A stretch of 64,000 nucleotides of DNA. Origin: Bugulina stolonifera. Lineage: Eukaryota; Bryozoa; Gymnolaemata; Cheilostomatida; Bugulidae. Location: assembly GCA_935421135.1 (NCBI GenBank), contig OW285191.1, positions 1,860,001-1,924,000 of the forward strand. Direction: 5' to 3'. The notes below the pieces were generated by a model. The model did not search any database and had not been told where the DNA came from. It saw only the letters and a program-made list of their open reading frames with translations. Below are positions 1-64,000 of this stretch, one piece after another. Made by a program: the position numbers and the translations under genes. Positions within the stretch are counted from its first letter, which is position 1; each line of letters opens with the position of its first letter.

Positions 1-3000
1 GTTCGTGTTTCGTATCGTTGCACCTTCTCACAACATTCCCTCATCTCCCACTCTTGGCCGAGCACCTTGGTCGTGATAAAGTCTCCCTTGTGCCTATCGC
101 AGAAGGGTCTGGGAAACCATCTACCATATTCTCTGTAGAACTCTTCTTTTTTATCTTTTCGGATGACCTCATCTATACTACGAGCACTCAGAGCCATGTA
201 AGCGCTATCCTTGTCCATTTCTACGTACTCAAAGTCCTCTCTGCTGACGAATCTGTGAAAATAAAACGAACGGGTTGTAGGGGGGGGGGGGGGTTGGGGT
301 TGACACCAAAGAATAAATAGAGAAGGATTTGATAAAATCTTTGTATAGTCTAGTTCTACTTACCTATCCATAAAGTCGTAGTAGAATTCTAGCATTCTCA
401 ACTTGGCTCTCTGGAGGATAACGAATCCTACGACAGATGGAACATCCATTCGAATCTAAAAGAAAGAAAGAGAGAGAGAGAGTTTACCCTACCACTCAGA
501 AAAAGTTTCGTCAAATCAAGAATCAAAATAAAAAGAAAGATTGTCAACACTTGCCTTTTTCTTGTGAAGCTCTATCTCAAAGTAGTTTTCATCAACTTCG
601 TTGAGACTAGAAAAGTGCCTACTCCTCACTTTGACAGCCGCCTCCTCTACTGTCTCCACATACTTGACAGTCTTATGTTTCTCTTTATTTGTTATAGTCT
701 TTCCGTAGGCTGAATTCCCAACGAGCTTGCTGGTGCTGGCCAAGAGGGCCAGGTCGGGGTTCACATCCCCACCTCTTCTTGCGTCTGAGACCGAAGAACC
801 AAAGTCTTTGTAGATGGCTCGTGGGATAAAGTGAACAAACTGATAGATCCTGGTAATTATCAAACCTTGATCTAGATACCATCTAGCCAGATCGGAGAGT
901 AGTGTGATTCGCTCGCCAAAAAGACTCCCTACGAGCATTCGCTGAGGTCTCTTCAAGAATCCGTTCTGTTCGGCAAAAGCGCGCATGTGTTCGCTAAGGT
1001 GTTCTCTTCCCACGTTTATATTCTTGAAAATAGGTGCCATCTCAGAGAACTTCGCTTTTAGCTCTTCGGGTACGGAAATGTCACACTCCACTAAACCATA
1101 GTACTCTCCACTACGAATGTTATTGATTATCTTATCGAGGTTGACGTAACCCCTCTCCGGATAGAGAGAAGAAAAGAAGATGGTGAGAAATGTCCTAACT
1201 TCTACATCCGAACGAACTCGCGCTTCCCACTCACACTGCCGAGTGGTGATGAGCTTATAGCCTAGAGCCTTGATGTAATCTTCTTTCCTTGCAGTGTCTA
1301 CCCGGAGCTCTTCATTCGTCATGTTTCTGACACCTTTTCCAATCCCTCCTAGCTCGCACTCGTGCCCATGCCAGTAGCAACCGTGGAATTGGTACACCGT
1401 CCGACTCTGTTCGCTATAACCATCCACTGGTAGGTTGTGACAGCCTATCCTCATTTCTCCTCCATTCTGTTGGTAAAGGATGACCTCTCCTCTCTTCCAC
1501 GATTGGAACTCTAACCAACCATGCGCCACTTTGCTGAACTTTTTAATAGGTTCTAGAGCAAAGCCTCGGCTCTCTAGCCTCCGCCTGGGATAACCCGTAG
1601 GCATATTCCCCATCATACAGTATAGGTAGAGGGCGTTGGCATCAACTCCCAGAATGGACCTACAGGGTTTTGCGGATGTGCCATACATCTTCTCTCGAAT
1701 AGAGGTCACTCCAACTTCATGATGTCTGTGAAAGATAATGCTCGGCCCTCCCACGAGGTTATCACGAAGAGTATGGTACAGACTTTTGCTCTCCTCATCG
1801 AACAGACATATGGGTTGCGAGTTGCAAAGTTCGTCTCGGAGAGACATTAACCTATGCAGCGGAAGAGCGGCTTGTGGAGGAGAGTAGCCATAAGGTCGGG
1901 CCTCCACCTCCATAAACAACCATCTGATAGCCAAGCCTGGAAGCGAGATTGCGGATTTCAACATGTCAATACCCTTTTGTCGATAGATAGAGCTCTGACG
2001 TGCAATGGCCTCGATGAATGGGGCCACATCGAGGTTGTTGTACCAGATGAGAAAATCCCTGAACGTTTCCATGTTCTCTCTTTCCCACACGACCTGACAG
2101 TGGTGATAATCTTGCTCACTCAATTCTTGCTGAGTCAGCGAGTTGAAAAAACTCTCTCGGGGAGGGAGTCCATAATAATCCAACCTTCTCAGGGAATCTA
2201 CCCAGTCGTAAGGAAAGAATCCCTTACTCTCTGACACACCAAATGCCTTCAAGTATTTGGAGTAGTTGAAGCCCGGTGCGATAAAGCTGCATATGTCAAG
2301 GAACCTAAAACGTCTACTCTCCACGCAGGACATACTGTTAACACGCTTAACGATGAAGACAAAATCTTCTCCCTCCTCCTCTTGTAGAGAGCGAAGCAAA
2401 GGTCCCTTTAGTATATTTAGGTCATACTTTTGTGAGTTGAAACCAACCACCGGAACGCTGGAGATGTGCTGTTCTAACTCTCTTTCTAATCCGGAGAGAC
2501 CGGACTTCACCCTGTAAGTCGAGACGTTAGAGAACTTTTCGTCAGCAAAGGCTTCTTCTCTATCCGCCCGATCCGCAAGGAAAGTAGAGAGTCGCTTGCG
2601 TACATCCCGGAATCTTTCTCCGAACAAATCTCCTGCCACGTCAGCAATCTTTGCTATGTATTGGACGAATTGACGAATGCACTTCGTTCCATCCTTGCTG
2701 TCGACACTCCTCACAAAACACTTGGCCTGCTCAAACCCCGGGACGTTAGAACATACAGATATGCTCAGTAACTCGTGTCTTGCACTAAAAGTCATTGTGG
2801 AGGTGTTAGTTTGTAGGTTGTCTTTTGGCATGAAGCATTCAATATCATAGGTGATATAGTAGGGGTAGTATAAGAGGTCGGGGTTCACCACCTCTATTCC
2901 CGCCACTCGCTTGAGTTTTGTGAATATGGTTGGCGGGGGTCCAAACGTTCCACCAGGGAAAACAAACACCGATGCTTCCTCTGGCGAGCACTTATGTCGC

Positions 3001-4354
3001 CGTAGGCTGGACAAACGTGTGAAAGCGCCATCGCACAACTTGCAGGTGAAACATCTGGCAAACGAATCAACATTCTTTATCCAGCTGAAGTGTTTTTCGT
3101 ACATGTTGACAAAGAGTTTACGGGCTTTGTTTCGTGCCCCAGATGACCAAACTATCGGAGCTACCCCCTCATCAGTTAGGCAGAAGACTATTATAGATAT
3201 GTCAAAATGATCTTCCAAGGCCAGCAGATCACTCGCGCCCACCCCGGGAAAGTCTGACAAAGTTGATGAGGGTGGGGAAGAAGATCTAGATTGTCTCATG
3301 TATTGTTTAAACAAGCGATGTGTTGTGGTCTGAGAGGGGCGATGACAGCAACATCCCTTCTTTGGGTCGCAGTTACAGTCATACATCATGGCCAAACATC
3401 TAAAGAAACACAATTTGTCTGGGTAGGGACGGGCACCTCCTCTGGTCCAAAAGTCTACATCTAGTGCTATCACGTGTCGGTTGTTAAGTATGTAGTCTGG
3501 GAGTTTGCTCACTACACCACCCACCTTGCCAATCTCTAGGAGTTTATAGATGTAGAATGTCAAATTTGCAATGTGACGTAAAACCCAAGCGGTGTTCGGT
3601 CACCTTTGTGCTGACCTCTCTCTCAAGTCGAGCTCCTGCACAGATTCGCAAAACTCTCTCATCTCATTCTCTGCTCTGATCAGTCTTGGCTTGGGGAAGA
3701 ACGCGGCATTGTTGCTTGATGAGTGAAAGTAGCGCAACTCTCCACTGGTCTTATGCTCGAGGATGACTCCAGCGCTACAGTTAATCTTCACAGTACAAGG
3801 TACTCTCTTCCACATCGCTCTCAATTTAGTCCACACCTCTTCATCTCCTTCATCTTCACATTCCCCTCTCCACACTCGAACGTTGAGAATGTCTTCTACA
3901 GGACGAGAGTGTATTGTGGACCTGATCGAACTCCAATAGCGGGCTAGTAGCACCCCCATCTCATCCCCCTCTTCAGCTGTTGGAGGTTTGGACCAGAAAA
4001 CATCATCAAACTTCTCTGCATCCCCCTCATCTTTTTCCGCCTTGGCCTCGCTATGAAATCGTCTCATGTGATGACCTAGCTTTCTCCTCCCATCAAAACA
4101 TCCGCCACAAACCGGGCACTTGTGTGGGTGAGCCTGCGCATGCATTCTCTTCGTGTGCCTGTCTAGAGAAAACGCTGTTTTGAGAACCAGACCGCATAGT
4201 TGACAGGTGTGCTCGGCCTGACGAGAGCTCTCCCCCCCTATAAAAATACAAAATAGTAGGGTGTAAGTTATTCTTTTACCTCATACTACTATTAGCAATC
4301 CACAATTGTTACCAACTACCTCATTTAGCACTAACCTTTTTTACTTGTTGACAT
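1..4354 (-). pseudogene. Zinc-finger/family-B DNA polymerase with Vsr-like domain, left copy (3' end off window)
   Basis: A virus- or transposon-type DNA polymerase B gene read leftward. Inferred exons: 4354-4336 (ATG, six codons), 4237-555, 455-364 and 252 to beyond base 1, all in one frame. The product starts with two C2H2 fingers (about 4190-4060). From base 3563 a second stretch carries CFFRCLAMMYD, then a Cys/His motif (CKLCDGAF), exonuclease motifs YDIEC (about residue 240 from 3563), VGFNSQKYDL (370) and YNNLDVAPF (505), palm motif A GVDANALYLY (635), a Vsr-endonuclease-like block YQFHGCYWHGH...CEW (710-780), and motif B KLVGNSAYG (940). Motif C is in exon 4 near base 215 but reads D-K-D-S; the right copy has D-T-D-S. 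Defects: an in-frame TGA at 3602-3600 where the right copy has AGA, and a GC instead of GT donor at 554-553. Domain calls rest on motif recognition; protein priming is likely for this polymerase type but not shown. Confidence 0.85.
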
Positions 4355-4645
4355 CTCTGATCAGGTGCTGACTAGTAGGTAAGTGTCTCTGTTTAGTCTC
4401 CCTATAAAAAATATATAGTAGTAGGGTGTAAGTTAATTTTTTTTGTTTTTGGCTCAATAGCGTTATATACAATAGACACTTCACAATTGCTGCCGATTAC
4501 CCTATTTAGCACTAACCTTATGTTGTACTTGTTGACATCTCTGATCAGGCGCTGACTAGTAGGTAGCTGTCTCTGTTTACTCTCACTCTGTTGACTAGAG
4601 GCTGATTGTTCATACTGCTAGAGTGAGAAACTCATACCTTAAATA
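4231..4645 (-). promoter_or_regulatory. Duplicated leader and promoter of the left PolB gene
   Basis: Two related ~170 bp segments (about 4245-4405 and 4410-4580) each contain an exon-like stretch around ATGTCAACAAGT, a GTTAGT donor and a pyrimidine/TATAG acceptor. The PolB-proximal copy supplies the start codon at 4354. A TATA-like TATTTAAG lies on the minus strand at 4645-4638, just outside the satellite. The promoter role is inferred from position. The same arrangement is present in the right copy. Confidence 0.55.
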
Positions 4646-4696
4646 GTAGTATTCAGTGGGCGGAGTCTAACCATTTCCCCACCCTTGGCAATACCA

Positions 4697-5460
4697 CCCC
4701 GATGTGAATCCGAAGCCTCCCGATGTGAATCCGAAGCCTCCCGATGCACTCCGATGTGAATCCGAAGCCTCCCGATGTGAATCCGAAGCCTCCCGATGCA
4801 TCCCGATGTGATTCCGAAGCCTCCCGATGCACCCCGATGTGAATCCGAAGCCTCCCGATGTGAATCCGAAGCCTCCCGATGCACCCCGATGTGAATCCGA
4901 AGCTTCCCGATGCATCCCGATGTGATTCCGAAGCTTCCCGATGCATCCCGATGTGATTCCAAAGCTTCCCGATGCATCCCGATGTGATTCCGAAGCTTCC
5001 CGATGCATCCCGATGTGAATCCGAAGCTTCCCGATGTGATTCCGAAGCCTCCCGATGCATCCCGATGCACCCCGATGTGAATTGACACATCGGGACACAT
5101 CGGGACACATCGGGATGCATCGGGAAGCTTCGGAATCACATCGGGATGCATCGGGAAGCTTCGGAATCACATCGGGATGCATCGGGAAGCTTCGGATTCA
5201 CATCGGGATGCATCGGGAAGCTTCGGAATCACATCGGGATGCATCGGGAAGCTTCGGATTCACATCGGGATGCATCGGGAGGCTTCGGATTCACATCGGG
5301 GTGCATCGGGAGGCTTCGGATTCACATCGGGATGCATCGGGAGGCTTCGGATTCACATCGGGATGCATCGGGAGGCTTCGGATTCACATCGGGAGGCTTC
5401 GGATTCACATCGGGGTGCATCGGGAGGCTTCGGATTCACATCGGGGTGCATCGGGTCACA
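4697..5460. repeat. Inverted satellite array between the divergent element genes, left copy
   Basis: About 770 bp of alternating 21-bp (CCCGATGTGAATCCGAAGCC plus one base) and 31-bp units built around CCCGATG. Left of about 5080 the units read CCCGATG; right of it they read CATCGGG, so the array is a long imperfect palindrome with its centre near 5080-5110. It sits exactly between the PolB gene leader and the promoter of the rightward gene. Long frames of MHREASESH-type repeats cross it on both strands but are artefacts of the unit. It could be a replication origin, a shared promoter/enhancer, or structural DNA; the sequence alone does not decide. Confidence 0.9.
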
Positions 5461-5506
5461 TTGGGATTGGATAAAAAAAAGGGAGGAGCCAAGAAATGAG
5501 CAGTTG

Positions 5507-5512
5507 TATAAA
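5507..5512 (+). promoter_or_regulatory. TATA box of the left SSB-like gene
   Basis: TATAAA lies 84 bases upstream of the ATG at 5596, directly after the inverted array, and is conserved in the right copy (27446-27441, minus). It is probably the core promoter; the transcription start is not proven. Confidence 0.6.
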
Positions 5513-5595
5513 GGGAGAGTGGGATCACAGTCTCAGCATTCAAAGTTCAGCACATCACAACTGTACAGCTACACTACTACAATAGTACATTATCA

Positions 5596-6913
5596 ATGGA
5601 TACTGACAACATAGTCCAAAACCAAGAAGAGTTATTTGCGGGCTTAACGGACTCACAAATGGATGGAATTATTGAAGAAGAAGAGTGCAGTCAGAAGAGG
5701 AAAGAAGAGGTGGATGCGTTAAAAGAGGCACGGAAGAAGGGGAAAATAATAGGAGTGGGGAGTCTTGCCCGAAAGGATCTTTCTAACATGGCGGACTCTC
5801 CATCCTCCCCGGAGCGGGCCTCAGATAGGGGCGAGACCACAACAACCAAGAAGAGGAAGAACCCAAAAGGAGATGAAATCTGTGCTAAGAAAAAGAAGAA
5901 ACCCCAGGTGATTGTAATATCAGATGATGATGATGATGATGGCCACGGAGCCGATACGGCTACGGAAGAAATGGATGGTGGTGAGACGACGAAGGGAAAA
6001 AAAGCTACCAAGTCCCCTTGCAAGGGGAAGAAAAAGAGCGGGGGACTAAGCCTGGAGAAAGCTCGTGCAGTGGCGGCAACCCTAATGTAAGTAGCCCTAT
6101 TCGTATATCTATAAATTACCGTACTATCTTTCTCCCGTTTAACCGCTTTGTCGGATCTATATACACCACTTTCGTTATTGTAGGAGCATGGGAGCGGAGA
6201 AGAGGAGCTCTCTGCAGACAACGGTGAAGCTGTCAGAGCTAGAGCCAGGAACTGTGCTAGAAGTGAGTGGAGGTTCGGTGGTTGAAACGGCATTCGGAAA
6301 AGCATTCTTAGCCAGGGCAAGCTATGTGGATGACAAGGGGATGAGACAGTGCATCAGCTTTCACACCAACATTCGTCACGCCATGCCCAAGCTAGCGGAT
6401 GTCAAAGAAGAGGAGCTAAAAGACCTTACCCTTCCACCTAGGATCATGGTGTACTTGGGACAGCAGGAGACCGCTAAAGGACAAAACACATTCAATCGTA
6501 TCGAGAGCGTGTGCTCCCTGCCAGGAGCAGCCATGAAAAAGCTGGCCGGTGACTTGAGAAAGAAGACCTTGGCCCAGTTGGAAGAATTTTTTCGAGTGCA
6601 AACGCTATCTTCATTCCCCGTTGGTTCTGTGCTGGTGATGACCGCGCTCCGACCCACATACGTCCCAAGATGCGGTGATGGTGATAATGCGAGCAACTCC
6701 ATTGCCACCTACGAGTGCCGGATTGGAAACGAAGAAAAAAAGGGAGAGGTCTTCCTTCCGGGATGTCTGGCAGTTTCGATGAAAGAGCTCCTCCCCTCCG
6801 TGATGGTGTACAAGGGACAGAAGACTTCCAAGAGCGGGAGGACATTCTACGATTGTGCCATTCTAGATTCCATCCTCGGCGAGCGTCTCCTCCCCGCCAC
6901 TGCACAGTTTTGA
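5596..6913 (+). CDS. Nuclear basic/acidic protein with duplicated OB-like domain, intact left copy
   Basis: Two exons, 5596-6086 and 6184-6913, joined across a 97 bp GTAAGT...TAG intron give a 406-residue open frame; the joined codon is AT|G. The N-terminal ~165 residues are low-complexity: lysine/arginine clusters (KKRKNPK, KKKKK), an IVISD motif followed by an aspartate run, and KGKKKSGG, suggesting a nuclear protein. The C-terminal ~240 residues hold two similar blocks, roughly residues 175-280 and 300-400, each beginning with a hydrophobic L-x-x-G-x-x-L-x-V stretch and ending in IMVYLGQQ...GQNTF or VMVYKGQKTSKSGRTF. This resembles a tandem OB-fold, so single-strand DNA binding alongside the divergent polymerase is plausible, but it is inference; I recognise no named family. 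No stop or frameshift is seen in this copy, whereas the right copy has one nonsense codon. Confidence 0.75.
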
Positions 6914-6939
6914 GGCAAAAACTTTTGTCATTCACACTC

Positions 6940-7335
6940 ATTCGTGTCTACTTATCAATTGATTTTATATTATTACTCTCAAACTCGTGTATCGTTAGCC
7001 TTACTCATATTTTTCATAGTCGTATATCGGTTTTTATCGATTGATTTTATATTATTACTCTCAAACGTATTGAAAATTAAAACAAACTCGTGTATCATTA
7101 CCCTTACTCATATTTTTCATAGTCGTATATCAAGTTTTTTATCGCTTGATTTTATATTATTACTCTCAAACGTATTGAAAATTAAAACAAACTCGCGTAT
7201 CATTACCCTTACTCATATTTTTTTCGTAGTCACATATCAAGTTTTTTATCGATTGATTTTATATTATTACTCTCAAACGCATTGAAAATTAAAACAAACT
7301 CGTGTATCATTACCCTGACTCATATTTTTCATAGT
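6940..7335 (+). repeat. AT-rich tandem repeat, left copy
   Basis: Three to four units of about 105 bp containing TATATTATTACTCTCAAACG, AAAATTAAAACAAACTCG and ACTCATATTTTTCATAGTCG, starting right after the stop of the SSB-like gene. Mirrored in the right copy. Non-coding; the short frames across it are periodic artefacts. Confidence 0.85.
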
Positions 7336-7403
7336 CGCATATCATCTATTCTAGAATACATCACACACCATTACTCTAACCCGTATTTTCCTTCGCTTCA
7401 CCC

Positions 7404-7912
7404 TACTCTAGCCGACGGTCCGCCCGCGAGGGCCGCGACGGGTCGTTGGGGCGGGAGGGTGGGGGAGGGGCGGGGGATGGGCGGGGGGAGGGCGGCGTGG
7501 GGCCACGGCTGGACTCGCAAACGAGAACCGCCGCGAGGCGGAGGGCGAGGCGGAGGGGAGGGGTGGGGAGGGGTGGGGAGGGGCGGGGACGGGTGGAGGG
7601 AGGACGGGTGGGGTTCGCGGGGCGCGCGCGTACGCGCGCCCCCTCGCCCGAGCCGTGGGACGGGGCGAGGGCGGGGCGCGGGGTTTGCTCTTTAGACTGG
7701 GTTCCGCGCAACAGCCGATGAGGTTTTTGAAACCCCACCCGCGATGGGGGGGAGTAGGTTCTAGGGCTTTGCACATAGAGTGAGGTTTAGGGGAAAGGAG
7801 GGGGCGAGAGGACGGGTGGGGTGGTCGTCCGCCCGGGGAGTTTTTGGATCTAGGGCTAATACGACGCGGAAATGGCCGGGTGTCTGTGTAGATCTGCACT
7901 GACTATACTACT
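7404..7912 (+). repeat. GC-rich, G-run-rich terminus of the PolB element, left copy
   Basis: An abrupt change to very G-rich sequence on the plus strand (GGGGAGGGGCGGGG-type runs, 7440-7700), then a moderately GC-rich tail to TGCAGATCT and the terminal TACTACTA. Homology to the right copy (25159 onward, inverted) stops at about 7912, marking this as the inner end of the element. Many G-runs could form quadruplexes. The apparent 60-160 codon frames here are composition artefacts. Confidence 0.8.
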
Positions 7913-7944
7913 AATATTTATTAAATGCAACTTTATTTGATTGT

Positions 7945-8092
7945 TACATTCATATTACTAATCCAACAGCTTTGTTTACATGTACATACTAGCATACAGC
8001 TTTTAGTAGCATGTGACATGTACATTATATTGTGTAAAGCAGTGTGTACTCTAACCAGTGAGAGGAATAACACATTCTCTCTCTGTAACGAT
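7945..8092 (+). repeat. Dispersed duplicate of 13889-14123
   Basis: Nearly identical to sequence 6 kb downstream, including CATATTACTAATCCAACAGC and the stretch through AACCAGTGAGAGGAATAACA. It lies about 30 bp outside the inner end of the left PolB element. Confidence 0.8.
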
Positions 8093-9204
8093 GTGCATTA
8101 TTTTACACTAAAGCTACATATACATATATCATGGGCTTATGTCTGTCTAGAGCAAGTACAACGTGTGTACATATAGTACTGTGTAAGTATAGAACTATAG
8201 ATAGTACTACTACATGTGTTTAGTTTAGACTAGTTAGTACAGTTGGAAATAATGTTCACCCCAAATGCCGAGAGAAGACAACTCTTAAGTAATGTGTATT
8301 GTAATGAACTATGGGGATATCTATACATAATGTGACATAATTAACTGCGTGCCGTACTGTCAGCACCTCACTCATACTAAGTCTATTTTGTATATATTTA
8401 TACAAGTCTAACTATGAAGGGCCAAGAGCTGATGCCCACACAGTAAACACATGCAGTAATAATTGTTTTTCCTACATCTCAATCCTCTTCTAAACCTAAC
8501 CGTGCAAGGGTCAACCTTCTATCTCTAGGTTATGGTCATACCTATCAACAATATATTGGGCTTGAGGACTTTTGAGTCACTTAAAGGGGAAAATCACAAA
8601 TTTTGAAGTGATTCTAAAGTGATAGTTCGAAATCTGGCGGTTCCAGACGTCATTTCCACAAATACCAAAATCCGCGTTTTTATCCAAAAAATCGGTTTAT
8701 CTGATTGGTCATGGGCGCATCCTTGTTGTTAGTCTAAGATCTGCAGACTTACACCGATATGCGAGGTGATTAATATATGCCCCGTTAAATCCACTATATT
8801 GCTATAGCCGTGCTGTTTCCGGTAAGTTTGCGCATTCACAGTTTACTGGTTTGCGACAGCCACTTGTGTTTTTTAGTAATTTCCAAAGTTTTCTGCTACT
8901 TACACTTGCTTGTTTTTTATACTGACTAATATAGCTCACGGCATATTCTACAATGCATATTTATCCGTCGGTAAGAAATCAAATCAAGTTATATTATAAT
9001 AAGTATTTGTTCATTCTTTTCTAATCCTACTAGATTATTTCCCACCGACTCTGACTGACAGTCACTGCAGTTTCACTGAACTATAAAAAACGCTAGTTTC
9101 AATTTGTTTAAAATAATTATTTATTATCAATTATGTTTGTTTTTATTTACTTATGCACGTAATTAATTAATAACTGTTCTACCATGGGTTGCATTGGTAG
9201 TTCA

Positions 9205-9345
9205 GCGGAGCTAGCAGTGACTCTCAGTCAGATTCGGAGCTAGTAGTGACTCTCAGTCAGATTCGGATCTTGCAGTGACTCTCAGTCAGATACGGAGCTA
9301 GCAGTGACTCTCAGTCAGATTCAGCTAGCAGTGACTCTCAGTAAG
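9205..9345 (+). repeat. Tandem repeat, about 30-bp unit, 5 copies
   Basis: Repeated AGTGACTCTCAGTCAGATTC separated by GGAGCTAG-type spacers. Non-coding. Confidence 0.85.
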
Positions 9346-12335
9346 TTTCCGTGGGAAATATAACATGAACTCAAGCTGCAATAAAATCACTTTTATTTCT
9401 TTGGCATCAGATTGCTGTTGACTAGACACAAGACAAATGAATCACCAGTTACTGCTTACTTGCCGCTGTAAATTAATGATTAAAAGTCAAACAATCAATT
9501 GAAGGCAATGCAAATCGATATAATAATATATCATTCAATTTATTTAGTGTGTTGCTTATTACCAAAACAGGCTAAATATAAATGATGAAAGCTGTTAGTT
9601 GGAAATGGTAAAGCAACATTTCCAAAAAAAGACAGTTCCAGCAGGACGTTTCTCAACTGTGTAGATTACATTTATTAGAATACAACTCATCGATAATTAA
9701 GTTTAATTAAATGAAAAAATTAATATTAAAAAGGAAAATTTATGGGTGGGGTTAAGGGTTCAAACTGTCACGGAGAGGTTTAGTTTGGAACTGTCTTTTT
9801 CCCATTGTATTGGATTGCAGTACATCACTTCACCTCCATACTTTCCTGGTGTTCTATTTCTTTCTTTACTGCCTATTTTAATTTTATTTTACTCTTGCTA
9901 ATTTTCATTTCATGGCGTGCATTCAGATAAATAAAATTAAAATAAGCAGTAAGTAAGCCCAATGACTGAAAGAAAAAAACAGAGATGCCAGACTCAGTTA
10001 ATTCAAGCAACATTTTATGGCCTATTAAAAGACTCGTTTCCAAAATAAAACTTGCAAACATCTTTGGAAAAAAACTAGTATCCTATGTATGTTTGTGCAA
10101 TATTATGAATCTGTTCCACAATGCTGACCATTAAGAAATTTACTTTAGCCTCAGTGACTGTGACAAACCCTATTGATACTCTTAACTATTCTCTATAATG
10201 GCATAGGCCTATGTGACTAAGAATATTGGGCCTACACTGTGGTGACTTTGTGACTACTATATCTAACTACTACTATTACTATTGATAATTCAACTTCTGT
10301 TGATTCTATTGATACTGTAGCTACTACTGGACCCTCTGGTACTACTGCGACAACTTACCACTTTTCTACGACTAACTATTATTGTAACCAACTACTACTA
10401 TTATTACTGCTGATTTTAACTACTTGCATGATTACTACTAATGCAACCATAACTAACTACTGAAATCACCATATTACTGCTACTACACTGCTATCACTTT
10501 AACTTACTGCTAACTACTACTATAAGTAACTACTCCTACTGCTAATACGAACTACAGCTAACACCACAAATGGTTCTTTTATTTTGCTAGTAAACTGCTG
10601 CTGCGACGACTAATACTGACGATAGTGGGCATACTATCAATGTTGAGCTGATACTAACACATACAGCTTGTTGACTTGTGTTGTAGGATGTTGCAGTGCC
10701 TGCTGCAGTTGGGCCACCAGATGCTGATATGCTCTCTTACTTTATTCTATGAGTTTGTAGTACTGAAGCACTAATGAGTTTTACCATGCACTAGCCGATG
10801 CTTTCAAAAAAATGCAGTTTCATATCCATATAGCTCTTCAGGTAGGTAGTTGTATGAATAACTACTCGGAATCCTGTATCTTAAACATTGATGCTTTATC
10901 GGCAAAGAAGATTTAGAATCTGATACTCCTTCAGAGTCTGTAATAATTTTGAATTTGGTTATTATAGTAATTACACTTACATGAATTATTCATTGTTACA
11001 CATAAAGACTGTGTGTGTAGGCAGATCTATGTGCGAATGAAAGTAATTCACGAGATAGTCATTTCTTGGTTGCAGATAGATTCGGGTAAGATGTTCCAGA
11101 CAAAATGTTATAGCCTTGGAATATCGCAAGAGACACCGATGGAGGGTAAACTATCCAGTTCAACAGGAACAACTTTAGGAAGAAACCTCATTCATCATTG
11201 CAGTTGGTCTGGTATCCTTGCCGGCAGTCTCCTTGAGGTTAAATATTTGTCCATTGCTTTTGCATGTAGGTGCAGTAGTGGTGAAAGCTAAATAGACCTC
11301 CTTACTCCTTAGTTGGGGTTTTGGAGAAGGGGAATAAATCTAGAAAAAGCGATTTCTGTTTAAGTTTTACTGAAAAACAGAGGTTATCTCAAATTTCTCC
11401 ACTTCTGCATCTAAACAATTATTGACCTCCATGGCCTGAATCTTGCAACCATTTGCTATCAGCCATTATGTTAGCTGTCAACATAATATGGTCAACAAGG
11501 TCAGTCTATAACTGTAGGGCTTGCCAGTGACCTCTACCTCACCAACTATGCAAGTGTTCAACTGTTGAAACCCAGGCAGTGAAGTTGAAGTTTGATCATA
11601 ACACAGTCCACTCTGCACTCTGCTGGAACTTCCTCCACTTGTACACCTCTGCTCTGACTGCTCAATACTCTCTAGCACAATCTGTTGGCTATGTTATAAA
11701 ACCATAGTAGCACATAAGTGCTACATGATGGTAATCATTAGTGCTTTGCCATAGATTCAGCAGTTAAAGCTATCATAGAATCTACAGGAGCCTAGCCACC
11801 TGCAGTATAATATTTTAATGTGTACTTTTAATAATACTATTACCAATGTTTTTCATGGGTAGCAGAGTGTCAGAAATTATTCCCAATGATATTGTGTAAA
11901 CCTTTTATACATGCATGTATATGTAGATATAATAAAGAATTCGTGATTACATATAATGTTTATACAAATACAGTGTGTTGTGCAATATGGTACCTTCAGC
12001 ATGTACATGCATGTTTATTTGTCACACATAAGTTTTATAATGATAAAATGTATATTATATTACTGATACATGTACAGGTATAAATGCATTTGCATTGTTG
12101 GCAGACGATGCTAAGGTCTACGTGATTGCACTGCACTGACAACTGCAGTCAAGAAATTGAAATGAAAGTAAGGAAAACAAATACATGTATAATTAGCATA
12201 GCATTATGTTATACGGATAATAGTATAAAGTTATCTCCCCAGGAATGGTCGATCGCCGGAAACCATAGTCTCACAAAATAGAATGGCGAAATCTCAAAAA
12301 GGAGATAACTCCTAATTTTTCAATCGTTTATGCTA

Positions 12336-12863
12336 GGGCCACACTGACGCGATTTTTTGTGCGAATAGCGAATTTTGCCCAAAGGCGAATTCGCAAATCG
12401 CAAATTTTGTGCGAATTCGCGATAAATTAGCGATTTCGCACTCGCTGATATCAATCAGCTAATTCGCAACTCGCTAATTTGTGATTGGCCAATTTTTACC
12501 TGTCACGTTACTGTCACGTGTTCAGAGCCACGGATTTTCAATCAATCATGAGTTTAAATTATTATATTAAAATATTTATTTTAACTGATGAATAAAATGA
12601 CTACTTCCGTTTGCAAGAATTGTGTAAAACGAATGAAAGTAAGAATAAAATAATTATTATATTTTTATTTTACATTTTTCGGAGTTCTAGTTCTGCAGTG
12701 AATGAGAAACGTGACCGGGGATAATAATTTTTGATCCCTCATTGGGTGAAATCAATGCGAATTCGCTTATAGCTTTTGCAGTGTGGCACGCTCGATTATA
12801 ATGTGCGAATTCGCCTTTGGCCAAAATTCGCTATTCGCACAAAAATTCGCGTCAGTGTGGCCC
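12336..12863. mobile_element. MITE with GGGCCACACTGACGCGA termini and TA duplication
   Basis: A 528 bp element whose ends are inverted copies of GGGCCACACTGACGCGA, continuing imperfectly for over 50 bp through TGTGCGAATAGCGAATTTT and GGCGAATTCGC. It is flanked by TA on both sides (12334-12335 and 12864-12865). It has no coding capacity. The TA duplication fits a Tc1/mariner-like mover, but the termini do not settle the superfamily. Many internal GCGAATTCGC palindromes. Confidence 0.8.
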
Positions 12864-13888
12864 TAGCATTAGAAGGAGTTTTAATTTCACTAATTGAGGC
12901 ATAAGGAGGGTCATAAAATACAAATCCTTTGTTATTAATAAAAGAACATATGTTGATTTAGTATACTGTACAATAATTGTTCGAATATCTTGTTTAGAAC
13001 AGTACAAAAACTAACTTCAAAGTAGGGCACAATTTGTGAATTTCTCCTTTAAATTAATTAGGTTTATGGTTGATGGTTCATCAGCCCTCCCCCCCCCCCC
13101 CCCACCCCAGACTCCGGGCAGAGTCATATTTATAACTATAAACAGTACCATAATTTCTGTGTTAGCTCAGTTAAGCTTTGAGCTAAGATCCAATTACTTC
13201 TTTCTACCTTCATTTATCTCTGTGTCTTTAATATAGATTTATAGGACTATCTAGAAGTCTCCCAGTCTAGTTCCATGGAGGAACTGAGTACTAAAATAGT
13301 CAAGTATAACTTATACAAGCACAGACCTGAAAGAAGGGGTGGGTTCTAGATGTGCTCAGTAACACACATGATAGCAGGGGTGGGTCCTAGAGGTGTGCAG
13401 GTCCTAGAGGAGCACATCTGACCTGTTGGTCAGTTGTACAAGGTTGCAATCCTGAGGTATCTATCAGAACTTAGAGTGGTCAAGTTGTCCCTAAAGGTTT
13501 GAAATTCAATGCATTGGAGTGTCATTACAGTATTACTGTGCACTAGTTCCTTACGTCCACTGCATTTACAAGATTCAGATTCAGTTAGGTGCAGTGTACA
13601 TGCAGCTTTAAGATCATGTACATGTCTTTACGTGTATTTCAATGGAGTTTATACAAAATAATCTGAGCATATATTGTCTAAATCTAACTTTAGCAGATAC
13701 ATTGTAATAATATGTATTTTGCCAACTTCCATCAAGATGGGGAATTAAGGAAAGTGCTAGATGTATAACCTGCATGTTGATAATATAAACTCCCTATTTT
13801 GAAGTAATTTCACCTACATGTGCATTATTTTAAATTGGGCTGGGAGCCAGGACCAACCCACTCTCTGGGACAGGTTCAGTAAACTATG

Positions 13889-14123
13889 TTTCATATTACT
13901 AATCCAACAGCTTTGTTTACATGTATATACTAGCATTCAGTTTTCAGTAGCATGTGACATGCACATGTGTATACTAGCATACAGCTTTTAGTAGCATGTG
14001 ACATGCACATGTATATACTAGCATACAGCTTTCAGTAGCATGTGATATGTACATTATATTGTGTAAAGCAGTGTGTACTCTAACCAGTGAGAGGAATAAC
14101 ACATTCTCCCTCTGTGACGATGA
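13889..14123 (+). repeat. Dispersed duplicate of 7945-8092 with internal triplication
   Basis: Same segment as 7945-8092, but here a ~43-bp subunit (ACTAGCATACAGCTTTTAGT...) is present three times in tandem, which accounts for the extra length. Confidence 0.8.
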
Positions 14124-14312
14124 GCTAGGGATGGTTTCGTCCGGCCAAGAAAAATTCCAGGCTAATAGCCCTTCTAGCCTAGGTGGCAAAGACACTAGTT
14201 ATAGCATGTGCTTTATATATACATATAGTTGATTATACCTCATACATTACTCTCACCAAGGCACAAGATATTATACCTCAATATGTTTTATACTATCTGT
14301 GGTTGCGTTACC

Positions 14313-14366
14313 TACAGTACATGTACAGTACATGTACAGTACATGTACTGTACATGTACTGTATAT
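14313..14366. repeat. Palindrome of ACAGTACATGT units
   Basis: Three tandem ACAGTACATGT units followed by their inverted complements, forming a near-perfect palindrome of about 50 bp. Confidence 0.85.
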
Positions 14367-15006
14367 GTGTGTGTATTTAAAATGTAGGGTGTTTGGAATC
14401 ATATAGCACAATGTAAATTTGCATGTACATGTATACCCACTCTGCAGGAACTCATGTATCTAACTGTATTCCAAAAAATACACGTAATTCTTTATAGAAG
14501 AAATTGAATTATACATGTGTACCTACAGTATGTATGTAGACTGTAAAAAAACAGAATAATGTAATATCATGTATGTACAATATTACATGGCATCAGATTG
14601 CGATGAAAGCTAAATTAATATGCCTACAAGTTAACAAATTTTACAGAAATATAATGCATAAAACCGATAGCATAATATAATACATTGTATTACTATTTAT
14701 GGTGTTGGTTATACAGATTGATGTAATATATAGTACATATTATGTATTATATACTACAACAACCTGTATAGCTAATACAATAATAACATACAAAAACAAA
14801 ACAAAAATCATAACATTATATATAATGATACTGAAAGTACATCATGTATGACACAGTTTGTACTGAATCCCACCAACCAGAGAGATAGTTCCCACAATGC
14901 ATTTCCAGATCTGAACTATGTCTCTCAGTCTTATGGTGAGACATAAAAGACTGACTCACCTACATTACTGTTAGTGTTACAGATGTATAATATTTATTAT
15001 ACTGAG

Positions 15007-18000
15007 TTACTCTGTTCTCAGATATAAATCCAGAGTAGAGTTGGACATGGTCAGTAGAGTAGGAATATCCCATTCACTAAGTAATTCCTCACAGTGTTCT
15101 AGAAAATTCATATCTATCACTTCATATTCTAGTAGTGATTGTAAGATAGTGATGTAACTTTGACTCTCTCTTACTTCCTGTGGCTACAATTATAACGAGT
15201 CCAGTTGTATATCATACGCTACACCTACTACTGTGACAGTTGTATATCAAACACTACACCTACTACAGTTGTATATCATACACTACATCTACTACAGTTG
15301 TACATCATACAATATACATCTACTACAGTTGTACATCATACACTACACCTACCACAGTTGTACATCATACAATATACATCTACTACAGTTGTACATCATA
15401 CACTACACCTACTACAGTTGTACATCATACACTACATCTACTAGCTGATAATGTAAAAGCATGTACATGTATTTAGGTGGAAACACATGAGAGCATTTTC
15501 AGGCCAAATTGACACCCAATAGCTCCCAAAAACATAGAGCCGTATCTGCAGAAGATATGGAGTAGACATGGAGTGCTAATTGGGTCAACTGGCAGACAAA
15601 CTCAATTCCTGAACATCAGCAAGCAGGTTGAGTCGCAGTGAATAGCAGCGAGATACGTGAGTATCTGATTGACACCCCACACCCGTCTGCATACAGCGTA
15701 TGTATCACAGCTACATGCCAAAAAATTCTCACCTAAATACTACCCTTATGTGTTTCTACCTAATTCAAGGATTTATTCTTCATTCTAATTTAGCAGCTGA
15801 TCGGCTGGAGGATTTATAGCTGAGGTAAAGGAATAAAATTATGCAAAAACTTGATAGCAAACATTTTCTTCAAACATTAGATATTTTACATATAACTACA
15901 TACATACATGTACATGTAATACATACATACATACATGTAACGAATTACAGGTATGTATGTAGTTAGCAAGGTCAAAGGTCAAACACTGACCTCTCACAAA
16001 CATACATTACATAGATATAAGACAGCCAAGAGATCACTTACCACAGCTCCATATGGAGTAGGGTGAGTTGGAATTGTCTTCACCACATCTAATACATCTG
16101 TTAGTTGCTGTGAATAAGTTGCAGCATATGTAGGTGTGGGAGGAGTTGTCCCACTTTTAACCATATACTGAACCAGATGATCAAATCTTTCCTGTACTTT
16201 CTCAGGTGTCACAGGTAACGTTGCATCTGCTTTTAGTCTCAGAGCCTACCAATGTTTACTAAACAGTTTAAATTACAGAATAATGAATGTATTAAGAGAA
16301 AGTTGCAAGAAGGCCTGCAGCAATGGAAATTATGCTTTGTGTTGAGAGTTATCCCCCCCCCCCCACAATATAATACAGAGAGGAGATAACTTCTTCCACA
16401 TTGTAATATATTGCATGTACATTGTATATTTACAAAAATATGAAGAGAATATTAGTTAGCCTGTGCATAGTAAAATAGGCAGATAAGGTACAAGCTTATA
16501 TACAATGTATGCATATCGTATAGTCATACCTGCTGTTTATGGTATTGCATTTTCTTGTATAGTATCGACCTTCTGGTGACCTCCAAATGCTCAGGGTGCC
16601 ACCCTCTCACTGAGTAACTCTTTCTCACTTTACTAAACTCAAGCTAAAAGATAATATTATATCTATATGACTACATGCAACTAACTGACAGATACCAGAC
16701 ATGAGCTACCAGATCGCAAGAATATAAACATAGAATTACCATGTGGAACCAATTCTAATATATTATATTGAAAAACATTGATATACAGAATCCAGCGAGC
16801 TAGGGATTGATCACATAACTGTCTATATTGATGTAGTTACCACAGTAGCTATGACAGAGTTATGTATTGTAAGTCATATACAGAGGTTAACTTACCAAAT
16901 ACTCATCTAGCATCTGGTTATACTGAGGTGCAGTCATAACTTTCCTACATCCCCCTAGTTCTCTTTCTAATACTAGTTTCTGCATCTCTGAACTCATGGT
17001 CTGGAAATGCTGTCCATGGTGACACCCTCTATACACCTCTCTGTGATGATGAGCTCCACCACCTATCAATTAGTATAACATTAATTAGACTATTCTATTA
17101 ACTGGTGCTACTGAGTGTATTATAGTAAGATGGTAGAGTATGGAGACATACGATGTATCTACAGCAGTATTTAACTTAAACCTACTAACTTGTAGAGACT
17201 CTATATCTACAGACTACTTACACATGACTCTATGAGCTGGTCTGTAGATTCCCTGCACTGGTGCAGATGTTGTGGGTTGGTACGTTAGTGGTGAGGATGG
17301 GTGGCAAGCCGTAGATGGATAAGGTGTTGGTACATGCATGGATGTAGTTGGTCTGTGCATAGATGTAGTTGGTCTGTGCACAGATGGAGTTGGTCTGTGC
17401 ATAGATGGAGTTGGTCTGTGCACAGATGGAGATGGTCTGTGCATATATGGAGTTGGTCTGTGCATAAATGGAGTTGGTCTGTGCATAGATGAAGATGTTT
17501 CATTAGTCTGTTCACACTTAAGGGGAACTTGGCCGCCATGACTGACTTGCACAGGGAGTTGAGTTTGTGGTCGAGTAGGCAAAGGTTCAGACTTGAGGTA
17601 TCCTGGAGAGACAGTTGGTTCACCCTTGAGAGTAAGTGGTTCAGCTTTGCATTTAGCTTTCACAGGTTCTACCTCATCTGTAATCATAGAACTCAAGCTA
17701 GTTAGTTAGTTAGTCAGTTAGTTAGTTAGTTAGTGTATTCCTGTCTCCAACGTATGTCTGAGGAATATTTTGTTTGTTAGAGCAATAAAAATGAAGTGAA
17801 TAAATAAATACAAGAATTTAGTTGCTTGTCAGTTACTCTGGTTAAAAAATTAACTGCTAACTTTAAATACAGAGTTTAGGAATTTAATGCACAGATTACT
17901 AAAACAGTACTTTCTTAGATCAATGCGGCACTTCAGCTGACGATATCTACCAGAAGGCAGTTTATCCAGTGCAAACAGGGGTGTGCGGTCAGTAGCGTAC

Positions 18001-19327
18001 ATACGTAGGCACCTCTGTTTGAAGCATTGTTCATATATGGCACTGATAGATGGATAGTCACAGTGAGCCACAGAGCTTGCTAGACTGATAACATTGTCCA
18101 GATCAGAGCGGCAGGTTTTGGAAACATGGCCAAAAATAGTACAGAGATGATAAATAAAAACACGTTGTATAAAAGTCAAATAGCACTTGGTTCTGATTGG
18201 TCTAGATATTTTCAAAGCGTAAAGTTTTTTTATAATGAAAAGGCGTTTGCGGGCCTTTCTCAAGACTGCCTGTGTACTTGCTTTAAAGTTTAGTTTGTTA
18301 TCAACAACTGTGCCCAGATATTTGAAAGAGTTCACACATCGTAATAAATAGGAGAATGTACATTCACTGGGTTTCCATGGTGAATGTCTACTCTTCAACT
18401 GCTCCATGCTGTTTTGCTAGCATGCATTTATTTGACTCACTTCAATTGCTGAGCAGATTCGATTGACTAGTACTACTATAACATGATCATAAAAAGAGGT
18501 ATTCCATCTTGATTGGTGCAATAGAGAGAGGATATGTACTTCTAATATGCATGTAAATGTGTATACAGCATAATGTAGATGATCATTTACTTTGTGTCAG
18601 AACTTGAAGGTAGTAAACTACACCATTGAGGTATTATTATAATGGATGCACAGACTGAAATATACAGTTCGCTATGTATTACGTAACGGATTTCATGAAT
18701 ATCCTACCATCAATATCCTGTTCAAATATTGTTATAGAAAAGACGTACTATTTCTGCATGTATCACTACAAGAATGATATAAATATACATCTGTACTAAT
18801 CCTGACTGTTGGACTCAATATATATGGATAATTACCATCAGCCGTAGCTTTTCTCTTCCTGGAGAGAGGCGGTAGTGACTCGATGATGGATTCACTCAGT
18901 GCCTCCCTCGCCCTCTCCAGGTAAGTCTGTCTCGCTCTCTCTGGTACAAACTTCCATCTCCTTTGGCTCGTACTCTCATCCATATTCAATGAACTGTGCT
19001 CACTAGAATATAACCAACATTAGAATGATAATAAATTCCTTAATATTGTATCGTTACCCACAGATCAATGGTGGACAGTGGTATAATATAATATTTAATA
19101 TTCACTGTGATGATTCTATGTAGTGTTTATTACACAGTGAGAGAGTAGGGAATCATTTACACAATAATATAGTCTAACATTATCCATTAGTTGTTATATA
19201 ATTTAGTACAATAGAGATGATAGAAATACAACTTTATTATAAGATTATAGGAGTTATCTTACCTCTCCCACAGTCTGTGGGCAGCACTATCCAGAAGTTC
19301 ACTGGATATTCGCTGTCTCATATTCAT
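15007..19327 (-). CDS. Uncharacterised seven-exon host gene, 447-residue protein
   Basis: Seven exons with GT-AG introns and matching phases: 19327-19263, 19002-18836, 17677-17222, 17062-16896, 16643-16530, 16245-16042 and 15177-15007, giving 448 codons including TAA. The product is not recognised. The N-terminus is charged and helical with a basic SRKRKATAD patch, a possible nuclear signal. Exon 3 encodes a Lys/Pro-rich segment and then about eight heptapeptides of MHRPTPS type. Exon 4 begins with a His/Cys cluster (CGGAHHHREVYRGCHHG), possibly metal-binding. Exons 5-7 are basic then acidic, ending in a leucine-rich helix. The ATG at 19327 is used because it opens the first phase-compatible exon; a second ATG follows two codons later. 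Introns hold a LINE fragment (17850-18407) and a microsatellite (15205-15440). The gene lies between the inverted PolB elements. Confidence 0.75.
15205..15440 (-). repeat. Intronic tandem repeat, about 28-bp unit
   Basis: Roughly eight copies of CACTACACCTACTACAGTTG / TATATCATA variants within the last intron of the seven-exon gene. Three overlapping 70-80 codon plus-strand frames here are repeat artefacts. Confidence 0.85.
15896..15962. repeat. TACATACATG microsatellite
   Basis: Short runs of TACATACATG, partly inverted (GTATGTATGTAG), in the last intron of the seven-exon gene. Confidence 0.8.
17320..17500 (-). repeat. In-frame 21-bp coding repeat (MHRPTPS heptads)
   Basis: Eight 21-bp units inside exon 3 of the minus-strand gene, encoding M/V-H-R-P-T/S-P/T-x heptads. 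The unit is a multiple of three, so length changes would keep the frame. Confidence 0.9.
17850..18407 (-). pseudogene. LINE reverse transcriptase 3' fragment in intron
   Basis: A 185-codon frame resembling the C-terminal part of non-LTR retrotransposon ORF2: NSFKYLGTVVDNKLNF, then ARKRLFIIKKL and a hydrophobic tail region. The catalytic palm motifs are absent, so this is a 5'-truncated insertion in the intron between exons 2 and 3 of the seven-exon gene, on the same strand as the gene. Confidence 0.75.
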
Positions 19328-20622
19328 TTTCTAATCTACTAGCTACAATGTTTTCTGTACAAGAATAATTTTGCTGCTGCTGTCTATCAGTGGTTGATAT
19401 CAGGTAATAACGTTACGTACTTAAGTACAACAATGGTTTGTTTCAAATTATCATTTAAATTATACTAATATGGTGTAACAATAGCAATAAAACGTTGTGT
19501 ACAACAATGAATACTAGTAATATTAATATTATTGTATGTGTATGTAATGTGTTTAACAATTATTTAATACTTCACATCATTTTAATTTGTCAGTAAATGA
19601 TTGACTCTTGGAGTTGCCTTCTCTCTTAGCACTAGATCACACACAGGAGCACTGTTGACTGGAAGACTACATTGTAGAGCTGTGAATGTACAGGTGTCTA
19701 ATAACAGTGGTCTTACTTCCTGTTATTCATCTATGCAGAGTTCTGAACCAGTAGGTCAATATTTGATATTCTGTCTTCTTTGATCTGTTGTCGGGGTTAT
19801 GTAGTGGTATTATTGTAGGTATTATATAAACTTGCCTTGATTTCATTATATTATTATTAAGATATTTCTTTTAAGAGAATTGCCTCTAAAATAAAATGTA
19901 ACATGAAAATATGTCTGATTTGATTTTAAAACCAGGGAGTGCACATGTGTTTACCAGCATACAAAATTAGGATGTGTGATTAATATTGGAATTTATACTT
20001 TATAGCTAGTAGTGCACACGGTTATATTTAAATAATTGAAAGTCATTATGCAATTGATAGAATTTTGAAATAAAATGGCATCGTTGAACCTGCTGACATT
20101 AACATAGTAAAATATCGATCCATTGGTAATCAGCTCTATAATCAGCTTTATAATCTGTGAGAATAAAAGTAGTTCAGTAGGACAGCAAATAATAGACATA
20201 TTATACGCATATATGCATGGGAGATTTTGGTAGCTGAGTCATCAGTCATTCTGCTGATCATAGATGTAGGAGTTGTTCTCCTTTATTAGTTATTTCGTTT
20301 AGTTGATTTATTAATACTCTTGCCTGATTCTGGGGCACTTAGACCTCCTGATGTACCTTGCGATAGTTGTGTTTATATTCACTGTCATCTAGGTTCTCTG
20401 GTTGGTAGGTCTATAATGGGTTTGGTATGTTCTATAACATCAATCATTATATTATTATACCCTGTATCAAACTCCACCACAGCTGTGGCATAAGAAATGA
20501 ACATTGCATGTAGATACATCTACAAGAGAAAGTCTGTGTATTTTACAGTGCAGATGAATGCTGTCTACAACTTGCATGACGCATGTACAGTGTATATGTA
20601 ATAATAAAATGTGGTATTATAT
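19328..20622. other. Upstream flank of the seven-exon gene; nothing else recognised
   Basis: AT-rich sequence that should contain the promoter of the minus-strand gene. No clear TATA box or other gene; the short frames at 19601 and 19993 have no support. Confidence 0.4.
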
Positions 20623-21497
20623 TGTAACGAATTTGTGTTTGGTTAACTCACGAGTGCCGATACTAGCACGGGTGCGGAAAGTGCTTGGTAGTGGTAGTGG
20701 GCTGCCAAGGTAAACTTCCGCACATTACATAAAGAATGAACAGTTAAGCAAGCCCTTGTAATTATTGGAGAGGACATAGGCCGATGCTTAGACTCATTGA
20801 AGAGTCAAGGGTTGACATAGGTCCTATAGTTTATACTCCAAAGGAGTGTAGAAAGTATCTGTGTTGACCCTAGGGATGTAGACCCGATGCTAGATTTATT
20901 GAGGAATCTGGGATCGGCTAAGGTCCCATGGTGTAGAACTCACAAGGAGTGTAGAAAGAGTACTAATGAGTATGAGGACGAGCTCGGGCGCTGAGGTCTA
21001 AAAGATCAGGGCTGGAGCTGCCTGCCAGCAAGAGTAAGACTCTGTAGGTTGAGTTAGGAGATGTTGCTTTATTAGAGCGCAATTAACAACTGATTTGTAC
21101 AGCAAAATGCGTGAGCTTATATACATAACAAACTTCCGGTGAAAAGGGCCGATAAGGTATCGTACCAGAAATTACATAACAACATGGCGGAAAAACGCCC
21201 GAGGTCGGCCCTCAAAAAGGTCGGCCTTGCACAAAAAGTGCCTATAATAAGGTAAAACAGATAAAATGTAATTATGACCATGTTCGGTAACATCGGCCCT
21301 CAAATGTATACAGGTAAAAAGACTTAAAATAATAATAAGGCTAAGAAATGTATATAGTTCATAACATGTAACCTAGACATGAATGCATATTTGGAGTCAC
21401 TTATAATAAGGAAAGCATTCGTTTGGGTGTCAAGGTCTTCTTGATAACCTCTGTATAGGTCGGCCTGGGTGTCGGATCAGTCGGCCGGTCCATTACA
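20623..21497 (+). mobile_element. Solo LTR (Ty3/gypsy-type), 875 bp, ATAT duplication
   Basis: Begins TGTAACGA and ends CCATTACA, flanked by ATAT on both sides (20619-20622, 21498-21501). It is a different subfamily from the 809 bp LTRs at 48-53 kb but shares the CATTACA end, the GGTCGGCC-rich style and the 4-bp ATAY duplication. No internal region, so it is a recombined solo LTR. Confidence 0.85.
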
Positions 21498-21584
21498 ATA
21501 TTACATTACTCCATTGCTTTGTACATTGTACAATGTAAATTCACGTCTACAACTACAACCATTGTACTGTCAGTAGTTGTAGTT

Positions 21585-21702
21585 GTAGATACATAAAATG
21601 TGTTATTATGCATTATTATACAATACAGCATGTACATTATGTACTTGCTGTATTGTACAAAATGTATAATAATGGATAATAACACATTTTATGTATCTTT
21701 AT
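21585..21702. repeat. Inverted repeat, AT-rich hairpin
   Basis: GATACATAAAATGTGTTATT at the left is complemented by AATAACACATTTTATGTATC at the right around a centre near 21643 (TGTACATTATGTACTTG). Arms are about 50 bp and nearly perfect; possibly a small MITE. Confidence 0.85.
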
Positions 21703-21822
21703 TATAAGTATGGAGGATCCAATGATTTGATACCAATAATTTAAACTGAAATTATGTTTTTGACAATTCAAATAACAAAATACATGTAATATTAATCTGA
21801 ATTAAAACATGTCTATTTCAGA

Positions 21823-22660
21823 ACAGGCTAAGAAATGTATATAGTTCATAACATGTAACCTAGACATGAATGCATATTTGGAGTCACTTATAATAAGGAC
21901 AGTATCCGTTTGGGTGTCAAGGTCTCAGAGGCTGCAAGACAGTTCAGTCTTAAAATAAACATAAAAAAGACTGAATGTCTCTTCCAGCCTCCCAAGTTCC
22001 TAAGCGAGGTGTGCCAACCTGATATTGTTACAATTGATGGAGAACCTCTTGTGCAGTGTAAAACTTTCAAATATCTAGGAAGTACTGTTGCTGAGAATGC
22101 TAAACTGGAAAGTGAAATCGCACTGAGGATGGGGAATGCAAGCACAGTGTTTGGAAACTTGAGAACAAGACTCTGGAATAATCACCATATACCAATCAAA
22201 GTGAAGTGTCAGGTTTATCGAGCAACCGTGTTGGCTGCTCTTTTGTATGGTGCGGAGACGTGGACCGTGTACAGTGTGCAAGCAGACAAGCTGCAAGCAT
22301 ATGTGATGCGGCATCTCCGATTTATAATGGGTATCTCATGGATGGATAAGATCACCAATGATGAGGTATTGAAGAGGGCAGGTATACCACCACTCAAATC
22401 TATTCTGATACAAATGAATCTAAGATGGCTTGGTCATGTGGAGAGAATGGAGTATGAGCGCCTACCCAGACAGCTTCTTTACTCTCAACTCAGTGAAGGA
22501 AAGCGGAACCAAGGACGTCCAAGGTTGCGATTCAAAGATACCATGAAAAGAAACATGAAGAAGCTGGACATGGACAGAACTGGTTGGCAGAGAAAAGCCA
22601 AAGATAGAGACGGCTGGAGACAGTCGATCAGACCAAAGTGAAGACAGTCATTGTCGAACC
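21823..22660 (+). pseudogene. LTR piece fused to LINE reverse transcriptase fragment
   Basis: Bases 21823-21925 copy an internal segment of the nearby solo LTR (about 21345-21440). Directly after it a 243-codon frame (21910-22641) encodes the C-terminal region of a LINE reverse transcriptase: KTECLFQPPKF, FKYLGSTVAENAKL, AALLYGAETWTVY and LRWLGHVERM. The catalytic core is missing. The fusion shows a rearrangement between the LTR family and a LINE; the start codon lies in the LTR-derived piece and is probably not meaningful. Confidence 0.75.
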
Positions 22661-23151
22661 GACAGACTGTTATGATGATGATTTCAGAACAATGATCTTT
22701 ATACAAATAAGTGCTTTATGAATCTCCATGACTATAGCTTGTTTATTTCACCTAGTTCTAAGTCCATGTCTATATTGTTTAGTAAGTTTTGGCCATAATA
22801 CATTTAATTATAGTTATGCCTCATGCTGTATCTTTGACTAAATAGTCAGTCCTGGCAGGCTGAGTTGAGGACTTCCTAAAGCAGCCATTAAGGCAGTAGG
22901 GAGAGCAATACCTATCCTAACAGCATAAAGAAATGTGAAGACATCATATCTGACTATCGTACCTGACTATTTGCACTGTACATATTATTATTACAACACA
23001 CTTACATGTACAATGGTTGGACTGGACTGGAGTTACCTACACTTGACTAACTGATTGACTGATATTACTATGGTAACCTAGTTTATCATAATAACCAATA
23101 TGATATACAAAACCTGATGGGCCAATGTTTACCATAATACATGTATAGTAT

Positions 23152-23201
23152 ATTATTTTATTAGCTTTAAAACAATTATATTAAAGCTAATAAAATAATA
23201 T
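23152..23201. repeat. AT-rich palindrome
   Basis: ATTATTTTATTAGCTTTAA is complemented by TTAAAGCTAATAAAATAAT around a 10-base AT loop. Confidence 0.85.
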
Positions 23202-23311
23202 AGAAAATGGCCAAACCCCCAACATTCAGGTGGCCATAATAAGAGGGGTGCCCTCGTGTGCAGCTCGCTCAGAGCATGTGTACTGCTCACCAGTGAAGCT
23301 TCCTTTTTTCG

Positions 23312-23470
23312 GCTGCTTAGCTGGTGTAGTGGTAGCATGTTCTGTTCACTGTGCTAGGTGATTAGGTGCCGTAGAGGCCCCGGGTTCCAAGCCCAGTCAG
23401 GGACTGGTATTTTCATGGATTTGAAACAGTCTCTGACTGCTCAAAGATAAATCCCTTGCTAAAAATACAT
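23312..23470 (+). mobile_element. tRNA-derived SINE
   Basis: TAGCTGGTGTAGTGGTAGCA resembles a tRNA A box and GGGTTCCAAGCCC a B box, about 45 bases apart with intervening sequence unlike a functional anticodon arm. The tail reads into AT-rich DNA. It is probably a SINE head rather than a working tRNA; no complete cloverleaf was folded. Confidence 0.6.
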
Positions 23471-23950
23471 TATACAATTATATTATCATGTAGTATGCTT
23501 TTTAATTGAGTTGAATTTGAGTAAGACAATAAAGGATCCATATTATCAGTGCACATAAATATAGCTATTAATATTATTATTCTAAAAACGCATTACGTAA
23601 TTATTCCAAGACTATCAGTCTGCAGTCAGACTAAAAGATAGTCCTCAGGCATATATACATATACACTGCGAGTCCACAGTCAGACAAGGCAGTCGTTCAT
23701 TATACCAAAATACAGTACTCGTGAATGTCCGTGTAGCACTGCACAAACACAGGCATATGGGCTTCACATTTGGTCCGGTGAACCAGATCTCACCTCACAA
23801 GCCTAATAAATAATTATGGCAGAAACGTGGGCAGACTAAATTCTCAATTAGCTCAATTAAAGAATAAATTTAGCAATCAACTACAAGACCTGAAATTAGA
23901 AACCAGGCAAACAGCTGACCAACAGGTGGAATATTTTACAACAAAATTGA

Positions 23951-24609
23951 AAGCAATCACCACAGCATTACAAAAGGAATGGAAGACTTAATGGACAGGC
24001 ACAAGACAAGGCTAGGAGATACAATCAACCCAATGAAAAGACCCGAGTCAAAACAGAATCTCCAGAGTTTACCTGTAGAAGAGACTCATGGGAACGTCAA
24101 TCACAGCATGAGTTATCTTACTGTTCATTTAGTTCAAAATCACTTGATAGTTCAAAAGTTGATGATCTACGTGATTCACCTTATTTTCTAAATTCTAACC
24201 AACACTTCGATTACAGCAAAAATTCTCAAGCTAAGCACAAGCATCCCGCACAAATTACACAAGATTATACAAAAAGAATAACAGCTGCTACATTATTTGC
24301 TTTACCAGTTGGTAGTCGGCCCCAGACAGCACAAAAACAGTCCAACCTATCACCCAATACAGGACCTCCACCAGTACCGCCTAATGCAGGGTGCCCACTT
24401 GATCCTGCATACCCTACTCATACACAGGCACTACATGAACCACCTGATATACCACTACTCACATACATGTACTACATGGGTAATCAGCACAATACAAATA
24501 CATGTAGGTCCAGTGTACACATGGTGAGCGTTGTTGATGGAACTGCTGCCAACAGTTCTGTTGTGCTTGAACGTCTAGTCTCTTGTTGGTGTAGATGGAT
24601 GTGTGCATG
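23951..24609 (+). pseudogene. Unrecognised open frame without a start codon
   Basis: About 219 codons remain open from 23951 to TGA at 24609, without an initiating ATG near its start. Composition is Gln/Ser/Pro-rich with motifs such as RVKTESPEFTC and NTGPPPVPPNAGCPLDP. A coiled-coil-like stretch in another frame precedes it, and a further open stretch (VDGCVHDADEAIFSLEAD) follows in a shifted frame. It could be a decayed retroelement gag-like gene or an exon; no family is recognised. Confidence 0.3.
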
Positions 24610-25158
24610 ATGCTGATGAAGCGATATTCTCCCTTGAAGCTGATATTGAGCATGTTGGTATAGTGTTAGTTTTGATGATCTGTCTGCCGAAGGTGCTTGT
24701 TATCTTGATCAAAAGAGTATGCAAAAGTTAGCTACAAAAAACAAGCGGATTATCAACACATAGACTTCAGACATGAACCAGGCACATAGAACATGTACAC
24801 AAAAGTACTTCACAGTCTCTAAATTAGGACTGTGGCTTGTAAGACTCAAACTTCTACTAATGCTAACCTGTCCGGTCAACCAAACCTATGATTTGCCACA
24901 CTGACCAAGTCACTGCTAAATTCAAATTCCCTGTCATTGCTGCTTGTGTAATATTTGAACCCTCAGAGTTGATTGAACCATATTGTCAGCTTACACTTAA
25001 TTAAAACCTGGCGCAATACAAATCTATAATTGTCAATTTACCTCCTACAAAGGTACATTGTAGGATAATTAATACAGACACACAGTATTAGGACACTCTC
25101 ATTGATATAAATACACCCCTTCCATCAAAGAAGGCGGATCATGTATGCATGAACGAGT
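24610..25158. other. Intergenic DNA beside the right PolB element
   Basis: No gene recognised. It ends at the point where homology to the left element begins (TAGTAGTATAGTCAGTGCAG). Confidence 0.4.
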
Positions 25159-25682
25159 TGCTAGTAGTATAGTCAGTGCAGATCTGCACAGACACCCGGT
25201 CATTTCCGCGTCTTATTAGCCCTAGATCCAAAAACTCCCCGGGCGGACGACCACCCCACCCGTCCTCTCGCCCCCTCCCTTTCCCTAAACCTCACTCTAT
25301 GTGCAAAGCCCTAGAACCTACCCCCCGATCGCGGGTGGGGTTTCAAAAACCTCATCGGCTGTTCCGTAGAACCCAGTCTAAAGAGCAAACTCCTCGCCCC
25401 GTCCCCGTCCCGTCCCACGACTCGGGCGAGGGGGCGCGCATACGCGCGCGCCCCCCACCCCGCGAACATTACCCGTCCTCCCTCCACCCGTCCCCGCCCC
25501 TCCCCACCCCTCCTCTCCGCCTCGCCCTCCGCCTCGCGGCGGTTCTCGTTTGCGAGTCCAGCCGTGGCCCCACGCCGCCCTCCCCCGCCCATCCCCCGCC
25601 CCTCCCCCGCCCCTCCCCCGCCCTCCTGCCCCAACGACCCGTCGCGGCCCTTGCGGGCGGACCGTCGGCTGGAGTAGGGTGA
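25159..25682 (-). repeat. GC-rich terminus of the PolB element, right copy
   Basis: Inverted counterpart of 7404-7912: begins TAGTAGTATAGTCAGTGCAG, then GC-rich with C-runs on the plus strand. Small indels distinguish it from the left copy. The frames crossing it are not genes. Confidence 0.8.
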
Positions 25683-25734
25683 AGCGAAGGAAAATACGGG
25701 TTAGAGTAATGGTGTGTGATGTATTCTAGAATAG

Positions 25735-26030
25735 ATGATATACGACCATGAAAAATATGAGTTTGTTTTAATTTTCAATACGTTTGAGAGTAATAATATA
25801 AAATTAAGTGATAAAAAACTTGATACACGACTATGAAAAATATGAGTAAGGGTAATGATACACGAGTTTGTTTTAATTTTCAATACGTTTGAGAGTAATA
25901 ATATAAAATCAATCGATAAAAACCGATATACGACTATGAAGAATATGAGTAAGGCTAACGATACACGAGTTTGAGAGTAATAATATAAAATCAATTGATA
26001 AGTAGACACGAATGAGTGTGAATGACAAAA
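25735..26030 (-). repeat. AT-rich tandem repeat, right copy
   Basis: Inverted counterpart of 6940-7335 with one fewer unit of the ~105 bp repeat, so copy number differs between the arms. Confidence 0.85.
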
Positions 26031-26039
26031 GTTTTTGCC

Positions 26040-27357
26040 TCAAAACTGTGCAGTGGCGGGGAGGAGACGCTCGCCGAGGATGGAGTCTAGAATGGCACAA
26101 TCGTAGAATGTTCTCCCGCTCTTGGAAGTCTTCTGTCCCTTGTACACCATCACGGAGGGGAGGAGCTCTTTCATCGAAACTGCCAGACGTCCCGGAAGGA
26201 AGACCTCTCCCTTTTTTTCTTCGTTTCCAATCCGACACTCGTAGGTGGCAATGGAGTTGCTCGCATTATCACCATCACCGCATCTTGGGACGTATGTGGG
26301 TCGGAGCGCGGTCACCACCAGCACAGAACCAACAGGGAATGAAGATAGCGTTTGCACTCAAAAAAATTCTTCCAACTGGGCCAAGGTCTTCTTTCTCAAG
26401 TCACCGGCCAGCTTTTTCATGGCTGCTCCTGGCAGGGAGCACACGCTCTCGATACGATTGAATGTGTTTTGTCCTTTAGCGGTCTCCTGCTGTCCCAAGT
26501 ACACCATGATCCTAGGTGGAAGGGTAAGGTCCTTTAGCTCCTCTTCTTTGACATCCGCTAGCTTGGGCATGGCGTGACGAATGTTGGTGTGAAAGCTGAT
26601 GCAATGTCTCATCCCCTTGTCATCCACATAGCTTGCCCTGGCTAAGAATGCTTTTCCGAATGCCGTTTCAACCACCGAACCTCCACTCACTTCTAGCACA
26701 GTTCCTGGCTCTAGCTCTGACAGCTTCACCGTTGTCTGCAGAGAGCTCCTCTTCTCCGCTCCCATGCTCCTACAATAACGAAAGTGGTGTATATAGATCC
26801 GACAAAGTGGTTAAACGGGAGAAAGATAGTACGGTAATTTATAGATATACGAATAGGGCTACTTACATTAGGGTTGCCGCCACTGCACGAGCTTTCTCCA
26901 GGCTTAGTCCCCCGCTCTTTTTCTTCCCCTTGCAAGGGGACTTGGTAGCTTTTTTTCCCTTCGTCGTCTCACCACCATCCATTTCTTCCGTAGCCGTATC
27001 GGCTCCGTGGCCATCATCATCATCATCATCTGATATTACAATCACCTGGGGTTTCTTCTTTTTCTTAGCACAGATTTCATCTCCTTTTGGGTTCTTCCTC
27101 TTCTTGGTTGTTGTGGTCTCGCCCCTATCCGAGGCCCGCTCCGGGGAGGACGGAGAGTCCGCCATGTTAGAAAGATCCTTTCGGGCAAGACTCCCCACTC
27201 CTATTATTTTCCCCTTCTTCCGTGCCTCTTTTAATGCATCCACCTCTTCTTTCCTCTTCTGACTACACTCTTCTTCTTCAATAATTCCATCCATTTGTGA
27301 GTCCGTTAAGCCCGCAAATAACTCTTCTTGGTTTTGGACTATGTTGTCAGTATCCAT
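26040..27357 (-). pseudogene. SSB-like nuclear protein gene, right copy with nonsense codon
   Basis: Same two exons as the left copy: 27357-26867 and 26769-26040, with GTAAGT donor and TAG acceptor. Exon 1 is open and matches the left copy closely, keeping the basic clusters and aspartate run. Exon 2 has TGA at 26360-26358 between the two OB-like blocks, where the left copy has CGA (the residue after EEFF); downstream coding is otherwise open. A TATAAA box at 27446-27441 precedes it. A product truncated after the first OB-like block is conceivable. Confidence 0.8.
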
Positions 27358-27489
27358 TGATAATGTACTATTGTAGTAGTGTAGCTGTACAGTAGTGATG
27401 TGCTGAACTTTGAATGCTGAGACTGTGATCCCACTCTCCCTTTATACAACTGCTCATTTCTTGACTCCTCCCTTTTTTTTATCCAATCC

Positions 27490-28265
27490 CAATGTGACCC
27501 GATGCACCCCGATGTGAATCCGAAGCCTCCCGATGCACCCCGATGTGAATCCGAAGCCTCCCGATGTGAATCCGAAGCCTCCCGATGCATCCCGATGTGA
27601 ATCCGAAGCCTCCCGATGCATCCCGATGTGAATCCGAAGCCTCCCGATGCACCCCGATGTGAATCCGAAGCCTCCCGATGCATCCCGATGTGAATCCGAA
27701 GCTTCCCGATGCATCCCGATGTGATTCCGAAGCTTCCCGATGCATCCCGATGCATCCCGATGTGATTCCGAAGCTTCCCGATGCATCCCGATGTGAATCC
27801 GAAGCTTCCCGATGCATCCCGATGCATCCCGATGTGATTCCGAAGCTTCCTGATGCATCCCGATGTGAATCCGAAGCTTCCCGATGCATCCCGATGTGAT
27901 TCCGAAGCCTCCCGATGCATCCCGATGCACCCCGATGTGAATTGACACATCGGGACACATCGGGAAGCTTCGGGATGCATCGGGAAACTTCGGAATCACA
28001 TCGGGATGCATCGGGAAGCTTCGGAATCACATCGGGATGCATCGGGAAGCTTCGGATTCACATCGGGATGCATCGGGAAGCTTCGGAATCACATCGGGAT
28101 GCATCGGGAAGCTTCGGATTCACATCGGGATGCATCGGGAAGCTTCGGAATCACATCGGGATGCATCGGGAGGCTTCGGGTTCACATCGGGAGGCTTCGG
28201 ATTCACATCGGGGTGCATCGGGAGGCTTCGGATTCACATCGGGAGGCTTCGGATTCACATCGGGG
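27490..28265. repeat. Inverted satellite array, right copy
   Basis: Counterpart of 4697-5460 built from the same 21- and 31-bp CCCGATG units, with the orientation switch near 27945 (GATGTGAATTGACACATCGG is common to both centres). The order and number of units differ between copies, but the switch and the flanking promoters are kept. Confidence 0.9.
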
Positions 28266-28316
28266 TGGTATTGCCAAGGGTGGGGAAATGGTTAGACTCC
28301 GCCCACTGAATACTAC

Positions 28317-28737
28317 TATTTAAGGTATGAGTTTCTCACTCTAGCAGTATGAACAATCAGCCTCTAGTCAACAGAGTGAGAGTAAACAGAGACAGCTACC
28401 TACTAGTCAGTGCCTGATCAGAGATGTCAACAAGTAGAACATAAGGTTAGTGTTAAATGGAGTAATTGGCAGCAATTGTGAAGTGTTTATTGTATAAAAT
28501 GTTATCAAGCTAAAAAATAACTCACACCCTACTACTATATATTTTTATAGGGAGACTAAACAGAGACACCTACCTTCTAGCCAGCACATGATCAGCAGAG
28601 ATGTCAACAAGTGAAAAAGAAGGTTAGTGCTAAATGAGGTATTTGGTAGCAATTGTGGATTGTTTATTGTTTATGTAGTGTGAAGTAAAAGAATAATAAC
28701 TTACACCCTACCATTTTGTATTTTTTTTTTTTTATAG
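28317..28737 (+). promoter_or_regulatory. Promoter and duplicated leader of the right PolB gene
   Basis: TATTTAAG at 28317-28324 is followed by two similar segments (about 28370-28550 and 28550-28740), each with CAGAGATGTCAACAAGT, a GTTAGT donor and a TATAG acceptor. In the first copy the ATG frame hits TAG after five codons. The second copy has the ATG (28601) that splices in frame to the fingers. Confidence 0.55.
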
Positions 28738-31700
28738 GGGGAGAAACCTCTCGTCAGGTCGAGCACACCTGTCAACTATGCGGTCTGGTTCTCAGAACAG
28801 CGTTTTCTCTAGACAGGCACACGAAGAGAATGCATGCACAGGCTCACCCGCACAAGTGCCCCGTTTGTGGCGGATGTTTTGATGGGAGGAGAAAGCTAGG
28901 TCATCACATGAGGCGATTTCATAGCGAGGGTAAGGTGGAAAAAGATGAGGGAGGTGCAGAGAAGTTTGATGATGTTTTCTGGTCTAAACCGCCAACAGCT
29001 GAAGAGGGGGATGAGATGGGGGTGCTACTAGCCCGCTATTGGAGCTCCATCAGGTCCGCAATACACTCTCGTCCCGTGGAAGATATTCTCAACGTTCGAG
29101 TGTGGAGAGGGGAAGGTGAAGACGAAGGAGATGAAGAGGTGTGGACTAAGTTGAGAGCAATGTGGAAGAGAGTGCCTTGTACTGTGAAGATTAACTGTAG
29201 CGCTGGAGTCATCCTCGAGCATAAGACCAGTGGAGAGTTGCGCTACTTTCACTCATCGAGCAACAATGCCGCATTTTTCCCCAAACCAAGACTGATCAGA
29301 ACAGAGAATGAGATGAGAGAGTTTTGCGAATCTGTGCAGGAGCTCGACTTGAGAGAGAGGTCAGCACAAAGGAGACCGAATACCGCTTGGGCTTTACGTC
29401 ACATTGCGAGTCTGACATTCTACATCTATAAACTCCTAGAGATTGGCAAGGTGGGTGGTGTAGTGAGCAAACTCCCAGACTACATACTTAACAACCGACA
29501 CGTGATAGCACTAGACGTAGACTTTTGGGCTAGAGGAGGTGCGCGTCCCTACTCAGACAACTTGTGTTTCTTTAGATGCTTGGCCATGATGTATGACTGT
29601 AACTGCGACCAAAAAAGGGATGTCGTTGCCGTCGCCCCTCTCGCACCACAACACATCGCTTGTTTAAAATATACATGAGACAAACTAAATCTTCTTCCCC
29701 ACCCTCATCAACTTTGTCAGACTTTCCCGGGGTGGGCGCGAGTGATCTACTGGCCTTGGAAGATCATTTTGACGTATCTATAATAGTCTTCTGTCTAACT
29801 GATGAGGAGGTAGCTCCGATAGTTTGGTCATCCGGGGCACGAAACAAAGCCCATAAACTCTTCGTCAACATGTACGAAAAACACTTCAGCTGGATAAAGA
29901 ATGTTGATTCGTTTGCCAGATGTTTCACCTGCAAGCTGTGCGATAGCGCGTTTACACGCTTGTCCAGCCTACGATGACACAAGTGCTCGCCAGAAGAGGC
30001 ATCGGTGTTCGTTTTCCCTGGTGGAACGTTTGGACCCCCGCCAACCATATTCACAAAACTCAAGCGAGTGGCGGGAATAGAGGTGGTGAACCCCGACCTC
30101 TTATACTACCCCTACTATATCACCTATGATATCGAATGCTTCATGCCAAAAGACAACCTACCAACTAACACCACCACGATGACTTTTAGTGCAAGACACG
30201 AGCTACTGAGCATATCCGCGTGTTCTAACGTCCCGGGGTTTGAGCGGGCCAAGTGTTTTGTGAGGAGCGTCGACAGCAAGGATGGGACGAAGTGCATTCG
30301 TCAATTCGTCCAATACATAGCAAAGATTGCTGACGTGGCAGGAGATTTGTTCGGAGAAAGATTCCAGGATGTACGCGAGCGACTCTCTACCTTCCTCGTG
30401 GATCGGGCGGATAGAGAAGAGGCCTTTGCTGACGACAAGTTCTCTAACGTCTCGACTTACAGGGTGAAGTCCGGTCTCTCCGGATTAGAAAGAGAATTAG
30501 AACAGCACATCTCCAGCGTTCCGGTGGTCGGCTTCAACTCGCAAAAGTATGACCTAAATATACTAAAGGGACCTTTACTTCGCTCTCTACAAGAGGAGGA
30601 GGGAGAAGATTTTGTTTTCATCGTTAAGCGTGTTAACAGTATGTCCTGCGTGGAGAGTAGACGTTTTAGATTCCTTGACATATGCAACTTTATCGCACCA
30701 GGCTTCAACTACTCCAAATACTTGAAGGCATTTGGCGTGTCAGAGAGTAAGGGATTCTTTCCTTACGACTGGGTAGATTCCCTGAGAAGGTTGGATCATC
30801 ACGGACTCCCTCCCCGAGAAAGTTTTTTCAACTCGCTGACTCAGCAAGAATTGAGCGAGCAAGATTATCACCACTGCCAGCTCGTGTGGGAAAGAGAGAA
30901 CATGGAAACGTTCAGGGATTTCCTCATCTGGTACAACAACCTCGATGTGGCCCCATTCATCGAGGCCATTGCACGTCAGAGCTCTATCTATCGACAAAAG
31001 GGTATTGATATGTTGAAATCCGCAATCTCGCTTCCAGGCTTGGCTATCAGATGGTTGTTTATGGAGGTGGAGGCCCGACCTTACGGCTACTCTCCTCCGC
31101 AAGCCGCTCTCCCGCTGCATAGGTTAATGTCTCTCCGAGGCGAACTTTGCAACTCACAACCCATATGTCTGTTCGATGAGGAGAGCAAAAGTCTGTACCA
31201 CACTCTCCGTGATAACCTCGTGGGAGGGCCAAGCATCATCTTTCACAGACATCATGAAGTTGGAGTGACCTCTATTCGAGAGAAGATTTATGGCACATCC
31301 GCAAAACCCTGTAGGTCCATTCTGGGAGTCGATGCCAACGCTCTCTACCTATACTGCATGATGGGGAATATGCCTACGGGTTATCCCAGGCGGAGGCTAG
31401 AGAGCCGAGGCTTTGCTCTGGAACCCGTTAGAAAGTTCAGCAAAGTGGCGCATGGTTGGTTAGAGTTCCAATCGTGGAAGAGAGGAGAGGTCATCCTTCA
31501 CCAACAGAATGGAGGAGAAATGAGGATAGGCTGTCACAACCTACCGGTGGATGGTTATAGCGAACAGAGTCGGACTGTGTACCAATTCCACGGTTGCTAC
31601 TGGCACGGACACGAGTGCGAGCTAGGAGGGAATGGAAAAGGTGTCAGAAACATGACGAATGAAGAGCTCCGGGTGGACACTGCAAGGAAAGAAGATTACA

Positions 31701-33254
31701 TCAAGGCTCTAGGCTATAAGCTCATCACCACTCGGGAGTGTGAGTGGGGAGCGCGAGTTCGTTCGGATGAAGAGGTTAGGACATTTCTCTCTATCCAGAG
31801 AGGGGTTGTGTCAACCTCGATAAAATAATCAACAACATTCGTAGTGGAGAGTACTACGGTTTAGTGGAGTGTGACATTTCCGTACCCGAAGAGCTAAAAG
31901 CGAAGTTCTCTGAGATGGCACCTATTTTCAAGAATATAAATGTGGGAAGAGAACACCTTAGCGAACACATGCGCGCTTTTGCCAAACAGAACGGATTCTT
32001 GAAGAGACCTCAGCGAATGCTCGTGGGGAGTCTTTTTGGCGAGCGAATCACACTACTCACCGATCTGGCTAGATGGTATCTAGATCAAGGTTTGATAATT
32101 ACCAGGGTCTATCAGTTCGTTCACTTTATCCCACGAGCCGTCTTCAAAGACTTTGGTTCTTCGGTCTCAGACGCAAGGAGAGGGGGAGATCTGGACCCCG
32201 ATCTGGCCCTCTTGGCCAGCACCAGCAAGCTCGTTGGGAATTCAGCCTACGGAAAGACCATAACAAATAAAGAGAAACATAAGACCGTCAAGTATGTAGA
32301 GACGGTAGAGGGGGCGGCCGTCAAAGTGAGGAGTAGGCACTTTTCTAGTCTCAACGAAGTCGATGAAAACTACTTTGAGATAGAGCTTCACAAGAAAAAG
32401 GTAAGTGTTGACAATCTTTCTTACTTTGACTCTTGATTTGACAAAACTTTTTCCGAGTGGAAGGGTGAACTTTCTCTCTCTCTCTCTCTTTCTTTTAGAT
32501 TCGAATGGATGTTCCATCCGTCGTAGGATTCGTCATCCTCCAGAGAGCCAAGTTGAGGATGCTAGAGTTCTACTACGACTTTATGGATAGGTGAGTAGAA
32601 CTAGGCTATACAAAGATTTTATCAAATCCTTTTCTATTTATTCTTCGGTGTCAGCAACCTCTAACCCGCCCGATTTATTTTCACAGATTCGTCAGCAGAG
32701 AGGACTTTGAGTACGTAGAAATGGATACGGATAGTGCTTACATGGCCCTGAGTGCTCGCAGTATAGATGAGGTCATCCGAAAAGATAAAAAAGAAGAGTT
32801 CTACAGAGAGTATGGTAAATGGTTTCCCAGACCCTTCTGCGATAGCCACAAGGGAGACTTTATCACAACCAAGGTGCTCGGGCAAGAGTGGGAGATGAGG
32901 GAATGTTGTGAGAAGGTGCAGCGATACGAAACACAAACCCCTGGTCTGTTTAAGGAGGAGTTTCGGGGGGAGGGGGTCATCGCGCTCAACTCAAAAACTT
33001 ACTTTTGTTGGTCTGCTGACGGCAATAGCAAGTATAGCAGCAAAGGACTAAATAAAAGAGGAAACACCCTAACCAAAGAGAAGTTCCTCTCCGTGCTCAA
33101 AACAGGGGAGTCGGTGAGAGGAGACAATCGGGGTTTTATCAGAAGAGGAAATCAAACGTATAGCTATACCCAGCTAAAGACCGGACTCACCTACTTCTAC
33201 GGTAAGCGGAAGGTTGCGGAAGACGGGGTGAGTACGAGTCCTATAGAATGTTAG
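28601..33254 (+). pseudogene. Zinc-finger/family-B DNA polymerase with Vsr-like domain, right copy
   Basis: Exons 28601-28622, 28738-32400, 32499-32590 and 32687-33254, all with GT-AG introns; the intact design would be about 1,440 residues. It runs without a stop from two C2H2 fingers (CQLCGLVLRTAF, CPVCGGCFDGRR) into the polymerase N-terminus, showing that fingers and polymerase are one protein. Exonuclease, motif A, Vsr-like (YQFHGCYWHGH) and motif B regions match the left copy. Motif C, M-D-T-D-S, begins exon 4 near 32721, and the C-terminus is complete. Disruptions relative to the left copy: a 1-base deletion near 29609-29617, CGA to TGA at 29975-29977, and a ~19-base deletion near 31785 between short repeats. 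So this copy is inactive despite correct motif C and splice sites. The three lesions were found by comparing the two arms. Confidence 0.85.
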
Positions 33255-33299
33255 TACTGATTTCTCGGAGATGAGACTACTTCATTCGATAAATCGGAG

Positions 33300-33480
33300 A
33301 GTAAACGAACAGTGCATCATAACCCTTGTATATATATATATATATATATATATACATACAACTACTTGATTATGGGGCTTTTATGAATTCCTGAGTTAAG
33401 TGGTATCGTATATTCCTAACCTGTGGGTTCATTATATATTATATATATTATATATAATAAGCCCCATTACTTGTGAAATC
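33300..33480 (+). repeat. Outer end of the right PolB element or adjoining repeat
   Basis: CAGTGCATCATAACCCTTGT followed by a (TA)n run and ATTATGGGGCTTTTATGAAT. The same sequence occurs inverted at 55484-55545, and the ATTATGGGGCTTT core recurs in the 81-bp satellite at 45-46 kb. It may be the terminal segment of the PolB element on its polymerase side. Confidence 0.5.
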
Positions 33481-34420
33481 TTTACACAAAAAGAAACTTC
33501 AAAGAGCAGACAACTTGAAATGTTAATATACTTTTACCACCAATTACATCATGCAATAATTGGGTTCCTTATAAAGTAATTTATATTTTTCATTGAAACG
33601 CTCAATTTTCAAGGATTAGGTGGAATGAGTTAAATTGACAATCATGGCTCATCTCCTTGCTTTTACAATTCTGTGACAATGTAAATTATTTCACTTTCAT
33701 TCAGATTGGCTTGCCATATTATGGCCTCAGATTATCAATTATAATTATCTCGCTTAGAAACGCAAGAAAGAATCAACCAAGACCAAATTGAGATGCCCTT
33801 ACTTGGTAGTGGAAATTTGGTTGGATACTCTTCCCAATTAGTTTAACACATGTACAGGTACCGTACAATGGATAAACATTTTTTTCCAGTATCCTTTTTG
33901 ATGTGCACAACCTAGCTACTATAGCAGAGAATTGTGTAATAGCTATATTTGTTTTTATTCTCCTTATAACCAAAGTATTGTGTTTTTTATGAGTGTGATA
34001 TAAGCATGTCAAAGAAAGCTACTTTACAACATGATCCTTAAATTTATCTTCCAAGATATTTTATTTTGAATAAGGTGTGCCTATAGTTTAGTGATACTTT
34101 GTTATACAATTTCTTTGTTGTAATTTGCTAGATAAACTGTATCTTTTTACGTACATGTATTCCCCATCATTGTAATAAAACACCACAAATTCATTTTATT
34201 ATAACCTGTTATATTTTGAGTCAAACACGTTTAAACAATTGTAATATCTAGCACAAAACTATTGTTTGAACTACTTTGTTTTGAAGGACCACACAATCTA
34301 TGTGCAAAAAATAAAAAAGAAGTTATAAAGACAGCAAAATTAATTAGAAATGAAATACATTATTACAGTATTACTTGAACCATATAACTGCATTCACAAA
34401 TAGAATAAAAAATAATTCAC
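33481..34420. other. AT-rich DNA, no gene seen
   Basis: No coding frame, RNA gene or clear repeat beyond the adjoining TA-rich stretch. It is the presumed 3' flank of the minus-strand gene ending at 34421. Confidence 0.4.
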
Positions 34421-37400
34421 TTAACAATATAATCCAGTCATGAAGTCAGTTACAGCATCCACCAGTTTCCATTCAGCCTAAAATAATCAAAAGTTATGAG
34501 GAACCACACTGTACATGTACATGTACACATACATGTACACAAATAAATTGTCTAGATGCATAGGTACATTGTAGCTAGATAGATATTACTTATCCACATG
34601 TACATTTAGGTGCAATATAATCAAACTATGATGATTAAATTGCTTGAGCCAGCAACAGCACATCTCAATGTAACGGAAAATTATAAGATGCACTGTAGAT
34701 TCTACGATAAGCTTAGTTTCAACAAAAGAATAGATGAAAAATTGTTATTCCCCCATACTTTATAGGTTCTTAATCTATACTCTTCACAGTACTAGTCATC
34801 ACAATCAACAGATTTTAGTTTTTTGCAAGCATAAAATTGACCCTTTTCACACAACATATTGATAAACTTACATGTGCTTCTTCGGAAAGAATTGACCGAT
34901 AGGCCATTATGTTATGTCTTACGCTTCTTCTAATCACGTTTGTTTAATTTATCTAATTTCTTCTTTCCCTTATTTTCCGACATGGTGTCCATAGCTTCAA
35001 TAGAGCTTTGCGCTTTTCCTGCGTCCATAGGCGTTCTGTAACTGAAATTCATAACACATGTACATGTATATCGGGTATGAGTAGTGTACGGATGGTTGTA
35101 GCTGTTCAATGACACTCTCAGTTACAAAATACACAGATGCAGCCGCAAGGATGTGTGTTTTATTGCAATAAATGATAAGCACACAGATCACAGAGCGAAT
35201 TTTTTTAAAAGCACCAACACAACTACCAAATCACAGGAAATCCCTTTAATATGACTACTTGATGTATATGAGCAAGAGTAGTAGAGTGGAGAAAAGTGGA
35301 AAAGAGTGGAGAAAAGTGCTAGTCTCAATTTTTTTAAAATAAAGGAGGTGTACAGAGCTGTGGGGATTGCAGAGGTATTTAAGTTGTTGAGCCACACTAT
35401 GAAATTGTGAGAGAAGGTTGTGGAGAGTAGGTTGAGAGAACTAGTGGAGATTACCTAACCTCAGTATGGCTTCACGCAAAGAAGAAGTACAGTAGATGCT
35501 ATATTTGTCTGAAGGATCGTAATGGAGAAGTATAGAGAAAGACAAAGTGAACTCCATGTTTTGTGGGTTTAGAAAAGTCATACGACAGAGTACCAGGTGA
35601 ATAGATGTGGCGCCGTTTACGATCATCTGGTGTACTGGAGATGCATAGTGATAGTGATACGGGATATGCACAAGGGAGATATGGTATCGATAAGGAGTGC
35701 AGTGGGTATGATGGAATGCTTCAACATGAAAGTGGGTCTAGACCAAGACTTGACGCTAAGCCCATTCTTATTTGCAATATCGATGGATAGGCTAGCCAAT
35801 GAGGTAAGAGAGGAGCCCCCGGAACATGGTCTTTACACTGGGGAGGAGGGGAATGAGTAAGCAGAGCCAAAACAGAGAATTTGTGTTTCAATGGAGATTT
35901 AGGTGGAGGCACAATAAGAATACAGGGGGGGGGGGGGGTGAGTTGAGAAAAGTGAAAGAGTTTAGATATCATGAGTCTTGAACAGTACAAGAGAATGAGG
36001 AATGTGGAGGAGAAGTAATAAAAGAGAATAAAAGTTGGCTGGTGTTGATGGAAGAAAGTATCAGGCGTATTATGCGAACCCGAAGAGAACCTATAACACA
36101 GCAGTTTGACTAACAATCATATACGACATGGAGACTGCGACTCTGACCAGGAGGCTGAGATCCAGACGTCGGGATTACGCATGCTTAGGTTTGTATTGGG
36201 GTGACAGAACTTGATAGGATTAGGAATGAGTACATTCGGGGTATAGCAAAGGTACAGAATGTAGTACGATTGGGAAGCAAAGCCAGAGAGAGGAAATTGA
36301 GATTATAATATGAAGATTTGCTACGGAGAGATGGAAATTATCTGTGGAGGGGAGAGTATTGGACATGGAACTACCAGGAGTAAGAAGAAAGAGAAGAAAA
36401 GACATAAGAGAAGATTGCTCGACTTGGAAGATTTGGAAACAACAGGTGTTACGGAAAACGAGGCTAATAACAGAATTAAATGGGGGGGGGGAATCATCTG
36501 TTGTGGTGACCCTGAATAGGAAAAGCCAAAAGAAAGAAGAATATGAGCAAGAGAATTCTTTACTGAGTAAACTGCAATCATGAAAAAAGGTAGGACCTGA
36601 ACATATCCTACCGGGCCTGGTTGTCCTGGAAGGAGAGCAGCTTTTGACGGAGCTTTCTAATAAAATCTTAAGAAGTGAGACCATGCCAGAAAAGTGGCAA
36701 CAAAGTGTGTTGGTCTTAATTAATAAGAGCGAAGAGGGAAACCAGAGTGTGAAAACTATCTGGGTATCAAGCTATCTAGTCACACAAGAAGAATATGAGA
36801 AAGGGTGCTTGATGAAAGGATGGTGCAAAGTGTTATTGTCAACGACCAGTAGCTTGGCTTCATGCCAGGGAATGGTCTGCGGAACCTTGGTTTGCAAGAA
36901 ATACAAATGTAATGTAGATTACGTCATTGCACAAGATCGACTAAGATGCAGCAGCCTCATGTGAGAGAAGAGCAGTATATGTGTAAGAACAGTGTTACAG
37001 CAATTAGAAAAGTTATAGGAAAAATGGTTTCTTTCTTTTTGGGAGTAGGTTTACAATGTACATCATGGATCAGCATTGATTCTCTTTTCATTCGCATGAC
37101 TACCCTTACTGAACAACCGATCAAAGAAGCACTGTGAACAATGTTGTTCGCTTATGAAGTAGGGCTGTGTGAGAAAACCAGAGAAAATTTACTTAATGAC
37201 CCTGAGAATTGAAGAGGATAACTAAAGAAAGGTATGAGTATATATATGCAGAATCAGGCCAGTATGTGCTTCAAAGACAAAAGAGACCCAGAAAAAATGT
37301 TGCTGGAAGGAGTGGAGTTGCCTAAAGTAGAAAATGTCAAATACCTGGGTTGTCTACAACGAAGTGATGAAAACTTTAATAGAAGAATAAAAACAAAGAG

Positions 37401-40400
37401 TTAGCCTAGTGGAAATCATGGAAGAAAGTTTCAGGAGTATTGTGAGAAAGAAGAATAGCATCGAAACTCAAGGGAAAGATTTACCAAGTTGCTGTGAGAC
37501 CATCTATGATGTATGGGCTAGTGTATTGGGAGCTAGGTAAGAGCACTAAGGCTAAGGGGATAGGTAATATTATAAGGATAGCTTGAAGATAGCTGAGAGA
37601 TAGCTGGAGACTTAAGAAGGGGACACTTTATGGTTGAGAGTGAATGAGAGAGGTAGAGGAGACAGACTAACAGTACAGAGGAAAGATATATTAAACTGGT
37701 GAGTACAGGCATTACATGGTGTCAGAAGTGGGATCATTGAATAATACACAGGTTACAGTAGAACACAGAAAGGTGGGATAAGTTATAGATCTGTACCTAG
37801 ACAAGTCATAGGCCTGATAGGAAATTTTCCCAGCGTTTAATTCAAATTAAAGTAAAGGGTTTTAAGTTCAGGTAATATAAACATGGCTACAAGAGGAGAT
37901 AAACATAGTGCAAGGGATGGGTTATCAGTAGAGGATTGGCAGAAGTTTATCAAACGTTTTGAGATACAAATGGCATTTCATGACTTCAAGACAACTGGGG
38001 CAGCAGATGAACCAGCCAAGGTAACTATAATAGAACACAAGAAGGGCTGTATGCTACTTGATAGATTAGGGGAACAGGGGTTTGAGATATACAATGAATG
38101 GAATATAGCGGTTAATGAAGTAAGGTACACAGACATCAAACAATGATTTGATGAACACTTTAAGGGGAAGGGGTATGCGGTTAGGAACATGGACAGCTTT
38201 TTCACCTGTAGGCAGAGGGGGGATGAGGATTTCACAGGGTACATCGCTAGGCTTAATACGATAGTTAAAGGGTGTGAGCTAGGGGCACTAGAAAATAAAT
38301 TAATTCTGCATAGGGCTTTAGCGGGGACCACAAACGACGCAGTTAGGGTACAAGTGTTGAATGAAATGGCCAAAGGGGATGGGGGAATAGACTATGGGGC
38401 AATGATAAAGCTAGGAAAGGACATTGAAACAGCCATGAAGAATGCGGATTACATGAGGAATCCCGGTACGAGCCCAAATGATCCAGAGGAGGAGTGGGTA
38501 GGCATTCATAGGGAGGGACAAGGGCTTAGGCGCAGAGAGGATGAGAGACACCAAGCAGGCTCTCCACCTAGACCACAAAGACAACCCTTTAGGAGGGTTA
38601 GCCCAAAGAGGAGTCAGGACATGACATGCTACAATTGTGGGAAGCTAGGGCACTTCACTAGGGAATGTAGAAAAAGGGGGAACGATGCCTGTTTCAAATG
38701 TGGAGGTAGAGGACATTACGCTAGAGAATGCAGGGAATCTCAGAGAACTAAGCAGGGGCAGGATAAAACAAAATATATGGGGCCTCCAGGAAGGGAGTTA
38801 AAATGCTACAAGTGCGAGGGCAAAGGGCACATGTCACGAGAATGTCCTTCAAAAATCCCTAGGGCTAGGGAAGTAAGGGAAGTGGACAGTGATTCAGACT
38901 CAGTATGACTATTCGTGGGAAAATGTGGGACTGATATTAAGGACGACGATGAATTCGAACATGATTTACAGGTAAATGGAAAAATAATAAGGTTTTTGGA
39001 TGACACAGGTGCTGACATATCTGTACTAACAGTAGGGTCAGCGAAAAGTTTAGGGTTGAGGCTAGAAAATTCAAAGAAGAGGGTGAGGGGAGCAGGAAAT
39101 AATAGGTTGAAGGTGGTGGGAGAGGTAGAAGTAGAATTGAGAAATGGGGGTAGGGCAGTTAAAACAAAGGTTCACGTTATCGAAGGGGCTACCAGGAACC
39201 TAGTCGGTAGGAAGGAAATTAGGAAGTTGAATTTGCTAGCAGAAGTGAATAGGATCACACTGAGGGATGTCGAAAAAGGATTCTCATCACTTTTTAAGGG
39301 CTTGGGTAAGATGCCGGTAAAATATAAAATTGATTTGAAAGAAGGGGCAAGACCATTTCGTTTGGACGTCCCACGAAAGGTGGCGGCAGGACTAGAGAAA
39401 CAGGTTAAGGCAGAACTACAGAGAATGGTAAAGGAGGGAGTTATTACTCAAGTAGACAGGCCAACAGATTGGTGTGCTGGGTTAGTTTGCGCTCCAAAGA
39501 AAAATGGGAAGGTTAGGTTGTGTGTGGACCTGTCACAGCTAAATAAACATGTGAGAAGAGAAGTGTTCCCATTGCCCAACACAGATGTGACATTAGCAAA
39601 ATTAACCAAATCAAGGGTTTTTAGTAAAATGGATGCCAATTCAGGGTTCTGGCAAACCGAGTTAGATGGGAGATCGAGGGAACTAACAACATTCATAACA
39701 CCCTTTGGGAGATATTACTTTAATAGGCTGCCATTTGGGATATCGTCGGTACCAGAGTTTTACCAGCGACAGGTATTGAGGGTATTGGAGGGGTTGCAAG
39801 GTGTGATATGTCAGATGGATGACATTTTGGTTCATGGTAAGGATGCTAGGGAACACGATGCGAGGCTTAGGGCAGTACTGAGTAGGCTAAGAGAGGCTGG
39901 AATAACACTTAATAAGGAAAAATGTGAGTTTGGGGTGGAGAAAGTGAAATTTCTGGGACACATAATAGATGGGATGGGAATACATGCCGACCCAGAAAAA
40001 GTAGAGGCAATACACCGGCTACCACAGCCGAAAAATGTCAAAGAGGTGAAAAGCTTTCTGGGGATGGTAGGATACTTGGGGAGATTCAATGATAGGCTGT
40101 CAGAATTACCAAAACCACTGAGGGAGTTGTTGAAAAAGAGAAATAGCTTTGTGTGGGGAGAGGCACAACAGAAAGCTTTCCAGGGAATTAAGGAGCATGT
40201 GGCAGAGGCCTCAGTATTAGCTAAATTTGACCTAAACAAAAAGACAAAAGTAACAGCTGATGCCAGCTCATTTGGGTTAGGGGGAGCATTACTGCAGTGG
40301 GAAGATGGTTCATGGAAGCCAATAGCATACGCATCAAGGGCGATGTCTGATATGGAGGGTAGATATGCTCAGATAGAGAAAGAGGCTTTAGCATTGGTGT

Positions 40401-43400
40401 GGGCTTGTGAAAAGTTTGAATATTACCTGGTGGGTAGGGAATTTCTACTTGAAACAGATCATAGGTCATTGGTAGAATTACTAGGGGAAGCTGATCTGGC
40501 GCAGCTGCCATTGCGGGTTTAACGGTTCAAACTAAGGATGATGAGGTTCCAATATAGGGTGATACACACACCGGGTAGTGAAATGTACATAGCCGATTGC
40601 TTATCTAGAAAACCGGTAGGGGGGTTTTCTGAACGGGACAGAAAACTAGAGCTCCGAACCACGGCTCACATTAGGTATTTAGTGGAGGGTACTGCTTTAC
40701 TAGGTAAGGAACTAGAGGACTTGAGGGTTGAGACACAAAGGGACCAAACATTACAAGAGGTAATGAAGTACATGGGAGAGGGGTGGCCTAAGAATCACAG
40801 TATGAGGGAGGAAGTAAAACAGTTTTTCTTGGTGCGTGAAGTTTTATCACAGTACAATGGGTTAATATTAAAAGGTGATCAGATAGTCATACCCAGGGGC
40901 GAGAGGAGTAAAACCTTAGATAAGATACATGAGGGTCACCAAGGGGAGGAAAAGTGCAAGAGGAGGGCCTCAGAGTCAGTGTGGTGGCCAGGGATAATAC
41001 CAGAGATAAGGGAAAAAGTGAAAAAATGTGAAATATGTGCAAAGAATAGGGAGTTGGTTAACCAACCGCTAAGGGTATCAGGATTACCAGGGGGACCATG
41101 GGAGGAATTGGGAGCAGACCTGTTTCAGTTTGAAGGGGTAAACTTTATTGTGGTAGTCGATTATTATTCCAGATGGATTGAGGTAATGGGAATAGGGGGG
41201 CAAACTGCGGGAGAGGTAATTGAAAAGTTAAAGATAATGTTTGCTAGGTTTGGGCATCCAATACGGCTAAGGACAGACAATGGCCCCTGTTTTAGCTCTA
41301 GGGAGTTTAGGGGTTATACAGAGCAAGTGGGAATTGCGCATGAAACCAGTAGTCCGCTATATCCACAGAGCAATGGGGCAGCGGAAAGGGCGGTGCAAAC
41401 TGTTAAGGGGCTGTGGAGAAAAAACCAGGACAGGGTAGGAGCATTGGCTGTGTATAGGGACACACCGTTGGAGTCCGGTTATAGTACAGCCCAATTGCTG
41501 TTTGGAAGGTCGATAAGGGTGGGTCTGTCAAGGATAGCCCAGAGGGAAGTCGACCATGAGAAGTTTAGAGCTAAAGATAAGGGACTGAAACTGAGGATGG
41601 AGGCAAATTATAATGATAGGAGGAGGGTAAGAAACTTGGGTGATTTGGCAGTAGGTGATAAAGTCTGGGTAAAAACTTCTAATCAGGATTATGGACGAGA
41701 GGCTAGGGTAATTGGCAGGGCCGAGGAACTGGACAGTTATTTAGTGCGAGTAGATGGAGCAGTTGTTAGGAGAAATAGAAAACACTTGGTACTAATGCCA
41801 GTAAGTGACAGTGAAACAGAAGGTGGCTCTGAAACAGAAAGTGATTTAGGAGGAGAGGAAAACCAGGAAGGGGAAGAAGTGAATATAGAACCAGAACAGG
41901 ATGCTAGGATCAGGGGTAAGTCCATAGCAGAAGGACATGAAGTTGCTCAAGGGACAGACAGACAAAATGAACCAAGGGAGCAGAGACAGGCCGGAGTAGT
42001 GACAAGATCAGGGAGGGTGAGTAGGCCCAACCCTAAGTACAGAGACTGCGTAGTATATAAATAAATGGGTACGGGGCTAAGGAAAGAAGAATAAAGAGGC
42101 GGGGGTAGGCAAAGGTAGTCACCGGAATGCAAAGCATACATAGGCACTAGGTAACTCGCTGAGACAACAGAAAAGGGGAAAAAGAAAGGGGAATGTATTG
42201 GGAGCTAGGTAAGAGCACTAAGGCTAAGGGGATAGGTAAGATTATAAGGATAGCTTGGAGATAGCTGAGAGATAGCTGGAGACTTAAGAAGGGGACACTT
42301 TATGGTTGAGAGTGAATGAGAGAGGTAGAGGAGACAGACTAACAGTACAGAGGAAAGATATATTAAGCTGGTGAGTACAGGCATTACAGGCTAGAACACT
42401 AGCAACCACCATGAGGCAAGTAGAGGAGTTGGAAACAACAGAAATGAAGACGCACTGAAAGTAACACGATTAGAAAAAATCTGAAATGAAAGAATAAGAG
42501 GACTGGCTCACATTTAAAATATGTCATGAAAAGTGAATATGAGAGGCGATACTCGGTCGGATCATGTGTGAGGAAAGAGAAGCACTATTTATGAGAGAAT
42601 ATGCTTGAATTGGCATAATATCGGTATATATTATAGACCTATGCACCTATTATAAACATCACCTTTCACTTACTTGGTAAAAAATCTGCTTCCAAGAATA
42701 TTTCCGAATATGGGCAACTTCATCATCATCAGCCTTCAGGAATGGAACTCCATTCGTCTGATCTTCATGCTATTTTGAAATAATAAAACTTTTGTAAGCA
42801 GTGGGAAAATATACATGTAGTAGTTCAATGCACTTAGAACAAGTTTATACTGAAATAAAAAAGAAGTTATAAACTCTTTAAAATACAAGTTTATGAAAGT
42901 AATAATATACATTGAAATGCGTGGCATCTCACAAACTACACTTAAGACTATAGAGAAAACTAATGCAAATACAAATATCTTATCTCTATGTATAATAACA
43001 TACATGCATCAGGTATTTGCCCTTGGAATTCTGTTTTATTGTGCCGGGTTCTGGAAAAGCTCAAACAATGCTTAGAGAGACAAACAAATGATAGTAATCC
43101 TATTGCAGACGGTTCGTAAAATTGAAGGGCAAAAATTGGAATAGTTTCCAATAAGGATTATTTTACTTGAAAGTTGCACTGGCTCAAACTATATAAAATT
43201 TCGTTTTTTGATGTTTTTCAGTCATGCAGAACAGATCAAGCTCAGAATTGAGCCTTACTACAACAACATTATTTAGTAGATTCAAATTAGTTAAATCGGG
43301 ATTTGAAGCACAAGTCACTAATTGGCATCGGTGGTTTGGTTATTGAGATCGACATGTAGAACTAATTATCTAAATCGACTGGCTGTCAAAAGTTGACAGT

Positions 43401-43962
43401 AATTAACTTTTCAATAGGGTCATTGCACCTTGTCTGCTGGCCAGTTGTCCCTCACACTCTCATGTAGCATTGTAATATTTTACTTATCCAGTACTTCTCG
43501 TGTAGTTCTTTAACTCGACCTTCAAGTACAAGACCACTGTTCCTTTAAAAGCCCAACTTGACCATCTCTGAAAGTATAACAGTAAATCTGGATATCCAAA
43601 CACCAATAAGGTACTTGCAAGCTACTTTGACACAAGCTATGTTGAATATAACTTTTGTCAAGGTACCAAATTTTCCTAATACATGTAGCATTCAGGAAAC
43701 CAAAATGGAAACCATTTTCCCTGGAATCAGCATTTAACCATTCAAAATTTCAACAAAATTCTAACAAGATAAATTCTTATTGGTTGGTTCATGACAGTAG
43801 TGTTTGATTTTTTTCAATCATGACCAATATACACAACAAATTCATGATGGATCATATCTTACCATGATTGCCAGGAAAATTTACCACTTCAGCTATGTAG
43901 TAGCCTTGTTCATAATATTTAGCCAAACAGAATGATCCAATTCCTCCCTCCAACAATACAAG
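34421..43962 (-). CDS. 3' part of an unidentified host gene (three exons)
   Basis: Three phase-compatible exons on the minus strand: 43962-43863 (acceptor TTGCAG, donor GTAAGA, contains LVLLEGGIGSFCLAKYYEQG), 42762-42674 (contains NGVPFLKADDDEVAHIRKY, donor GTAAGT) and 34477-34421 (AEWKLVDAVTDFMTGLYC then TAA). Joined, they give an open frame of 82 codons including the stop. The family is not recognised. The 8.2 kb last intron contains a decayed LINE and a complete LTR retrotransposon. A possible upstream exon at 46849-46810 (IVVIDEIEQADN) does not join directly in phase, so at least one exon is missing from the model. The 42762 acceptor (GAAG) was chosen because the earlier AG at 42770 brings in a stop. 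Confidence 0.5.
34930..35050 (-). other. Possible small terminal exon
   Basis: An AATTTCAG acceptor near 35046 is followed by an open frame containing MSENKGKKKLDKLNKRD and TAG at 34932-34930. It may be a terminal exon or an isolated short frame; nothing upstream was joined to it. Confidence 0.25.
35395..37515 (+). pseudogene. Decayed LINE reverse transcriptase, 5' piece
   Basis: Fragments in shifting frames resemble a LINE reverse transcriptase: DLEKSYDRVPG-like text near 35560 (several frames), LSPFLFAISMDRLANEV at about 35753-35805, then older pieces with SETMPEKWQQSVLVLI at about 36670 and NVKYLGCLQ-like text near 37340. Many stops and frameshifts. G-runs at 35923-35938 and 36482-36490 interrupt it. 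It is split by the LTR retrotransposon at 37522. Confidence 0.6.
37522..37716 (+). repeat. Left LTR of retrotransposon A
   Basis: 195 bp, TG...CA ends, GGCTAG at 37516-37521 to its left. It differs from the right LTR at three positions (AATATT/AAGATT, CTTGAAG/CTTGGAG, TTAAAC/TTAAGC). Confidence 0.92.
37717..37734 (+). other. Primer binding site, tRNA-Leu
   Basis: TGGTGTCAGAAGTGGGAT directly abuts the left LTR and is complementary to the acceptor/T-arm 3' end plus CCA of a metazoan tRNA-Leu, from general knowledge of that tRNA. Confidence 0.8.
37883..38908 (+). pseudogene. gag: Gag of retrotransposon A with one internal TGA
   Basis: 341 codons from ATG at 37883 to TGA at 38906-38908, with one in-frame TGA at 38144-38146 (between TDIKQ and FDEHF) that looks like a nonsense mutation since its next base is T, not C. 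The N-terminal two thirds look like a capsid region; the C-terminal part is basic and has three CCHC zinc knuckles: CYNCGKLGHFTREC, CFKCGGRGHYAREC and CYKCEGKGHMSREC. It packages RNA and forms the particle by family analogy. Its natural stop is read in frame into pol through TGA-CTA. Confidence 0.88.
38906..38911 (+). promoter_or_regulatory. Gag-pol stop-codon readthrough signal TGACTA
   Basis: Gag ends in TGA, and pol continues in the same frame with CTA TTC GTG. UGA followed by CUA is a well-known efficient readthrough context in RNA viruses and some cellular genes. The shared frame and this context point to readthrough rather than frameshifting. Confidence 0.7.
38909..42064 (+). pseudogene. 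pol: Pol of retrotransposon A: protease, RT, RNase H, integrase
   Basis: In frame with gag. Protease has DTGADISVL near 38999. Reverse transcriptase spans about 39300-39900, with FSKMDANSGFWQ, LPFGISSVPEFYQ and catalytic QMDDILVHG. RNase H follows with TADASSFGLGGAL and EKEALALVWACEKFEYYL. A TAA at 40520-40522 (just after LPLRV) interrupts the frame, probably from CAA. The same frame resumes with the integrase: zinc-binding HEGHQG...CEICAKN near 40930-41040, core residues in ELGADLF, RTDNGPCF and NGAAERAV, and a C-terminal basic tail, ending at 42064. One stop therefore separates RT/RNase H from integrase. Otherwise the coding is intact, so this copy is a recent but mutated insertion. Confidence 0.9.
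42170..42193 (+). other. Polypurine tract of retrotransposon A
   Basis: An uninterrupted A/G run ending in AAAGGGGAA immediately before the right LTR; it primes plus-strand synthesis in this family. Confidence 0.8.
42194..42388 (+). repeat. Right LTR of retrotransposon A
   Basis: 195 bp, followed by GGCTAG (42389-42394), which duplicates the base string left of the element. Confidence 0.92.
42389..42620 (+). pseudogene. Decayed LINE, 3' piece
   Basis: Sequence continuing the interrupted LINE past the LTR element, with scrambled frames resembling the C-terminal end of LINE ORF2 (ARTLATTMRQVEELETTEMK). Many stops. Confidence 0.45.
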
Positions 43963-44661
43963 CTGCAACGACCATCAGTTCTAATTGAAAACATAATGAA
44001 AACAACTGTGTTTATGAAGAAAACTTACCACAAAAATCAACAGTAAATACATATATAAGGTATAAGGTGTAAAACGGAATGTAAATTAAACAATCCAATA
44101 GATAGCAGGCCGGTCACTTTTTATAAAACAGTGTTTGGAATTTGATTTGCCTTTGGTCTGTTTTACCGCATTTTAAAGTTAATAGATAATTGAACAGTGT
44201 GTTTGAATATAATAATTATTAATCAAGTTTATACATTTATCTACTAGATTAATCAAACCACTCTCTGATCAGTAATATATTTGTATAATCTACATGCACA
44301 AAGCATCTGGATGTATTATTTGTATCATAGTTTTATCTTAAATTTGCCAACACACAGAATATGCATAAGGAAAACATCAATATACACTTGTAAATTTTAT
44401 GCGGTATTGGCAACTTACATCTATCTGCGTAGAGCATGCGGCATGTTAACGGATCCAGGCAGGCTCAATCATCTTATTTCAGCTTCATTCAGGTTGGCCT
44501 GGAATTCTAAAGCAGATATTGTTTGCTACAGTAGACTATTACTTTCCTTAACATCTGATTTTCCTTTAGCACGTTTATATATCGCATAATATACTAGGTT
44601 GTGGACAGTTAGGTATAATAAGACTTCAAGTGTTACAACAAATAACATCATCATTATTGTT

Positions 44662-44733
44662 CTTCTCCTACAGCAGTATACAGCCTTTAAACATGAGTAC
44701 ACGTTTAAAGGCTGTATGCTGCTGTAGGAGAAG
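44662..44733. repeat. 31-bp-stem hairpin
   Basis: CTTCTCCTACAGCAGTATAC (start of the arm, 44662-44692) pairs with 44703-44733 around a 10-base loop, with one mismatch that would be a G-U pair in RNA. Too perfect for a typical microRNA precursor, but it could be a small palindromic insertion or a small-RNA source. Confidence 0.85.
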
Positions 44734-44949
44734 TTGATCTCAGTAATATATACATATAATATCTACATGCAATTCAATATTTATACTCACATTCAGTGTA
44801 GCAGTGGGCTCCACAAGACCTACTAACTTCTACTTATAATTACTAGTCTCCTAGAGTAACATGACAAAATTATTTGGTGAGTGCTTGCTACGTTGTGCTA
44901 AGCATTGCGTCTGACTTGATTTTAATAGGTGATACCATTATATAATATG

Positions 44950-46480
44950 AAAGGCCCCATAACCGTGAGTATTACGCATAATCAATATATAAAATTTATA
45001 TACAGTGCACAGCTATGTGCATCATATGGAAAGCCCCATAACTGTGGATTGTTATACATAATTATTATATGAAATTTATATACAATGCATAGCCATATGC
45101 TTGATATGGAAAGCTCCATAACTGTGAATTGTTATACATAATAATTGTATTAAACTTATATACAGTGCATAGCCATGTGCTTGATATGGAAAGCCCCATA
45201 ATTGTGGATTGTTATACATAATTATTATATTAAATTTATATACAGTGCATCGCCATGTGCTTGGTATGGGAAGCCCCATAATATTGTGGATTGTTATATA
45301 TAATTATTATATTGAACTTATATACAATGCATAGCCATGTGCTTGATATGGAAAGCCCCATAATATTGTGAATCGTCATACATAATAAATATATTTAACT
45401 TATATGCAGTGCATAGCCATGTACATGATACGGAAAGCCCCATAATTGTGAATTGTTATAGATAATTATTATATTAAACTTATACAGTGCATAGCCATGT
45501 GCATGATATGGAAAGCCCCATAATTGTGCATTGTTATAGATAATTATTATATAAAATTTATATACAGTGCATAGCCATATGCTTGATATGGAAAGCCCCA
45601 TAACTGTGGATTGTTATACATAACAATTGTATTAAACTTATATACAGTGCAAAGCCATGTGCTTGATATGGAAAGCCCCATAATTGTGGATTGCTATACA
45701 TAATTATTATATTAAACTTATATACAGTGCATCGCCATGTGCTTGGTATGGAAAGCCCCATAATATTGTGGATTAATACATAATTATTATATTGAACTTA
45801 TATACAATGCATAGCCATGTGCTTGATATGGAAAGCCCCATAATATTGTGAATTGTTATACATAATAATTATATTTAACTTATATACAGTGCATAGCCAT
45901 GTACATGATACAGAAAGCCCCATAATTGTGAATTGTTATAGATAATTATTATATTAAACTTATATACAGTGCATAGCCATGTGCATGATATGGAAAGCCC
46001 CATAATAGTGAATTGTTATACATAATAATTATATTTGACTTATATACAGTGCATAGCCATGTACATGATACAGAAAGCCCCATAATTGTGAATTGTTATA
46101 GATAATTATTATATTAAACTTATATACAGTGCATAGCCATGTGCATGATATGGAAAGCCCCATAATTGTGCATTGTTATAGATAATTATTATATTGAACT
46201 TATATACAATGCATAGCCATGTGCATGATGTGGAAAGCCCCATAATTGTGAATTGTTATACATAATAATTATATTTAACTTATATACAGTGCATAGCCAT
46301 GTGCATGATATGGAAAGCCCCATAATATTGTGAATTGTTATACATAATTATTATATTGAACTTATATGCAATGCATAGCCATGTGCATGATATGGAAAGC
46401 CCCATAATTGTGAATTGTTATACATAATAATTATATTGAACTTATACACAGTGCATAGCCATGTGCATGATTTGGAATTC
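44950..46480. repeat. Satellite array, about 81-bp unit
   Basis: Some 18-19 tandem units containing GCATAGCCATGTGCATGATA, TGGAAAGCCCCATAATTGTG and ATAATTATTATATTAAACTT. The 81-bp period keeps minus-strand frames open (LWGFPYHAHGYAL repeats) without meaning. Confidence 0.9.
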
Positions 46481-48070
46481 CCCATGACGGTGATTGATAT
46501 AATGATCGGACCTAAATACTGGGTGATAGCATGTAATAAGTGTAAATGAAGCATAATGTCATCTTATTGTATGGAAAATCCCATCTGGTCAAATTATTAT
46601 TGGATACCAGCAAATTTCACTTAAATACAGTGTGTTGCCATCAGTGGTATTGTGGAGCCCAAGGATCCAATGGTTAGAGTGAGCAATAGAAGTCCTATTT
46701 GACCCCAACACCAGTTGGATAGAGAGGTTTTACCAGCCGCTGACATTTTTTCATCATTTAGCCATCGCTTACTGTCAATAATACTACACACCAATAGGTA
46801 ATACTCAACGATGATTGTCTGCCTGTTCAATTTCATCGATCACAACTATCTACAAGTCATGAGATAAAAATAATGTGGATGTCCTAAATTCATGTAGATC
46901 ACAATTTTATAATAAACATAAACTCAATATAACAAAATTATACAGTAAAAAGTATGCAAGACTACATAACGGTGTTTATTAGGCATATTTTGGATATTGC
47001 GCTCGCAAGCTAAAGGATCAGCAATATGCAGCAATAACAATTTGTTTCATCTAATAATGCACAGCGGCCTATCTGAGAACTTGAGACCCCTGCAGTAAAC
47101 TATGTAATCAATAATTATATTGAACTTGATTTTTTTCGAACTTGGTTTAAAAAGTGTTTTCCATTACGTATTGCATGGAGACTGATGGTTCCTCATCATT
47201 TGGTTACAGAATATACTGAAATGTGTTACTGCATCATATTCAATTAGATGGATATAAACAATTTCAAAATATCCCAATGTCATTACAGTTACTTAGTAAG
47301 CAAATCACTATACACTGCATAATGTTTTAACTTGTTTTTCTAATGTGTCACGAAAGATAATCCTGCCAAGTGCTGCTCAAGTTTGTAAAACCTACATTGT
47401 AAGCTTTCGACAAATTTGGTTGCATGTTGTTGGCTAAGACGCAACAAAATTTAATATTAAATTTGCATTATCAATCACCAGGGTATGTGGGGTGCTATAA
47501 TTTGCATTTTTCCTTTAATTAACACTCTATCCACTCTCTCCATTTCAACCAAAATTATATATTACACCAAATTAGCGAGTGAAAGGTAGTAAGACGCTAA
47601 TATGCTAGCATCTTCCGCTTCTAATGCATGTGTTTCTTTAAACGGCCCAAACAAAACGTTGTACGGCAATTTGAGGCAATTTTTTATTGATACAAACATG
47701 TGATCGAACAATTTTTCAATGGGTAGAAACAATTTTTCACTTCTCGGCTTGTTTGTTTTCTATCAACATTGAATGAATATTACTATGTGAACAAGTTAGG
47801 GATTGCACCAAAATGATGTCGTTTGCAGCATAATCTCACTATCAACTCATATGAAAGTTCTTGTTGATCTTCATTTGAATAGTATGGTATATATTTCTAC
47901 CTGTTTAATCGAAATAACAAAAGAAAAAATATACTGAAGCTAAACATACACCTGTACTATACATGTTTAGGTAAACACCTGTGTATGAACATGTACATGT
48001 ACATTTGCACGACTGTCACTGTGTGTATGGATTTTTTTACTACAAAGAAACTGACATAAACATACATAAT
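46481..48070. other. Region left of LTR element B, little recognised
   Basis: A possible minus-strand exon at 46849-46810 encodes IVVIDEIEQADN with a TTGTAG acceptor and a GTTGAG donor, perhaps upstream of the gene ending at 34421, but phase does not connect directly. Otherwise AT-rich DNA without a supported gene. Confidence 0.35.
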
Positions 48071-48074
48071 ATAC

Positions 48075-48883
48075 TGTGATGGTACAGGACATTTGTATAC
48101 GACTCCAACTCCCGGACGAAGCTCCACCGCACCCTAAGTGCCTAGTAGTTGTTACAGCGCTACTCACCTGACACTAACATTCTCACAATTAGTGCTCGTA
48201 TACTTACCCTTAACTGCATTGCATGTTCAAAGTACTTAATTACCGTCTATATATATATGTCTCCATGTGTTTATGCTCATTCCTTATTCATGTATCTTAC
48301 TATATGTTGTTGTACATAGTCACATGAATGTTACTAAGTCCTTTTTATGCCTTTTATACCCATGTACAGAGGCCCGACCTCTCAGAATCCATTGATATTC
48401 ATTTTGTACATGAATTGGACCATTATAAGCAACTTTTGTAGAACCCGACCTATTTTGGGTCGGCCGTCGGGCTTCCGGCGGCCATCTTGTTGCGCAACTT
48501 CCGGACGACCACACGTCGTCTTTTCCCGACGTGTGGTCGGCCGGAAGTCCTTATACTATATAAAGGGCACTGTTTTACTGTTCATTGTCTCAGTCTACAC
48601 TTGGCTTTCAATAAAGACACATCTATACTTGATACAGGGACTTTCTCTTCCTTTTACTAGGTCATTCGCTTTGCGAACCGCCTACTAGGTTGAATTACTC
48701 TCTTTCACTGTATAGTCTGAAGGTCGGACTTGAGATCAGATGGGTCGTCTTTGGTAGTATTTGGGCTACTGAGACCGCTCGATCTTTCATGTAATGCGAA
48801 GTCCTATTACCACTCATAGGCACTTCATTTCTGGGTCGATAGTCGTCCAAGGACGACCGCACCAAATCACAGAAACCATTACA
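48075..48883 (+). repeat. Left LTR of element B
   Basis: 809 bp. It contains TATATAAAGGG (about 48559), a likely core promoter, and AATAAAG near 48610, a possible poly(A) signal. No difference from the right LTR was seen by eye. Confidence 0.92.
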
Positions 48884-48884
48884 T

Positions 48885-48902
48885 TGGTGGCAGCAGTGGG
48901 AT
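48885..48902 (+). other. Primer binding site of element B, tRNA-Leu
   Basis: TGGTGGCAGCAGTGGGAT lies one base after the LTR and matches the complement of a tRNA-Leu 3' end with CCA. Both retroelements use tRNA-Leu but different isoacceptor-like sequences. Confidence 0.75.
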
Positions 48903-49272
48903 TCTAAGGTCGTACTCTTACGATACGAAGAGAAGGAAGGTGACCTCGGCCTCGGGTGACCGACCGACCTCATTCTTCAATACTTCTACGGCGATTTAGG
49001 ACTCGGACCCGGGAACCTTGGATACGAGAAGGTGACAAATGCTAAAGTGCACCCATAATTCTCATGGTTCCGCTGGATGTAGCCCGACCTACGCCGGATC
49101 TTCAATCAAAGACCGACCTCGGATCCAGAACAGATTGACGGTACTCAGTACGACCATCAGGCCGACCCGGCCTAACAAACTACGGTAGTTAACTAACTAC
49201 CCGACACCCTACAGACATCAAACCGAGGACGACACGTCCCCTTCACCAAAGAGGCTCCATCTATACTCAGCA
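48903..49272 (+). other. Untranslated leader of element B
   Basis: About 370 bases between primer site and gag ATG, rich in CCGACC. No long frame. A packaging signal would be expected here but cannot be picked out. Confidence 0.5.
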
Positions 49273-50133
49273 ATGGCTAGCGATATAGACAGGCTAGTAG
49301 AGGTAATCGGACAGTACATAGAAGTAGCTCGACCTCAGCCGCCTCAACCCTCTTTCAAGACACCACAGTTCGACGGACAAGGAGACGTCGAGTTCTTTAT
49401 AGAACAATTCCTGACCATAGCCGAGGCAAACGACTGGAGCCCGGCAGCCATGTACCTTCACCTAAGAGAGGCCCTCAAGGGACCGGCACAAGAATGTGGC
49501 CGACCCGGCACCTCAGAAGGGATCTTCGAAGCTCTACGCGCCCGATACGGGTTAACTGATAAAGAAGCTAGACTCCAGCTCATACAGCTGCGGAAAGATC
49601 CCGGCATGTCATTACAAGAACATGCCACCCTAGTCAAGAAACTTGTACATGTGGCTTTCCAGGAACTACCCGAAGCGCACCGCCGGGTATTGGCTGTGGA
49701 AAACTTCAGTAACTCTCTTGAGGACGGACACCTACAGAGACACCTCTTGGCAATAAACCCCAGAGATGTGGACTCGGCCGTCCGAGCCGGAAACGACTTC
49801 TTGCTCGTCAAGGGACCTTCCCGTGGAAGTAAAGCACACCAAATCAGGGCAGTCACAGAACCCGAGCCGGAGACACCCCAAATAAATACAGTGGACTCCG
49901 ACCTGACCTGGATCAACGACCTGAAAGAGGCCATCCAGACACTCAGCCAAGAAGTCAGACGACTTCGAGGACTACTAGACGCCCCCAGAGCGCCAGGACC
50001 TCGGAACAGACCCTCCTGGCAGACCAGCAAAAAGCCTGGTCCCCCTCCTCAACGGACCAATGGGAACACTCCCCCCACATATCCTGAGCCGCCAGTACCC
50101 GAGTCGGGAAAAGGCTCCGGCCCGAGACAGTAG
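49273..50133 (+). CDS. gag: Gag of retroelement B
   Basis: 286 codons, ATG to TAG. Residues about 25-190 resemble a retrotransposon capsid (FKTPQFDGQGDVEFFIEQFL, then ALRARYGLTDKEARLQLIQL). The C-terminal ~80 residues are proline-rich and basic. There is no CCHC zinc knuckle, unlike gag of element A, so RNA binding must rely on basic residues or on the downstream ORF. Its last ten codons contain the slippery site GGGAAAA and overlap the protease frame. The sequence is uninterrupted. Confidence 0.85.
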   Translation: MASDIDRLVEVIGQYIEVARPQPPQPSFKTPQFDGQGDVEFFIEQFLTIAEANDWSPAAMYLHLREALKGPAQECGRPGTSEGIFEALRARYGLTDKEARLQLIQLRKDPGMSLQEHATLVKKLVHVAFQELPEAHRRVLAVENFSNSLEDGHLQRHLLAINPRDVDSAVRAGNDFLLVKGPSRGSKAHQIRAVTEPEPETPQINTVDSDLTWINDLKEAIQTLSQEVRRLRGLLDAPRAPGPRNRPSWQTSKKPGPPPQRTNGNTPPTYPEPPVPESGKGSGPRQ

Positions 50134-50150
50134 AGGCTGGCACTCGGGCC
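50106..50150 (+). promoter_or_regulatory. -1 ribosomal frameshift signal of element B
   Basis: In the gag frame the bases read TCG GGA AAA, giving a canonical X-XXY-YYZ heptamer GGGAAAA at 50106-50112. After a 6-base spacer, GGCCCGAG (50119-50126) pairs perfectly with CTCGGGCC (50143-50150). AGAGG in the 16-base loop can pair with CCTCT at 50167-50171, allowing a pseudoknot. The gag stop (50131-50133) lies in the loop. The -1 frame is open from 50088 through the downstream ORF. Motif and geometry are seen directly; efficiency is not known. Confidence 0.85.
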
Positions 50151-52940
50151 CTACAAGTTCCTCACACCTCTCACATTTCCATCTCGGAAGACCGTCCCAA
50201 GTATCCGGTCGGCAAGGCCGACCCCCCTTCTAAAACAGTGACTCAAGTGACGTATGTAAAGCCGCATGTACCTAGCCTGTACATACAAGGACGACTATGT
50301 AGCCAAGATGTAACCCTACTCTTGGACACGGGCTGTACGACCAACCTAATATCACCCCGCATCCTGAAGAAGCTACAGAGACCCGACCTAGAGGTCCTAC
50401 CAGTAAGTCAGCCATATGGCAAGATGGCCGACGGCTCGACTCTCAGGTTCGAGGGAATGGTAAGGCTACCTATGGTAGTCGGTCGTACCTTTAGCCAAGA
50501 ACTGTTCCTCATCGGCTCCATACCAGAAGATGGCGTCCTAGGGATGCCCTACCTGACTAAACACAAGTGCTCTGTAAACTGCCATACCGCAAAGGTATAC
50601 ACCAGCCGAGATCAATGGCCGTGTGTCAATAGAACGGGAAGCCCTTATACATTGAGGACGATGCCTGAGATGAAGCCTAGTACGCCTCCGCCCGACGTCG
50701 ATGACCCATGCCGACGTCCTGGACACCCACATAGAGGACCAGGGGCCGAGGGAGGAACGGATAATTCAGTACCTAGTACACCTGCGCCCGACGTTGATGA
50801 TCAATGCCGACGTCAAGGACACCCCAACAGAGGATCCAGGGCCGAGGGAGGAACGGGAAGCTCATCACTTAGTACACCTGCGCCCGACGTCGATGATCAA
50901 TGCCGACGTCAAGGACACCCCCACAGAGGATCCAGGGCCGAGGGAGGAAAAGGATCATTACCGCCCAGTACAACTCCGCATGGCGTCGAAGTACAATGCC
51001 GACGCCCTGGCCACCCGATAGGGGGGCTAGAAGCCGAGGGAGGAACAGCGAAGAAAAAGAGGCAAGTAGAGGACCAGGGCCGACAGGCTAAAAAGCCGCG
51101 CATCCAGGAGCGTAGACAAGGCACAAACCGCCTCGAGGAAGGTGCTGTCGACTATTTCCAGCACCCGATATTCCCGCCGCCCGACTGGGGCAGAGGTTCA
51201 AAAGGTAGACCCTCCTACGTCCGGATGCTAACGCCCTACACTAGGGAAAACAGACCCCTATCATACAGGAGGAAGGCCCGGTGGAAGCGAGGCCGACCCC
51301 CAGAGGTTATACTAGAAAGAATTCATCACAAATGGGCTGCCCAGACGACTACCTATCGTAGGCCGACACGGCCAGGCCCGTGTTTACTCTCCAATTCCAC
51401 AGACGGATCCGGTGACCCAGACAACCTTGAGATCAAAATAGATCTAACAACAGGGGTCAGACAAGTGCACTTCCGCCGCAACGTAGTTCTACTACATGGT
51501 GAGAAGCCAGGTGTTGCAGACATAACGTCGCACACCACAAGGAGAACCAGGGCAGCCCCCACACCTATAAAAGGCCAGGATCCAGATGGATCCCCCAGTA
51601 CCTTCACCACCACCACTCAGTCAACACCTAGTCGGACAACGGAGCACTCTATTCGAGACTTCTCAACAAGGACGGTGCCCTCCCTAGTCGGCCTACTCAT
51701 GGACTTGCCAGGTGAGCCAATAGACTTGGACGAGGTACTGTTGCTTTTGGACGACGACGACTTATATGCTGATCTCGGGAACTCCTCGAGGGATGAGGTC
51801 GTGCCAGTCGGGTCGGGTCATACTGAAGTACCTTCGGTGCTTCGGGACGATGCCGTCCTAACCGACTCGGACTTGCACCGCCTCCCCTCCGGGACGACCT
51901 CGGACACGCATATGTACTCCAATGACATTGTACACCATGTGACTGAGTCGGGTGACGAAGACGACTCGGCCTACGCAAACATTGATAATCTAAATGATCA
52001 ACCTCTTGTATCTACACTTTCTCTTATAGAGACCTCTCCAGAGACGCCTATGCCGCAGTCTCAACTTTGCTGGATCTCTCCACGGACCAGTAGTGATATA
52101 CGTCGGACAGCCCGATGTAAAGGAAGGAACTCCTATTGTCGACTATGTAAGCTAGAAGGGACGGAGAACACCATCAAGGCTCACACACGCCAACACTTTA
52201 CCCAGTTCTTCTGTTCCTGTGGAGTCAGCGCCCGTGATGCAGAGACTGTCTATCGGCACCAAAGCCAGACAGGCCACGGAGCCATCCAGTATGAAGTGGA
52301 TTCCCACATGTTCCAGCTTTTCCTCAAGGCGATGAAGCTCGACAAGAGGGTCGCTTACCCCTCCTGTATCCCAGCAGACGTAGGACCAAAACCTTTCACT
52401 ATACCAGCTCCTCCAGAAGCTGAAGCCAGAGCAGCAGTGGTGCGACTGACACCTCCTCCTGCCCCAAAGAAAACAAGTAAAAGAAAGTCGCCCTGGGAGC
52501 GACTAGGCAGTCCAAAGCGACCACAGACTCGTATGGACCCTCCAGCCTTGGATCACCGAGGGACTGATACTTACGACATACCCAAACGTCGGCCCCGGCC
52601 GCCTAAGGCTAGAACCGGATCAGACAAGGCCGTCCCATTGTCGACCAGCCCTCCAGATACTAAAAACACAAAGAAGACTCTTGAATCCCGCACCCCTACA
52701 GCAGAATTCCAGAAGGAGAGAGAACGATTGTGTGCCACTCTAAACAATCGTCTCGGACGCCTCAGGCACCAATTGCACATACTCCAGCAGAGACTTCTTC
52801 ACTCACATGTTAGAGACCGGCTTACTATAGTCCAGCAGACGGAAGCCGTACAGGACGAAATATCCCTCCACCAACGGCTCACGGAGCAGATCCTTAGACA
52901 TACTCGGAGAGATAGTGCCAAGGATCGGGGGGCTATGTGA
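50112..52940 (+). CDS. Retropepsin plus long low-complexity/zinc-finger ORF of element B
   Basis: The -1 frame from the slippery site runs about 942 codons, ending with TGA inside the right LTR (52938-52940). It lacks an ATG at its start, fitting frameshift expression. Near the start is a retropepsin: TLLLDTGCTTNLIS (about 50310), then a flap-like region and VLGMPYLTKHKCSVNC. Next come four ~32-residue repeats with DVDDQCRRQGHP (50685-51050) and a long basic, Pro/Thr/Ser-rich stretch. A Cys/His segment at about 52134-52290 (YCRLCKLEGTE...HTRQH, FCSCGVSA...YRHQSQTGH) looks like paired zinc-finger motifs. The C-terminus is a predicted coiled coil (52690-52900). No RT YxDD, RNase H or integrase motif is present. 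The post-protease part is unrecognised and could bind nucleic acid or recruit a partner polymerase. Confidence 0.75.
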   Translation, partial: RLRPETVEAGTRALQVPHTSHISISEDRPKYPVGKADPPSKTVTQVTYVKPHVPSLYIQGRLCSQDVTLLLDTGCTTNLISPRILKKLQRPDLEVLPVSQPYGKMADGSTLRFEGMVRLPMVVGRTFSQELFLIGSIPEDGVLGMPYLTKHKCSVNCHTAKVYTSRDQWPCVNRTGSPYTLRTMPEMKPSTPPPDVDDPCRRPGHPHRGPGAEGGTDNSVPSTPAPDVDDQCRRQGHPNRGSRAEGGTGSSSLSTPAPDVDDQCRRQGHPHRGSRAEGGKGSLPPSTTPHGVEVQCRRPGHPIGGLEAEGGTAKKKRQVEDQGRQAKKPRIQERRQGTNRLEEGAVDYFQHPIFPPPDWGRGSKGRPSYVRMLTPYTRENRPLSYRRKARWKRGRPPEVILERIHHKWAAQTTTYRRPTRPGPCLLSNSTDGSGDPDNLEIKIDLTTGVRQVHFRRNVVLLHGEKPGVADITSHTTRRTRAAPTPIKGQDPDGSPSTFTTTTQSTPSRTTEHSIRDFSTRTVPSLVGLLMDLPGEPIDLDEVLLLLDDDDLYADLGNSSRDEVVPVGSGHTEVPSVLRDDAVLTDSDLHRLPSGTTSDTHMYSNDIVHHVTESGDEDDSAYANIDNLNDQPLVSTLSLIETSPETPMPQSQLCWISPRTSSDIRRTARCKGRNSYCRLCKLEGTENTIKAHTRQHFTQFFCSCGVSARDAETVYRHQSQTGHGAIQYEVDSHMFQLFLKAMKLDKRVAYPSCIPADVGPKPFTIPAPPEAEARAAVVRLTPPPAPKKTSKRKSPWERLGSPKRPQTRMDPPALDHRGTDTYDIPKRRPRPPKARTGSDKAVPLSTSPPDTKNTKKTLESRTPTAEFQKERERLCATLNNRLGRLRHQLHILQQRLLHSHVRDRLTIVQQTEAVQDEISLHQRLTEQILRHTRRDSAKDRGAM
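50685..51050 (+). repeat. In-frame 96-bp repeat in ORF2 of element B
   Basis: Four 32-codon units around GATCAATGCCGACGTCAAGG and GGGCCGAGGGAGGAA. Lengths are multiples of three, so the frame stays open. Confidence 0.85.
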
Positions 52941-53744
52941 TGGTACAGGACATTTGTATACGACTCCAACTCCCGGACGAAGCTCCACCGCACCCTAAGT
53001 GCCTAGTAGTTGTTACAGCGCTACTCACCTGACACTAACATTCTCACAATTAGTGCTCGTATACTTACCCTTAACTGCATTGCATGTTCAAAGTACTTAA
53101 TTACCGTCTATATATATATGTCTCCATGTGTTTATGCTCATTCCTTATTCATGTATCTTACTATATGTTGTTGTACATAGTCACATGAATGTTACTAAGT
53201 CCTTTTTATGCCTTTTATACCCATGTACAGAGGCCCGACCTCTCAGAATCCATTGATATTCATTTTGTACATGAATTGGACCATTATAAGCAACTTTTGT
53301 AGAACCCGACCTATTTTGGGTCGGCCGTCGGGCTTCCGGCGGCCATCTTGTTGCGCAACTTCCGGACGACCACACGTCGTCTTTTCCCGACGTGTGGTCG
53401 GCCGGAAGTCCTTATACTATATAAAGGGCACTGTTTTACTGTTCATTGTCTCAGTCTACACTTGGCTTTCAATAAAGACACATCTATACTTGATACAGGG
53501 ACTTTCTCTTCCTTTTACTAGGTCATTCGCTTTGCGAACCGCCTACTAGGTTGAATTACTCTCTTTCACTGTATAGTCTGAAGGTCGGACTTGAGATCAG
53601 ATGGGTCGTCTTTGGTAGTATTTGGGCTACTGAGACCGCTCGATCTTTCATGTAATGCGAAGTCCTATTACCACTCATAGGCACTTCATTTCTGGGTCGA
53701 TAGTCGTCCAAGGACGACCGCACCAAATCACAGAAACCATTACA
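52936..53744 (+). repeat. Right LTR of element B
   Basis: 809 bp, apparently identical to the left LTR. ORF2 ends inside its first five bases. Confidence 0.92.
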
Positions 53745-53748
53745 ATAC

Positions 53749-55080
53749 TGTAGATGTAAATTTACAACTATTTGAATTATATCACTGATAATAGTAGGCT
53801 ACGAAATACAAATTTTTCATGAAGCAGATCTACATGTACTTTTAGTTGATAATTTCATTGTTATATAACAAAATAACTGACATTAAACCAATATTGTGAA
53901 TTGAGGTACAATGTACAATGTATACTTGTTTGAAATTAATCTATAATTGTGTATACACTTGTTCAGAAGCTTGCTTTGAAGCAATCAGGTTGCATAAGAA
54001 AATGTTTTCTATAAAAGAACAGTTTCTTATGCAGCCTGCGCACACATGTGCATCAATCTGTCGTTTATGCATTTTGTGCGCATGTCGTTTTACAACAAAA
54101 TTATAGCATCTAAACTGATTGCACATTGAGCTAACTTTTCTAACATTTACTGACAAGTCTAATAATACAGCATTGTGCATAGTACTTTTATCCCCTGCGT
54201 CAGATGTCATATATTGTGCTGAAAGTTTTCCGTTAAGGTTTGGTTAATATTAGATGAATCATATGAAGTCAGCGTAACAGACAACTCTCATAACACATAA
54301 TACATTTGTATATAATATACAATATTATTGTATACAGAACTACATGTAAATTAATATCGTGATGATTCACTTAGGCATGTAGTTCTAGCCATCCTTTGAA
54401 ACCTCTCACTGTAAAACTTAATTGAAGTACGGGTATATTTAGCTTACCGGGCAAATTCATGTCGTACATGTAGGCCTAGACTGTACATTTGTAGTACGAT
54501 GTAATATTAGCATGTAGAGGAACGTGATTCACATTTCCACGAATAGCTGTAGTTCATACAATAACAATTAGATTTAGAAAAAAACTTTCATGACTGTAGC
54601 AACATGCCAGTCCTGAAAGTAAAAACCTACTTTAAACACGCCACCAGTACATGCATATTTTAAATTGCTCTCCAATGGCCTTTCCTCACAGAATCACCTA
54701 ATTTTATTTTTTTTGTATGCAATTTGATATTCCAAGTAATATGTTATGCAAGTATTTTTTAAGTTTGAAGCGTCTCCGTTATACATGTGCTTGCACCATT
54801 TTCTGTCTCGCTTGCAAGAGGCAAACACTGCCATAAAAGGAGCTTTTAATTATACCCACAAACTCTGGAAACCACAGAGGATGCAGTGAGAACGTTTTGA
54901 ATTTCTTTCAAAAAGAATAGACCTACGAGTACATGACTTGTGTTTTCAACATTCATTTGACCATCATCTGTTAGTGTAGCGCCTATGTTCTGAGATATTA
55001 TCACCTGCTCACTTCATGATAATTATACTTCCCCTGCAGTTGTCTCCTCTGGATTCAATGCTCATACATGTGATGCATTG
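53749..55080. other. Intergenic DNA, no gene seen
   Basis: AT-rich, no repeat family or gene recognised. The frames at 53918 and 53941 have no support. Confidence 0.4.
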
Positions 55081-55560
55081 AGGGCCTGTGATATATACGG
55101 TAGTATAATGAACTTAGGAATTTATAATGCCCCATAATATAGAAATTGTATGAAAAATGTGTATATGCATGTGTTCAATATAATAGTGTGTACATAACAT
55201 ATATATATGGAAGCCCCACAAATTTGTGAAGCTCAAATTTATATATTATATATGAGAATGCCCCACACAGTTTATTATTTATACACATCAAATTACTGGG
55301 TTTTCAATTTGGAGTTGTCCTCTCAAATTGGAGTTGTCCTCCCAAAAAAAATTCCTGAGTTAGGGGACATGGGCTCAATAGGTCTGAAGGGGTTCACAGA
55401 TGCTCATGGCACTCTCAGAATTGTGGGGCTTTTTTAGAGCCCCACAATCTAATTTCAGCCCCACAGTGGGTAAAATATATAGAAATGTGCCCCATAATCA
55501 GGTAGTTATAAATACATATATATATACAAGGGTTATGATGCACTGTATATATATCCGTAT
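55081..55560 (-). repeat. Repeat with scattered GCCCCA motifs, related to 33300-33480
   Basis: Contains, inverted, the CAGTGCATCATAACCCTTGT-TA-run-ATTATGGGGC segment found beside the right PolB element (here 55484-55545). GCCCCACAA or GCCCCATAA occurs repeatedly between 55130 and 55495, and AATTCCTGAGTTA-like text appears twice. Confidence 0.55.
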
Positions 55561-55675
55561 AATTTTTTTCACATTCACTCTCTATTGTAAGGGGTCTCCG
55601 TCCTCAAAACGGAGGGTTTACCGGTTGTAGCCTTAAAAACGAGCAATAAAACACTAGCTAATACATTAAAAACCA

Positions 55676-55912
55676 CGCTTCACCCTACTCCAGCCGACGG
55701 TCCGCCCGCGAGGGCCGCGACGGGTCGTTGGGGCGGGAGGGCGGGGGAGGGGCGGGGGATGGGCGGGGGGAGGGCGGCGTGGGGCCACGGCTGGACTCGC
55801 AAACAAGAACCGCCGCGAGGCGGAGGGGAGGGGTGGGGAGGGGTGGGGAGGGGCGGGGACGGGTGGAGGGAGGACGGGTGAGGTTCGCGGGGCGGGGGGC
55901 GCGCGCGTACGT
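55676..55912 (+). mobile_element. Isolated GC-rich PolB-element terminus fragment
   Basis: Matches 7400-7640 of the left element (CCGACGGTCCGCCCGCGAGG...) with one internal deletion, ending abruptly at GCGCGCGTACG. Its orientation relative to 55484-55545 is that of an element with its interior removed. Confidence 0.7.
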
Positions 55913-55930
55913 AACCCTGAAGAACAGTGT

Positions 55931-56359
55931 TCAAGTGGAACAAATGAAGTGGGTAGGTACACTGTACATGCAATCTTAGGGCATTTCCTATTGTTGAATA
56001 CAGAATTACACATGCAGTGATCCTATCCTACAGATGAGATTAGTATTGTCAGATTAGTATAGCTAACAAATTGAGTGAATTACTAAAATGGAAAAAATTG
56101 TCCCTCATTGGGATTCGAACTCGTGTCCCTATGCACGAAGACCAAGCACTCTATCAATTACGCTATCAAATCAGCAGTGGCTTAGCGCGAAAATTAGCCA
56201 TCAATATAATGATACACATAGTAGCATCATTTTCATTAGAGTATGTTTATATCATGTGGGGCACGGTAACTATGCCTTCCAATATTAGCTTAATTTTTTT
56301 TAACAAAAAGTTCAGGCGGCTAGGGCCGCCTGAGCCGCCTAGATAGTTACGGCCATGAC
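55931..56359 (-). mobile_element. tRNA-derived SINE, inverted partner 1
   Basis: About 430 bp on the minus strand, with a tRNA-like head at 56173-56098 (TAGCGTAATTGATAGAGTGC A-box region and GAGTTCGAATCCC B box), and a GC-rich palindromic end GGCGGCTAGGGCCGCC. The plus-strand frame at 56071-56346 is the familiar spurious translation of a tRNA-like head. Confidence 0.7.
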
Positions 56360-56403
56360 ACTTGTTATAAGCATTCAATTGCATTGATCTGCCTGCATTA
56401 ACT

Positions 56404-57251
56404 TGTCTGTACAGCAGACTGTCACTGATATACTGTCGTTTATAAAGGGCATTACTGAATCATTATGTTGGTCTACTGTGTCTATAATTAGCTACACATT
56501 GTTATTGTACATTTACTGGTACTTTTCCATGACGTATATTCTGTATATTCCGGGGTTTCTGCTTTCTGTATATTCTGTATATTCCGTATATTCCGGGCTT
56601 TTCTGGTTCCTTTGTGTCCTTCTGCGAAGGCTAATGCTTACTAATAGACATTGCATCAGACTTGTTTTGATTGCGACATACTGCTTTTATACCCATGTAA
56701 AGAGGCCCGACCTCTCAGAATTACTTGATATTCATTTTGTATATGATCTAGATGCATCTTTTGTAATAACCCGACCCATTCTGGGTCGGGCATCGGGCTT
56801 CCGGCCGCCATGTTGTTGCACAATTTCCGGACGACCCTACGTCGTCTTTTCCCGACACTACGTCGGCCTTTTTACCGGAACTTCCTCCGGAAGTTCTCTT
56901 ACTATATAAAGGGCATTGTTTTTGCGTTTGTTGTCTCAGTTCTTGCTTGGATCTCAATAACGACACATCTATACTTATATATAGAGACTTTCACTTCGTA
57001 GATAGGTCATTCTAGTTGTTAAGGTCCTCGACCTTGCAACACGAACTGCTTACTAGGTCGGATCACTCTCTTTCTCAGTATAGTAAACAAGCATAACTCG
57101 GGATCACATGGGTCGTCTTTGGTAGTTCTTTGACTACTGACTCCGATTAATCTTTCATGTAATGAGAACGCCTAGCACCACTCATAGGCACTTTACTTTG
57201 GACTCGGGAGTCGTCTTAGGACGACCATTCCAGAAACCAAAATCCATTACA
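56404..57251 (+). mobile_element. Solo LTR, diverged relative of element B
   Basis: Aligns with the 809 bp LTR over its second half (ACCCATGTAAAGAGGCCCGA, ACTATATAAAGGGCAT, CATCTATACTTATATATAGA) and ends CCATTACA, followed by ATAT. The left end (TGTCTGTACAGCAGAC) is inferred, and no target duplication is found there. It contains an internal TATTCTGTATATTCCG-type short repeat at about 56535-56605. Confidence 0.7.
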
Positions 57252-57542
57252 ATATTACTACTGCCAATGGCTGTGTCAATTTAGCTTGGTAGGCTAGCAA
57301 ATTAATGTTGAGTACTGGTGACTTGAGCAAGCACGCAGGAAAGTTTACAGTAAGTCAATTCGAGTGAATCATGCACTATCCACCTAACAAGTCTTTAAAC
57401 GCCGAGCGTAATAATTCAACAGTCACATGGTAGTGGTTCGTTTACTATTCTGACACCATGTACAGGAGGTCTACCGGGGTCCCTCACTACAACCGATTGT
57501 CCAGCTTGTCGAGGGGGTCTCTCCACAGTTCTGTACCTTGAA

Positions 57543-57917
57543 TCATACCAGAACTTTTAACTCAGTCTCTGTTTGTGTTCCCTTATCCTTATCTGTGAGA
57601 ATACCCATAGAGTTGAGCGAACGACCAAACAGCAGTTGAGCAGGTGAGTACCCATTGGCAAGCGGTGTGTCTTTGTAGCAGCATAAGGCCGCTCTCCAAT
57701 TGATATTTTTGGACATGATGTTTTTGACTGTTCTGACAGTTCTCTCTGCTTCTCCATTACTACGAGGAAACTTTGGCGAGCTTGTGACATGTTTAATATC
57801 GAGTTTCTCCATCAGTTGCTTGAAATGCTGAGAGACAAATTGTGGGCCGTTGTCACTAACAATGGTACTTGGCATGCCAAGTAAGTAAAACAGATTCTCT
57901 AAAATGTCAACCACGTC
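57543..57917 (-). pseudogene. Ty3/gypsy integrase core fragment
   Basis: About 123 codons: SDNGPQFVSQHF and SNGEAERTVRTVKNIM carry the second catalytic Asp and the Glu of a DDE integrase, followed by YKDTPLANGYSPAQLLFGRS. The first catalytic Asp is missing: the fragment is cut at 57918 by the SINE. It resembles, but is not identical to, the integrase of retrotransposon A. Confidence 0.85.
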
Positions 57918-58356
57918 GTCATGGCCGTAACTATCTAGGCGGCTCAGGCGGCCCTAGCCGCCTGAACTTTTTGTTAAAAGAAGAAAAAATTAAGCTAATA
58001 TCGGAAGGCATAGTTACCGTGCCCCACATGATATAAACATGCTCTAATGAAAATGATGCTACTATGTGTATCGTTATATTGATGGCTAATTTTCGCGTGA
58101 AGCCACTGCTGATTTGATAGCGTAATTGGTAGAGTGCTTGGTCTTCATACGAAGGGACACGAGTTCGAATCCCACTGAGGGACAATTTTTTTTCATTCTA
58201 GTAATTCATTCAATTTGTTAGCTATACAGTACAATGACAATACTAATCTCGTCTGTAAGATAGGATCACTGCATGTGTAATTCTGTATTCAACAATAGGA
58301 AATGCCCTAAGATTGCATGCACAGTGTGCCCACCCACCTCATTTGTTCCACTTCGA
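57918..58356 (+). mobile_element. tRNA-derived SINE, inverted partner 2
   Basis: Same repeat as 55931-56359 but in plus orientation, starting GTCATGGCCGTAACTATCTA. The A-box region TAGCGTAATTGGTAGAGTGC (58118) and B box GAGTTCGAATCCC (58161) are intact. It breaks the integrase fragment. Confidence 0.75.
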
Positions 58357-58807
58357 ACCCTAGGATACCACTCTCCATCTCTATCCATCAACTAAATTTG
58401 CACTATTTCCCCTCTTATTAATGTGTGCACATTTTTAGGCCTAAGTCATGTAATGATGTAAAGGATTACAATGGTACGTCATGGCCAAGCCAAACAGAGA
58501 AGCACTATTCTGCAGTATACTAATTTGAAGTTTACTATTTGCAGATTACTATGCAACATTTTGTACTTTTGTACCACCATGTATAGCTCAAATATACATC
58601 AAATATGCATCAAAATGGCTGTTTTTGTGTGAATTTTCAAAAACTTTCTTGTGGGAAGTGCCCCACCCTCCTTCTGCCCCCATCCCGCACACACCCTCCC
58701 CACACCGCTACTGTTAGCCAGTCCAATTTTGGCCGCCTCAACTTTTTCAGGAAAGTTACCCCCCTGCACGTCAGAAGATGATCTGATAGAATCTCTTAAT
58801 TCGTGAA

Positions 58808-59410
58808 CTGAGCAATAGCAACATAAATTATTTTACATGTATCTATGCATGGAGTGATTATTGCGTAGTCCATGCATGAATTTCAGTGGCTAGGATAGCA
58901 GCTCTCTATTGCGCTTGAACACTAAATATAATATTTTATCCTTATCAGATTAAGATCCTAGAAGGCTGTTAATTGGTTAGCCCCTAAGGTCACTTATAAC
59001 TACTACTACGTATAATTAATCTCAGAAGCAAGCGGCTCACATTATTTTGTTCAGGGTGATTGAATTCATTTGTAGGTCAGCAGTGAAGGCAGTTGCAATA
59101 CCAATACAGTAGCAATAGCAACATAAATTATTTTAAATGTATCTATGCATGGAGTGATTATTGTGTAGTCCATGCATGAATTTCAGTGGCTAGGATAGCA
59201 GCTCTCTGTTGCGCTTGGTTGAACACTGAATATAATATTTTATCCTTGTGAAAAATTCCCTTTGATCATAACTGTTTCACCCTTTATCAGATTCAGATCC
59301 TAGAAGGCCCCTAAGATCAATTGTAACTACTACTCAGGTGCAGGCGCACTCACATGATTTTGTTCAGGGTGATTGAATTCATTTGTAGGTCAGCAGTGAA
59401 GGCAGTTAGT
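58808..59410 (+). repeat. Tandem duplication (about 300 bp, two copies) upstream of a host gene
   Basis: Copies at about 58808-59110 and 59111-59410 share GCAATAGCAACATAAATTAT, AGTGATTATT and GGTGATTGAATTCATTTGTA. The second copy carries a ~45 bp insertion. The array ends about 65 bases before the ATG of the secreted-protein gene, so the duplicated unit may include its promoter. Confidence 0.8.
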
Positions 59411-59475
59411 TGTTAATATTGTGCTACTAGTAGTATTCTTAATTCACTACAGATAGCAGGTGGAAACAAGGAGCC

Positions 59476-61327
59476 ATGGCATTCATATCTAGGTCAGCCT
59501 TTGAACACATTAATGTCAATGTGGCAGTGCTGTTACTTGCTCTACTGACTGTGACAATGCAGATAGGAGGTAAGCTACTACTAGTAGCTATAATATTGTA
59601 CTCTAATACACTTAGTATTAGTATACTCACAAGTACATTTTCATGATTTTGAGAGTTGTGGTAATGGTTATGGCTTTCCAACAAAGATGCATTTTTGTAG
59701 TTTGCTAGTATGTACTTGCTTGAACATGGGCGAGCCATATTTTGACTTAAACAGTCAGACAGTCACCTAGTCAGGTATCAGTTTAGAGCCTTTACTCAAC
59801 AGACTACAAACTACATGTACTACTGCTGTAGTCATTCTGCTAATATTACCTCTACTGCTGAAGCTTATGCTTGCTAGCACCTGGAATTGTAATTTCCAGT
59901 TACAACACTTACGCTGAGCTTTGCTTTTGCTCCAAACCTCTAGTCAAAGTCAGTTTTGTCTACAGGAGAGGATGGCTAACAATATTGTTAAACTCAAGCT
60001 TGATTTGTCGACCGTACTAGTATTCTCTGTATTTTAGTCTCAGCTCAATTATTATTGTAACACTGACCTCTATTTCTACATAACAATATTATAATATGCA
60101 CGTATATTGTAATATTGTTATGGATTTCTCTTCACACACTCCATAAACCTTTTCAGGGTTCGTCTAAACACTTGTAGATCTAACTTTATTAATACTTTAA
60201 CTTCTCTTCCACTCACTCACTGTATATAGAAATCCCTTATATATGTATCTAAAACAGCTATATGCAGCTAGAGCTACATGTAGCTAACTCATTGTATACG
60301 TGAAAGAAGCAACAGCTTCCCTAGCCTAGCTCTTTACACCAGCTTGCAAAAAGATATCAATACTTCTAAAATCCACCACAATCTAATATATAATTATAAT
60401 ATTGCAGGGCTCTCAAGTTCTCGGATTTTCCCCGAGCAGTCCGGATTTTGAGTGCTTGCTCGGAGAGCTCGAGAGGTTTTCCATTATTGATGATCTGCTC
60501 GGATTTTGGGAGATTTTCTCACATTAGCTATATTTTGAATTGAAATACTCCAAATCCCCAAATTAATCTTCAGTTTATCTCATAGCTTGTTAGTTGCTTA
60601 GGAAAAAGCTATTAATTCCATTACTTTCCTAGGGCAAGGACTGAATTACATGTATGTACTGGGATTATTAGGCTGTGAGAAATTAGTTAGGTTAACTCCA
60701 TAGAACAATAGATAATTATGTGTATGTACTGACCAACAGCTTTATTTATATCTATGACCAATTGCTAGTAGAGTAATACTAGTACACTGCAGCACATTGT
60801 ACATTTGCTCGAATTATTTGACTGAGCAACTTGAGAGCCCTGTAATATTGTAATATTTTAGGAGAAAAATCTTGGAAGAAAAAAAGAAGAGGATAAATTG
60901 GGAGAGGACAACTTCTAATTATAACCAATAACCCATTAGTGCTAATGATTGTAATACATGTTTTTGTCAAGAGAAAACAATGTTGTTACTTGGCTAGCTG
61001 GTTGCCTTATTTTATAACTTCAGGCACAGGTGGAGTGAAGACTATTACCAGAACTACATTATCCTGTCCTTACGAATCAACTGTACTGAGATGTACATAC
61101 ACTGGTACCGACAGAGCAAGTGCCCCAAAGTGCTGTTTCCTGAAGGAGGGAAACTTTTCCATCACTAGCTCCTGCATGGATACACCTTGTGAGTCTGAAG
61201 GAATGTTTGAGGTGGAGCCATCTGGGATACATAAAGAGGTTATAAGAGTAACAGAGGCTACTACTACTACTACTACTCCTGCACCAACAGAGGCTGGGGG
61301 AAGGACTACACCCTCTGGAGGGTTAAT
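59476..61327 (+). CDS. Secreted or membrane cysteine-rich protein, first two exons
   Basis: Exon 1 (59476-59569) encodes a signal peptide (hydrophobic core VAVLLLALLTVTM) and ends in a GTAAGC donor. Exon 2 begins at 61024 after CTTCAG, joins in phase through a glycine codon, and ends at 61327 before GTAAGT. The mature part has six cysteines (SCPYE, LRC, KCC, SSC, TPC) and then a threonine-rich linker (TTTTTTPAP). Later exons are not seen; the next intron contains an LTR at 61402. The family is not recognised. The linker suggests an extracellular stalk or mucin-like region. Confidence 0.7.
60405..60842. mobile_element. hAT-type MITE with perfect 8-bp duplication
   Basis: 438 bp bounded by CAGGGCTCTCAAGTT and its inverse AACTTGAGAGCCCTG, flanked by TAATATTG at 60397-60404 and 60843-60850. 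An 8-bp duplication and CAGGG ends are hallmarks of hAT elements. Non-coding; lies in the intron of the secreted-protein gene. Confidence 0.92.
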
Positions 61328-61401
61328 GTAAGTATGACTGTCCCTTTATATAGTGTAATTGTTTGATGCAGTGTTAGAAATAAAACTAATGAAGTGGATA
61401 C

Positions 61402-62208
61402 TGTGATGGTACAGGACATTTGTATACGACTCCAACTCCCGGACGAAGCTCCATCGCACCTAAAGTGCTTAGTAGTTGTTATAGCGCTACTCATCTGACA
61501 CTCACATTCTCATAATTAGTGTTCGTATACTTACCTTAAACTGCATTGCATGTCCAAACCATTAATTACTGTCTACATACGTGTCTCCATGTGCTAATAC
61601 TCACTACTTATTCATGTATTGTTCCACTATATAACTGTATATAACTGCATGAATGTTACTAAGTCTTTTTAATGCCTTTTATACCCACGTACAGAGGCCC
61701 GACCTCTCAGAATCCATTGATATTCATTTTGTACATGAATTGGACCATTATAAGCAGCTTTTGTAGAACCCGACCTATTTTGGGTCGGCCGTCGGGCTTC
61801 CGGCGGCCATCTTGTTGCGCAACTTCCGGACGACCACACGTCGTCTTTTCCCGACGTCACGTCGGCCGGAAGTCTTTATACTATATAAAGGGCACTGTTT
61901 TACTGTTCATTGTCTCAGTCTACACTTGGCTTTCAATAAAGACACATCTATACTTGATACAGAGACTTTCTCTTCCTTTTACTAGGTCATTCGCTTAGCG
62001 AACCGCCTACTAGGTCGAACTACTCTCTTTCATTGTATAGTCTGAAGGTCGGACTTGAGATCAGATGGGTCGTCTTTGGTAATATTTGGGCTACTGAGAC
62101 CGCTCGATCTTTCATGTAATGCGAAGTCCTATTACCACTTATAGGCACTTCATTTCTGGGTCGATAGTCGTCCAAGGACGACCGCACCAAATCACAGAAA
62201 CCATCACA
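61402..62208 (+). mobile_element. Solo LTR of family B, ATAC duplication
   Basis: TGTGATGG...CCATCACA, about 807 bp, flanked by ATAC at 61398-61401 and 62209-62212. It differs from the element B LTRs at scattered positions. It sits about 75 bases after the donor of exon 2 of the secreted-protein gene, same orientation. Confidence 0.92.
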
Positions 62209-62212
62209 ATAC

Positions 62213-63400
62213 ATTGTGTATACGCAATTCCCAAAGGGAGGTGCAGAAGTGGAGAAATTTGAGATAGCCTTTGGTCTTCACCAAAACTGAAGCAGGAGAA
62301 GTTGTTTTCTCTATATTTTGTTGGTGGACCACCCTTACCCCTAACCCCAACCACAAACACGGAACTAGGCTATCAATTTTTTTTCGCTACTGCACCTAAC
62401 AGAATTTCAAGTATATGAGTACCATACTTCTAACAGCCATTCATAAACGTGGGTAGTGTGTGGGCAGTGTGTGGGTAGTGTGTGGGTAAATGCCATCTAT
62501 CGTAGCTGTTTGCGCTAGTTAGAGGACTATACTTGCCAAGTGTCCCGGGTTTCTCGGGACACCCCCGGGATTTGAAAATTGTCCCTACACTGTCCCAATG
62601 TCCTGATTTATACCCCGGGAATTAGGAAATTGCTGCTCCAAAAAATTTTATTTATTATTTCCTTTGGATTTTCCAAAACATTGGCTGAAAAAAGGTTGAG
62701 CGTCGCAACTCCTGGGGAATTTTGCTAAATATAATGCTACACACCGTTTATTTTCAAAGTAGTTCGATGTCTACTGACTGTCGTGTCTATGCCAATTGCC
62801 ACTAGTGATAGCCCAAACTCTGACTAGTTCCTGAGCTGTATTGGCAGTGTACTAAAGCCTCCCCAACAGTGGATGGCTCTTTTATATAAACGCTCTAATG
62901 TCAATGACAACCACCGTGCAAGTGAAAATTCACTCATTGATGTTATAATTATTATTATTTGCTTGTACAAATAATGTTTCCATTATTAGTCTATTGGATG
63001 TTAATTTAGCTGTTAAGCCAGACAATTCTCACAGTACAGACAAGCAAAAGACTCGGCAACTTTCGAAATTAAAATCAATGGGTCAAATTTAATTATTTTA
63101 TTTCTAAAAGTAAATTAGGTATTTAATATCTAATCATATTTAAAATATCAATATATATATATTTATTATAATTCTGCCTTCTGCACCCTCTAGTATTACT
63201 GATGGTGGTACCAATGACATAGCCAGGCACACGCTGACCCGGAAGCATATCAAAGCTGTTGTCTAAAAGCTGTCACGTCACTTAAAAGCTTATTCTCAAG
63301 GATTCTGAAGTTCAAAAGACAGGCTTACATTATGATTATAATTTTTAATATAATAATTATAAACTTAACTTCACTTATGAAAATACTGAATTATTAATAT
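62213..63400. other. Intronic or intergenic DNA, no gene seen
   Basis: Contains a dispersed repeat near 62240-62300 also seen inverted at about 11360-11415, GTGTGTGGGTA tandem units at about 62455-62490, and a TGTCCCGGG-rich stretch near 62540-62630. No exon could be supported. Confidence 0.4.
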
Positions 63401-63948
63401 TGTAATGGTTTCTGTGATTTGGTGCGGTCGTCCTTGGACGACTATCGACCCAGAAATGAAGTGCCTATGAGTGGTAATAGGACTTCGCATTACATGAAAG
63501 ATCGAGCGGTCTCAGTAGCCCAAATACTACCAAAGACGACCCATCTGATCTCAAGTCCGACCTTCAGACTATACAATGAAAGAGAGTAGTTCAACCTAGT
63601 AGGCGGTTCGCTAAGCGAATGACCTAGTAAAAGGAAGAGAAAGTCCCTGTATCAAGTATAGATGTGTCTTTATTGAAAGCCAAGTGTAGACTGAGACAAT
63701 GAACAGTAAAACAGTGCCCTTTATATAGTATAAGGACTTCCGGCCGACGTGACGTCGGGAAAAGACGACGTGTGGTCGTCCGGAAGTTGCGCAACAAGAT
63801 GGCCGCCGGAAGCCCGACGGCCGACCCAAAATAGGTCGGGTTCTACAAAAGTTGCTTATAATGGTCCAATTCATGTACAAAATGAATATCAATGGATTCT
63901 GAGAGGTCGGGCCTCTGTACATGGGTATAAAAGGCATTAAAAGACTTA
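63401..63948 (-). mobile_element. Truncated LTR of family B, inverted
   Basis: Reverse complement of the 3' ~548 bases of the family B LTR. TGTAATGG at 63401 is its 3' end, preceded by ATAT. Similarity stops after GACTTAG at about 63948, before the LTR 5' end, so the copy is truncated or rearranged. Confidence 0.85.
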
Positions 63949-64000
63949 GATATAATCATATAATCATATATAACAATATAAGAGTAAAGTACAAGCAGAT

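What the first reader, a model, noticed from the sequence alone, without database searches (positions are those of the whole stretch)
1..33300. Compact PolB + SSB-like element with a reversing satellite between its two genes
Seen: two inverted copies with the same layout (G-rich terminus, AT tandem repeat, two-exon OB-like gene, orientation-switching array, divergent zinc-finger/PolB/Vsr-like gene). Known: family-B polymerases of this type occur in Polintons, bidnaviruses and related elements, usually with integrase or capsid genes. No integrase, capsid, protease or packaging ATPase gene is visible in either copy. Inference: a minimal self-replicating element with its own polymerase and ssDNA-binding protein, mobilised in an unknown way.
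Basis: partly seen in the sequence, partly recalled or inferred. Interest (0 to 1): 0.9.

Follow-up and report, generated by a model that had tools for sequence, protein, structure and literature searches.

The report
Two-gene mini-Polinton with flipping hairpin
Two copies of a compact mobile-DNA element in an unidentified, probably animal, genome carry only a Polinton-type DNA polymerase and a single-strand-binding-like protein, on either side of a long DNA palindrome whose centre lies in opposite directions in the two copies, with no recognisable gene for jumping or for making virus particles.

Summary
Two inverted copies (1..7913, cut by the window edge; 25162..~33330) share one layout and one exact outer end on the OB-gene side. 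The polymerase is a Polinton/Maverick protein-primed type: C2H2 fingers, OTU-like residues, exonuclease, palm, and a Vsr-endonuclease-like insert, the published mark of group I Mavericks; so the polymerase itself is known. The second gene encodes two tandem OB-like folds resembling RPA/POT1-type binders; one homolog was found. None of 41 non-gene frames (60 aa or more) in copy 2 shows an integrase, capsid, protease or ATPase domain, and its two ends are not inverted repeats. Both genes were under purifying selection between the copies (PolB dN/dS 0.14; OB 9 synonymous, 3 nonsynonymous), although three of four gene copies are now broken. The array is a ~370-bp-armed palindrome whose central ~100 bp are inverted between the copies; identity jumps beside it (95% to 99%). 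Best reading: a capsid-less, integrase-less lineage that kept a Polinton replication module; how it integrates is unknown. Linkage of the genes elsewhere and target duplications stay untested, because the genome search did not complete; the PolB-side end is only approximate.

The parts
1..4145 (-). PolB gene of copy 1 (C-terminal end cut by the window start): open 957-aa frame 516-3389 with C2H2 finger, OTU-like His, exonuclease, palm motif A, Vsr-like insert and motif B; N-terminal frame 3600-4145 with C2H2 finger and the region where a terminal protein would lie. One premature stop separates the two frames.
1110..1532 (-). Vsr-like endonuclease insert inside the PolB palm, between motifs A and B (copy 1)
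   Evidence: profile of 3 sequences hits only 3 Vsr endonuclease chains in the PDB at E up to 0.1 (1vsr, 1odg, 1cw0; E about 2e-5); Foldseek 1vsr E 0.014; PHROG endonuclease E 1.4e-5
4690..5470 (.). orientation-switching satellite of copy 1: 24 forward then 25 reverse motifs, switch near 5089; hairpin with ~370-bp arms
5030..5129 (.). centre of the copy 1 array, inverted relative to the genes when compared with copy 2
   Evidence: six consecutive 50-bp windows match copy 2 better in the inverted sense by 5-14 bases, up to 50/50 against 36/50; 80-bp window 5060-5139: 76 against 61. The true edges cannot be fixed because the arms match both ways
5596..6086 (+). OB gene exon 1 of copy 1 (charged, low complexity)
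   Evidence: GT donor at 6087
6184..6913 (+). OB gene exon 2 of copy 1: two tandem OB-like folds
6980..7344 (.). AT-rich 105-bp tandem repeat, 3.5 copies
7430..7683 (+). G-rich, quadruplex-prone block; the G-rich strand runs 5' to 3' towards the element end
7886..7913 (+). OB-side terminus of copy 1: subterminal near-palindrome 7886-7899, 11-nt spacer, then CTA; last base shared with copy 2
25162..25189 (-). OB-side terminus of copy 2, same end base; perfect palindrome GTGCAGATCTGCAC at 25176-25189
25397..25650 (-). G-rich block of copy 2
26040..27357 (-). two-exon OB gene of copy 2; one premature stop in exon 2
27490..28265 (.). orientation-switching satellite of copy 2: 20 forward then 29 reverse motifs (oriented PolB to OB), switch near 27936
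28689..33254 (+). PolB gene of copy 2 from the start of the open frame with the finger to the stop codon, with predicted introns 32401-32498 and 32591-32686; DTDS motif C in the last exon; frame broken at more than one place (indels and an early stop)
33309..33330 (+). PolB-side end sequence of copy 2, shared with the short fragment; the exact end is not fixed because TA repeats and a repeated host motif follow
55507..55909 (.). short fragment or derivative: PolB-side end sequence, about 130 bp of other DNA, then the G-rich block; it stops inside a GC palindrome short of the full OB-side end

Best explanation
This is a compact two-gene element, about 8.2 kb long, derived from the group I Polinton (Maverick) lineage. 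It kept the replication module and lost the virion and integration modules. SHOWN: two copies with the same layout and the same OB-side end; a Polinton-type PolB with a Vsr-like insert; a second gene modelled as tandem OB-like folds; purifying selection on both genes; a palindromic array whose centre is inverted between the copies; no inverted repeat between the ends of copy 2. INFERRED: the PolB starts DNA synthesis by protein priming (its N-terminal region would supply the terminal protein and the OTU domain would release it), and the OB protein coats displaced single strands, as single-strand-binding proteins do in phi29, PRD1 and adenovirus replication (recalled). The array acts as a shared divergent promoter or origin that the PolB zinc fingers may bind, and it recombines with itself during replication, which flips its centre and lets the OB-gene segment be exchanged between sublineages. 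SPECULATIVE: entry into the chromosome uses an integrase or helper acting in trans, or joining of a linear or hairpin-ended replication product, possibly assisted by the Vsr-like nuclease.
For: Layout and shared end. PolB identity: 203 homologs, 120 listed; conserved exonuclease, palm, OTU and Vsr residues in a 13-sequence alignment; Vsr-only PDB hits of the insert; phi29 polymerase as best PDB fold and bidnavirus-, adintovirus- and adenovirus-type PolBs among the best viral folds; Vsr insert as the published group I Maverick mark (one passage of PMC10328495). OB fold: RPA E 6e-6, POT1 5e-5, Teb1 4e-4. Purifying selection: PolB dS 0.14, dN/dS 0.14 over 946 codons; N-terminal frame 0.065 over 181; OB 9 synonymous, 3 nonsynonymous over 403. 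No other domain in 41 of 41 non-gene frames. Centre inversion and identity step, 197 of 4142 against 16 of 1720 differences.
Against: Only copy 2 has both ends, and its PolB-side end rests on a short shared signature (about 20 non-repetitive bases) with one fragment that itself lacks the full OB-side end. Three of the four gene copies carry a lesion, so no intact element was seen. Protein-primed replication normally needs matching ends (recalled), and none were found. Linkage of the genes outside this window was not shown: the only other OB homolog found lies on a 927-bp contig. OB Foldseek E-values are good but TM-scores are about 0.2, and no VIA Z exceeds 5.9. 6 of 49 homologs with motifs A and B lack even a loose Vsr motif. 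The far OB-side end (7345-7913) differs at 25 of 557 sites, as much as the PolB side, so the 99% stretch is a segment, not a whole half.
Confidence: 0.6

Rival explanations
1. Internal-deletion or truncation remains of a full-length Polinton or adintovirus-like provirus: the complete element carries integrase and capsid genes and moves these short copies in trans.
For: The PolB is of Polinton group I type. A short form exists (55507-55909). Lesions are present in both copies.
Against: Both copies have the same gene order and OB-side end, and both genes were under purifying selection after the copies' lineages split, which independent deletions would not give. The OB gene is not among the Polinton core genes named in the passage seen (PMC5718144), though that passage calls other genes optional. 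No terminal inverted repeats were found.
Confidence: 0.22
2. A new kind of single-strand (peel-and-paste or rolling-circle-like) element: no terminal inverted repeat, a subterminal hairpin 11 nt before a CTAR end, with the Vsr-like nuclease nicking and the PolB extending from the nick.
For: Identical OB-side end with palindrome, 11-nt spacer and CTA followed by A in copy 1 and G in copy 2; CTRR with a perfect stem of 5 or more at 9-13 nt occurs at 58 of about 128000 positions on both strands. The ends of copy 2 are not inverted repeats. A Vsr-like nuclease lies inside the polymerase and an SSB-like partner is encoded.
Against: The perfect stem is met in copy 2 only. The hairpin is ordinary in strength: 9% and 17% of 3000 random window 40-mers fold as well. 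No helicase or HUH nuclease family was hit in the frames scanned. The base after copy 2's end is C, where Helitrons (recalled) have T. The Vsr insert is shared with group I Mavericks in general (passage), so it is not specific to this element. The CTRR test was chosen after seeing the end.
Confidence: 0.1
3. Not mobile now: segmental or tandem-inverted duplication of a domesticated PolB-OB gene pair.
For: Purifying selection; two inverted copies within 33 kb.
Against: Homology stops at one exact base with unrelated flanks and 17 kb of unrelated DNA between the copies. A short form with the same G-rich block lies elsewhere. Three of the four gene copies are broken.
Confidence: 0.08

Closest known systems
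Polinton/Maverick, group I
   Same: Protein-primed-type family-B polymerase with a Vsr-like insert, OTU-like residues and N-terminal extension (one passage of PMC10328495; sections 7-9 of PMC11071308).
   Different: About 8.2 kb instead of 15-20 kb (passage of PMC5718144); no integrase, capsid, protease or ATPase gene found; no terminal inverted repeat found; an extra OB-fold gene and a palindromic array.
Adintoviruses
   Same: PolB with N-terminal OTU-like domain (passage of PMC11071296); adintovirus PolBs are ranks 3 and 7 in the viral fold search.
   Different: No hexon or integrase found; those two fold matches are at 14% and 11% identity.
Bidnaviruses
   Same: Family-B polymerase of the adintovirus kind (passage); densovirus/bidensovirus-named PolBs rank high in the fold search.
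   Different: No NS1-type helicase and no capsid found; here the genes are spliced and integrated.
Protein-primed replicons with own SSB (phage phi29, PRD1, Bam35; adenovirus)
   Different: Those have matching ends and a capsid (recalled); here the ends differ and no capsid gene is seen.
Helitrons
   Same: One end has a short hairpin 11 nt before CTAR, and no terminal inverted repeats were found.
   Different: No Rep/helicase found; target AT rule (recalled) met in one copy of two.

Membership tests
[quoted passage not shown]
   Pfam DNA_pol_B_2 above cut-off for the 957-aa frame (28.8 against 25.8 bits); conserved exonuclease and palm motifs; phi29 polymerase best PDB fold. Protein priming itself is inferred from the family
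Polinton/Maverick | group I mark: ~140-aa Vsr-like insert in PolB | tested here: met
   definition from one passage of PMC10328495
Polinton/Maverick | N-terminal terminal-protein and OTU domains | tested here: inconclusive
   OTU-type Cys and His residues align across the family; viral OTU structures appear only at E about 1 for a model that lacks the Cys half; Pfam gave no OTU hit in 6 homologs; the terminal-protein region was not modelled
Polinton/Maverick | retroviral-type integrase | tested here: not met
   0 of 41 non-gene frames of 60 aa or more in copy 2
Polinton/Maverick | major and minor capsid, protease, packaging ATPase | tested here: not met
   same 41 frames; about 2.3 kb of copy 2 lies outside the two genes, mostly repeats
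Polinton/Maverick | terminal inverted repeats | tested here: not met
   OB-side 900 bp against PolB-side 500 bp of copy 2: best match 26 bp, E 0.07; last 270 bp of the OB side against the whole window: only the two copies. The PolB-side end is approximate
Polinton/Maverick | 6-bp target duplication | tested here: inconclusive
   PolB-side end not fixed; copy 1 is cut by the window
Adintovirus | hexon plus integrase with chromodomain | tested here: not met
Bidnavirus | NS1-type helicase and parvovirus capsid | tested here: not met
Helitron | HUH Rep plus helicase | tested here: not met
Helitron | 3' hairpin plus CTRR, AT target (recalled) | tested here: inconclusive
   hairpin and CTAR at both copies' ends, perfect 5-bp stem in one, AT target in one
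ssDNA-binding OB protein | OB folds of the SSB/RPA kind | tested here: inconclusive

The most novel reading that the evidence does not exclude
A separate class of capsid-free, integrase-free DNA transposons of animals. Each would be a complete protein-primed replicon (polymerase with built-in primer protein, protease and Vsr nuclease, plus its own tandem-OB single-strand binder). It would move through single-stranded or hairpin-ended intermediates, with one hairpin end, a G-rich telomere-like tail whose G-strand runs outward, and a palindromic origin that flips at replication.
Probability: 0.17. Interest if true: 0.88.

Novelty: new variant of a known kind. Interest (0 to 1): 0.6.

Why it matters
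Polintons are argued to lie near the origin of many eukaryotic DNA viruses and linear plasmids. A lineage that kept only the replication module would be a present-day intermediate between virus and plasmid or transposon. It would also make a direct question testable: can a Polinton polymerase plus one OB protein sustain an element, and how do such elements enter chromosomes without an integrase? The flipping palindrome between two divergent genes is an easily assayed mark of replication or recombination.

Tried and rejected
The 31/21-bp array as a coding region: it is open in several frames on both strands because its period is not a multiple of three, and its Pfam hits stay below the curated cut-offs; rejected. 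The 204-aa antisense frame of the OB gene: open in both copies, no family; not pursued. The designed PPR protein hit of the OB profile (E 2e-6) has no stretch that passes by itself; rejected. OB protein as a known Pfam or PHROG family: nothing beyond E 0.09 (Pfam SH3_19) and 0.33 (PHROG). 'GCCCCATAATC' as part of the element end: with up to one mismatch it occurs 22 times in the window, largely in an unrelated 80-bp tandem array, so it is taken as host repeat; rejected. Relatives in IMG/VR: two PolB queries and one OB query gave none, and two terminus patterns gave none. GTDB scan: one contig at 22% identity, not useful. Tree of 100 of 120 listed homologs plus the window (the 20 shorter than 930 aa dropped): the window groups with sequences without names, nearest named ones Porites and Branchiostoma; support beside the window is weak (0.08 for its sister, 0.93 for a 7-sequence clade), and no adintovirus or Polinton reference could be included.

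Literature: ten paper searches, seen as capped listings (titles and abstract starts), for non-autonomous or mini-Polintons and for Polinton with Helitron terms, returned no paper. No listing entry that I saw reports a Polinton without integrase and capsid or with an OB gene; this is not proof that none is in print. Passages were seen of PMC11071296, PMC11071308 (and its sections 7-9), PMC12721341, PMC12220804, PMC10328495 and PMC5718144; no paper was read whole.

The inversion of the array is decided by its centre only. Of 73 windows of 50 bp, 17 match copy 2 better in the inverted sense, 24 in the collinear sense and 32 tie, because the arms are palindromic; the windows that differ by 4 or more are 6 at the centre (inverted) and 2 at the outer edges (collinear). 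The longest BLAST alignment over the array plus flanks is the collinear one. Fold families not listed by VIA for the OB model are not excluded.
Full report
WHAT IS THERE. The window is eukaryotic DNA (spliced genes, retroelements); the host was not identified, and animal origin is inferred from the named PolB relatives. It holds two inverted copies of one element. Long inverted arms pair stretches of 1-7752 with 25321-32938, mostly at 94-99% identity (77% in one G-rich arm pair). A pairwise alignment shows homology running to the same base on the OB side, 7913 in copy 1 and 25162 in copy 2, after which the flanks are unrelated. Copy 1 is cut by the window start. In order from the PolB side, each copy has a polymerase gene, an orientation-switching array, a divergent two-exon gene, an AT tandem repeat, a G-rich block and about 230 bp of further sequence to the end. 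A short piece at about 55507-55909 joins a PolB-side end sequence to the G-rich block, with about 130 bp of other DNA between.

POLYMERASE. The 957-aa frame of copy 1 (516-3389, minus strand) matches Pfam DNA_pol_B_2 above its cut-off and has 203 homologs (120 listed), the best at about 50% identity in sources without a name; named ones include Branchiostoma, Porites, Haliotis, Argopecten and Nucella. A 13-sequence alignment shows conserved OTU-type Cys and His residues, a C2H2 finger, exonuclease motifs, palm motif A and motif B; motif C (DTDS) lies in the last exon of copy 2. Among the 120 listed homologs, 49 hold both motif A and motif B as searched; the distance between these is 295-319 residues in all 49. 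Of the 49, 37 show the full zinc-site pattern of Vsr between them and 6 lack even a loose Vsr motif. The insert's profile (3 sequences) hits only Vsr endonucleases in the PDB (E about 2e-5). The model (pLDDT 72.6) matches densovirus/bidnavirus-type, adintovirus and adenovirus polymerases among viral models and phi29 polymerase, Vsr and, weakly, viral OTU proteases in the PDB. One passage of PMC10328495 states that group I Mavericks carry a ~140-aa Vsr-like insert while group II lack it, so this polymerase is of group I type. Sections of PMC11071308 describe Polinton PolBs as terminal protein, OTU protease, exonuclease and palm. The terminal-protein region of this family was not modelled here.

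SELECTION AND DECAY. Between the copies the PolB frame has dS 0.14 and dN/dS 0.14 over 946 codons (10 gap codons and 1 stop codon left out), its N-terminal frame 0.065 over 181, and the OB exons 9 synonymous and 3 nonsynonymous changes over 403 codons (2 stop codons left out). Both genes were therefore maintained as protein genes after the lineages split. The copies are now decaying: copy 1 PolB has one premature stop in the part seen, copy 2 PolB is broken by indels and an early stop, copy 2 OB has one premature stop, and copy 1 OB is open.

ARRAY. Each copy has a single switch of orientation (24 and 25 motifs; 20 and 29 motifs). The single strand of copy 1 folds to -484 kcal/mol against a mean of -161 for 20 shuffles. 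The centre of the array is inverted between the copies: six consecutive 50-bp windows over 5030-5129 match copy 2 at 46-50 of 50 in the inverted sense and 35-45 of 50 in the collinear sense, while the outermost windows at 4690 and 5410 are collinear (50 against 45 and 44); the arms between fit both ways, so the edges of the inversion are unknown. The PolB side differs at 197 of 4142 sites and the stretch 5260-6979 with the OB gene at 16 of 1720 (Fisher P 2e-15); the far OB-side end, 7345-7913, differs at 25 of 557. dS differs in the same way (0.14 against 0.03-0.04), so constraint alone does not explain the step. Recombination, gene conversion or template switching in or beside the palindrome would explain both facts; that the array serves as origin or divergent promoter is inference.

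NO OTHER GENES. Copy 2 with flanks holds 49 stop-to-stop frames of 60 aa or more. Eight belong to the two genes (for frames); the other 41 were all scanned against Pfam and none shows integrase, capsid, protease or ATPase; the few hits, all in the array, are below cut-off. The ends of copy 2 are not inverted repeats (best match 26 bp, E 0.07), and the OB-side end occurs nowhere else in the window. The PolB-side end is known only from about 20 non-repetitive bases shared with the short piece, and the sequence beyond it is a motif repeated in the host.

MECHANISM. The conservative reading is a protein-primed replicon: the PolB would supply primer protein, protease and synthesis, the OB protein single-strand binding. 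How copies enter the chromosome is open. A helper integrase in trans, end joining of linear products, and nicking by the Vsr-like domain are all possible. One lead points to single-strand mechanisms: the OB-side end has a short palindrome, 11 nt, then CTA plus A or G. CTRR with such a stem occurs at 58 of about 128000 positions, but the test was chosen after seeing the end, the hairpin is weak (9% and 17% of random 40-mers fold as well) and only one copy has the perfect stem, so it remains a lead. The G-rich block has its G-strand running outward in both copies and in the short piece, which, with POT1- and TEBP-like fold hits, suggests testing G-strand binding; it proves nothing yet.

LIMITS. 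The window's own genome could not be searched, so copy number, ends, target duplications and the linkage of the two genes elsewhere are not established.

Noticed in passing
38189-42064: A retroelement with zinc-knuckle gag, reverse transcriptase and an integrase-like region (read from the frames; Ty3/Gypsy by recall, no family scan), unrelated to the PolB element.
   Followed up: no
44945-46485: About 19 copies of an 80-bp tandem repeat holding the motif GCCCCATAATT, which also occurs singly near the PolB-side end of copy 2 and the short fragment: a repeated host motif.
   Followed up: partly
49273-52940: A second gag-like frame followed by an 838-aa frame with 96-bp internal repeats; nature unknown.
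   Followed up: no
55929-56359 and 57918-58358: Inverted pair of a 440-bp host repeat at 92.5% identity; it begins 20 bp after the short fragment's match ends.
   Followed up: partly
17335-17491: 21-bp repeat, 7.5 copies, open as a reading frame on the minus strand (17214-17687).
   Followed up: no
homologs P0001, P0002, P0007 and others: Several relatives of the PolB end close to the residue where this PolB has its 32401 intron (alignment), which suggests a shared intron position in related elements.
   Followed up: partly
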